34,228 nucleotides of DNA from a virus. Numbering within the stretch: position 1 is the first letter of the stretch; every line of letters starts with the position of its first letter. The stretch is taken from IMG/VR virus record IMGVR_UViG_3300017989_000277, positions 1-34,228 of that record. One strand, 5' to 3'. This document shows positions 1 through 34,228 of this stretch, one piece after another. Position numbers and translations under genes: made by a program. The notes beneath the pieces are model-generated. The model made no database searches. It saw nothing but the letters and a program-made list of their open reading frames with translations, and was not told where the DNA came from.

Positions 1-1
1 C

Positions 2-193
2 GACGGCGAGTTCTTTGGCCACTTCGGTGCCGCACGGGCTGTCACAATGGACAACAACAACTGCCTACTCGGAGGGTCAGGTGGGGCGAACAGCGGGATC
101 GGATTAGGGACTGTTTACGAGGGTCTCATCTGGACGAACCGTCGCCTCACGGCCCAGGAGCATCGGCAGATCTACGGGGAAGTAACGCAATGA
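2..193 (+). CDS. C-terminal fragment of a LamG/concanavalin-like protein (5' end outside window)
   Basis: An open frame runs from the window edge to a TGA at 191-193 and gives 63 residues. The end reads as the last strands of a jelly-roll lectin fold: a segment ending YEGLIWTNRRLTAQEHRQIY resembles the closing motif of LamG/concanavalin-like domains, where a strand is followed by an 'R-L-t-x-x-E' helix. Its stop overlaps the next start (ATGA at 190-193), so it is translationally coupled to a second lectin-like gene. It is probably a virion surface or decoration protein; most of the protein lies outside the window, so the fold call rests on about 60 residues. Confidence 0.6.
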   Translation, partial: DGEFFGHFGAARAVTMDNNNCLLGGSGGANSGIGLGTVYEGLIWTNRRLTAQEHRQIYGEVTQ

Positions 194-1383
194 CGCGATT
201 TTATGAGGGGGCCTATCGGCTCATCCCCTGCGACTGCCTCCCGCCCTTGGGCGACCCGGACCTCGTCGCGGCGTGGACCGTGACCCAGGAGTACGGGGCC
301 GTGCGCGAGCTGCTTGGGACGGGGAAGGACGGCACGCCGAACGGCTACCTCTCCTCGTGTGAGAGCCAGCTCTGCGGTCCTCACAGCCTGTTCGACGGGG
401 CCTCGGCCTACGTCGACATCGGGGACACGGAGCAGGACGTCAAGACCCTCGTGGTCATCCTGCGGCCCGAGACGAACACCGAGAGCATCGTCGACCTGGA
501 CGGGTCCGCGTCCGTGGAGATCGGCGCCGGGACCGTGACGGCGACCGGCTGGAACTCGCCCACCATCTACGTCGACGGCCTGGCCTCTACCGACGCCATC
601 GCGCGCAAGTGGCAGCACATCGTTGTGACCAGCGACACTGCGATCGACGTCGACAACCTCGATCTCGGGCGGGACGGAGGAAACTACTTCGACGGCAGGA
701 TCGCCGCGCTCGCTCTCTTCTCCGAGGCCAAGGACGCCGCCTGGGTCGCTGCGGACTATCGGCGCATAGCCTCGGGCGGCTTCGTCGCCGGCGAGGGCTG
801 TAGGCCCTCCCTGGCCACCGAGACTGCCGACCTGCTCGGTGGTGGTTCGCTCCCCTGGCGCATCGAGTCGGGGAGCTACCAGGTCCAGGAGGACGGCGAG
901 AGGAAGAAGATCACCACGCAGACGGCCGGGATCATCTCGATGCCATCGGGGATCCTGGGACTGGTCAACACGGCCGACGCGGCGTTCGGAGGCTGGCACT
1001 TCACGGCGCAGAAGGCCGACGCCTCGACGTTCTCCTTCGCCTTCGTCTCGACCGCTCCCGACGTGACCACCGGCTCGGGGTACGTGATGACCTGGGGCGC
1101 GGACGAGAGCGTCAAGATCAGCATCATCGGTGGAGCCGACGTCCTCACGGGCGGCACCGCTTCCCATAGCGCCGAGCACCGGTTCGACATCGTGCGGCGC
1201 CAGGACGGGGAGTTCGAGATGTGGATCGATGGCGTCACCATCGGCACCGCGACCGAGGCCACGCACGTCGTCAGCGACTTCCTGGCCGTAGATTCTGACG
1301 CGAACGACGAGCTGTTCTGGTCAGATGCCCGAGGGGAGTTCGACGCCTTCTACAGAAGCCAGGGCGACTATCGGCCGCAGTAG
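190..1383 (+). CDS. LamG/concanavalin-like virion protein, two beta-sandwich halves
   Basis: 397 residues with no signal peptide and no membrane segment. Residues about 60-200 look like a LamG-type jelly roll (SLFDGASAYVDIGD, then KWQHIVVTSD, then FDGRIAALALFSEAKDAAW, the usual 'W-H-v-v' and 'G-x-I-a-x-l' strands). A second beta-rich half, residues about 215-390, has an FDIVRRQDGEFEMWIDGV segment that again looks lectin-like. The start overlaps the previous stop by 4 nt. Position just before the connector gene suggests a head- or neck-associated carbohydrate-binding decoration. The fold is a confident family-level call; the ligand and virion location are inferences. Confidence 0.7.
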   Translation: MTRFYEGAYRLIPCDCLPPLGDPDLVAAWTVTQEYGAVRELLGTGKDGTPNGYLSSCESQLCGPHSLFDGASAYVDIGDTEQDVKTLVVILRPETNTESIVDLDGSASVEIGAGTVTATGWNSPTIYVDGLASTDAIARKWQHIVVTSDTAIDVDNLDLGRDGGNYFDGRIAALALFSEAKDAAWVAADYRRIASGGFVAGEGCRPSLATETADLLGGGSLPWRIESGSYQVQEDGERKKITTQTAGIISMPSGILGLVNTADAAFGGWHFTAQKADASTFSFAFVSTAPDVTTGSGYVMTWGADESVKISIIGGADVLTGGTASHSAEHRFDIVRRQDGEFEMWIDGVTIGTATEATHVVSDFLAVDSDANDELFWSDARGEFDAFYRSQGDYRPQ

Positions 1384-1392
1384 GGGGACCTC

Positions 1393-2418
1393 GTGACGCA
1401 CGTACATCTACAGTGGACGCCGACAGGGCTGGCAACGCTCATCGCCGACGGCTACGATCGCCAGCGCGTAGAGCGAGATCCGGGCGCCGGCTATGTGTCC
1501 ATGATGCGCAGCGACCAGCTGATGCCGCTCGTCTCGCACGTCGAGACGTACGTATTCGAAGACCCTGCCGGCGACACGTCGTGGGACTACCGCGTCGTAT
1601 ACGTGAAGAGCAGCGACGGTACCGAGCATCCTACGCCCCAGGCCATCGGGTCCGTAACCGCGTTTGGATACTGCACCGTGAGCGACATCCGCGACGAAGG
1701 ATGGGACGCGACAGATGTCACCGACGCACAGGTAGAGCAGGGGATCGCCCTTGCGACGGCGTACATCGAGAAGAAGACGCGGCAGTGGTTCGTTCCGCGT
1801 TACCGCAGGATCGTCCTCGACGGGTCCGGATGGGACCGCCTGTTCGTACAGGTGCCCATCGTTGCCCTGATGGAGGTATACGTCGACGGCGTCACAGAGG
1901 GCGTCGGCAACCTCCACGTTTACAACCGCCACCTCACCCACGGCCTGACCGATCCCGACGACCGCGAGAACCCGATGATCGCGTTCGACGAGGCGCTGAA
2001 CCTGACGTCGTTCGGCTACCAGCGCATGAACTACGGCTTCTCGGCGTTCGAGGAGTCGGGGAAGATTGTCGAGTTGGTCGGCATCTTCGGGTGCACCGAG
2101 TTGCCGCCGGGGACGCAGCCCGGAGAGACGAGCGCTGGGTCGCAGGTCCCGCTGAGCTACGGGGCGACGCCGCCGCTCATCGAGTGGGCGGCGATCCGCC
2201 TGGCGATGATGAAGATGTTCCCGGCGAACAGCGACAACGGGGATGGCGGAGCACTGGCGCGGCGCATCGTTGAGGAAAAGACGATGGATCAGTCGGTCAA
2301 GTACGCCTCGAGCAGCGCCTCCGGCTCGACAGTCGGCGAGGCCCTGTGGAACGACGAGGCTGCGGTCCGCGAGATTCTCAACAGATACGCGGCGCCGCTG
2401 GGCCTCGAGGTCATCTAG
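1393..2418 (+). CDS. gp6-like head-tail connector protein
   Basis: 341 residues from a GTG start preceded by an AGGGGG site. The middle (about residues 95-175) has the features of phage gp6-like head-tail connectors: an acidic 'DVTDAQVEQGIALATAYIE' helix, a 'RQWFVPRYRRIVLDGSGWD' strand pair, and a 'VPIVALMEVYVDG' strand. The protein has a N-terminal extension of about 90 residues and a C-terminal helical region, longer than classic gp6 (about 100 residues). The following tail-completion genes fit assembly of the neck between portal and tail. Connector assignment is by pattern recognition and gene order. Confidence 0.6.
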   Translation: MTHVHLQWTPTGLATLIADGYDRQRVERDPGAGYVSMMRSDQLMPLVSHVETYVFEDPAGDTSWDYRVVYVKSSDGTEHPTPQAIGSVTAFGYCTVSDIRDEGWDATDVTDAQVEQGIALATAYIEKKTRQWFVPRYRRIVLDGSGWDRLFVQVPIVALMEVYVDGVTEGVGNLHVYNRHLTHGLTDPDDRENPMIAFDEALNLTSFGYQRMNYGFSAFEESGKIVELVGIFGCTELPPGTQPGETSAGSQVPLSYGATPPLIEWAAIRLAMMKMFPANSDNGDGGALARRIVEEKTMDQSVKYASSSASGSTVGEALWNDEAAVREILNRYAAPLGLEVI

Positions 2419-2421
2419 GCC

Positions 2422-3234
2422 ATGGCGTACCGAGGGCGCCTCATCCAAAAGTTCCAGGCGGTCATCGCCCCGGTGAGCCCGTACCGCGCACACAGAGCGA
2501 GCGTCCAGTCGACGACTGGCGAGACGTGGGACCTGGCCGCGGCTGGGCTTCCCGGGACGCTGCTCATCGCAGTAGACGGTGCAGCGGCGCAGACAGTCAC
2601 CCTGACCACTGGCGACTTCGCGGATCCGGCTGCGGCCACGGCGTCCGAGGTGGCGGCGGCGGTGTCGACTGCACTCGCCGGTGGCGAGGCGTGGGCCACG
2701 GCGTCCGCCTACATCGTCATCGCGTCGGAGACAGACGACGACGGCACGATCCAGGTGACCGGCGGTACGCTGAACGCGACGCTACTGTTCCCGACAGTAG
2801 AGGTGTCCGGCGGGTATGACCACGTGATGGGCGGGTATCTGCCGTACGACGACGGTACTGTCGAGGGCGCCGTCCCGCGTCGCGAGGCACCATTGGTGAC
2901 CCTCCCATGCCAGCTGGCGCGAGGAGCGTGGGGACGCCAGGCGTCTGGCGCATCCGCCGGCGGGGACGAGGTGGTCGACTTCACAGTCGCCCTCCATCGG
3001 CCTGACCTCGAGGCACAAAGCCTGTTCGATGCGAACGGAGCCCCGCTGTTCCAGCGCGGCGATCGGCTCGTCAAGATCCTCGAGACGACTGGCGACCTTG
3101 TCGAGGCGTTCCCGGATCCGCCGGGCACGTTCGTCGTTGGTGTCACACGCGGCGGGTACGGCCTAGCGTCGCGCGGAGCAAACCGCAAGTTCAACCTGGT
3201 CCTGTTGCAGTGCGCGCGGAGGGATGTCAGGTGA
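2422..3234 (+). CDS. Structural protein carrying an inserted beta-rich repeat domain (copy A)
   Basis: 270 residues starting 3 nt after the previous stop. Residues about 45-125 form one copy of a domain seen in at least three other genes of this window. Its marks are a 'VDGAAAQTVTLTTGDF' start, a 'TASEVAAAV' helix, and a 'GTIQVTGGTLNATLLF' end. The flanking parts (1-40 and 130-270) read as one separate protein with the insert placed between them; the C-terminal part ends in beta-strands and an R-rich tail. Neighbours are a connector and a tail-completion protein, so a neck or adaptor role is likely. I do not recognise the host fold. Confidence 0.55.
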   Translation: MAYRGRLIQKFQAVIAPVSPYRAHRASVQSTTGETWDLAAAGLPGTLLIAVDGAAAQTVTLTTGDFADPAAATASEVAAAVSTALAGGEAWATASAYIVIASETDDDGTIQVTGGTLNATLLFPTVEVSGGYDHVMGGYLPYDDGTVEGAVPRREAPLVTLPCQLARGAWGRQASGASAGGDEVVDFTVALHRPDLEAQSLFDANGAPLFQRGDRLVKILETTGDLVEAFPDPPGTFVVGVTRGGYGLASRGANRKFNLVLLQCARRDVR

Positions 3235-3974
3235 TCAGCATCCGCACGCCGAACCTGGGGCAGACCATCGCGTCCATCCACCAGCAGGATGTCCGCGTTC
3301 GGCAGGCCACTCTACGCGCGACGCGCCAGGCGGCGCACGACCTCCGCACGATCATCGTCACCGGGCTCCGCGACCAGGTGCCGGGCGGGGACTCGATCCT
3401 CCCCTTGCGCCCGTCGACCGTCCTGATGCGCGGGCTCCCCAAGCGGCGCACCTACAACCCGAATCGCCTGGCGGGCCCGGCCCTGGTACGGGCCCCAGGA
3501 CGAGGCGCAGGTGGGCGGTTCACGTCAGGGAGCAACACCTGGCGGATGTCGCGCAAGGCGGGACGCAAGCGCAAGCACCGCAAGCCGCGCCTCGGCGCGA
3601 CGTCGAGCAAGGCCCTCATCAACTCTGGCGACCTGCTCAGATCGATCACTGTGCGCGGGGGAAACCTGCACTACACCGTCGGCGTCCACCGCGGGGCACG
3701 GGGGAAGAAGGGCAACGACCTCGTCAATATCGCGTCCATCCACGAGTACGGCACGAAGCAGTACACCGTGACCGTCTCGGGGCGGATGGCGCGGTTCTCG
3801 CGATTCCTAACCATGATGGGCATCCTGGGCGCGCCGTGGAAGGTGGGGCAGACCCTACGCCGCAAGGTCCCGGCGCGGCCGTTCCTGCGCCCGGGGCGGA
3901 TACTGTGGGAGCGGGACGCGAGCGACCTATTCGCCCGACGCATCGCCGCCGCCGGCGGCTTCCTGGAGGGGTAA
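3231..3974 (+). CDS. HK97 gp10-like / virion morphogenesis tail-completion protein
   Basis: 247 residues, very basic (an R/K-rich stretch about residues 110-125). The end, with 'IHEYGTKQYTV' and later 'VPARPFLRPGRILWERD', matches the conserved C-terminus of gp10-like and gpS-like tail-completion proteins, where an 'ARPF(L/I)RPA' motif is typical. I chose GTG 3231 because GGAGG at 3218-3222 lies 8 nt upstream and GTGA overlaps the prior stop; a GTG at 3210 would add 7 residues. It likely joins the neck and tail tube. Confidence 0.65.
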   Translation: MISIRTPNLGQTIASIHQQDVRVRQATLRATRQAAHDLRTIIVTGLRDQVPGGDSILPLRPSTVLMRGLPKRRTYNPNRLAGPALVRAPGRGAGGRFTSGSNTWRMSRKAGRKRKHRKPRLGATSSKALINSGDLLRSITVRGGNLHYTVGVHRGARGKKGNDLVNIASIHEYGTKQYTVTVSGRMARFSRFLTMMGILGAPWKVGQTLRRKVPARPFLRPGRILWERDASDLFARRIAAAGGFLEG

Positions 3975-3975
3975 C

Positions 3976-4971
3976 GTGGCGGTCCCGACCATCAGCACCA
4001 TCACTCCGTCGTCTGGCCTGACGCGCGGTCGGAATATCGTCCTCATCGCCGGGACCAACTTCCGGCTCCCCCCAACACCGGGGGTCGGCGACCACTCTGG
4101 CGAGCCGGCACAGCAGACCGTCGGCGTCACGTTCGACGGGGTTGCCAGCCCCGAGGCGCACGCGGTCACGGCGTCGCTGGCCCACGTCGAGGTGCCGGCA
4201 TGGGCCGGAGACGTCGACGAGACCGGGGACGTCGTTGTGGCCGTTCAGCTCTCGAACCTCGACGACGCCGGTGTCGTGATCCCAGGTGAGACAGCGTCGG
4301 GGAGCTACACCTACACGCGGGCCAGGCTCTTCACGCGCGCCACGACGTACCGGGTGACTGTGGCGCTCATCGAGCACCTCCGGCGCCACGTCCTCCCGTC
4401 CTCGAGCAAAAGCCCCAGGGTTTTCGCCTCGGTGGCGCGTGACTATCCCGACGAACCCGGTGCGAGCAGCCCCGACAGGGTAGCCCAGGCCGAGCGCCCC
4501 GCGATCCACGTCATCGGCCCGTCGCTCGTAGACGCTCCGGAGTGGGGGAGACGCCACGAGCAAGAGGAGGACGATCCTGGCGACGCGGAGCAGTACATCC
4601 GCACCCAGGTCCAGATCCCGTATCACCTCGAGTACACAATCGACTGCTACGCTGACGAGACCCGGGGGCAAGTGGCGGCGCACGCCCTGGCGCACAACGT
4701 GCGGATGATGGTGCGCGACCTGCCGTCGCTGACGGTCTCGACGAATGCTGACGATCCGACGGCGGACACGGTGACCTACCCGCTTCAGATGGTTACCCCC
4801 GCCTCGTTTGAAACGGACCCGGACCTCGATGGGCGCCACCGGGCGCGCTCAGGCGTACGGGTTCTCGGGGTCCTGGTGGACGACGTAGAGGCGACGACGC
4901 TCGAACGCGGTTGGCGCCTGCTCGACCAGGACTACCCGGTGACTGTGACTTCGGAGGGGTTCGACGTCTAG
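3976..4971 (+). CDS. Tail terminator-like protein with N-terminal IPT/TIG domain
   Basis: 331 residues from GTG 3976, with GGAGGGG just upstream. The N-terminus (about 1-110) looks like an IPT/TIG immunoglobulin fold: 'PTISTITPSSGLTRGRNIVLIAGTNF' has the classic P-x-I-x-x-x-x-P-x-x-G ... G-x-N-F pattern. The remainder has a 'QVQIPYHLEYTIDCYADET' strand pair followed by a helix with HNVRMMVRDLP, like tail-terminator or minor tail proteins that cap the tube. Location directly before the sheath gene fits a tail terminator. The Ig-like domain may be exposed at the neck. The terminator role is inferred from position. Confidence 0.5.
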   Translation: MAVPTISTITPSSGLTRGRNIVLIAGTNFRLPPTPGVGDHSGEPAQQTVGVTFDGVASPEAHAVTASLAHVEVPAWAGDVDETGDVVVAVQLSNLDDAGVVIPGETASGSYTYTRARLFTRATTYRVTVALIEHLRRHVLPSSSKSPRVFASVARDYPDEPGASSPDRVAQAERPAIHVIGPSLVDAPEWGRRHEQEEDDPGDAEQYIRTQVQIPYHLEYTIDCYADETRGQVAAHALAHNVRMMVRDLPSLTVSTNADDPTADTVTYPLQMVTPASFETDPDLDGRHRARSGVRVLGVLVDDVEATTLERGWRLLDQDYPVTVTSEGFDV

Positions 4972-4977
4972 CGCCGC

Positions 4978-5007
4978 TAGACATCGAGCTACCGCCGCTG
5001 ATAGACT
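4978..5007 (+). promoter_or_regulatory. Possible promoter before the tail sheath gene (weak)
   Basis: The 99 bp gap between the terminator-like gene and the sheath holds TAGACA at 4978-4983, 18 bp, then TAGACT at 5002-5007 preceded by an extended -10 TG at 4999-5000. The -35 matches consensus at 5 of 6 bases and the -10 at 4 of 6. This is the largest gap in the first 26 kb, which makes a start of transcription here plausible, but the match is modest. Confidence 0.3.
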
Positions 5008-5070
5008 GGCCGTAACAGGGGCGGTGCCGGTCAACGAACCACGCCCGGGATGGGCGGAGGAGGACAGGCG

Positions 5071-7290
5071 ATGCCCGCTGCTGCCAAGATCGTAATTCTC
5101 GAGGAAAACCCGGCCGTTGTGAACATCGTTGCGTTGCCTACCGCCGTTGCGGGATTTGTGGGCATTGCGGAGCGGGGGACGGTCGGCGAGGCGGTCCTGA
5201 CCACGGACTGGGCCGAGTGGGTCGACGAGTACGGTGGGTTCACGAGCACCGCCGACATGACCCTCGGGGCCTACGGCTTCTACAAGGGCAGCGGCAAGAT
5301 CCTCTGGGGCGTGCGGACGGTGCATTACACCGACATCACCGACCCGAGCACCAGCACCGCTGTCAAGGCGAGCCACAATATCCAGAACGCGGGAACCATC
5401 GCCACGGCGGCCGAGGTCTCGAGCGTGGGTGCGCAGAACTTCACCCTCGCTGACGGGCAGACCCTGACCATCTCGATCGATGGCGCAGGTGCGACGACCG
5501 TGACGTTCAACGCCGCGGCGGGCCACCAGGACACGAACGTTGGCGTCGGTTGGCCCGTGGCCAACGAGGACGGCCTGACCCTCATCCTGGAGGTCGACGG
5601 CGGCGCGTCGCAGACCATCACGTTCGGCGGCGTTGGCGGCGTCTACAGCGCGGCGGAGTACGCCTCGCAGATCAACACGCAGATCATCGGTGCCAGCGCA
5701 GACGCGTCATCCGGCGAGGTGGTGATCACGTCCGACTCCAAGGGCACCGGGTCCTCGATCAACGTATCCGGCGGCACCACGAACGTCACGTTCGCCGCAG
5801 CGGTAGCCGGAACCGGGGACTGCGTCGACATCACGGCGGTCACCGGCGCCGAGGCTGCTGCGGTCATCGATGCCGACATGGCGCCGGAGACCAGCACCAC
5901 GGTCAACGGCGACGGAACGCTGACCATCGAGACCACGGATACCGGCTCCACCGCGACCATCCAGGTCACCGGCGGGACCGCGAATACGGCGTTCGCCTTC
6001 GACACCAACCTCCACACCGGTGTCGACGCGGCCGCGGTCAACACCCTCAAGATCGAGGGCAAGACCGAGGGTGCCTATGCGAACAGCATCAAGGCCGTTG
6101 TCGCGGCGGCCTCCTCGGGGCGCGCGGCGGAGTTCGACCTGCTGGTCCAGGTCTCGGGCGTCACCAAGGAGACGTTCACGAGCCTGACGATGGACGACAC
6201 GGATGTCCGGTTCGTCGAGACCATCGTGAACGCAGACGGGACGGGGTCCAACCTCATCACCGCGACCGACCTGGACGCCGGTGGTACGCCGCTTTCAGAC
6301 CGTCCGGTCAACGGCACGCACGGCTTCCTGACTGGCGGCAACGACGGGCTCGCTGCTATCGCGGATACCGACTACGTCGGAGACTCGGCAGGGCCGACTG
6401 GGCTCTACTGCCTCGATACGATCGACAACCTGCGCATCGTCGTCATCCCGAGCAAGGCGTCGGCGACGATCTACAGCGGGATCAAGACCTACTGCACGAC
6501 CTATCGCGAGCGCAGCTGCTTCGGTGTCCTGTCGACCCCGGCGGCTTCGGCTGTCGCGACCACGGCGGCGATGGTCACCTTCATCGAGACCACGACCGCG
6601 ATGGTGAACTCGAGCGAGGAGCTGGCCGTTGCTTGGCCGCGCATCAAGGTCGCCAACCCCGATACCGCCGCCTACGGCGACGGGACGTACATCTACGTCG
6701 ACCCGGCCGCATGGTGGGCGGGGACGATGGCGCGCAACGACGACACGCGGATTGGCGGTGTCTACGAGGCGCCCGCCGGGATCGACTTCGGCGTCATCGA
6801 GGGTTGCCTCGGCCTGGAGGTCGAGGAGGTCAACCGGCTGGGCAAGCGCGAGTTGCTCGCCCGAGTCCTGGTCAACCCCATCCGGTACCACAGCCGGTAC
6901 GGCTACTACGTCGACGGGCACTACACGCTCAAGGAGACCGGGAACTGGCCGTCCATCCCAGAGAGCCGCGGGCGGATGCATATCGCCGAGACGCTGAAGC
7001 TGAACCTCGAGTGGGTGAAGCACCGCAGGAACACGCCGGCCCTCCGTGCCCGTGTCGAGCGGTCTATCCGCTCGTTCCTCGAGCGCGAGCGCATCGACGG
7101 CGCGTTCGCCAGTGATCTGGCGAGCGAGGCCTACTTCGTCGACGTCAGTGCCAAGCTGAACCCGCCGGCCGTCGCCCAGGCGGGCAAGCTGAAGATCAAG
7201 GTGGGCCTCAACTTCGGTCGCCCGATCAACGAGGTCGAGGAAATCATCACCAAGGACACCCGGGCCTACGTCGAGAGCCTGGCCGCCTAA
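5071..7290 (+). CDS. Contractile tail sheath protein with nested inserted domains
   Basis: 739 residues from ATG 5071, chosen over ATG 5050 because GGCGGAGGAGGA ends 6 nt upstream of it. The sheath forms the contractile outer tube. The N-terminal part (1-110) has 'PTAVAGFVGIAERGTVGEAV', typical of sheath domain I, and residues about 540-735 form the conserved C-terminal sheath domain ('WWAGTMARNDDTRIGGVYEA', 'VNRLGKRELLARVLVNPIRY', 'VDVSAKLNPPAVAQAGKLKI'). Residues about 129-313 hold an insertion made of the repeat domain, with a complete copy apparently placed inside another copy. The insert probably faces outwards on the tail. The tube gene follows 13 nt later. Confidence 0.92.
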   Translation: MPAAAKIVILEENPAVVNIVALPTAVAGFVGIAERGTVGEAVLTTDWAEWVDEYGGFTSTADMTLGAYGFYKGSGKILWGVRTVHYTDITDPSTSTAVKASHNIQNAGTIATAAEVSSVGAQNFTLADGQTLTISIDGAGATTVTFNAAAGHQDTNVGVGWPVANEDGLTLILEVDGGASQTITFGGVGGVYSAAEYASQINTQIIGASADASSGEVVITSDSKGTGSSINVSGGTTNVTFAAAVAGTGDCVDITAVTGAEAAAVIDADMAPETSTTVNGDGTLTIETTDTGSTATIQVTGGTANTAFAFDTNLHTGVDAAAVNTLKIEGKTEGAYANSIKAVVAAASSGRAAEFDLLVQVSGVTKETFTSLTMDDTDVRFVETIVNADGTGSNLITATDLDAGGTPLSDRPVNGTHGFLTGGNDGLAAIADTDYVGDSAGPTGLYCLDTIDNLRIVVIPSKASATIYSGIKTYCTTYRERSCFGVLSTPAASAVATTAAMVTFIETTTAMVNSSEELAVAWPRIKVANPDTAAYGDGTYIYVDPAAWWAGTMARNDDTRIGGVYEAPAGIDFGVIEGCLGLEVEEVNRLGKRELLARVLVNPIRYHSRYGYYVDGHYTLKETGNWPSIPESRGRMHIAETLKLNLEWVKHRRNTPALRARVERSIRSFLERERIDGAFASDLASEAYFVDVSAKLNPPAVAQAGKLKIKVGLNFGRPINEVEEIITKDTRAYVESLAA

Positions 7291-7303
7291 CTAGGAGGAC
7301 GCC

Positions 7304-7762
7304 GTGGGACAGCCCCGTAACAACTACATGCCCGGTCTGTTCCGGGTGGAGATCGACGGCTTCGACTCCAAGAATTTCACGTCCGCAGGGCCGTTCAAGA
7401 AGAACGTCGGTGTCGCCACGAGCCGCACCGGGCCAGACCTGCTCGAGGTGCACGAGCCGAACGGCAAGAACACGTGCGAGGACCTCGTCCTGAAGCGCCC
7501 GCTCTCCGCCGACAAGGACATGGAGAACCTGTACAAGCGGACCCTCGACGCGCGCACCGGACGCGGCGAGAACATCGACGAGTTGCGCATCACCATCGAC
7601 TGCGTTCAGATGAACCACGACCACTCCGACCTCGAGCGCTTCCGGAATTACGACTGCTTCGTCTTCGACTACGAGGTCGACCCGTTCGACGTCGACGCCG
7701 ACGGCCCGCGGATGGAGACGGTGACCATCAAGCGGTCCGACTTCGAACGCCTGAGCGTCTAG
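7304..7762 (+). CDS. Tail tube protein
   Basis: 152 residues from GTG 7304, with AGGAGG 5 nt beyond the sheath stop. Size, position right after the sheath, and strand pattern ('PGLFRVEIDGFDSKNFTSAG' at the start, then 'ISFDY'-type strands such as CFVFDYEVDPFDVDADG and 'METVTIKRSDFERL' at the end) fit the T4 gp19/phage tube family. It would polymerise as the inner tube inside the sheath. No insert domain is present, unlike in the sheath. Confidence 0.85.
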   Translation: MGQPRNNYMPGLFRVEIDGFDSKNFTSAGPFKKNVGVATSRTGPDLLEVHEPNGKNTCEDLVLKRPLSADKDMENLYKRTLDARTGRGENIDELRITIDCVQMNHDHSDLERFRNYDCFVFDYEVDPFDVDADGPRMETVTIKRSDFERLSV

Positions 7763-7795
7763 TAGCTCGGGCCACAACCCAGATAGGGGGCACAG

Positions 7796-8656
7796 ATGAC
7801 GGAAGTATCCCTTCCCTCCGGGCTGCGGGTTGACCTGCGGCCCCTCACGCTAGCCGACGACGCTGTCGTCTTCGACGGGTCCGACGAGCGGACGTTCCCC
7901 GAGGTCGCCGTCGGCCTCATCGGCGCCGCGACCGAGCGCGTCCTCGATCCGGGGCCGTATCCGTTCGAGGATCGGGTGGACTGGAACAAGGTGCTACCTG
8001 GTGACCTGCGCGCTGCGGCCCTCGCGTTCCGGCGCCTCAACGACCCGGACGGGGCGATGCTCGCCGTGGACGCCGTCGACCCCTCTCGGCCCACCGATCC
8101 TCCCATCGAATGGGACATCGATATCCGCATGATGTCCGACGGCGGCGACATCATCGACTACCCGCTCGAGGACGGCGCTGCGGAGCGTATCCGTGGCGGG
8201 ACGCCGTTCGAGGCGAAGCTCGGCGACCGGCTCGTCCAGTTCCGCCATATGACCGTCGAGGACTGGGCTGCCAACGAGCGAGGGGCGGGCGCCCTAGACG
8301 ACAGTAAGGCCACCGCAGAGGACAAGGCGCGCGTCCGACACGACCAGCTGTACCGGCGCATCATTGCCGTCGAGGGCGTTGACAGGATGGACGTTCGGTC
8401 GTGGATACGCAAGCTCACCTGGGCGGAGGCAACGGAACTCGAGACCGCGATGAACGACGCCGTCGGAGGCGGGATCGATCAGGCCGTCGACATCACCACC
8501 GACGGCGGGCGGACGCTCACCGGTGTCATCCCTTTTACTGTGCTGCTACTCATGCGCATTCCGAAGGCCCCCAAGGGGCGGCGAGAGAAGCGCAAGGCGG
8601 AAATCCTGGCTGCCAGAGAATCAGCGAACTCGGGTGGCTCAGGCGAAGATGGCTAG
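7796..8656 (+). CDS. Tail assembly chaperone (gpG-like, zero-frame product)
   Basis: 286 residues, lying between tube and tape measure, the standard place of tail assembly chaperones. The first 60 residues ('LPSGLRVDLRPLTLADDAVV') are like the N-terminus of T4 gp26-type/chaperone families. The zero-frame protein ends in a charged, Gly/Ser-rich tail (KAPKGRREKRKAEILAA then GGSGEDG). In the -1 frame a conserved-looking coding stretch continues to the tape-measure start with no start codon of its own, so this gene probably makes both a short and a frameshifted long form, as lambda G and GT do. Confidence 0.75.
   Translation: MTEVSLPSGLRVDLRPLTLADDAVVFDGSDERTFPEVAVGLIGAATERVLDPGPYPFEDRVDWNKVLPGDLRAAALAFRRLNDPDGAMLAVDAVDPSRPTDPPIEWDIDIRMMSDGGDIIDYPLEDGAAERIRGGTPFEAKLGDRLVQFRHMTVEDWAANERGAGALDDSKATAEDKARVRHDQLYRRIIAVEGVDRMDVRSWIRKLTWAEATELETAMNDAVGGGIDQAVDITTDGGRTLTGVIPFTVLLLMRIPKAPKGRREKRKAEILAARESANSGGSGEDG
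8530..8536 (+). other. Candidate -1 frameshift heptamer C CCT TTT
   Basis: In the chaperone frame the bases read as the last base of ATC followed by CCT TTT, an exact X XXY YYZ slippery heptamer. Slipping by -1 moves the ribosome into the frame that ends at 8899-8901. A small 5 bp hairpin (GCCCC-CAA-GGGGC, 8567-8579) lies 30 nt downstream, further than is usual for a stimulator. The zero frame keeps better third-position GC up to its stop, so a later slip site is not excluded; I saw no better in-frame heptamer between 8536 and 8656. Confidence 0.5.
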
Positions 8657-8901
8657 GCGAGGAGCCGGCGGGGGAGGTCGTCCTGGTCAAGGCGGACCCA
8701 ACTGCCGTCGTCCTGTCTCGCCGCGCGCGCTGGGACTTCAGGTGTCGCGCGGTCCAGCGGTCTCCGGAGCTGACGTCCTGGAACATCGGGTGGGCAGAGA
8801 CGCTCACGCTGACGCCGAACGAGGCCGTCAAGCTCTACCGCAGGATGGTCTCGCTCGCCAAGCGCGAGTCGAAGGCCCTGGAGAAGCTGGCTAACCAATG
8901 A
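8536..8901 (+). CDS. Frameshifted C-terminal half of tail assembly chaperone (gpT-like)
   Basis: This is the -1 frame extension of the 7796 gene; it has no ATG or GTG start after the zero-frame stop until deep in the segment, and is in frame 7796 minus 1. Its last 80 residues look like real protein ('VVLVKADPTAVVLSRRARWD', 'LTSWNIGWAETLTLTPNEAV', 'KLYRRMVSLAKRESKALEKL'). Its TGA overlaps the tape-measure ATG (ATGA at 8898-8901). If the slip is at 8530-8536 the fusion would be about 368 residues. The first 40 residues in this frame would be a poorly conserved linker. In known systems the T part contacts the tape measure. Confidence 0.6.
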   Translation, partial: YCAATHAHSEGPQGAAREAQGGNPGCQRISELGWLRRRWLGEEPAGEVVLVKADPTAVVLSRRARWDFRCRAVQRSPELTSWNIGWAETLTLTPNEAVKLYRRMVSLAKRESKALEKLANQ

Positions 8902-11372
8902 CCTCCCTCCGCACCTACATCGACATCATCGGCCGCGACCTGGCGAGCGGGGCATTCCGCCGCGTCGGCGCGTCGGCGACGAAGATGGGGGCGAACGTGC
9001 GCCTGGCGAACGCCGGGATACAGACCTCCATGAACAAGATGTCGCGCTACTTCCTGGCGCGCGACATCGGGGCCGGGATGCTCCGGATCGGGAGAGGCGT
9101 GGTTCGCGCGTTCGGTGCGGCGACGGAGTCTGCGGCCGAGTTCGAGTACGGCCTGGCGTCTGTCGGCGCGATCACGAAGGCCACGACCGGCGAGATGCGC
9201 CTCCTGACCCAGGCGGCGACCAAGGCGGGCATCGAAACGCAGTTTTCCCCGCAGCAGGCGGTGGAGGGGCTTCAGAATCTCGCCACGGCGGGGCAGAACG
9301 CCCGTCAGGCGACGTCGACCCTCATCCCCGTCCTCAACCTCGCGGCCGGGTCGATGGGCCAGCTGGGCGTGGGAGAGGCGGCCAACGCCGTCGTCGGTAC
9401 TCTCAACGCCTATCAGCTGGGCACCGACAAGGCCGCCGGGGTCACAGACAAACTCCTGCGGATCACGCAGCTGACAAATTTCCAGGCGCGCGACTTCTCC
9501 GTTGGACTATCCAAGGCGGCGGCTGCGGGGGCGACGTTCGACCAGTCGATGGACGACGTGCTCGTGACGATGGGTCTCCTGCGCAACAGGAATATCGACG
9601 CATCCGTGTCCGCGACAGCTGTCCGCGAGGCCATCCGTCGCCTCGGAGCTGACAAGCGCGCGCAGGAGGCTGTCGGCAAGTACGTCGAGATCTTCGACGA
9701 CCAGGGGCAGATGCGGTCGTTCGTCGACATCACGCAGGACCTCGCCGTCGCTACAGATAACCTGACGGACAAGGAGAGGAACGCCGTCGTCGCCCGGGGG
9801 TTCGGGGCGCGCGGCCTGATCGCATTCAACGCCATCTCGAAGGCGCAGTCCACCGTCATGCGCGACGGGCGAGAGGTCACCCTGAAGGGGGCCGAGGCGA
9901 TCGCACACCTCCGCAACGAGCTTGATGATGCCGAGGGCACTGCCGAGGAGTTCAAGAACCAGCTACTCGCGACAGCGAAGGGGCAGCGCATCCTGCTCGA
10001 GGGAACACGCGAAACCCTGTCCGTCAAGATCGGCGAGGGGATCGCCGCCACGCTGGCGCCGGTCGTCAGCGCCCTCACCTCGTCGGGAAACGCGCTGATC
10101 CGCATCCTCGATGCGGTCCCCATGCCGCTGAAGCGCATCGTCTCTGGCATGGGGATGCTGAGCACCGGGGCGATCGCGCTGACGGGGTCTATCGTCTTCA
10201 TGAACGCCGCGCTGGGCATGTTCGGCATCCGCCTCCGCACCGTTGGGTGGCAGATCGCCAAGGTACTGCTCATCGCCGCGCCGCTGACGGCCGTATTCGC
10301 AGGTATCGGCGTGGGCGTTTACGGGGTCGTGCGGGCCATCCAGCGGGGGAACGGACAGGCGGCGAGCAGCTGGAAGGAGTTCTTTGCCCAGGTGAAGTTC
10401 GGCTTCAAGGGCGTGCTCGACCTGTTCAGCAGCGGGGCGCTATCGGGAGAGGTGTCGGCAGAACTCGAGAAGGCCAACCGGCAGGGGCTCGGGAGATTCC
10501 TGACCCGCGCCGCCGAGACCATCGACAACCTCAAGCGTTTCTGGAGCGGGATGGTCGGCCAGTTCGAGGCCGGACTCCACCGTCTCGACCGGCCGCTGGC
10601 CAACCTGAGGCGAACGTTCGACAGGGTCTTCGGCCGCTGGTCATCCGGTGCCCGCGATGCGACAGAGGGCGCAGACGGCTGGACCAACGCTGGACGCGGA
10701 GTGGGAGACACGATCATTCGCATCTCAGAGGCCATTCTGAAGGTCACGGACGCGCTTCTCCCCCTCGCAGGGGCATTCGCCAGGGCATTCCATCCGGACA
10801 ACATCAAGGCGTTCGCTGAGTCGATCGTCACCATCGCCGACGCCATCGCAGCGATCGCGCACGGCGTCGAGGTCGTCGGGCGCTTCCTCGTTCAGCGTCG
10901 TGTGCGACGGAGCGATGTCGCCCGCATCCAGGCTGGGGAGGCAGGCGGGCTCATTGGCGTAGGCGAGGCGTATGGCGGCGCGGCAGAGGGTGTCTCGCGC
11001 ACTCTCGCTGGTAGGCTTGAGGGCGCCCAGCTTACACAGGCGCAACGCACCGCGCTCGCTCAGCAAGCGTACGAGATCACCGCCGAACAGCACCGGCTGG
11101 ACGAGATGCCGCACATGTCGCCCGAAATCACGAGGGCAATTGATGCGGGCATGACTGGCCAAGAAGCGATTCGTCAGCGGATGGATAGCCTGCTCGGTGA
11201 GTTCGGGCGGGCCATCGACAGGATGGAGCGGGCGACCGCATCGAAGCAGAAGATCGAAATCCTAAACAATATCGACTGGAACTCGGTCCAGCGCGGGCAG
11301 TCCAGAGCGGTGGTCGACGAACTCGATTCAGACCTGGCCGGAGAACTCGGCCAGTCCGTGCAGGGGCCGTAG
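8898..11372 (+). CDS. Tail tape measure protein
   Basis: 824 residues. Residues about 70-330 match the TP901-type tape-measure core: '[20 protein letters not shown]', '[20 protein letters not shown]', and '[20 protein letters not shown]'. Two hydrophobic segments follow near residues 415-440 ([20 protein letters not shown]) and 450-475 ([20 protein letters not shown]). The rest is helical. At roughly 0.15 nm per residue in known phages the tail would be about 120 nm. The protein sets tail length and later passes through the tube. I see no lysozyme or peptidase domain. Confidence 0.9.
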
Positions 11373-11375
11373 ACG

Positions 11376-11930
11376 ATGGTTGAGCACGCAGACCTTTCTG
11401 GGAACCGCGCAACGTACCGCGGATCTCTCACGTCGCTCGAGGACGGCGAGCAACTGCTGTTCCACACCGAGCCGAAGAACATCGCCTACAGCGCGGAGCG
11501 GCGCGACGTGGACGAGTTGCCCTTCGGCCACTCGCACGAGGTGTCCACGTACTCGGGGACCGCGTCTGAGCGCGTGTCGTTCGACATCGAGTACCGCCGC
11601 GGCGTACTCCAGTACCTACACGGATGGGGCCGCGACCAGGCGATCGAACAGATGGAGGAGTTCCGACGGTTCGTCCGCGCCCACCTTGCGACGCCGGAGT
11701 ACCCGGATGGCCTCCTCGGCGGTGCGCCGCCTGAGTTGCACCTCGATCTTCCAGGCCGTCTTTCGCTGAAGGCCTGCCTCATCGCGACCAATTTCACGCA
11801 GCCAGACCATGACGACATCGACCTCATCGGCGGGCTGCGGCGGTTCATGTGTGGCCTCCGATTCCGCGAGGCACCGCCGGTCCGCATGACCTACAACCAG
11901 CTTCGCCAGGTGGGGTACTTCAGATGGTAG
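11376..11930 (+). CDS. CIS-tube / Afp7-like baseplate tube adaptor
   Basis: 184 residues, starting 3 nt after the tape measure. The first 80 residues have the order of the contractile injection system tube family: a 'GEQLLFHTEPKNIAYSAERR' strand-loop-strand (family pattern 'F-x-x-N-P-x-x-x-x-x-s'), then 'FGHSHEVSTYSGTASERVSF' followed by DIEY (family pattern 'f-x-G-x-x-x-e-x-l-s-f-x-l-x-f-D'). In Afp and PVC particles this protein links the tube to the hub, and the gene order here (tape measure, this gene, small LysM-like gene, hub) is the same. The last 40 residues are Arg-rich beta-strands. Confidence 0.6.
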   Translation: MVEHADLSGNRATYRGSLTSLEDGEQLLFHTEPKNIAYSAERRDVDELPFGHSHEVSTYSGTASERVSFDIEYRRGVLQYLHGWGRDQAIEQMEEFRRFVRAHLATPEYPDGLLGGAPPELHLDLPGRLSLKACLIATNFTQPDHDDIDLIGGLRRFMCGLRFREAPPVRMTYNQLRQVGYFRW

Positions 11931-12280
11931 CCGAACTCCAGCGCACAAGCCGCTACCGGTACTGCTACGTCCTCTACGACGACGACGGCATTCCGTACCT
12001 CACCGAGCGCGAGCCGTACCTGTTCCGTGCCCTGAACGACAACGCGTCTGTTATTGCCCGGGGTGACGACCACTGGCCGGCGCTGGCCGACCGCGCGTAC
12101 CACCCGGAGGAGCTAGCCTGCAACGAGTGGTGGGCAATCCTCGACTTCCAGCCATCTGACGACCGCGAGCCGGTCATCGACCCGACTCTCGCCATCGAGG
12201 CGGGGACAGAGATCGTCACCCCGAGCCGCAGGACGAAGGCGCTCCTCATCCGGGGGGAGGAACGGAGGCGTGAGGCGTGA
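11924..12280 (+). CDS. Small gp53/LysM-like baseplate protein
   Basis: 118 residues from ATG 11924, overlapping the previous gene by 7 nt. An in-frame ATG at 11849 exists but would lie deep inside that gene and adds residues that look like a shadow. Residues about 5-75 ('RYRYCYVLYDDDGIPYLTER', 'VIARGDDHWPALADRAYH') resemble the gp53 and LysM-like small proteins that sit between tube adaptor and hub in contractile particles. It would help assemble the inner baseplate. The call rests on size, context and the W-x-x-L-A pattern. Confidence 0.5.
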   Translation: MVAELQRTSRYRYCYVLYDDDGIPYLTEREPYLFRALNDNASVIARGDDHWPALADRAYHPEELACNEWWAILDFQPSDDREPVIDPTLAIEAGTEIVTPSRRTKALLIRGEERRREA

Positions 12281-13632
12281 CGGCGGCCTACGTCTGGATG
12301 ACCCTCGTCGACGCCGACGCAGGGGACGTCCCGTCCACCGGGACGGCGATTGAGGAACTCCTCCGCGACCGATTCCTCGGGATGCAGTACACCGAGCGTG
12401 CGCACGGCGTAGACAAGTGTGTCCTGCGGCTGAACAACCAGGACATGAAGCTCCACGACGACCCGCTGTTTCGCGTCGGCCAGGCCTTCGAGGTCGCGCA
12501 CGGGTACGAGTGGCAGATGTCTGTCCCTCACCGTGTGACGGTCCGCAAGGCACGCGGGGATAACCCGCTCGAGGTCGTCATGTTCGGCGAGCTGGGCGAC
12601 CTCGACGACGACCCGGTAAAGCGGGTGTGGCACAATAAAACGGATGACTTTATCGTGCGCGACGTGCTTGATCGTCGAGGGTACACCGGCGGCCTCGACA
12701 TCGACCCGACAAAGGGCTCCCGCGAGTCCGTCTCACAGAGGACCAGCGACGCGCGATTCCTGTACAAGCTGGCCGACCGCAACGGCTACATCATCTGGAT
12801 GGACGCCGACGGGTTCCATTTCCGAGACCGCGATCTCGCCGCTATCCCGTCCCATCGGATGGAATACGGGACCGATCCGTTGTTCGGCGCAGTCACGGGG
12901 CGACCGGACATCCAGACCGACACGTCGCGTGACCTCGTCAAGGTGACCGTGTGGTCGCGCGATCCGGACCAGAACAAGCTCCTCGGCGCAGAGTACGGTC
13001 CGAACGAGGCGACCGACGAGGTGGCGCTCGGGATGGTAGAGGAGGTCGGTGACCCAGACGATCTCTCCAGCAAGCGCGAGAAGCGCGTCACGAAGACGAT
13101 CGAGCGCAACATCGGCGTAGCGACAGAGGACGAGCGCGTCGCCCGGGCCCGGTCTATCTACCGCAAGCGGACCCTCGGGCGCTACACGATGGAGGTCCCG
13201 CTCCAGGGAGACCCGACCATTCGCCCGCGCCAGGTACACGAGTGGGTCAACCTCGCCGACGCCCACTCGGGCACGTGGTGGCTCGAGGAGGTCGTCACCG
13301 ACATCGGCCCCGGGTACCGACAGCAGGGTCGCTACCTCAGAGACGCGCTGGGCAAGCTCTACACGGCCAGTGCGAAGCCGGTCCGGCGGCGTCCGAATAC
13401 TGCGGCTGCCGAGCCGGGCACGTTCGACCCGGACGACCCGAACCTGAAGCAGAGGCGTATCTGGCTCCGCGAGAATGGACAGTGGCGCGCCGGGTACGAG
13501 TACGTCGACAGCTCTGGGAACAAGGGAGGCCAGCGCACGCTGACCGCCGAGGAGCGGGCGCAGATGACCGCCGAGGAGCAGGCGGCGTTTGAGGCGGCTG
13601 CTGGCAACCTGGAGGGGAACGTAGTCATATGA
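12277..13632 (+). CDS. Baseplate hub protein (gpD / gp27-like)
   Basis: 451 residues from GTG 12277 (GTGA overlap). The first part, residues about 30-330, follows the gpD/gp27/VgrG N-terminal pattern: short beta-barrel strands, then 'SARFLYKLADRNGYIIWMDA'-type segment (here DARFLYKLADRNGYIIWMDA), a common mark of hub proteins, followed by 'GFHFRDRD'. A tail from about 375 to 451 is Pro- and Glu-rich ('EERAQMTAEEQAAFEAAAGN'). It would form the trimer hub that carries the spike encoded next. Confidence 0.75.
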   Translation: MTAAYVWMTLVDADAGDVPSTGTAIEELLRDRFLGMQYTERAHGVDKCVLRLNNQDMKLHDDPLFRVGQAFEVAHGYEWQMSVPHRVTVRKARGDNPLEVVMFGELGDLDDDPVKRVWHNKTDDFIVRDVLDRRGYTGGLDIDPTKGSRESVSQRTSDARFLYKLADRNGYIIWMDADGFHFRDRDLAAIPSHRMEYGTDPLFGAVTGRPDIQTDTSRDLVKVTVWSRDPDQNKLLGAEYGPNEATDEVALGMVEEVGDPDDLSSKREKRVTKTIERNIGVATEDERVARARSIYRKRTLGRYTMEVPLQGDPTIRPRQVHEWVNLADAHSGTWWLEEVVTDIGPGYRQQGRYLRDALGKLYTASAKPVRRRPNTAAAEPGTFDPDDPNLKQRRIWLRENGQWRAGYEYVDSSGNKGGQRTLTAEERAQMTAEEQAAFEAAAGNLEGNVVI

Positions 13633-14261
13633 CCAGCGACGTCCACAACCCAGAGGGCATTCGCTGTGCCCGCGAGCGCGGAGACAGGATCTGGGGTCTG
13701 TACTCCGGCGAGGTCGTCCTGCGCGAGGGGGATGACGGCGCGCCGAATACGCGTGACGGAGTCATCCTGGGGCGGTGCAAGGTACGCATCCCTGGTCTGT
13801 CCGACGAGATGGCGTGGTGCTATCCACGCGGAAGCGGACGCGACCGCGGCGGGCGCCAGGAGTCGCCGCCCGTCGGCGCGAAGGTGCTGATCCAGTTCGT
13901 CGACGGCGATCCGGACCAGCCGAGGTGGGAGTACGACCACGCCGACCAGTCCGAGGCCTACCCGGAGCGCGAGCACGCCGACGTGATGGTCGACGGCGAC
14001 ATGAATTTCAGATTCATCCGCGACCGCCGCGAGGGTCAGCAGTACGCGAGTTTCCAGGTCGTCAAGCAGATCGGCAGCAGCGAGCAGACCGTTGCCGAGT
14101 TGACGTTCATCATCACAGACGGGGATACAGGAGGCTGTTCCGTTCGTCTCCACGGCGTCACCGGCCTGGCGCTCGAGAGCGACGGCGTCGTCCAGGTCGC
14201 CGGCGGGTCCGGGACGACGATCGATAATCGCCCCGTCTTCCCGACAAGCAAGGTGATCTGA
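13629..14261 (+). CDS. Baseplate spike protein, gpV / gp5 OB-fold type
   Basis: 210 residues with ATGA overlap to the hub. Residues about 25-95 form an OB-like domain ('SGEVVLREGDDG', 'GRCKVRIPGLSDEMAWCYP', 'PPVGAKVLIQFVDGDPDQPR'), the standard 'G-r-v-k-V-r-i-P' and 'P-x-v-G-x-x-V-l-V-x-F-x-x-G-d-x-x-x-P' motifs of gpV/gp5/VgrG spikes. The C-terminus has short beta repeats ('GVTGLALESDGVVQVAGGSG') that may make a needle base. No lysozyme insert as in T4 gp5. Confidence 0.8.
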   Translation: MTSDVHNPEGIRCARERGDRIWGLYSGEVVLREGDDGAPNTRDGVILGRCKVRIPGLSDEMAWCYPRGSGRDRGGRQESPPVGAKVLIQFVDGDPDQPRWEYDHADQSEAYPEREHADVMVDGDMNFRFIRDRREGQQYASFQVVKQIGSSEQTVAELTFIITDGDTGGCSVRLHGVTGLALESDGVVQVAGGSGTTIDNRPVFPTSKVI

Positions 14262-15031
14262 TGGTGTGGGATCCCGCCAGTATCGTTTGCCAGTACATGC
14301 CGGCCATCCCGGACAACATCGATCTCTGCTTCCCAGGCGGCTTCTGCCTATCGAACGTCTACACCGAGATCGGCAAGATTCCGAGTGCGGCCGACATCCC
14401 GCTACAGCTGTTTTCGCAACTCGGCCCGGCGCTGGCCCCGCTACAGCCGTTCTTCACCCAGCTGGATACCGTCCTGGCGCTGTTCAAGTGCGCCACGGCG
14501 GTCCCGGACGCCATCGCGTCGCTCGACCCCGGGGCAATCTTCGATTGCATCCCGGAGCTGGTGGATAAGATAAACCAACTCCTTAACCTAATTCCGCAGC
14601 TGTCGCTCCCGAAATTAGTTAAAGCATTGATCATTGCGGTCGCGCAGCTGCTCGAGGGAATCGCGGCCGACTTCCAGTACCTCCAGACGGAATTCCAGCG
14701 AGCGCTCGACGCCATCGACCGCGCAGCGGACCTCGGGGATGTGGAGTTGTCGGGGTTCCTCCAGTGCCGGCAGGACAACCTCGCCACCGCCGGGGACTCG
14801 ATGGCGGCTGCGCTCCAGGGGATCGGCCGCATCATCCTGCTGATCAATATCCTCATCGGCCTCTTTGGTGGGCCAGAGGTGCCGTGCTTCTCGGACGCGA
14901 TTGACCCGGACGTACTCGAGCCGCTGATCGAGTTCCTTCTCGCGCTTGCCGCGTTCCTCCGTCAGCTGGCGGCGCTCATTCCTGACCCGCAGCTGGCCAT
15001 CACTCTCGCCCTCGGAGAACAGCGATGCTGA
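14261..15031 (+). CDS. Unknown helical, hydrophobic protein of the baseplate cluster
   Basis: 256 residues; TGATG overlap with the spike gene. I do not recognise it. It is rich in Leu/Ile with long helices and hydrophobic runs (for example 'IGRIILLINILIGLFGG' near residue 188 and 'LIEFLLALAAFLRQLAALIP' near 226), and several isolated Cys. Position between spike and gp25-like genes indicates a tail tip or baseplate role, perhaps a membrane-contact or chaperone protein. A stretch of unusual codons (ATA, TTA, CTA, CTT) sits at 14563-14637. Confidence 0.6.
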   Translation: MVWDPASIVCQYMPAIPDNIDLCFPGGFCLSNVYTEIGKIPSAADIPLQLFSQLGPALAPLQPFFTQLDTVLALFKCATAVPDAIASLDPGAIFDCIPELVDKINQLLNLIPQLSLPKLVKALIIAVAQLLEGIAADFQYLQTEFQRALDAIDRAADLGDVELSGFLQCRQDNLATAGDSMAAALQGIGRIILLINILIGLFGGPEVPCFSDAIDPDVLEPLIEFLLALAAFLRQLAALIPDPQLAITLALGEQRC

Positions 15032-15402
15032 AGGACCAAATAGGAGAGGGGCTCACGTGGCCCGTACAGACTGACGGCAAGGGTGGGCTCGCCGAGGCCA
15101 GCGGGTTCGATCTACTCGACGCCGACGTGGCGCTGCTCATCGGTATCCAGCAGGGCGAGCTGCGCTGGGACATGCGGCGCGGGACCAAGGATATGCGCCT
15201 CCTACACCGGAAGTACAGAGGCGACGTCCGCAACGCCATCACGCGGGAACGGGTCGTCGACGTTCTGTCTCGCGACGAACCACGCGTTCGCCCACTCGGT
15301 GCGACCGCAGAACAGATTGCCGACAAGCTCCGCATCGTGACAACGTACGCCCCCCTGGGATACACTCGGGGCGAGGGGCGGAGCACCGTAACGGAGGTGT
15401 AG
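15025..15402 (+). CDS. gp25-like baseplate wedge protein
   Basis: 125 residues, overlapping the previous gene by 7 nt. It fits the GPW/gp25 family in length and in its strand-helix order: 'GEGLTWPVQTDGKGGLAEAS' at the start, a 'DVALLIGIQQGELRWDMRRG' helix, and 'ALLHRKY'-type turn (here RLLHRKYRGDVRNAI), ending with 'PRVRP' and beta-strands. gp25 links wedge to sheath at the base of the tail. The next gene, J-like, is its usual partner. Confidence 0.8.
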   Translation: MLKDQIGEGLTWPVQTDGKGGLAEASGFDLLDADVALLIGIQQGELRWDMRRGTKDMRLLHRKYRGDVRNAITRERVVDVLSRDEPRVRPLGATAEQIADKLRIVTTYAPLGYTRGEGRSTVTEV

Positions 15403-15403
15403 G

Positions 15404-16945
15404 GTGAGCCTGCCCCAGCCGAACGACTATACTGCCCGCGACTACGACACGCTGAAGGCGCGTCTACGGTCGCTGTGGCTCTCGGTCTTCCCGACCTACC
15501 CCGTGGACGCCAACGGCAACCCGGGCAACATCCTACGCGAGTTGTTCGCGCACGTCGGCGACACGTTCCACTACTACCTCGACGCCATGGCCCGCGAGAC
15601 CCGATGGGGGTCCGCCAGAACGCGCAAGGCCATGATTTCGCTCGGGAAGGTGTACGGATTCGAACTCCAGGGTGCGTCGGCGGCGACCTGCGATGTAACG
15701 CTGTCGAGGTCCGCGCTGGCACCAGGAGAGACGCTATCGATCGCGGCTGGCACGGTGGTGAAGACATCGGCGGTCAACAGCCCGGTACGCGGCGAGACGC
15801 AGGCCGCGCTCGATCTCTCGGATGGGGTGGCATCCTCTGGCGACGTCGCCTGGGAGCACTCCGAGACGAGGTCGGAAACCTTCGCCGCCAACGGACAGCC
15901 GAACCAGGAACTGTATCTCGGGTACGCGCCGTATCTAGACGGGTCCATCGGCATTACCACGGCTGCTGGGACGTGGTCGGAGGTCGACAACCACCTATCC
16001 TCGGACCCGACTGATCTGCATTTCACGATTCGCGTCGACCAGAACGACCACGCATGGGCGCGCTGCGGCGACGGGTCGCTCGGCGCACTGTGGGACGGGT
16101 CTATCGCTGTCGCGTATAAGACCGGCGGAGGTGTCTCGGGCAACGTTGATGCTGGTGCTCTCGTGGAAATCGAGGGGACGTTCGTCGGGAGCCTCGGTAC
16201 TGCCGTGACGCTGACGGCCACCAATGCATCCGGTGCGTCCGGCGGCGAGGCACGCGAGACGGTCAACGCCGCGCGGGACCGCGCGCGGTCGTACATCACG
16301 GCCCTGTCGAGAACGGTCAGCCGCTCGGACTACGAGACGCGTGCACTCCAGGTCTCTGGCGTCGGCCGCGCGCTCATGCTGACGAGCGACGATACTACAG
16401 ACATCGACGAGAACCGCGGTCGCCTGTACATCGTTCCGACCAACGGAGGGACCGCGTCGTCGGCGCTGCTCGCTGCGGTCATGAACGAGATCGACGTCAA
16501 CTACCCGCCGACCATTACGTTCCAGTACGACGTACTCACTGCGGTTTATCAGACGGTCGACGTCGAGGTTCGCGGTGCACTGGCGCAGGGGTACACCTGG
16601 GCGACGGCCCAGACGCTCGTCGACCAGGCCCTCTCCGAGCTGTTCGAGCCGATCGTCAGCCGGACACGGACCGTCGAGGGCGTCCAGCTGACGCTGGGCG
16701 AGGCGAACCCATACGTAGACTTCGGGTACAACTACAAGGACGAGGACGGAGACCCGGCTGGCGAGCTGGCATGGAGCGACGTCTACAACATCGTTCGCGA
16801 CCTTGCGTGCTTCCGCAAGCTGGCGCCGGGTGACGACGGGTTGAAGCTCAACAGCCAATCAGACGACGTACTCCTTTCCCTGCATAGATTCCCGGCCCTC
16901 GGGTCGGTTACGCTCCGCGACGAGACGGGGGCGGCGGTGTCCTGA
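15404..16945 (+). CDS. Baseplate J-like wedge protein
   Basis: 513 residues from GTG 15404, directly after the gp25-like stop. N-terminal 'YTARDYDTLKARLRSLWLSV' and 'NPGNILRELFAHVGDTFHYY' are typical of gpJ/gp6-like wedge proteins. Middle beta segments include 'LAPGETLSIAAGTVVKT'. The region about 290-320 with 'ARDRARSYITALSRTVSRSD' and 'YETRALQVSGVGRALML' is the conserved J family helix-turn. Wedge assembly around the hub is the expected role. Third in a gp25-J-gpI ordering, although lectin genes intervene before gpI. Confidence 0.85.
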   Translation: MSLPQPNDYTARDYDTLKARLRSLWLSVFPTYPVDANGNPGNILRELFAHVGDTFHYYLDAMARETRWGSARTRKAMISLGKVYGFELQGASAATCDVTLSRSALAPGETLSIAAGTVVKTSAVNSPVRGETQAALDLSDGVASSGDVAWEHSETRSETFAANGQPNQELYLGYAPYLDGSIGITTAAGTWSEVDNHLSSDPTDLHFTIRVDQNDHAWARCGDGSLGALWDGSIAVAYKTGGGVSGNVDAGALVEIEGTFVGSLGTAVTLTATNASGASGGEARETVNAARDRARSYITALSRTVSRSDYETRALQVSGVGRALMLTSDDTTDIDENRGRLYIVPTNGGTASSALLAAVMNEIDVNYPPTITFQYDVLTAVYQTVDVEVRGALAQGYTWATAQTLVDQALSELFEPIVSRTRTVEGVQLTLGEANPYVDFGYNYKDEDGDPAGELAWSDVYNIVRDLACFRKLAPGDDGLKLNSQSDDVLLSLHRFPALGSVTLRDETGAAVS

Positions 16946-18903
16946 TGACGGTCACGAATCCCGGGTTCGAGGACCGAGGGGCGGCGGTCGACGGGGGCGA
17001 CACGCTGACGGGGTACGTCGCGAGCGCGGCAGTGTACCCGGTTGCACCCCTCGGCGCCGGGACGACGTTAACGATATCGGTCGACGGTGGGACAGCGCAG
17101 ACGGTCACGTTCGCCGGCGGGGAGACGACCGCCGCCGAAGTAATGCACGCGATCAATGGACAACTCTCCGGAGGGTACTCGACGAGCGGATCCGTCCCGA
17201 TAGTGTGGACCGCAACCGCTGGCCCGACGGGGTCGATCCAGGTGACCGGCGGGACGGCAAACGCGACGCTCTTGTTTTCGACGACGGCAGTCGAAGGGGA
17301 TGACGGCGGGTTCGAGGCGGGTGTGCTCGCGCACCTCGTCGTCCCGGCAGGATTGACCGCGACGCTCGTTGCGGGCGCGAGGACGGGCGGCGGAGGGTCG
17401 ACGGTACTCGACCTCACAAAGACGGCCGGTGCGGGAGCGCTTGCCGTGCGCTTGCCGTTCCCGCAGATGGCAGGCGGGCGCGTGTACCGGATCACCGGGT
17501 GGGCGCGCGGGCTGGACGGCCTCGCCGCCGAGGTGGTCGACGGCGTGACGACAATCTACCAGGGGACGGCGGCGTCGACAGAGTGGGAGGCTTTCGACGT
17601 GACGTTCGTCGCGGCGGCCGGGCAACTCTTGTTTGGCGTCGAGGCCGGGGCGGCGGCCAACCAGCACGTCCAGTTTGACGACGTGGCGATATCGTCCGTG
17701 CACCGTCTTGGGGAACCGGGCCCGTGGAAGACGTCGGCGTTCTCAGGACAGGGGGGGGCGGCCTTGTTCAACGACCCAGAGATGTGGTCTCTTGGGTTCG
17801 ACGACAGCGGGTCCGGGCACCTGATCGCGAATGAAGCGTCCGGCGTCGAACAGTTCAAGGCCGGTTGGGACGACGTCCATCTATACCTCGCGGCGCTGTC
17901 CTCGCCGACGTCGTACCAGTTCACCTCGTCGTCTCCAAGCTACGCGAGCGTCCTCGAGGGATTCGAGGCGTGGAACGGCGCAAACTGGCTCGACTCGCCG
18001 ACGGTAACCGACCCGAGCGCGACGACCCCACCCACGCTGTGGCACGGCGCGTGGTGGAAGCAGTATCCGGCGTCGGAACTGGCGCTTGACGCAGAGGGGT
18101 TCGACGAGGGCTGGACCACGTGGGGCGCGGCGTTCCGCGCCCCACGCCAGCTGAACGGCGTAGTCCGTGGCGACTATATCGACCCGTCGACGGCCCCTGG
18201 GTCGTTTACGTACGAGATCGGGGACAACAACAAGAGACTGCGACTGCTCGTGGCGTCTGGGGTGTCACTCCAGGTCATCGAGTTGGTCCTCACCCCGGGC
18301 ACGTACGGGCATGCAGCACTCGAGGCACACCTGAACGCGGTGCTCGCGGCTGCCCTCGGAGGGTCGGCTGCGCCGTGGGCGTTCGACCTGGACGCCGAGG
18401 GAACCGACGTGCGTATGTCGTTCGGCTGGGACGGAGTTACGGACACCAGCGGCGTCGTCAACGCGGCTGTGTTTCTCGATGTCGACAACGACTACTACCG
18501 CAAAGACCTGCGTTTTCATGCCGGGTTCTACAACCTTGGCACGCGTGCCGAGATGAACGAAGTCGTCTACCCGGGCGACGCTGCGCCTCCGATTCCTGCG
18601 GGATGGACGGCGGACGACCGGCTGTTGATTGACCTGTGGACGGGGGTTGTCTTCTCGAGCGACACGGACCCTCTCGCGGCGACGATCGAGGTATTCGAGG
18701 GCAGCGGCGCGGGGATGCTTTTCGATTCGGCCGCGACGGCTGGTATCTATTACGAGCGGTTTTACATCGACATTTGGTTCGGCGCGGCGTGGAAGTCCGC
18801 GTACGGGCCAGGAGACCTGACAGACTTCGCGTGGGGCGGCGGGTTCGGTGGACCCTTCGAAGACTTCGTCGACACGCGGTGGCCGAGCGAGTTGTACCCA
18901 TAG
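16945..18903 (+). CDS. Carbohydrate-binding-module protein with inserted repeat domain (copy C)
   Basis: 652 residues, TGATG overlap with the J gene. The first residues, 'VTNPGFED', are the usual opening of a CBM4/9-type module; residues about 36-115 are a copy of the repeat domain ('TLTISVDGGTAQTVTFAGGE', ending GSIQVTGGTANATLLF). The CBM-like strands then resume (GRVYRITGWARGLDGLAAEV, 'TEWEAFDVTF', 'HVQFDDVAISSV'). From about residue 255 on a further unknown beta-rich part has many Trp and Tyr. It likely sits on the baseplate and binds a surface sugar. The insertion inside the CBM is seen directly; sugar binding is inferred. Confidence 0.6.
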   Translation: MTVTNPGFEDRGAAVDGGDTLTGYVASAAVYPVAPLGAGTTLTISVDGGTAQTVTFAGGETTAAEVMHAINGQLSGGYSTSGSVPIVWTATAGPTGSIQVTGGTANATLLFSTTAVEGDDGGFEAGVLAHLVVPAGLTATLVAGARTGGGGSTVLDLTKTAGAGALAVRLPFPQMAGGRVYRITGWARGLDGLAAEVVDGVTTIYQGTAASTEWEAFDVTFVAAAGQLLFGVEAGAAANQHVQFDDVAISSVHRLGEPGPWKTSAFSGQGGAALFNDPEMWSLGFDDSGSGHLIANEASGVEQFKAGWDDVHLYLAALSSPTSYQFTSSSPSYASVLEGFEAWNGANWLDSPTVTDPSATTPPTLWHGAWWKQYPASELALDAEGFDEGWTTWGAAFRAPRQLNGVVRGDYIDPSTAPGSFTYEIGDNNKRLRLLVASGVSLQVIELVLTPGTYGHAALEAHLNAVLAAALGGSAAPWAFDLDAEGTDVRMSFGWDGVTDTSGVVNAAVFLDVDNDYYRKDLRFHAGFYNLGTRAEMNEVVYPGDAAPPIPAGWTADDRLLIDLWTGVVFSSDTDPLAATIEVFEGSGAGMLFDSAATAGIYYERFYIDIWFGAAWKSAYGPGDLTDFAWGGGFGGPFEDFVDTRWPSELYP

Positions 18904-18912
18904 GAGGGACTG

Positions 18913-19638
18913 ATGGCGGATACTGACTGGGGAGACGTAAGCAGCATCCTGACGAGCGCGGACCTGGCGTTCGGCGTAACCGGTGCGCTGACCCCGCCTA
19001 ACGGCGGAGGGTCGTTTGTCTACGGGTACAATAGCCTCGACGGGACGGTATCAGGTGCGCACGCGAAGTTTGTGGACGATACCAACTTCAAGCCAACCGG
19101 GACTGGGCCGGCCAACCCCGACGGTGGTGGGAGCATCTCCGGTGCAATCAAGCGCCTGCCGCTCGCATCCTACACTGGGTTCACGCCGTACCTATTCGGG
19201 TGTGCGCAGGGGTCGCCGCCGGCGGCGACCAACGCGGCGTACATGATCGCCCTGTCCGACGAGAGCCCATATCGTATCGTCTTGGCCAAGGCAACGCTCA
19301 ATACGACGCTGTCTGCCGGGTCGACGAGCATCCTTGGGCAGTCGACGGCGCAGTACGCGATTGCCGACGACGACTGGCACCACGTGCGGCTCGACGTCAT
19401 CGTCCAACCCAACGGCGACGTTTTGCTACAGGCGTTCGCGTCCGACCTGTCGGCGAACGCCGTGGGGTCGCCATCGTGGGCGGCTATCCCTGGGTTGTCA
19501 GACGTCATCGACGACCGCCTCCAGATCGAGACCGGGAGCGCGCCGCTCCTCGGAGGTTACTGGGGCTTCGGGTTCGCTCTGTCCGAGGCGCTCAACGCCG
19601 GGGCCGCGTTCGACGCGATCCGCGCGAGCTACGCGTAG
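18913..19638 (+). CDS. Small LamG/concanavalin-like adsorption protein
   Basis: 241 residues with AGGAGGG upstream. A jelly-roll pattern is visible: 'FAFGVTG'-type strands at the start, 'SPYRIVLAKATLNTTL' in the middle, 'DDDWHHVRLDVIVQPNGDVL' (the W-H-H-v-x-l strand of LamG folds), and 'GGYWGFGFALSEALNAGAAF' at the end. It begins a run of three baseplate-associated surface proteins between the CBM and gpI-like genes. Likely receptor or polysaccharide binding; ligand unknown. Confidence 0.6.
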   Translation: MADTDWGDVSSILTSADLAFGVTGALTPPNGGGSFVYGYNSLDGTVSGAHAKFVDDTNFKPTGTGPANPDGGGSISGAIKRLPLASYTGFTPYLFGCAQGSPPAATNAAYMIALSDESPYRIVLAKATLNTTLSAGSTSILGQSTAQYAIADDDWHHVRLDVIVQPNGDVLLQAFASDLSANAVGSPSWAAIPGLSDVIDDRLQIETGSAPLLGGYWGFGFALSEALNAGAAFDAIRASYA

Positions 19639-19641
19639 GCT

Positions 19642-20766
19642 ATGCCGGATCGCATCCTCCAGGACCTCGGGTGCCGGGCCGGGCGCGTCGCGTCTGGGTT
19701 TGGGTACGAGTACGTCCTGGGTGCGCTCGACGACGACGAGGTTCTCGCCCTGTCTGACGGGGACTACGCCGAGGTAACGCAGCGCGTCGACCTGACGGAC
19801 GTCGATATCGTCACAGCTACGATGACATCCGCTGGGGTGTCCATGGGCACGGCGAGCACACCGGCGCGCATGGAGGTCGAGAGCGACACGCTCCTGTTCT
19901 ACCCCATGGACCGTGCCACCTACGCCGGCGCGACCAACTGGGTCTCCACCGCGCTCGACCTCGTTCCGATCGGCGACGTCGAAGTCGGCTCGGAGACGTA
20001 CAGCCCTGCGCAGGGGCCGTGCCGGACGATACCCGTGGGCAGCACGACCGGGTACCTGCGCGGCGCCAACGACCCGCAAGCATTCAACCCCGACCCCCTG
20101 ACGGCATGGACTGTCGAGTGGTGGCAGAATTTCGACTGTGACTCCCAGGTGCTCAGCACGTCGGACCCGGTCGTTTTTGACTGCCTATCCGGCGCGAACG
20201 GGTTCAAGATCTACTGGGACGGCGTGGTCGGCAGCCACCAGTGGCGGCCAACGGTCGAGTTCCCGGGGGCGACGATCTGCCTCGTGCCGGCAGGCGTCAT
20301 CTTGGCAAACCCAGGATGGCACCACTACGCGTTCGTCTACGACGGAGCCCTCGCCGGGGTGAACCGCCTCGTGTACTACGTGGATGGTGTTGCCGTTGGG
20401 AATCCTCTGGTCGCCCCTCCCGCGAGTGTGCCGGCGCCGTCCGTGGGGACGGTGGTCCAGGTGGCAGACCCCGACCTGACTGGCGACATCGACCAGCTAC
20501 GCGTCAGCAACACGGCACACGCGGCGCCGACGGTCCTCGCGGCGTATCAGGCGTGCACGGGGACTGTCACGACCTACAACTACCGGTGGCGCCAGCAGAT
20601 CCTCGTTGACTCTACAGTTCTGGCCGAGCGCACAATCGCGCCCGCCGAGGCCCGGGCGATGGACGACTTCCGCGTACCGGTCCGCAACGCGGACATCGGC
20701 GACGGGTGGGGGCCTGTTGTCGGCCCGCACGATGTCGCGTTCCGCCTCTACCTCGAGGCGTACTAG
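19642..20766 (+). CDS. LamG-domain adsorption protein
   Basis: 374 residues, 3 nt after the previous stop. Residues about 140-310 form a clear LamG domain: 'PLTAWTVEWWQNFDCDSQVL', 'GFKIYWDG', 'NPGWHHYAFVYDG', 'RLVYYVDGVAVGNP', and 'LTGDIDQLRVSNTAHAAP'. The first 80 residues (beta) and last 60 ('LAERTIAPAEARAMDDFRVP') are flanking parts, the latter perhaps a contact to the baseplate. The tight spacing shows co-translation with neighbours. Confidence 0.7.
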   Translation: MPDRILQDLGCRAGRVASGFGYEYVLGALDDDEVLALSDGDYAEVTQRVDLTDVDIVTATMTSAGVSMGTASTPARMEVESDTLLFYPMDRATYAGATNWVSTALDLVPIGDVEVGSETYSPAQGPCRTIPVGSTTGYLRGANDPQAFNPDPLTAWTVEWWQNFDCDSQVLSTSDPVVFDCLSGANGFKIYWDGVVGSHQWRPTVEFPGATICLVPAGVILANPGWHHYAFVYDGALAGVNRLVYYVDGVAVGNPLVAPPASVPAPSVGTVVQVADPDLTGDIDQLRVSNTAHAAPTVLAAYQACTGTVTTYNYRWRQQILVDSTVLAERTIAPAEARAMDDFRVPVRNADIGDGWGPVVGPHDVAFRLYLEAY

Positions 20767-20775
20767 GAGACTCCG

Positions 20776-21720
20776 ATGCCGAGCACCCCACTCCTGTCCA
20801 TCACCTACCCCGCAGAGAACCAGGACCCGTACTGGACGACCGCGCAGTCGACATGGCTAGCGATTGACAACTGGCTCGGTGCGACACGCGAGGACGGGAT
20901 GATCCACGTCACCGGCGGCGGGTCTGTGACGGCTACCGGCGGGAACGTCACGTGGACGGCGGACCTGCATATCTACTTCCCGCTCGCCGGGTCTCGCGTT
21001 GTCGTCTCGGCCAACACGGTTGCTTGCGCCGATGGTGAGTTTCTGTACATCACCGTTCCCACACGACCGGTGGGGGACCAGACTCTTACCATGTCGGCTG
21101 GGAGCAACGTTCCGACGGTCAACGACATCGTGATAGGGATGCGCATCGGATACCACGTCTATCTGCGCGGACAGCCGCTCCCGTTTGCCATGGAGTCGCA
21201 CTTCCTTCCGATCGATGGGGCCATGGACGGGCTCACTGCGGCGCCCGCCGCAGCGGCACTCCATACCATCAGCTGGGGTCAGGTGACAGCGCGGAAGTTC
21301 GACAGCGCGGCCATCGAGGACGTCGTGTACCAGTGGGGTGTTCCGCTCGGGTGGTTCGGGTACGCTCCCATCGGTCTTCAGTTCGCTGTCGATTTCGTTA
21401 TCACCGAGGCGGTGGCCCCGGCGGCGACGGAGGGGATACACTTCGATGCGGCCATCCGCTCGTACGCAGACGGAGATAGCCTGAACCAGGGTGCGCCGAC
21501 GTGGTCTGGCGTGAGCATCTCGGACCTGAGCGGGAACTCGCAGCACGACCGCGTCGTCACGCCGTGGACGAACATGACCTGGGCGAGCGTCGCCGAGGGG
21601 CACCTTGCCAACCTCTACCTGCGGCGCGATCCGACGCACGCAGACGACGACTACGTACAGGACGTCGGCGTCACCGGGCTGTGGGTCCGGTATGCGCGGC
21701 GCCTGCGGACGGAGTACTAG
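20776..21720 (+). CDS. Unknown beta-rich tail protein
   Basis: 314 residues, starting 9 nt after the previous stop with AGGAG. It is not recognised. The N-terminus ('PLLSITYPAENQDPYWTTAQ', 'STWLAIDNWLGATRED') looks like the start of fibre or baseplate-attached proteins found at this position in other phages. The rest is beta-rich with no membrane segment. Position between a LamG protein and gpI suggests a fibre or fibre connector. Confidence 0.55.
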   Translation: MPSTPLLSITYPAENQDPYWTTAQSTWLAIDNWLGATREDGMIHVTGGGSVTATGGNVTWTADLHIYFPLAGSRVVVSANTVACADGEFLYITVPTRPVGDQTLTMSAGSNVPTVNDIVIGMRIGYHVYLRGQPLPFAMESHFLPIDGAMDGLTAAPAAAALHTISWGQVTARKFDSAAIEDVVYQWGVPLGWFGYAPIGLQFAVDFVITEAVAPAATEGIHFDAAIRSYADGDSLNQGAPTWSGVSISDLSGNSQHDRVVTPWTNMTWASVAEGHLANLYLRRDPTHADDDYVQDVGVTGLWVRYARRLRTEY

Positions 21721-21723
21721 CCC

Positions 21724-23820
21724 ATGGCGATTACGGTCGACCAGCTCCTGGCTACCCTCTTGGTCGACGACGCCGCGACCGTCGCGGTCACGGGACAGTT
21801 TGCCGTCATCCTCCGCACCCCGGAGCCCGACGAGGACGACATTGCTGTCGATGCCCCGGTGTCCCTGCGCGTCGTCGATCTCGACGGCAACCCGGCGGTG
21901 GGCTGGGCTCACAGCGTGGTTGTCTACGCCGACGTGGGCGCGGGACCGGTGCCCGTCTACGTGGGCGGGGCGTTCACTGGGGACTGGAACCAGCCGGGCT
22001 CGAGCACGGCGTCACACGGCGGCGCGGACCCCTACGCCTTTTTCGATCTGACGGCTGCGCACGGGACCGACTTCGCGTCCCGGGCGACAGTCAAGATCAC
22101 AGTGGTCGTCAACGCAAACGCCCTCATCGAGGTCTACTCGTTCCGCGTGGTAGACGTCGAGCGCCCGTCTCTGCTATCGGCGGAGGCGGTCGGCCAGATG
22201 ACGGTCCGTGTCCGGTTTGACGACGAGATGGGGGCCACTGCCCTCGACCCCGGCAACTACACGATCCAGACCGAGAACGTAGATCCGGACGTCGGTGTCT
22301 CGCTGACTGTCGAGTCCGTGGCGCTCGCCGATACGGGGTCGGGATACGGCCACCTGCCATACGGGCACCACCCGTACGGGCACGGGTACTGGGACTACGA
22401 TCTCACGGTCAACTGGGAGATGACGCCGAACTGCCCGTATCGCGTTATCTGCGACGACTCCGTCGTGACCGATGCGTCTGGCAACCTACTCATCCGCCCG
22501 GCCGAGGCGGTCTTTTCTGGATACGCTCCGGATACGCCTGCGACCCGGCGCTGGGATCTGTACGAGATGCTCCCCGAGGTGCTACAGGCGGCGGACACCA
22601 CGCAGGATCTGCGGCGCATCATCAACGTATTCCAGGAAACGACCGACCTGCTACTGTACGACATCGACCACTCACTCGACCAGGTCGATCCGGACACGGC
22701 GACTGACGAACAGATCGCCCTGATGCTGTGGGACTTGGGCAACCCGTGGGACGTCGACGAGTACGACCTGACAGCTGCGCAACAGCGGCTACTGACGACG
22801 CTGCTCGTCCCCATCTATCGCCTGCGCGGGACGGCCGAGGGCATCGAGTCGGCCGTCTTCCTGCTGACCGGCATCACCGTGTCCGTCGTCGACTACCTGT
22901 CCGACCAGTGGCAGCTGGGATACGACGCGCTGGGCACCGGGCAGGTGGCCTACCTGACGGCGGGCAGCGCGGAGACCTACGACTTCACCGGGGCCCCGCT
23001 GACGCTCACCGTGGAGGTCGACGGAGGCGGCGCCCAGACGGTCACATTCCAGCCGTCGGACTTCTTGTCGCCCACCGCGGGGACGGCGGAGGAGGTGGCC
23101 GCGCGTCTTACTGCCGATCTGACGGACGCCGAGGGTTACGTCCATCGCGGCGGCGTGCCGGCCGAGGTGACGTGCACAGGGACCGAGCCGTTCGCGGCGA
23201 CGGCGGGAGACGACCTCCAGCTGTCTGTCAACGGCGCGGCGGCTCAGACGTTGACCCTGTCGGCGTCCGACTACGCGGCGTCCGGCTCGGTTACTGCTGA
23301 CGAAATCGCCGACTGGCTGAACGACCACCTCGTCGGCGCTTCGGCGTCGGCGTCCGGTGGCAGTATAACAATCGCGACCGACCTGACCGGTGCGACCGCG
23401 ACGATCCAGGTGACCGGCGGGACCCTCGTTGGCATCATGACCTGGCCCGGCGCCGCCCAGGCGGGAGCCGATACGCCGCGGGCCGGCGTATTCTCTACGA
23501 CGCCCGGGCCGGACGGGCGCATCGAGGTCACCGGGGGCACCGCGAATGCCGTTCTCGACTTCGGGACAGAGCCCTCCGTTGCCATCGGCGGGTGCAAGTT
23601 GGGGCCGTCGGCGTCTCGCGCCCGTTATTGCTTCGATCTGGAGACGAGTGCTACCCTGACCACAGAGGAGGAGCGCTTGGTCCGCCAAATCGCCGAGGAA
23701 CTGAAACCCGCCCATACCCATCTGATTTCTATCCGTCCGCCTGCGGCCGTTACGGTCCACCCGGACGGCTGGCACCTGGGATGGAGCAAGCTCGGCACCA
23801 CGACGGTGCTGGGCCCGTAG
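21724..23820 (+). CDS. gpI-like tail protein split by inserted repeat domains (copy D)
   Basis: 698 residues. Residues about 1-270 are N-terminal beta domains ending in a His/Tyr/Gly stretch (YGHLPYGHHPYGHGY, about 207-221). Residues about 276-390 are the gpI family core: 'LYEMLPEVLQAADTTQDLRR', 'DIDHSLDQVDPDTATDEQIA', 'PIYRLRGTAEGIESAVFLLT'. The end of that family, with LTTEEERLVRQIAEELKPAH, lies at about 643-663. Between them, residues about 424-617 are repeat-domain material, apparently a full copy placed inside another. gpI joins the wedge to the fibres. Confidence 0.75.
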   Translation: MAITVDQLLATLLVDDAATVAVTGQFAVILRTPEPDEDDIAVDAPVSLRVVDLDGNPAVGWAHSVVVYADVGAGPVPVYVGGAFTGDWNQPGSSTASHGGADPYAFFDLTAAHGTDFASRATVKITVVVNANALIEVYSFRVVDVERPSLLSAEAVGQMTVRVRFDDEMGATALDPGNYTIQTENVDPDVGVSLTVESVALADTGSGYGHLPYGHHPYGHGYWDYDLTVNWEMTPNCPYRVICDDSVVTDASGNLLIRPAEAVFSGYAPDTPATRRWDLYEMLPEVLQAADTTQDLRRIINVFQETTDLLLYDIDHSLDQVDPDTATDEQIALMLWDLGNPWDVDEYDLTAAQQRLLTTLLVPIYRLRGTAEGIESAVFLLTGITVSVVDYLSDQWQLGYDALGTGQVAYLTAGSAETYDFTGAPLTLTVEVDGGGAQTVTFQPSDFLSPTAGTAEEVAARLTADLTDAEGYVHRGGVPAEVTCTGTEPFAATAGDDLQLSVNGAAAQTLTLSASDYAASGSVTADEIADWLNDHLVGASASASGGSITIATDLTGATATIQVTGGTLVGIMTWPGAAQAGADTPRAGVFSTTPGPDGRIEVTGGTANAVLDFGTEPSVAIGGCKLGPSASRARYCFDLETSATLTTEEERLVRQIAEELKPAHTHLISIRPPAAVTVHPDGWHLGWSKLGTTTVLGP

Positions 23821-23829
23821 GAGACGACG

Positions 23830-26415
23830 ATGGACCGACGCAACTGGTATTTCGGGGAGTACGTCAGCGAGGCCGACCTCGATACTGAGTTCGAGCGCGC
23901 CGAGACGGCCGACGGCCGCATCATCCTGGATCTCGCGCTGGATGGGATCAACTCGGGGATGGCGGTCACGCAGCACGGAGCAGGCGACGATACCGTCGAC
24001 GTGTCCGCCGGCGTGGCGCACGAGGACGTCGACGGGCTCCGCCTGTCACTGGCGGGTGCGACGAACGTCGACTGCTCTGTCGACGAATACGGAGTCCAGA
24101 CGGACCCCGGAGCCGGCAACCACAGGTACGTCTCGCTGTTCGCACGGTTTACGCGGCGCCTCGAGGACGCGGCCACAGACGACAACGGCCTGTCGGTCTA
24201 CACACAGCAGTACGAGGATATCGAGCTATTTGTCCGCCAGGGGGCGGCAGACCTGCTGGCTAACCCAATCACCAAGCCGGCGCTCATCTCCGGCGCGGTC
24301 CTCCTCGCGGACATCGAGATCGACAACACGATGACGATCCTGACGGCGGACATCGGATATGCACGTCGCCAGGACAATCTGCGATCCGCAGCGACCACGC
24401 TACCTGACTACGCCTACGGCAACCCGGGGGAGCTTGCGAAGCAGCTCTACGCCATCGTCGACCTCCACGTCAGCGACGTCGCCTACCAACACGCCGGAGG
24501 GGCGATCACCTTTGCGACCGGCACGGCCTGGCACGACGCGACGGCACTCGCGTCGACCGATGTTGCTGCCGCCATCGACGAGATCGTCGACGACCTGGCC
24601 GATGACAACGCCGGCGCATCTGGTGAGTGGGGTGCGGACAAGGTTGGGTCGGACGCCTACGCCACGCTGAACGGCAACTCCGATCTGACGCGCGGATCGG
24701 TATCCGACCAGTTGCGCGAGACTGCCGACTACCTCGACCAGGCCATCGAAGATATGGCGAACCTCACGGCCAACGAGTTGGTATCTGGCTCGTGGACGGC
24801 GAAGACCCTCAACGGCGGCAGCCTGCCGCCGAACATGGACATCGATGCCGAGCACCCGGGGCTCCAGTTCGGCGACGGATGGTCGTCGGGCTACAACTCG
24901 TGGAACCTACCGTGGAACGCGGCTGCGACGCGCATGGCGTACGGCGGGCAGACGTTTAGCGATCTGTGCGCCGGATGGTATGCTGCGCTCAACGAGCCGG
25001 TCGTCTGGGCTGTCTCTACGGGGAGCCAGCATCTCTATTACGGACGCGTGACCGTGTGGAGCACGTCGGCGATGCAGCGCCTTGCGATCACGATGGACGC
25101 GCTCGATGTGCCTGTCGCCGTATGTACAGACGGTCGGTACGTCTACGTCCTCGCCGACGACGGCGGCGCGGGCGCCAACACGAACGTCTACAAGTACGAC
25201 ACGCAGCAATCCCCATGGACCGGTGCCTACGTCTGGAAGACAGCCATCGCTGGCGCAGCGTGCCAGTCTGGCGGCGGCGCAGCGGACTACATCTACTGCC
25301 GTATCTGCAACGTCGACGCCACCTACATCGCTCTGGTCACACCGGGGCCGGCCTTTAATGGCACGCCCATCCGCGTCCTCGACAAGGCCGCTGGTGGCGT
25401 TACCAGCGGCGTGGGCAACGAGGCAGGTGGGCTCGCAACGCAGACCTGCACTGGCGGCCTGTGCTCGGATGGCACGCGCATTTTCTGCACTACCTGGGAC
25501 ACCGCTGGGTCTGTCGCTGGTATCGTGGCCGCAGACCCGGTGACCGTCGGCGTGCCCGCGACCGGGCCGGCGACGACCGAACTAACTGGCGCACTCAAGA
25601 TCTTCGACGCGTGCTGCTCGGGGCCCCACACCCACTTCGTCGATGCCGGCGGAAACGTATACACATACAGCCAGGAAATATACAACGGCGTTGGTGCGCC
25701 GAACCAGTCCGAGGCGTTCCTGCTCCAGTGGGCGACCACCGGGGCCGCAGCGACGAACTACGCGTTCGTGACCACAGACGGCGTCCAGGTGTGGACGCGC
25801 ACGCAGGCCGACACGGGCGTACTGGGGACGGGACAGACGAATCGAGACTTCCTCGTCGCGCATGCCGCCGACGGAGACTGGCGCACCAACGACGACAGCA
25901 TCGAGAACGTCGCACACAGTACCCGCGAGGACGGGGCGCTCATCGGTGGACCGACGACCATCCGTTCGTTTATCGCGACAGAGCGCGGCGAGGTCTCCAA
26001 GGTGGTTTCCAGCGTAGGCACCGGGTGCGCAGCTGGCCAGACCGTAGACGTGGATGTGCGCATTAACGGCGTTACGTGTCTGTCGGCGGCCATCCAGCAC
26101 AACAGCGGCTCTGGTACGACTACGCAGACGGGGACGCTCGCTGCGGCTCGCTACGTTGCGTCTGGCGACGTAGTGACTATCGTCTATACCGAGGCCAACG
26201 GCGGCGGGCCGACCGCGGCAGACCTGCTCGTGACGGTACAGGTCAGCGATACGAACGACGTACGGCACTACCTGCGGCGCGGGCATACCGCTAACGCCAC
26301 CAACGGCGCGCGCGTGCTCGGGCGCATCTGCTACTGCGCCGGCTCTGTCTGCGCCATCCTGTCAAACCAAGGGGCCAACATTCAGCGCTTCGGGGCATTG
26401 GCGCACCGCGACTAG
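23830..26415 (+). CDS. Large Cys-rich tail fibre / receptor-binding protein
   Basis: 861 residues, after gpI, the normal place of the fibre. N-terminal 'MDRRNWYFGEYVSEADLDTE' looks like a baseplate-attachment module. Residues about 240-340 are helical. Residues about 370-690 are a propeller-like beta region with many Cys (for example YCRICN, TCTGGLCSDG, DACCSG) and GxxxYVYVL-type strands. Residues about 700-800 match the end of the 28158 gene product (GPTTI, CAAGQTVDVDV, TEANGGGPTAADL). Probably recognises the host. Cys-richness is unusual for its neighbours. Confidence 0.7.
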   Translation: MDRRNWYFGEYVSEADLDTEFERAETADGRIILDLALDGINSGMAVTQHGAGDDTVDVSAGVAHEDVDGLRLSLAGATNVDCSVDEYGVQTDPGAGNHRYVSLFARFTRRLEDAATDDNGLSVYTQQYEDIELFVRQGAADLLANPITKPALISGAVLLADIEIDNTMTILTADIGYARRQDNLRSAATTLPDYAYGNPGELAKQLYAIVDLHVSDVAYQHAGGAITFATGTAWHDATALASTDVAAAIDEIVDDLADDNAGASGEWGADKVGSDAYATLNGNSDLTRGSVSDQLRETADYLDQAIEDMANLTANELVSGSWTAKTLNGGSLPPNMDIDAEHPGLQFGDGWSSGYNSWNLPWNAAATRMAYGGQTFSDLCAGWYAALNEPVVWAVSTGSQHLYYGRVTVWSTSAMQRLAITMDALDVPVAVCTDGRYVYVLADDGGAGANTNVYKYDTQQSPWTGAYVWKTAIAGAACQSGGGAADYIYCRICNVDATYIALVTPGPAFNGTPIRVLDKAAGGVTSGVGNEAGGLATQTCTGGLCSDGTRIFCTTWDTAGSVAGIVAADPVTVGVPATGPATTELTGALKIFDACCSGPHTHFVDAGGNVYTYSQEIYNGVGAPNQSEAFLLQWATTGAAATNYAFVTTDGVQVWTRTQADTGVLGTGQTNRDFLVAHAADGDWRTNDDSIENVAHSTREDGALIGGPTTIRSFIATERGEVSKVVSSVGTGCAAGQTVDVDVRINGVTCLSAAIQHNSGSGTTTQTGTLAAARYVASGDVVTIVYTEANGGGPTAADLLVTVQVSDTNDVRHYLRRGHTANATNGARVLGRICYCAGSVCAILSNQGANIQRFGALAHRD

Positions 26416-26431
26416 GGGCGAGAGGACACCC

Positions 26432-26953
26432 GTGCACGAAGACACCTTGATCATCCTCGAGCGCCTCGACGGTGTCTCGGCACGGTTCGACAAGCAGATC
26501 GGCGACGTCCAGGACCGCGTCTCGACGCTCTCATCGACATTCTCGCGCGACCTTGGGCAGATCGAGGGGCGGATGGCTGGGCACGGGAACGAGCTGAGCG
26601 AACTGAAGCTCCAGGTCCGGACGTTCCACGAGGACTTGGATAGGGCCGACGAACGCATCGACGACCGCCTGCGGCGCCACGTTACAGAGTGCCTATCCGA
26701 GCGCGATCGTATCGACGAGGCCCGCGACCAGGGAGAGCAAACGGCCCGCGTCCGCAGCGAGAGGACTACGAAGCCCAGGGCCAAGGGTGTCTCCTGGTAC
26801 AATACTACCCTAGCCAAGGTCGCGTTCTACGTCGGCGTCGCCCTCGCAGGCGGCGTGGCTACGATTGCCGGCACATACGGGTGGGCCGGTCCACCGCCGG
26901 TTCAGCAGAGCCAACCGCCACAAGTGGCGGCGCCAGACGCTCCTGCGCAGTAG
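26432..26953 (+). CDS. Coiled-coil, single-membrane-segment protein (possible holin/lysis helper)
   Basis: 173 residues from GTG 26432. The first 115 residues are charged coiled coil ('DKQIGDVQDRVSTLSSTFSR', 'HGNELSELKLQVRTFHEDLD'). One membrane segment follows at about 127-150 (AKVAFYVGVALAGGVATIAG), then a Pro/Gln-rich end. This order resembles XhlA-type haemolysin/holin-associated proteins of phages. No lysin is next to it, so a lysis role is not proved; a membrane-anchored tail or host-takeover protein is possible. Confidence 0.5.
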   Translation: MHEDTLIILERLDGVSARFDKQIGDVQDRVSTLSSTFSRDLGQIEGRMAGHGNELSELKLQVRTFHEDLDRADERIDDRLRRHVTECLSERDRIDEARDQGEQTARVRSERTTKPRAKGVSWYNTTLAKVAFYVGVALAGGVATIAGTYGWAGPPPVQQSQPPQVAAPDAPAQ

Positions 26954-26972
26954 AGTTCTCCTGCGCAGGAGA
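26940..26972. repeat. 16-bp perfect palindrome preceded by a direct repeat of its half
   Basis: CTCCTGCGCAG occurs at 26940-26950 (end of the coiled-coil gene) and again at 26958-26968. The second copy is part of the perfect palindrome TCTCCTGCGCAGGAGA at 26957-26972. No T-run follows, so a typical intrinsic terminator is not shown; a dimer-protein binding site or RNA hairpin after the stop codon is possible. Confidence 0.6.
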
Positions 26973-26996
26973 GTTACCTCCCGCGTCACAGGGTGG

Positions 26997-27025
26997 TTAC
27001 CATGCGCGAGCGCGCGTGCTACGCT
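26997..27025 (+). promoter_or_regulatory. Possible promoter before the 27075 gene (weak)
   Basis: TTACCA (26997-27002), 17 bp, then TACGCT (27020-27025) with extended -10 TG at 27017-27018. Only 4 of 6 matches in each box, but it lies in a 121 bp gap and resembles the extended -10 candidate before the sheath gene. Confidence 0.25.
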
Positions 27026-27041
27026 GGGGCAGACCGGGGGC

Positions 27042-27057
27042 GGTTGACGCGTCAACC
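27042..27057. repeat. Second 16-bp perfect palindrome, upstream of a fibre gene
   Basis: GGTTGACGCGTCAACC reads the same on both strands and ends 3 nt before the AAGGAG ribosome binding site of the 27075 gene. It could be an operator or a hairpin that governs access to the ribosome binding site. It contains TTGAC, but no -10 box lies at the right distance. Confidence 0.6.
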
Positions 27058-27074
27058 ACAAGGAGAAGAAGCAC

Positions 27075-28133
27075 ATGGCAACCATCGACCTGCTCACCGA
27101 ACTGGAGACGTCAGGTACCTGCCTGTCTGCCCAGCACGGCCAGTACACGGGCGGCCACCTCGCCCACATCAACGCGCTGATCACACAGGTCAACGCGAAC
27201 ACCACGGCGCTCGCCGGGGCGTCCAACCCGTTCAACTACGTGGGGACGATCGCCGCAGCGGCCGATTTCCCGGCATCGCCGGACGAAGGTGACACCTACC
27301 TGGTCACGGCAGATGTCATCGACAACGACGCTACCAAGACAAACACGGGCGAGAACTTTCTGGCCAAGAGCTTCATCACATGGTCCGAGTCCGCGTGGCA
27401 GGACGGCGATGGGCAGGAGACCGGGATCGTATCTGTCTCATCTACTCCGTACACCGTCGCCGAGGGTGTGCACACCGTGCTGGTCGACACCGCAACCATC
27501 GCTGGCCCGTCTGTGGTCAACCTGCCCGCACTGACCGCCGCACGCAAGGGGCGCTCGATCACGGTTATCGACGCCGGCAGCGGGGCGACGACCTATCCGA
27601 TCGCAGTGACACCGGACGGCGCGGACGAGATCGACAACGTCGGCGCTGCAAAGAGCATCGACACCAACGATGGCGCGCTGCGCGTTACGACCGAGGGAAC
27701 CGAGTGGTTCACCGGTCCTAGCGAGGCCAGCCTGGTCGCGCATGCCGCGACCACCGATAACGCGCACGGCAGGGTGCGCGAGGCCGTGGCCGGAATCGAC
27801 ATGGTCACTCCGGCTGCGAACGCCGGGACGCTACCCGGCACGGCGGGGCAGGCCTTCGTGCCGAGCGCCCTGGTGTTCCACTGTACCGCCGGCGCCAGCC
27901 TCAACGGCGACGTGACGGTTTCCCTCGGGACGACCCCGGGCGGTGCCGAGCTGATGGCTGCCGCGCCATTGACCGGCCTGGATACCGCGGAGGAGACGTT
28001 CCGCGTCGCTCTGACCGGCGTATTCCCGGCTATCGCCGGCAACGCTACGTTCGACGTGTCCGTGACAATCGGAGACACCGGCGGTGGCGCGACTGGCACC
28101 ATGATCGCGTACCTCGAGGGCGACCTGGTCTAG
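27075..28133 (+). CDS. Fibre- or decoration-type virion protein with C-terminal beta domain
   Basis: 352 residues, with AAGGAGAAG upstream. The N-terminus has a short helix and 'HINALITQVNANTTALAG', then strands such as 'NYVGTIAAAADFPASPDEGD' and 'RKGRSITVIDAGSGATTYPI', common in tail-fibre and capsid-fibre proteins. The last 100 residues ('SLNGDVTVSLGTTPGGAELM', 'NATFDVSVTIGDTGGGATGT') form a beta-domain that recalls the domain at the end of the next gene. Separate from the baseplate block by two palindromes. Probably surface-exposed; function unknown. Confidence 0.55.
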   Translation: MATIDLLTELETSGTCLSAQHGQYTGGHLAHINALITQVNANTTALAGASNPFNYVGTIAAAADFPASPDEGDTYLVTADVIDNDATKTNTGENFLAKSFITWSESAWQDGDGQETGIVSVSSTPYTVAEGVHTVLVDTATIAGPSVVNLPALTAARKGRSITVIDAGSGATTYPIAVTPDGADEIDNVGAAKSIDTNDGALRVTTEGTEWFTGPSEASLVAHAATTDNAHGRVREAVAGIDMVTPAANAGTLPGTAGQAFVPSALVFHCTAGASLNGDVTVSLGTTPGGAELMAAAPLTGLDTAEETFRVALTGVFPAIAGNATFDVSVTIGDTGGGATGTMIAYLEGDLV

Positions 28134-28157
28134 GGCCGGGACGATAAGGAGAACACA

Positions 28158-28745
28158 ATGCTTCGAGTTTCTGCCACCAAGAACCTGGACGCCGCCGAGG
28201 CAACCGCACTCACCACGCACCGTACGGCAGACGGCACCAGCCATGCCAACGTCGTGCTGAACGACACACACCGCGCGTCCAACGGGACCGACCACGCGAA
28301 CGTCGTCACCAATGACTCCCACGTCGCTGGCGACGGGTCTGACCACGCCGACGTCGCGACCAACACGGCCGCTGTCACCGGCGGCAAGGGTCCGTTCGTC
28401 GACACCGAGGAGGTCGCTGGCGCGCTCGCCGGAGGCCCGACCACGATCAACGCGTTCATCGCGCCGGCTGCCGGGACGATCACCGCGGTCTACAGCAAGC
28501 TCGGCACCGCGTGCGCGGCGGGCCAGACCGTGGACATCGACGTGCAGATCGGCGGCGTATCCGCCCTCACGGCGGCGACGCAGCACGACAACACCGACGG
28601 CACCAACGCGGTTGCCGCCTCGATCGATGGCACCGCCGACGACTTTGTCGCGGGTGACCTGATCACCGTCATCCATACCGAGGCCAACGGCGGCGGCCCG
28701 ACCGCGGCAGACCTGACCGTCACCGTCGGGTGTCTGTTCACCTAG
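28158..28745 (+). CDS. His-rich repeat fibre protein with shared C-terminal module
   Basis: 195 residues. Residues 20-70 are three 17-residue repeats of the form T-H-x-x-x-x-G-x-x-H-A-x-V-x-x-N-D. Such Asp/His repeats are found in phage fibres and may bind metal. The last 110 residues ('GPTTINAFIAPAAGTITAVY', 'CAAGQTVDIDVQIGGVSALT', 'EANGGGPTAADLTVTV') are a clear relative of the end of the 23830 fibre, with near-identical DNA at the end of the module. Likely a small fibre or head decoration trimer. It is the last gene before a terminator. Confidence 0.6.
   Translation: MLRVSATKNLDAAEATALTTHRTADGTSHANVVLNDTHRASNGTDHANVVTNDSHVAGDGSDHADVATNTAAVTGGKGPFVDTEEVAGALAGGPTTINAFIAPAAGTITAVYSKLGTACAAGQTVDIDVQIGGVSALTAATQHDNTDGTNAVAASIDGTADDFVAGDLITVIHTEANGGGPTAADLTVTVGCLFT
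28215..28367 (+). repeat. Three 51-bp in-frame coding repeats
   Basis: Three tandem 51-bp units inside the 28158 gene, each coding 17 residues ending ANVVLND, ANVVTND and ADVATNT. DNA identity is moderate, so the array has aged or is under codon diversification. Confidence 0.65.
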
Positions 28746-28817
28746 CCCTACCTCGCTGACCATCGCGGCGCGCCTGTCGGCGCTCCGGCTGCGCTGGTCG
28801 GCTACGACCTATCCCAC

Positions 28818-28841
28818 CGAGCCCCGTTAGCGCGGGGCTCG
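28818..28841. terminator. Intrinsic-terminator-like hairpin at the end of the late block
   Basis: A 9-bp perfect stem CGAGCCCCG / CGGGGCTCG with a 6-nt loop, in the 233 bp gap between the last virion gene and the first early-type gene. It is followed by TCTATCACATGTT, only weakly T-rich, so termination strength is uncertain. The rest of the gap (28746-28817) has no gene that I can support. Confidence 0.6.
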
Positions 28842-28913
28842 TCTATCACATGTTACCCGACGCTGAGCCCAGACAGACGTGCCTGTTGGGTATGAAAAAA
28901 CAGCGCAAAAGTG

Positions 28914-28942
28914 TTGACAGCGCCCGTGGGGTGCGCTATCTT
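28914..28942 (+). promoter_or_regulatory. Strong sigma-70 type promoter (early promoter 1)
   Basis: TTGACA (28914-28919), 17 bp, TATCTT (28937-28942). An A-tract (28895-28900) and CAAAA (28906-28910) lie just upstream and may act as an UP element. Transcription would start near 28949. Confidence 0.8.
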
Positions 28943-28978
28943 AGCACCATGAACGGGCAACACAACGAGGAGGACAGC

Positions 28979-29380
28979 ATGGGCAACGAAAACGGTTTCT
29001 GGTCCGACGCAGACGTCATCTCTACCTACTCCAGGGCGCAGGCCATCGAGGACGGCGTCCTGGTCGAGATGCCCACGGACCTCGCGCGCGAGGCCGGCTT
29101 TCGCTACCCGATCGCACTGACTGCCGACGCGTGGGAGCAGACGGTGTCGCTGTCGAAGCGCGACGAGGAGATGGGGCAGGACGTCACGGGCCGCCTCTGG
29201 GACATCATGACGATGATGCGCTTCACCATGCGCTCTCGCCGTGGCAAGGGGCCTAGCGACCGCGTTCGCTTCCAGGTCATCGTCATGCACGGGCGCCGGC
29301 GCCGCCTGCACAACCTGGAGGCCATCTGCGGCCCCGGTGACGACGCCGAGCCTGTCATCACGATCGACGTCGCCGCGTAG
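28979..29380 (+). CDS. DUF6573 family protein
   Basis: 133 residues. It follows the family closely: 'DVISTYSRAQAIEDGVLVEM', 'LAREAGFRYPIALTADAWEQ', 'TGRLWDIMTMMRF', and the ending 'ICGPGDDAEPVITI'. The family is widespread on phages and plasmids; its function is unknown. Start 28979 is chosen for the CGAGGAGGA site ending 4 nt before it. An in-frame ATG at 28949 lies about at the predicted transcript start and would be leaderless. First gene of the early block. Confidence 0.85.
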   Translation: MGNENGFWSDADVISTYSRAQAIEDGVLVEMPTDLAREAGFRYPIALTADAWEQTVSLSKRDEEMGQDVTGRLWDIMTMMRFTMRSRRGKGPSDRVRFQVIVMHGRRRRLHNLEAICGPGDDAEPVITIDVAA

Positions 29381-29386
29381 GCGGAC

Positions 29387-29427
29387 GCCCCCGCCCGGGG
29401 ACGCCGGTTCGACTCCGGCACGGGGGC
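29387..29427 (+). ncRNA. tRNA-like acceptor/T-arm minihelix (possible tRNA relic or structured RNA)
   Basis: GCCGG-TTCGACT-CCGGC (29403-29419) is a canonical T-arm: 5-bp stem, 7-nt loop with TTCGA. Around it, GCCCCCG (29387-29393) pairs perfectly with CGGGGGC (29421-29427), a 7-bp stem like an acceptor. There is no D-arm or anticodon arm and no CCA end (CCGA follows). Lies between the DUF6573 stop and the next gene's leader. May be a coincidence of GC-rich pairing, a tRNA remnant or a stable mRNA processing element. Confidence 0.35.
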
Positions 29428-29457
29428 CCGAGGGTACACAACACCGAGGAGGTCGAG

Positions 29458-29790
29458 ATGCGCATGTGGATGGTCCCACCCGAGACGATGTGCCGCCAGC
29501 ACCTCGTCGGCGAGCACGGCGAGCTGCACAAGTTCCTCCGCGACTGGGAGCGACACTACAGCATCGCCGGGCGCGTCGACGGCAACCAGATCGAGCCGCG
29601 GTCCTACAAGGCGCGTCACGACGCACTGGCCGCCGAGATGCTGGCGCGCGGGTACAACCACCAGAGCCCGCTCGAGCAGCCCGACTGGTCGTACCTGCCG
29701 GACGCTCATCGCAAGGCCTCCGTCGACGTCACTACCGCTGATCGACTCCTGCGAAAACGGTGTCCGGAGTGCGCGGCGAGAAAAAAGTAA
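29458..29790 (+). CDS. Pyrimidine-dimer glycosylase/endonuclease V-like protein
   Basis: 110 residues. The N-terminus (MRMWMVPPETMCRQHLVGEH, then GELHKF) matches the phage relatives of T4 endonuclease V; E22 aligns with the catalytic Glu23. The body holds the conserved 'RHDALAAEMLARGYNHQSPL' segment of these phage proteins, and a C-terminal CPECAARKK could bind zinc. Thr2, the catalytic amine donor of T4 endonuclease V, has no equivalent, so DNA repair activity is uncertain. It may be translated from early promoter 1. Confidence 0.6.
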   Translation: MRMWMVPPETMCRQHLVGEHGELHKFLRDWERHYSIAGRVDGNQIEPRSYKARHDALAAEMLARGYNHQSPLEQPDWSYLPDAHRKASVDVTTADRLLRKRCPECAARKK

Positions 29791-29807
29791 TCGGCCACCT
29801 TTTTCTA

Positions 29808-29835
29808 TTGACAACCCCAGCGGCCGCGTTATTAT
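29808..29835 (+). promoter_or_regulatory. Strong sigma-70 type promoter (early promoter 2)
   Basis: TTGACA (29808-29813), 16 bp, TATTAT (29830-29835). It is preceded by an A-tract (29781-29786) and a T-tract (29800-29804), which also pair into a weak AT hairpin around the previous stop codon. Transcription start near 29842. Confidence 0.75.
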
Positions 29836-29904
29836 ATAGGCATGACACGGACACACAACACGGACGCAGAAAACAGCCGCGAGAGCGGCAGAAAGGAGAG
29901 CATC

Positions 29905-30123
29905 ATGTATGCTCTGGCTTCCGGCCTTGTTGGTTTCCGTTCTTCGAGCCTTCGGGTTCGCGTACTTGAGCACCGTGACGGGTGCGTGTGGGTCCGCACG
30001 GCGGACTTGGCCGATGCCGGGACCGCGCTGGTCCTCGACGAGTCGAAGGTTGACTTCGACTATTTCACCGGCGACGCGGAGGCGCCGCTCGTCCACAGGC
30101 GCGGGCTGGTCGCGCTCGGCTAG
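29905..30123 (+). CDS. Small unknown early protein
   Basis: 72 residues from ATG 29905, with AAAGGAG 6 nt before. An in-frame ATG at 29842 would fall at the predicted transcription start and lacks a ribosome site. The protein has short beta-strands ('LRVRVLEHRDGCVWVRTADL') and an acidic middle. No family recognised. It is the only gene directly behind early promoter 2 before a hairpin at 30137-30162. Confidence 0.65.
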   Translation: MYALASGLVGFRSSSLRVRVLEHRDGCVWVRTADLADAGTALVLDESKVDFDYFTGDAEAPLVHRRGLVALG

Positions 30124-30136
30124 TCCGCCCCTGTCT

Positions 30137-30162
30137 CGCCCCGTGTCATCGGACGCGGGGCG
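30137..30162. other. Intergenic hairpin
   Basis: A 9-bp stem (CGCCCCGTG / CGCGGGGCG, one G-U pair) with an 8-nt loop between two small early genes. No T-run follows. It might partly terminate or protect the transcript. Confidence 0.45.
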
Positions 30163-30199
30163 GCGCGGCTGACGGACTGGGCAACACGAGGAGGGTGCG

Positions 30200-30640
30200 A
30201 TGGATAGTGGCAACAAGGACTTCGTTGATACGTGCTACGACTGCGCCTGTGACAGGCCGTATCCGAATAGGGGTGATGACTTCTGCGAGGCGTGCCGCCG
30301 GTATCACACGCTACCCGAGCAGGCATCGCACGAAGCTGAGCGTGATTCGCTAGACGGGGTGCCCGCTGCTTTTGCGGAAGCCGAAAAGCCTACCCGAACA
30401 AGTCGATCCACGCGGGCGGCATTCTCGAGGTCGAAGCAGGATACGATGGCGGACAGCGAGGAGATACAGGTCGTGGTCAGCACGGGCGGGTTGCGGACAA
30501 TCATCGATGCGCTGAAGAAGATGTGTCGCGACGCGGACATCGTCGTCGACATCTCGCGGTCGGTTGGGGCGCGGCGCGCGGCGCGCGTACAGTCCGATGA
30601 GTGTCGCGCGCTCATCGATGACTTGGAGTACCACCTCTAG
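30200..30640 (+). CDS. Small protein with N-terminal Cys4 zinc-binding motif
   Basis: 146 residues, with the shared CGAGGAGGG leader. C12, C15, C29 and C32 make a CxxC...CxxC zinc-ribbon pattern. A basic linker (TRTSRSTRAAFSRSK) leads to a C-terminal part of about 65 residues with strand-helix alternation ('EEIQVVVSTGGLRTIIDALK'). Probably a DNA- or protein-binding early protein. The two halves differ in style and the second begins with an in-frame ATG (30446), so an internal product is possible. Confidence 0.6.
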   Translation: MDSGNKDFVDTCYDCACDRPYPNRGDDFCEACRRYHTLPEQASHEAERDSLDGVPAAFAEAEKPTRTSRSTRAAFSRSKQDTMADSEEIQVVVSTGGLRTIIDALKKMCRDADIVVDISRSVGARRAARVQSDECRALIDDLEYHL

Positions 30641-30659
30641 CTGCGGCTGGAGAAAAATG

Positions 30660-30687
30660 TTGACACGGGATACCGGGCGCGTATAAT
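30660..30687 (+). promoter_or_regulatory. Strong sigma-70 type promoter (early promoter 3)
   Basis: TTGACA (30660-30665), 16 bp, perfect TATAAT (30682-30687), preceded by GAAAAAT. Transcription start near 30694, giving a leader of about 24 nt that holds GCAACGAGGAGG. Confidence 0.85.
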
Positions 30688-30717
30688 AGCGCACAGGGTT
30701 GCAACGAGGAGGATCAC

Positions 30718-30972
30718 ATGCTGTGCAAGACATTCGCGGAGTGGTGGGGCAGCGACGAGGCGCCGAAGGTCGTCACGGTCCGCATGGGGTACGACGCAGG
30801 CGGAGACTACTGCGAGGCGGTCAACCTGTGCGACGGGAAGCGCATCCGGTTCGATAGCCCCGTGGCGGCCGGTATGGCGATGGAGAGGCGCGGCTTGCGT
30901 GGCACCGGTGCGCACCTGGCGGGGTCTCCGAGCACTGGTAGCCGTCGGCGCGATCGGCGTCACGGTCGTTAG
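30718..30972 (+). CDS. Small unknown early protein behind promoter 3
   Basis: 84 residues; GAGGAGG ends 5 nt before the ATG. The first 60 residues ('FAEWWGSDEAPKVVTVRMGY', 'DYCEAVNLCDGKRIRFDSPV') look like a real small alpha/beta domain. The last 25 are Arg/Ser/Gly-rich and of low quality, and another frame there codes a hydrophobic peptide (30899-30982), so the end may overlap a tiny gene. Function unknown. Confidence 0.6.
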   Translation: MLCKTFAEWWGSDEAPKVVTVRMGYDAGGDYCEAVNLCDGKRIRFDSPVAAGMAMERRGLRGTGAHLAGSPSTGSRRRDRRHGR

Positions 30973-31017
30973 AGCGGGGTAGGTTCCGATACCTGGGCAA
31001 CAACGAGGAGGGTCATC

Positions 31018-31185
31018 ATGGAAGAAAGCTACGAGGTTGTCGGCGTGACGCCGAGGTGGGTGAGCGAGTACGACGCGAGCTGGTGCAAGTGCCCGGTTTG
31101 CGGGGCGGCCGTGTTCGACGACGACGCGGGGTCGCGGTGCCCCGGGTGCGGGTGCGACATCCAGGAGTGCGGGGGCTGGCGGTGA
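31018..31185 (+). CDS. Tiny zinc-ribbon protein
   Basis: 55 residues, with the GGGCAACAACGAGGAGGG leader 5 nt before ATG. Cys pairs CPVCG (C25, C28) and CPGCG (C41, C44) form a zinc ribbon, with more Cys at 23, 46 and 51. The stop is overlapped by the GTG start of the response regulator (GTGA at 31182-31185), so the two are translated together. Such tiny ribbons often bind nucleic acids or polymerase; the role here is unknown. Confidence 0.65.
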   Translation: MEESYEVVGVTPRWVSEYDASWCKCPVCGAAVFDDDAGSRCPGCGCDIQECGGWR

Positions 31186-31577
31186 GGCCGGTCGTCATCG
31201 TCGTCGAGGACCAGGACATGGTCCGCAAGGTCATGGTGCGGGTCATCGAGTCGCTCGGGTTCACGGTGCTGGAGTTTCCCGACGCGTTCGAGGCGGAGGA
31301 TTTCTTCCGTGACGATTGCGAGCAGGTGTCGACGATGACGACGGTTCACGCCATCGTCTCGGACTGCGACTGCCCAGAGCCATACGCCGGTCTGGATGTG
31401 CTCGAGGAAGCACAGATCAGCATCCCGGATGCTCGCCGCATCCTGATGTCCGGCCGCACCTGCACAGCTCGCATCGCAGATGCTATCGAGGATGGCGTGG
31501 TACAGACGTTCCTCGAAAAGCCGTTCGCGCGTCTCACCCTGGCGCTGGCGCTCGGGGAGCCAGGAGAGGAGAGATAA
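31182..31577 (+). CDS. Stand-alone response regulator receiver (CheY-like) protein
   Basis: 131 residues from GTG 31182. It is a full receiver domain and nothing else. The acidic pair E9/D10 sits in 'VVIVVEDQD', D61 in 'AIVSDCDCPEPYAGLDVLEE' is the phospho-acceptor, S90 in 'RRILMSGR' is the switch Ser, and K113 in 'TFLEKPF' is the conserved Lys. All catalytic positions are therefore present, and it should accept phosphate from a histidine kinase. No kinase or output domain is encoded next to it. A host kinase or chemotaxis/biofilm pathway is the likely partner. Rare in phages. Confidence 0.88.
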   Translation: MRPVVIVVEDQDMVRKVMVRVIESLGFTVLEFPDAFEAEDFFRDDCEQVSTMTTVHAIVSDCDCPEPYAGLDVLEEAQISIPDARRILMSGRTCTARIADAIEDGVVQTFLEKPFARLTLALALGEPGEER

Positions 31578-31581
31578 GGGT

Positions 31582-31821
31582 ATGGGGATACTGACTATCA
31601 CGGCAGAGGCGCCCGGCGGGGCAGACATCAGGGACTGTTCGCGAGACGCCGTTCGCCTGGCCGGGCTCATGGGCGTCGGTGTGCGGTTCTCGTTCAACGG
31701 GGTGTGCTGCATGGCGCGGCCCGGCGACGACCCGGCGCTGCTCGCCGATGACTACATGCGCGCGCTCCACTCGCAAAGCGATATCAAGATCGCGTATGCC
31801 TACAGGGGAGATGACGCGTGA
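31582..31821 (+). CDS. Small conserved-type phage protein of unknown function
   Basis: 79 residues, 4 nt after the receiver gene. The pattern 'APGGADIRDCSRDAVRLAGL' then 'GVRFSFNGVCCMARPGDDPA' is like small phage proteins that I recall only as hypothetical. The C-terminus ends in a helix ('LADDYMRALHSQSD'). Its stop overlaps the HTH gene start. Transcribed with the receiver gene. Confidence 0.65.
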   Translation: MGILTITAEAPGGADIRDCSRDAVRLAGLMGVGVRFSFNGVCCMARPGDDPALLADDYMRALHSQSDIKIAYAYRGDDA

Positions 31822-32075
31822 TGGCGACGGCTGGCGACACGGCCACCATCCGGGCGCGGGTCCGGCTCGCCCTTCTGGAGACTGGGCGCACGCAGACGGA
31901 CCTCGCGCGGGAGATGGGGATCTCGAGACAGCGGGTCTCGGCAGCCCTGAGGCAGCATGCCAGGCTCTCGGTCGAGACTGTGCGACAGTTCGCCCTTGCG
32001 CTCGGGACATGTGCCGGGGAACTGTCCCGCCCGCTGACCGAGGAAGAGTGGGCGCGTCTGGGGCGCGCGAGCTAG
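31818..32075 (+). CDS. Cro/C1-type helix-turn-helix protein
   Basis: 85 residues from GTG 31818 (ATG 31821 also possible; AGGGGAG spacing favours GTG). Residues about 12-70 have the XRE fold: 'TIRARVRLALLETGRTQTDL', 'AREMGISRQRVSAALRQHAR' (scaffold and recognition helices), and 'LSVETVRQFALALGT'. Likely a DNA-binding regulator of early genes. No kinase or output is fused. It is in the same operon as the receiver protein. Confidence 0.85.
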   Translation: MMATAGDTATIRARVRLALLETGRTQTDLAREMGISRQRVSAALRQHARLSVETVRQFALALGTCAGELSRPLTEEEWARLGRAS

Positions 32076-32088
32076 AGGAGACGACGCG

Positions 32089-32340
32089 ATGACGAAGCCG
32101 ATTCCAATCCAGCTGACAGACGAGCAGAACGATGCAATGATACACCTCGCGCAGCAGGTGAACGAAGACTTTGCCGTTGACGAGCCCGGCATGGTGCTCG
32201 CGCAGGTCTTCCCCGAGGATCCGGACGACCCCGTCTCATCTCCGAAGCGACGTACGATGCAGGTATTCTATCTGCCGTACGAAGATGCGCGCGTCCTCCA
32301 GCGCGTCGTCCATCTGATGCTCCAGCACGGCGAGGGCTGA
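32089..32340 (+). CDS. Small acidic unknown protein
   Basis: 83 residues with AGAGGAG upstream. Two helices flank an acidic, Pro-rich loop ('VFPEDPDDPVSSP'). The C-terminus ('PYEDARVLQRVVHLMLQHGE') is amphipathic. No family recognised. TGATG overlap with the nuclease start suggests a partner of the recombination module. Confidence 0.55.
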   Translation: MTKPIPIQLTDEQNDAMIHLAQQVNEDFAVDEPGMVLAQVFPEDPDDPVSSPKRRTMQVFYLPYEDARVLQRVVHLMLQHGEG

Positions 32341-33194
32341 TGACGCTCGAGATGGTCAGCGCGTCCCAGGTAGGGACGTTCTCGCGGTGTCCTTACCAGT
32401 GGTATCGGATCTACCCCTGCGGCGAGCGCCTGCCTCCTGGTGTGGCCGCGCCAACAGGAAGCGGGGTTCACAAGGGCGCGGAGGTCAACCACAAACAGAA
32501 GGTAACGACCGGGGTCGATCTTCCTGTCGGCGACGTGCTGGACGCGGCGAGAGATGAGTACGATCGCCGCATCCGTCGGGGAGTATTCCTCACCCGCGAG
32601 GACCAGACGCGGAAGGCCAAGGTTCTCGGCGAGGGGCTCGACCGCACGGTACGGATGGCCCGCGTCTACCACTCCGAGATCGCCCCGCTGATCCAGCCGG
32701 CGACCGTCGAGGAACACCTGGTCATCGAGCCCGACGATACCGACGGCGTTGCGATCCAGGGGTACATCGACTGCACCACGCCGGACGGCACGGTCATCGA
32801 CCTGAAGACTGCGAGCAAGGCGTGGGCCGCTGGGCGCGTGGAAAAGGAGGCCCAGCCGACCGTCTACTCGAAGCTGTACGAGGCGCAGCACGGCCGGCCG
32901 CCGGAGCGGTTTCGGTTCGAGGTGGTGGTCGGCACGAAGACCAAGGAGTACCGTCAGGGCGACAAGTTCCTGACGACCAAGCGGAACGAGCACGACTGGG
33001 CGGCGTTCGCGGCGCGCGTGAGGACGATGGCGCGGATGGTCAAGGCGGGCATCTTCCCGCCGGCCGACCCGGGGTCGTGGATCTGCTCGCCGCAGCACTG
33101 CGGCTTCTTTACGACCTGCCCGTACCAGTCGCGGCGGGTCATCGCACAGGTGCTCGCTCCGAGGGACGAGCAAGGAGGGAACGATGGCCGATAG
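32340..33194 (+). CDS. PD-(D/E)XK nuclease with Fe-S cluster motif (Cas4/AddB-like)
   Basis: 284 residues. The nuclease motifs are visible: H44 in 'GSGVHKGAEVNHK', D144 in 'AIQGYIDCTT', D154 and K156 in 'TVIDLKTASK', and Q172 in 'EAQPTVYSKLYEAQH'. Four Cys at 17, 249, 254 and 260 ('FSRCPYQWY', 'WICSPQHCGFFTTCPY') are spaced as the 4Fe-4S cluster of Cas4/AddB-type exonucleases. It probably resects DNA ends. The next gene, overlapping its stop by 11 nt, is the likely annealing partner. Confidence 0.85.
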   Translation: MTLEMVSASQVGTFSRCPYQWYRIYPCGERLPPGVAAPTGSGVHKGAEVNHKQKVTTGVDLPVGDVLDAARDEYDRRIRRGVFLTREDQTRKAKVLGEGLDRTVRMARVYHSEIAPLIQPATVEEHLVIEPDDTDGVAIQGYIDCTTPDGTVIDLKTASKAWAAGRVEKEAQPTVYSKLYEAQHGRPPERFRFEVVVGTKTKEYRQGDKFLTTKRNEHDWAAFAARVRTMARMVKAGIFPPADPGSWICSPQHCGFFTTCPYQSRRVIAQVLAPRDEQGGNDGR

Positions 33195-34228
33195 CTACGA
33201 CGACGTCCCGGTGACGGACGAAACCACCCTGGCCCAGGCGCCGCAGCAGGCGATGGGCCCGACAGCGCCGCAGCCGTTCGGCGGGATCCAACTCGACGCC
33301 AACGCCGCCCGCGGGGTCGCCGAGGTTCTCGGCGCCATCTCTGTCGCTCGGAGCGTCGGCCGGGACGAGGTCCAGGTGTGGAGCGAGGTCCGCCGGATGA
33401 CCAAGCGCAAGCGGCTCGCCGAGCGGGGGCTCTACGCCTACTATCGAAAAAAGCAACTTATTGAGGGTCCGAGTGTGGACCTCATCGAGCAGGTCGCCAG
33501 GGCCTACGGTCACATCCGTGCTGGGTGGCGCGAGCTGGAGCGCAACGACAAGGAGGCGAAGGTCGAGTGCTACGCGTGGGACATGTACACCAACACACAC
33601 GCGACACGACAGATCGTCGTCCCGTTCCGGCGGGACAAGCGTGGCGCGGTGGGCGGCGTCGAGGTGACCGAGCAGCGTGACCGCTACGAGCTGATGGCCA
33701 ACAACGCAGCGCGGCGGATGCGCGCCTGCATCGAGCAGCTGCTCCCCGCGGACCTCGTCGACGAGGCGGTCGACGGGGTAAAGCGCACCCTGGAGAATGG
33801 CGACGGGTTGCCGTTCAAGGACCGTGTACGCGAGATGCTCCTCGCGTTCGAGGAGCACTACGGCGTCCGCCAGCAGGACCTCGAGGCGCGACTCGGTCAC
33901 ACCATCGACGCGCTGGTCCCCGCGCAGCTCGTCACACTCCGGTCGGCCTTCAACGCCATGAAGGCCGGGGCGAACCCGCAGGAGATGTTCCCGCGAGCCG
34001 CGGTCGCCCGTCAGGAGGCCACAGGAGGCGATTCTACGCCCTCCAAGGAGCCGACCCCCAAGGGGCTGACCGAGGAGGAGCCGCCAGAGGACGCCCCGGT
34101 GTCGCCAGCCTCGCAGCCATCAGAGGACGACGCCTCCGAGCCGGCGCAGAGCAAGGGCCCCGCAGATGATCCCCAGGACGCTCCGCCGAGCGATACCGTA
34201 ACGGACGGTTGCGGTATTGACGACGGCG
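33184..34228 (+). CDS. Putative DNA-annealing/recombination protein (3' end outside window)
   Basis: 348 residues to the window edge, with AAGGAGGG before ATG 33184. Conserved segments are 'RDEVQVWSEVRRMTKRKRLA', 'GLYAYYRKKQLIEGPSVDLI', 'EQVARAYGHIRAGWRELERN', 'AYAWDMYTNTHATRQIVVPF'-type (here CYAWDMYTNTHATRQIVVPF), and 'RDRYELMANNAARRMRACIE'. These occur in a phage family found beside exonucleases. The annealing (RecT-like) role is my inference from context. The last 70 residues are Pro/Glu/Asp-rich and disordered. Confidence 0.6.
   Translation, partial: MADSYDDVPVTDETTLAQAPQQAMGPTAPQPFGGIQLDANAARGVAEVLGAISVARSVGRDEVQVWSEVRRMTKRKRLAERGLYAYYRKKQLIEGPSVDLIEQVARAYGHIRAGWRELERNDKEAKVECYAWDMYTNTHATRQIVVPFRRDKRGAVGGVEVTEQRDRYELMANNAARRMRACIEQLLPADLVDEAVDGVKRTLENGDGLPFKDRVREMLLAFEEHYGVRQQDLEARLGHTIDALVPAQLVTLRSAFNAMKAGANPQEMFPRAAVARQEATGGDSTPSKEPTPKGLTEEEPPEDAPVSPASQPSEDDASEPAQSKGPADDPQDAPPSDTVTDGCGIDDG

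Follow-up and report, generated by a model that had tools for sequence, protein, structure and literature searches.

Six copies of a flagellin-like domain, with nesting of copies within copies, in four virion genes of a metagenomic myophage

The DNA analysed here, referred to as the window, is the 34,228-nucleotide stretch (66% GC) covering positions 1 to 34,228 of IMG/VR record IMGVR_UViG_3300017989_000277 (G000), and carries a myophage structural cassette. Six units of one flagellin-like domain are distributed over four of its virion genes: a neck gene, the tail sheath gene, the gene at position 16945 (g16945) and a gpI-like tail gene. The original prediction had described a unit of ~75 residues in at least four genes; the four genes are confirmed, but the units number six and are ~100 residues in length. 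The genes that carry them are:

2422..3234, + strand: neck-position virion gene, 270 aa, one unit; phrog_14218 over aa 143-262; syntenic orthologs with and without the unit
5050..7290, + strand: tail sheath gene, 746 aa, alternative ATG at 5071; PHROG tail sheath phrog_17610, E 2.5e-27; AF2 model against solved sheaths, Z up to 37.7
16945..18903, + strand: g16945, virion gene downstream of baseplate J, 652 aa, one unit; syntenic counterparts in related phages
21724..23820, + strand: gpI-like tail gene, 698 aa, nested pair of units; weak match to PF09684 Tail_P2_I (16.1 bits, cut-off 20.6); aligned with three relatives

The earlier labelling of g16945 as a CBM protein had to be dropped, as neither a PHROG nor a Pfam family was found for this protein. 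The g16945 unit is clearly matched by one at the same place in the L024 phage, the two having in common the motif YPVAPxGAG...FAGGETTA. In the sheath, the units occupy residues 123-324 of 746, with the sheath core matched on either side (model positions 27-742). Protein searches for close relatives of the whole sheath or the whole gpI returned one near-identical contig and no other, and among annotated phage genomes only distant Streptomyces phage sheaths, which lack the unit part, and a protein of Myxococcus phage Mx1 were found. The PHROG that contains the unit is labelled as of unknown function, though it is a sheath, and no curated Pfam or NCBIfam family covers the unit; a named domain model would thus improve the annotation of many metagenomic phages.

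A unit profile was built from 50 units and searched against the window at E ≤ 1. Eight stretches were matched, resolving to six units, and no further stretch of the window matches at this threshold. The best E-values are those of the neck unit (4.7e-30), the gpI inner unit (1.9e-29), g16945 (1.0e-26) and the sheath inner unit (1.8e-24). BLASTp between copies within the window gives E-values of 3e-13 to 1e-4; chance or low-complexity likeness among the units is ruled out by these E-values. The matched stretches are:

2503..2811, + strand: unit 1 (neck); profile positions 2-103, E 4.7e-30
5416..5520, + strand: unit 2 (sheath outer), N-terminal half; profile positions 2-36, E 3.5e-8
5542..5796, + strand: unit 3 (sheath inner), nested in unit 2; profile positions 5-95, E 1.8e-24; own beta-beta-alpha-beta-beta-beta set in the model
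5812..6021, + strand: unit 2 (sheath outer), C-terminal half; profile positions 34-103, E 7.4e-17
17044..17301, + strand: unit 4 (g16945); profile E 1.0e-26
22957..23148, + strand: unit 5 (gpI site B outer), N-terminal half; profile positions 3-65, E 2.2e-18
23167..23469, + strand: unit 6 (gpI site B inner), nested in unit 5; profile E 1.9e-29; AF2 pLDDT mostly 90-98; absent at this place in L024 and L121
23476..23574, + strand: unit 5 (gpI site B outer), C-terminal half; profile positions 68-100, E 4.1e-8

Complementary halves of the profile thus bracket a whole unit at two sites, with positions 2-36 and 34-103 on either side in the sheath and positions 3-65 and 68-100 in gpI. The loops that hold the inner units differ: the outer sheath unit is interrupted at its hairpin-helix loop, which follows the first hairpin, and the outer gpI unit beyond its helix, so that the two nestings are probably separate events. 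Tandem duplication in place of nesting was rejected, since the halves are complementary and the order at both sites is N-terminal half, whole unit, C-terminal half; for gpI it is also excluded by relatives L024 and L121, in which the outer unit is undivided.

The AF2 model of the sheath (14 sequences, pLDDT 83, pTM 0.64) contains two interleaved sets of unit-like elements. The inner set is formed by strands 176-182, 188-192 and 197-199, helix 201-211, and strands 215-220, 223-228 and 237-241; the outer set is formed by strands 137-143 and 149-153, helix 266-277, and strands 281-285, 291-298 and 303-308. The sheath core matches solved contractile sheaths with Z up to 37.7, and VIA comparisons of the whole model are dominated by such cores and carry little information on the lobes alone. 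The nested region of gpI was modelled from 22 rows, giving block mean pLDDT values mostly of 90-98 for the inner unit and under 50 for the C-terminal half of the outer unit. Alignments A7 and A8 for this model were discarded, MAFFT having merged outer with inner units. Because the alignment beneath the gpI model also merges some outer and inner rows, and because of the low pLDDT of the outer C-terminal half, the nesting in gpI is carried by the sequence and its relatives rather than by the model.

The unit fold is well modelled in the gpI inner unit and in the sheath, and is predicted to be of the flagellin/FliD outer-domain type (strand-strand-helix-strand-strand-strand), as found in the accessory lobes of myophage sheaths. 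In VIA-align comparisons, the gpI inner unit matched the XM1 sheath best (Z 12.5, rmsd 2.2, 104 residues), followed by Vibrio cholerae FlaA and FliD (Z 9.9 each, 94-98 residues) and the sheaths of Pa193 (Z 9.4) and E217 (Z 8.8); weaker matches to FlgK (Z 5.8) and the T7 nozzle (Z 5.9) fall under Z 8, where a match may reflect only a common arrangement. Sequence searches of the PDB with the unit profile gave no significant match, and a search with a single unit pointed to the XM1 sheath (E 0.022), a hit later supported by the fold comparison. Comparison of the unit profile with FliD hook-IN segments by hhalign gave a probability of 92.5 (P 4.9e-7), and Pfam matches to PF07196 were weak (3 of 50 units, best E 0.014). 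No Ig or Big family was matched by the window units at curated cut-offs; Big_3_3 was matched in two of 50 relatives (best E 1.3e-4), and the highest-ranked VIA matches of the gpI unit include no Ig protein, a result with which a distant relation would be compatible.

Kinship of fold between phages and flagella is already known from several papers. In phage XM1, one insertion domain (InD) of the sheath protein gp6 (7kh1) was described, its likeness to FliD, specifically to FliD D3, was noted by the authors using Dali, and capture from the host was proposed (PMC10457771). Like the units described here, the InD is a lobe within the N-terminal part of a contractile sheath, and its fold is that of the gpI inner unit (Z 12.5 over 104 residues), which is in turn homologous to the sheath units. 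The InD is a single copy in one protein and was called unique to XM1, whereas the window holds six copies in four proteins, with two nested units and relatives recognisable by sequence. The lateral sheath domain of phage Adele also occurs in nozzle, auxiliary capsid, FliD and flagellin proteins (PMC12846349), and in the crassvirus atlas a FliD-like domain was assigned to an auxiliary capsid protein (PMC10172136). In both, as here, a single fold is found again in various virion proteins and in flagella, but these are structural notes over different phages and do not include multiplicity, self-nesting, filled and empty sites, or hook proteins. The fold of the flagellin hook IN motif (PF07196) and of flagellin D2 and FliD D2-D3 is common with that of the unit (Z up to 9.9); unlike these, the phage units have an extra C-terminal IQVTGGTAN...GF segment. 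Extra beta-sandwich domains away from the tube were described in a survey of 112 sheaths, which proposed a stabilising or adhesion role for them (PMC9230969). Such domains and the promiscuous Ig-like domains of phages (Fraser et al. 2006, as cited in PMC10684548) are likewise accessory beta domains on unrelated virion proteins, optional between relatives, but the unit appears to differ from Ig-like domains in its predicted, helix-containing fold. In the part of the literature covered, no report was found of self-nesting, of six alignable copies per phage, of filled and empty orthologous sites, or of units in FlgE or FlgK. What appears to be new here is the multiplicity, the self-nesting, the filled and empty sites and the sequence-level link to flagellar hooks.

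Orthologs were compared in phage records syntenic with the window, in which two sites correspond to places that are empty in the window itself:

22228..22233, + strand: empty site A of gpI (alignment A6); unit in L018, L024 and L121, none in the window
14028..14033, + strand: empty site in g13629, at the gpV position (alignment A10); unit in the L018 phage, none in the window

At the gpV position, the L018 phage is the only one of the compared phages with a unit. The neck unit is present in the window and the L024 phage and absent from the L018 phage and G010, with ortholog lengths of 265 aa with the unit and 170 and 172 aa without it. At gpI site B, the outer unit is found in the window, L018, L024 and L121, and the window and L018 alone also have the inner unit. 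In the g3976 family (phrog_16236), a TIG protein has a unit in L140 and none in the window. The sheath nested pair is present in all syntenic phages compared. It also appears as a block in a 1437-aa protein, L118, at 44% identity over 226 residues, with no sheath match outside the nested-pair part of that protein. The proposal that one domain sits in proteins with different cores and can be inserted is borne out by the filled and empty sites of the neck, gpV, gpI site A and the gpI inner unit, and by the transfer of the nested pair into this unrelated protein. As orthologous sites are either filled or empty, the unit is one that is gained or lost as a module, with either direction possible at each site.

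The wider distribution was followed by pattern scans that gave 41 phage loci, then the best 80 of 149, and 30 bacterial loci. Masked comparison of 149 unit-bearing ORFs yielded clusters of sheath (50), baseplate (50), flagellar (19) and gpI (8) proteins and many singles. The baseplate cluster corresponds to Baseplate_J (PF04865, phrog_6), and sequence relatives of the unit are found in sheath, baseplate J, gpI, PKD and TIG proteins. The flagellar proteins that bear units are FlgE and FlgK by Pfam and NCBIfam. Six whole Planctomycetota genomes have two units each, their classified loci lying in FlgE and FlgK, and a unit is found at E ≤ 1e-6 in 40 of 199 Planctomycetota genomes, the proteins having been classified individually in a minority of these. 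Flagellar and phage units are mostly about 45-60% identical (lowest 36%); at the level of sequence, the units of phage tail proteins are kin to those of FlgE and FlgK. This suggests that phage tails and flagella draw on a common stock of surface parts.

Among the sheath ORFs, 37 of 50 retain an N-terminal half, a whole unit and a C-terminal half, and 10 more a unit followed by a C-terminal half, so that the nesting in the sheath is old and has been kept at its position. A tree built from 209 units (102 alignment columns), unrooted and poorly resolved (103 of 206 inner branches open), was labelled in two ways. Labels for the contig require 141 changes (shuffled mean 143.5, lowest 138), so that units do not cluster by phage; labels for the place within the carrier protein require 45 when all groups are counted, where shuffling gives a mean of 145. 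Because the tree clusters by place and not by contig, inheritance is in place, with no spread of units within single genomes. The original prediction had set conservation of each copy in place against exchange; such conservation is seen for the sheath, but not for the neck, gpV and gpI.

We consider it probable that the unit is an old accessory domain of flagellin/FliD type that was repeatedly inserted into loops of tail proteins, is now vertically inherited and would have a contact role at the outer surface. By the route that we infer, a self-contained domain of ~100 residues would have entered such loops by repeated in-frame insertion over a long period. Being compact, with close termini, and tolerant of insertion at its own loops, the domain could also take up copies of itself, at the two loops named above for the sheath and gpI. 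Copies that had settled at a site would then have diverged under vertical inheritance with no present exchange. Each copy most likely adds a beta-rich lobe on the outer face of the tail, where exposure is expected by analogy with solved sheaths and flagella. The units probably provide bulk or lateral contacts on the virion exterior, and their presumed role would be in lateral contacts between adjacent subunits or in low-affinity contact with the host surface, and not in catalysis. With six alignable copies, two self-nestings and filled and empty sites, in-frame insertion into an essential, self-assembling wall protein becomes directly open to study. A broader reading, which we hold tentatively and at somewhat short of an even chance, is that of a self-nesting family common to phage tails and flagellar hooks, which moves between virion proteins, nests at preferred loops, travels as nested blocks and has crossed to or from Planctomycetota FlgE and FlgK. 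Through the kinship with FlgE and FlgK, exchange between tails and flagella, helical machines that are unrelated but face the same outside, can be tested at the level of sequence.

The origin of the domain may alternatively lie in the host, the unit having entered phages from flagellar hook or cap proteins, as was suggested earlier for the single XM1 sheath domain (PMC10457771). The Planctomycetota FlgE and FlgK units, which lie on long contigs beside other flagellar matches, the fold matches to flagellin and FliD and the distant profile match to FliD are all consistent with such a capture. The phage units, however, show more variety of place and class, an unrooted tree built on short sequences is compatible with either direction, and the Planctomycetota could themselves have obtained the unit from phages; capture is on balance unlikely, if a serious candidate. 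The placement of units in gpI, neck and fibre-like proteins, together with the adhesion role suggested for extra sheath domains (PMC9230969), would also fit putative adhesion or receptor-contact domains whose number tunes attachment. Most copies, however, are in structural wall proteins (sheath and baseplate J), and no carbohydrate-binding family was found in the units, which makes this role rather improbable, at about one chance in a few.

That the copies instead stem from a cassette that was recently mobile or recombining, and that recombination at conserved DNA spread through the phage, is largely contradicted already and very improbable: an exact 17-mer in three genes and a recent-looking tandem duplicate in L007 (67% identity between its units 1 and 2) speak for it, but whole-unit codon identity is not raised, units do not cluster by phage and the sheath pair is kept in place. 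Also against it, the nucleotide identity between units is 47-55% (all 15 pairs), and the same codon is used at identical residues in 213 cases against 207.4 expected from the codon usage of the window. The 17-mer ATCCAGGTGACCGGCGG was found where it had been reported, exactly at 2749, 17236 and 23404 and with one mismatch at 5959, with 0.01 chance matches expected; a fifth place, with two mismatches, is at 20902 in g20776, where there is no unit. Given the codon usage, its exact occurrence in three of the four copies of IQVTGG has P about 0.002 for a stretch chosen post hoc, and two longer local DNA matches have P 0.06 and 0.04. We read the DNA likeness as mostly peptide conservation and codon bias, and the short excess of shared codons at the IQVTGG motif may be what a gene conversion event has left behind.

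The range of the flagellin/FliD-type unit extends beyond phages and flagella: a deltaproteobacterial protein that carries MopE and thrombospondin-3 motifs contains it, and so does a cyanobacterial Sortilin-Vps10 protein. The nested arrangement of the window's sheath, with one unit inserted inside another, also occurs in a 1437-aa ORF of locus L118.

L128:1673-3949, deltaproteobacterial MopE/thrombospondin-3 protein, holds a unit
L149:2072-5227, cyanobacterial Sortilin-Vps10 protein, holds a unit
L118:7751-12061, 1437-aa ORF, sheath-type nested pair inside

Beyond residues 706–926, the L118 protein exhibited no Pfam, NCBIfam or sheath match. The window sheath itself is matched across almost its full length, including the unit region, by phrog_15814 (738 positions), a family annotated as unknown function despite this match.

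A near-copy of the 17-mer that three of the units share, with two mismatches, is located in g20776 at 20902–20918, and the unit profile placed it within no unit of the window. A second module is common to two other window genes, with the C-terminal ~104 residues of g28158 sharing 57% identity with residues 702–803 of g23830. The corresponding DNA is alike over the following stretches:

26153-26237 (g23830) and 28642-28726 (g28158), 78% identity over 85 bases

At loci L154 and L156, two phages syntenic with the window share a short module around STGNDGxYTV that is distinct from the unit. The L018 phage has this module in the outer hairpin of gpI, and in the L024 phage it lies in the protein that corresponds to g16945.

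Follow-up and report, generated by a model that had tools for sequence, protein, structure and literature searches.

The window, a 34,228-base virus contig from IMG/VR, carries a gene for a stand-alone receiver (single-domain response regulator, SDRR) of 131 amino acids at 31182..31577 on the plus strand. The call is based on Pfam, the active-site residues, coding statistics, and an AlphaFold2 (AF2) model. As for its role, a probability of roughly 40% was placed on the protein acting as an SDRR that competes with host receivers for kinases and changes host signaling during infection.

The receiver gene, its active site and its fold

According to the ORF list and its translation, the receiver gene runs from a GTG start to a TAA stop. 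The codon statistics gave log-odds of 0.43 per codon in this frame compared with at most 0.03 in the other five, the GC content by codon position was 0.68/0.39/0.80, and the codon usage resembled that of the phage genes. As these phage-like statistics were found in its frame, the ORF was regarded as a gene and not as a chance ORF. Moreover, the GTG start overlaps the TGA stop of the preceding small ORF (GTGA) and the receiver domain begins directly at the ORF start, and thus the coordinates are sensible. The ORF lies exactly at the boundaries given in the first-pass annotation. The ORF encodes the receiver only, without a fused output or kinase domain, and the following gene is separate.

Response_reg (PF00072) was the sole Pfam family matched by the protein, covering residues 5–121 with an E-value of 5.6e-10 and a score of 39.8 bits (cut-off, 30.2). 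Receivers are defined by five catalytic residues, and a protein that has lost any one of them is termed a pseudo-receiver (PMC12632262). The five residues, E9/D10, D61, S90, and K113, were all found at the positions named from the sequence beforehand. Since all five are present, the protein is not a pseudo-receiver and, by its sequence, is a receiver under the published definition. The supporting positions of phosphorylatable receivers, namely, D+4 Pro, T+1 Ala/Gly, and K-3 Tyr/Phe, were also kept as P65, G91, and F110, respectively. With the PF00072 score above the cut-off and the five residues kept, the earlier description of the protein as a complete receiver that stands alone and keeps its phosphorylation site intact was upheld. 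However, the residue at D+2 is Asp, differing from the other receivers aligned here, and the beta3-alpha3 loop is one residue longer, between D61 and the usual Gly. Because of these two features, the kinetics of the protein may be unusual.

In the case of the fold, AF2 with an 11-row alignment produced a model with a pLDDT of 89.5 and a pTM of 0.85. The model showed the complete (βα)5 order with five strands and five main helices, and an additional short helix at residues 46–52 between alpha2 and beta3. This alpha2-beta3 insertion is not confined to the phage protein, as some receivers in other alignments also have extra residues there. The alignment was made up of receivers, which biased the model towards the receiver fold, and the single-sequence model was poor and unusable (pLDDT 43.4). 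Since modeling without the alignment failed, the model agrees with a receiver but is not independent proof of one. The top Foldseek match to the AF2 model was PDB 3hv2 (E 4.2e-9), VIA-align gave Z scores of 16–18 against receivers, and the best fold matches were all receivers.

The same fold and aspartates also occur in cRec-type cyclic-phosphate-processing enzymes, which are receiver-like phosphoesterases found in phages including jumbo phages (PMC7824862, PMC9503650). That the phage protein is such an enzyme was judged very improbable, as Response_reg was the only Pfam family returned and the protein retains the Ser, Lys, and K-3 Phe found in true receivers. On comparing the protein with BFVD, true receivers came first (E 5e-7), whereas the cRec-named proteins ranked 31 and 39 (E 2e-3 to 7e-3). 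No NAD/ADP-ribose or RNA-ligase gene was recognized among the scanned neighbors, several of which are uncharacterized, the contig being a fragment. The enzyme reading was thus disfavored, as the Pfam result and the BFVD ranks placed the protein closer to two-component receivers than to cRec.

Genomic context of the receiver

The source record is incomplete. Its structural genes encode a head-tail adaptor/connector, a neck protein, a sheath protein (746 aa), a tube protein, a tape-measure protein, and a baseplate J protein, and because of these genes the contig points to a fragment of a contractile-tail phage. With these structural genes on an IMG/VR virus contig and genes for an exonuclease and a RecT-like protein shortly downstream of the receiver, the designation of the receiver as phage-encoded was confirmed. 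A domain of approximately 80 aa (TLTISVDGGxAQTVTF...IQVTGGTANATLLF) is repeated in four different structural genes of the phage, at 2422-3234, 5050-7290, 16945-18903, and 21724-23820, with the sheath protein and ORF 21724-23820 each containing two to three copies.

From 28.9 kb on, small genes lie behind three strong sigma-70-like promoters, which occur within 1.8 kb at 28914-28942, 29808-29835, and 30660-30687 and match 10, 11, and 12 of the 12 consensus positions, respectively. Four sigma-70-like sites were counted in 28600-34228, compared with 0.6 expected in shuffles. The first gene past the tail region encodes a DUF6573 protein (28979-29380; PF20213, E 4.3e-20). At 29458-29790, a small protein with a match to pyrimidine dimer DNA glycosylase (PF03013, E 1.9e-12) is encoded, and this glycosylase-like DNA-repair gene sits among the small genes carrying the three strong promoters.

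The promoter-like sequence TTGACA-16-TATAAT at 30660..30687 (plus strand, as are the genes of the operon) is, by its 12/12 consensus match only, the probable promoter of the receiver operon. The first ORF of the operon (30718..30972, 84 aa) lies in a frame favored by coding statistics, and no match to it was found in Pfam or PHROG. It is followed by a Cys-rich ORF of 55 aa (31018..31185), called from sequence and coding statistics, with a zinc-ribbon-like CPVC...CPGCGC pattern; on this Cys pattern, its zinc binding is putative. Downstream of the receiver, a 79-aa ORF (31582..31821), the C-terminal part of ORF 31480-31821, begins with the ATG at 31582, 4 nt past the receiver stop. Its stop is overlapped by the start of a gene for a Cro/C1-type helix-turn-helix (HTH) protein of 85 aa (31818..32075; PF01381, E 2.3e-8; phrog_2328, E 1.1e-9). 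The remaining genes encode an 83-aa product (32089..32340; ORF list and coding statistics), a PD-(D/E)XK exonuclease (32340..33194; PF12705, E 1.7e-19; phrog_69, E 1.5e-20), and a RecT-like recombination protein truncated by the contig end (33184..34227; phrog_3657, E 1.8e-68), the last of which also matches proteins annotated as RecT-like ssDNA-binding.

The genes from 30718 to the contig end are closely packed on one strand, and from the Cys-rich ORF onward the stops and starts overlap or nearly touch. No plus-strand terminator-like hairpin was found between the promoter and 33089. Read from this gene layout, the receiver operon would be expressed early by the host polymerase. No tRNA or Rfam family was found in the window. 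Moreover, no match to HATPase_c or Hpt was obtained anywhere on the 34,228-base record; the missing part of the genome may encode a kinase.

Sequence relatives and proposed function

Close relatives of the receiver were not found in IMG/VR (pattern search, tblastn, and profile scan), in INPHARED (tblastn, E 0.01), or among the plasmids and the bacterial genome set, the pattern-based scans being able to detect near relatives only. Three plasmid matches were approximately 30% identical; of these, one is annotated as a hybrid kinase and another as a response regulator. The nearest bacterial receivers were 24–34% identical, apart from a partial match with 40% identity across 40 residues, and belonged to EAL-receiver, GGDEF-EAL-receiver, and receiver-HD proteins, hybrid histidine kinases, and one OmpR-type regulator. 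It is unlikely, though a little less so than the enzyme reading, that the gene was recently captured from a host and benefits the phage little or not at all. The lack of a relative in the phage and virus records searched at close range would fit such a capture, but the codon usage suits phage genes, the start/stop junctions are tightly packed in the operon, none of the functional residues is lost, and the bacterial genes found were at best 24–40% identical, with no near-identical one among them.

Generic receiver motifs in IMG/VR led to four contigs, mostly with multidomain kinases or c-di-GMP proteins, which may be host DNA. In one record, IMGVR_UViG_3300031088_000008 (416,714 bases), three or more genes encode receiver domains, including a hybrid histidine kinase gene; the record is either bacterial DNA filed as viral or a giant phage of an unusual kind. 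The DctD and CckA receiver probes matched 165 and 32 INPHARED records, respectively, counts that are unusable as a frequency because the records are mostly unannotated or bacterial-looking. A search for relatives of the phage with its sheath, RecT-like, and exonuclease proteins recovered a single contig, of 8,461 bases, whose sheath is identical. Using the sheath family phrog_15814, the best match among 596 sampled genomes of two bacterial phyla was partial and reached 143 bits, compared with 443 for the window protein; thus, no host was assigned.

In the NCBIfam ranking, NosR (NosR-type c-di-GMP regulators) scored 41.2 bits, CckA (hybrid kinases) 39.0, FixJ 29.2, NtrC 26.9, and CheY 12.1, all far below their own family cut-offs. 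The comparison showed no special tie to chemotaxis CheY. It suggests descent from the broad group to which the nearest bacterial receivers belong and says nothing on function. The CckA receiver being among the best profile matches also bears on phosphorylation-independent inhibition, in which the receiver fold would dock on a host kinase and block it. The cellular SDRR Osp does so by binding the transmitter domain of CckA and stopping its kinase activity (PMC9430884). However, pure blocking would not need the phosphorylation residues, which are all retained, and the CckA match, far below the family cut-off, reflects the receiver domain only. Inhibition of this type was therefore rated as doubtful, with a low probability.

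The preferred reading is that of a decoy receiver for host kinases. The PF00072 match, the intact active site, the receiver-like AF2 model, the absence of an output domain, and the phage operon context all argue for an SDRR. As regards the decoy, C-terminal receivers of hybrid kinases were among the nearest bacterial matches, and the cellular SDRRs MrrA and LovR take, shuttle, or drain phosphate (PMC5964349). In the proposed mechanism, the receiver would be made early from the host sigma-70 promoter together with the recombination genes, and D61 would be phosphorylated by host histidine kinases or histidine phosphotransfer proteins. The phosphate would come from the host, as no kinase or Hpt domain was found on the fragment. 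The protein would compete with the host's own receivers for those kinases and thereby drain or redirect phosphate, and one or a few host signaling pathways would be altered in infection.

The intact active site would suit a phospho-dependent adaptor of the CheY/DivK kind just as well. Under that possible but tentative reading, a host kinase phosphorylates the receiver, which in turn binds one particular protein of the host or the phage. The K-3 Phe and the T Ser required for Y-T coupling are retained, and stand-alone receivers often act through partner binding (PMC5964349). The partner is possibly a product of the same packed operon, such as the HTH protein encoded two genes downstream, in which case the infection would react to the host state. 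Against the adaptor, there is no conserved neighborhood to compare, as no close relative was found in the IMG/VR or INPHARED searches.

Diversion of host signaling by the phage receiver, whether as a decoy or as a phospho-adaptor, is plausible but hypothetical, and the motility, envelope stress, and biofilm pathways proposed earlier as its targets have nothing more than plausibility in their favor. It is more speculative, though conceivable, that an early-expressed phage decoy receiver would take the phosphate of a hybrid-kinase or c-di-GMP pathway of the host and so rewire that pathway. If so, the phosphate-taking decoy would be a phage take-over route distinct from that of PIT4, a known phage protein that binds kinases (PMC10714779). 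If host kinases phosphorylate the receiver, it would be a case of a virus plugging directly into bacterial two-component signaling, and the intact Asp allows a clean single-residue test. No experimental test of any lone phage receiver was found in the literature searched, though several have been annotated.

Comparison with known receivers

The best sequence and fold matches were the receivers of HD/EAL c-di-GMP proteins (PDB 3hv2 and 2rjn; 25–30% identity), which have the block PDxxRIxxSGxT...DAIxxGxxxxFLxKP in common with the phage receiver. However, these receivers belong to multidomain proteins that also carry enzymatic outputs, whereas an output domain is absent from the phage protein. 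The second-best class, with at most 34% identity, comprised the C-terminal receivers of hybrid histidine kinases (CckA, PDB 6tne), which are attached to a kinase, unlike the phage receiver. The receiver-only architecture is that of the cellular proteins CheY, DivK, Spo0F, MrrA, and Osp. Compared with these SDRRs, the phage protein is phage-borne and has the extra alpha2-beta3 helix, the longer beta3-alpha3 loop, and the D+2 Asp, and its identity to E. coli CheY was 22%.

A signaling gene also adjoins recombination genes in Stenotrophomonas phage Bhz63. In vB_SmaS_Bhz63, a response regulator adjoins a histidine-kinase-superfamily ORF at 37520-39066, beside NinB and a resolvase, and the pair is a possible phage-borne complete two-component system, judging from its genes. 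The PhoP-like regulator of Bhz63 has 239 aa, longer than a lone receiver, and lies next to the kinase-superfamily ORF, whereas only a receiver is present here.

The first-pass annotation held that phages rarely carry such proteins, which is fair in that they are uncommon. However, the gene is not unprecedented, because receivers of Alteromonas phages V22 (MN877442), A5 (OP481051), PB15 (KX982260), and XX1924 (MN592896), the records compared here, and several further phage receivers in BFVD are on record. V22 ORF30 (gp30) is CheY-like and was given as a putative signaling auxiliary gene (PMC7289586), A5 gp11 is a stand-alone CheY-like protein (PMC10579305), and those of PB15 and XX1924 are 'response regulator' receivers. 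In its record, V22 ORF30 carries the annotation 'hybrid sensor histidine kinase - response regulator', but its length is just 149 aa and its sequence aligns as a receiver. The four Alteromonas proteins are likewise phage-encoded single receiver domains (125–149 aa) with the DD, D, S, and K residues kept, but they are only 12–15% identical to the phage receiver described here over aligned columns. They are encoded in or near a tail-fiber/host-recognition module, with tail-fiber or surface-protein genes, whereas the present gene shares an operon with recombination genes, downstream of a sigma-70-type promoter. As it stands, the phage receiver is, on sequence grounds, one more divergent addition to the stand-alone phage receivers already recorded, placed in a recombination-gene operon instead of near a tail-fiber module.
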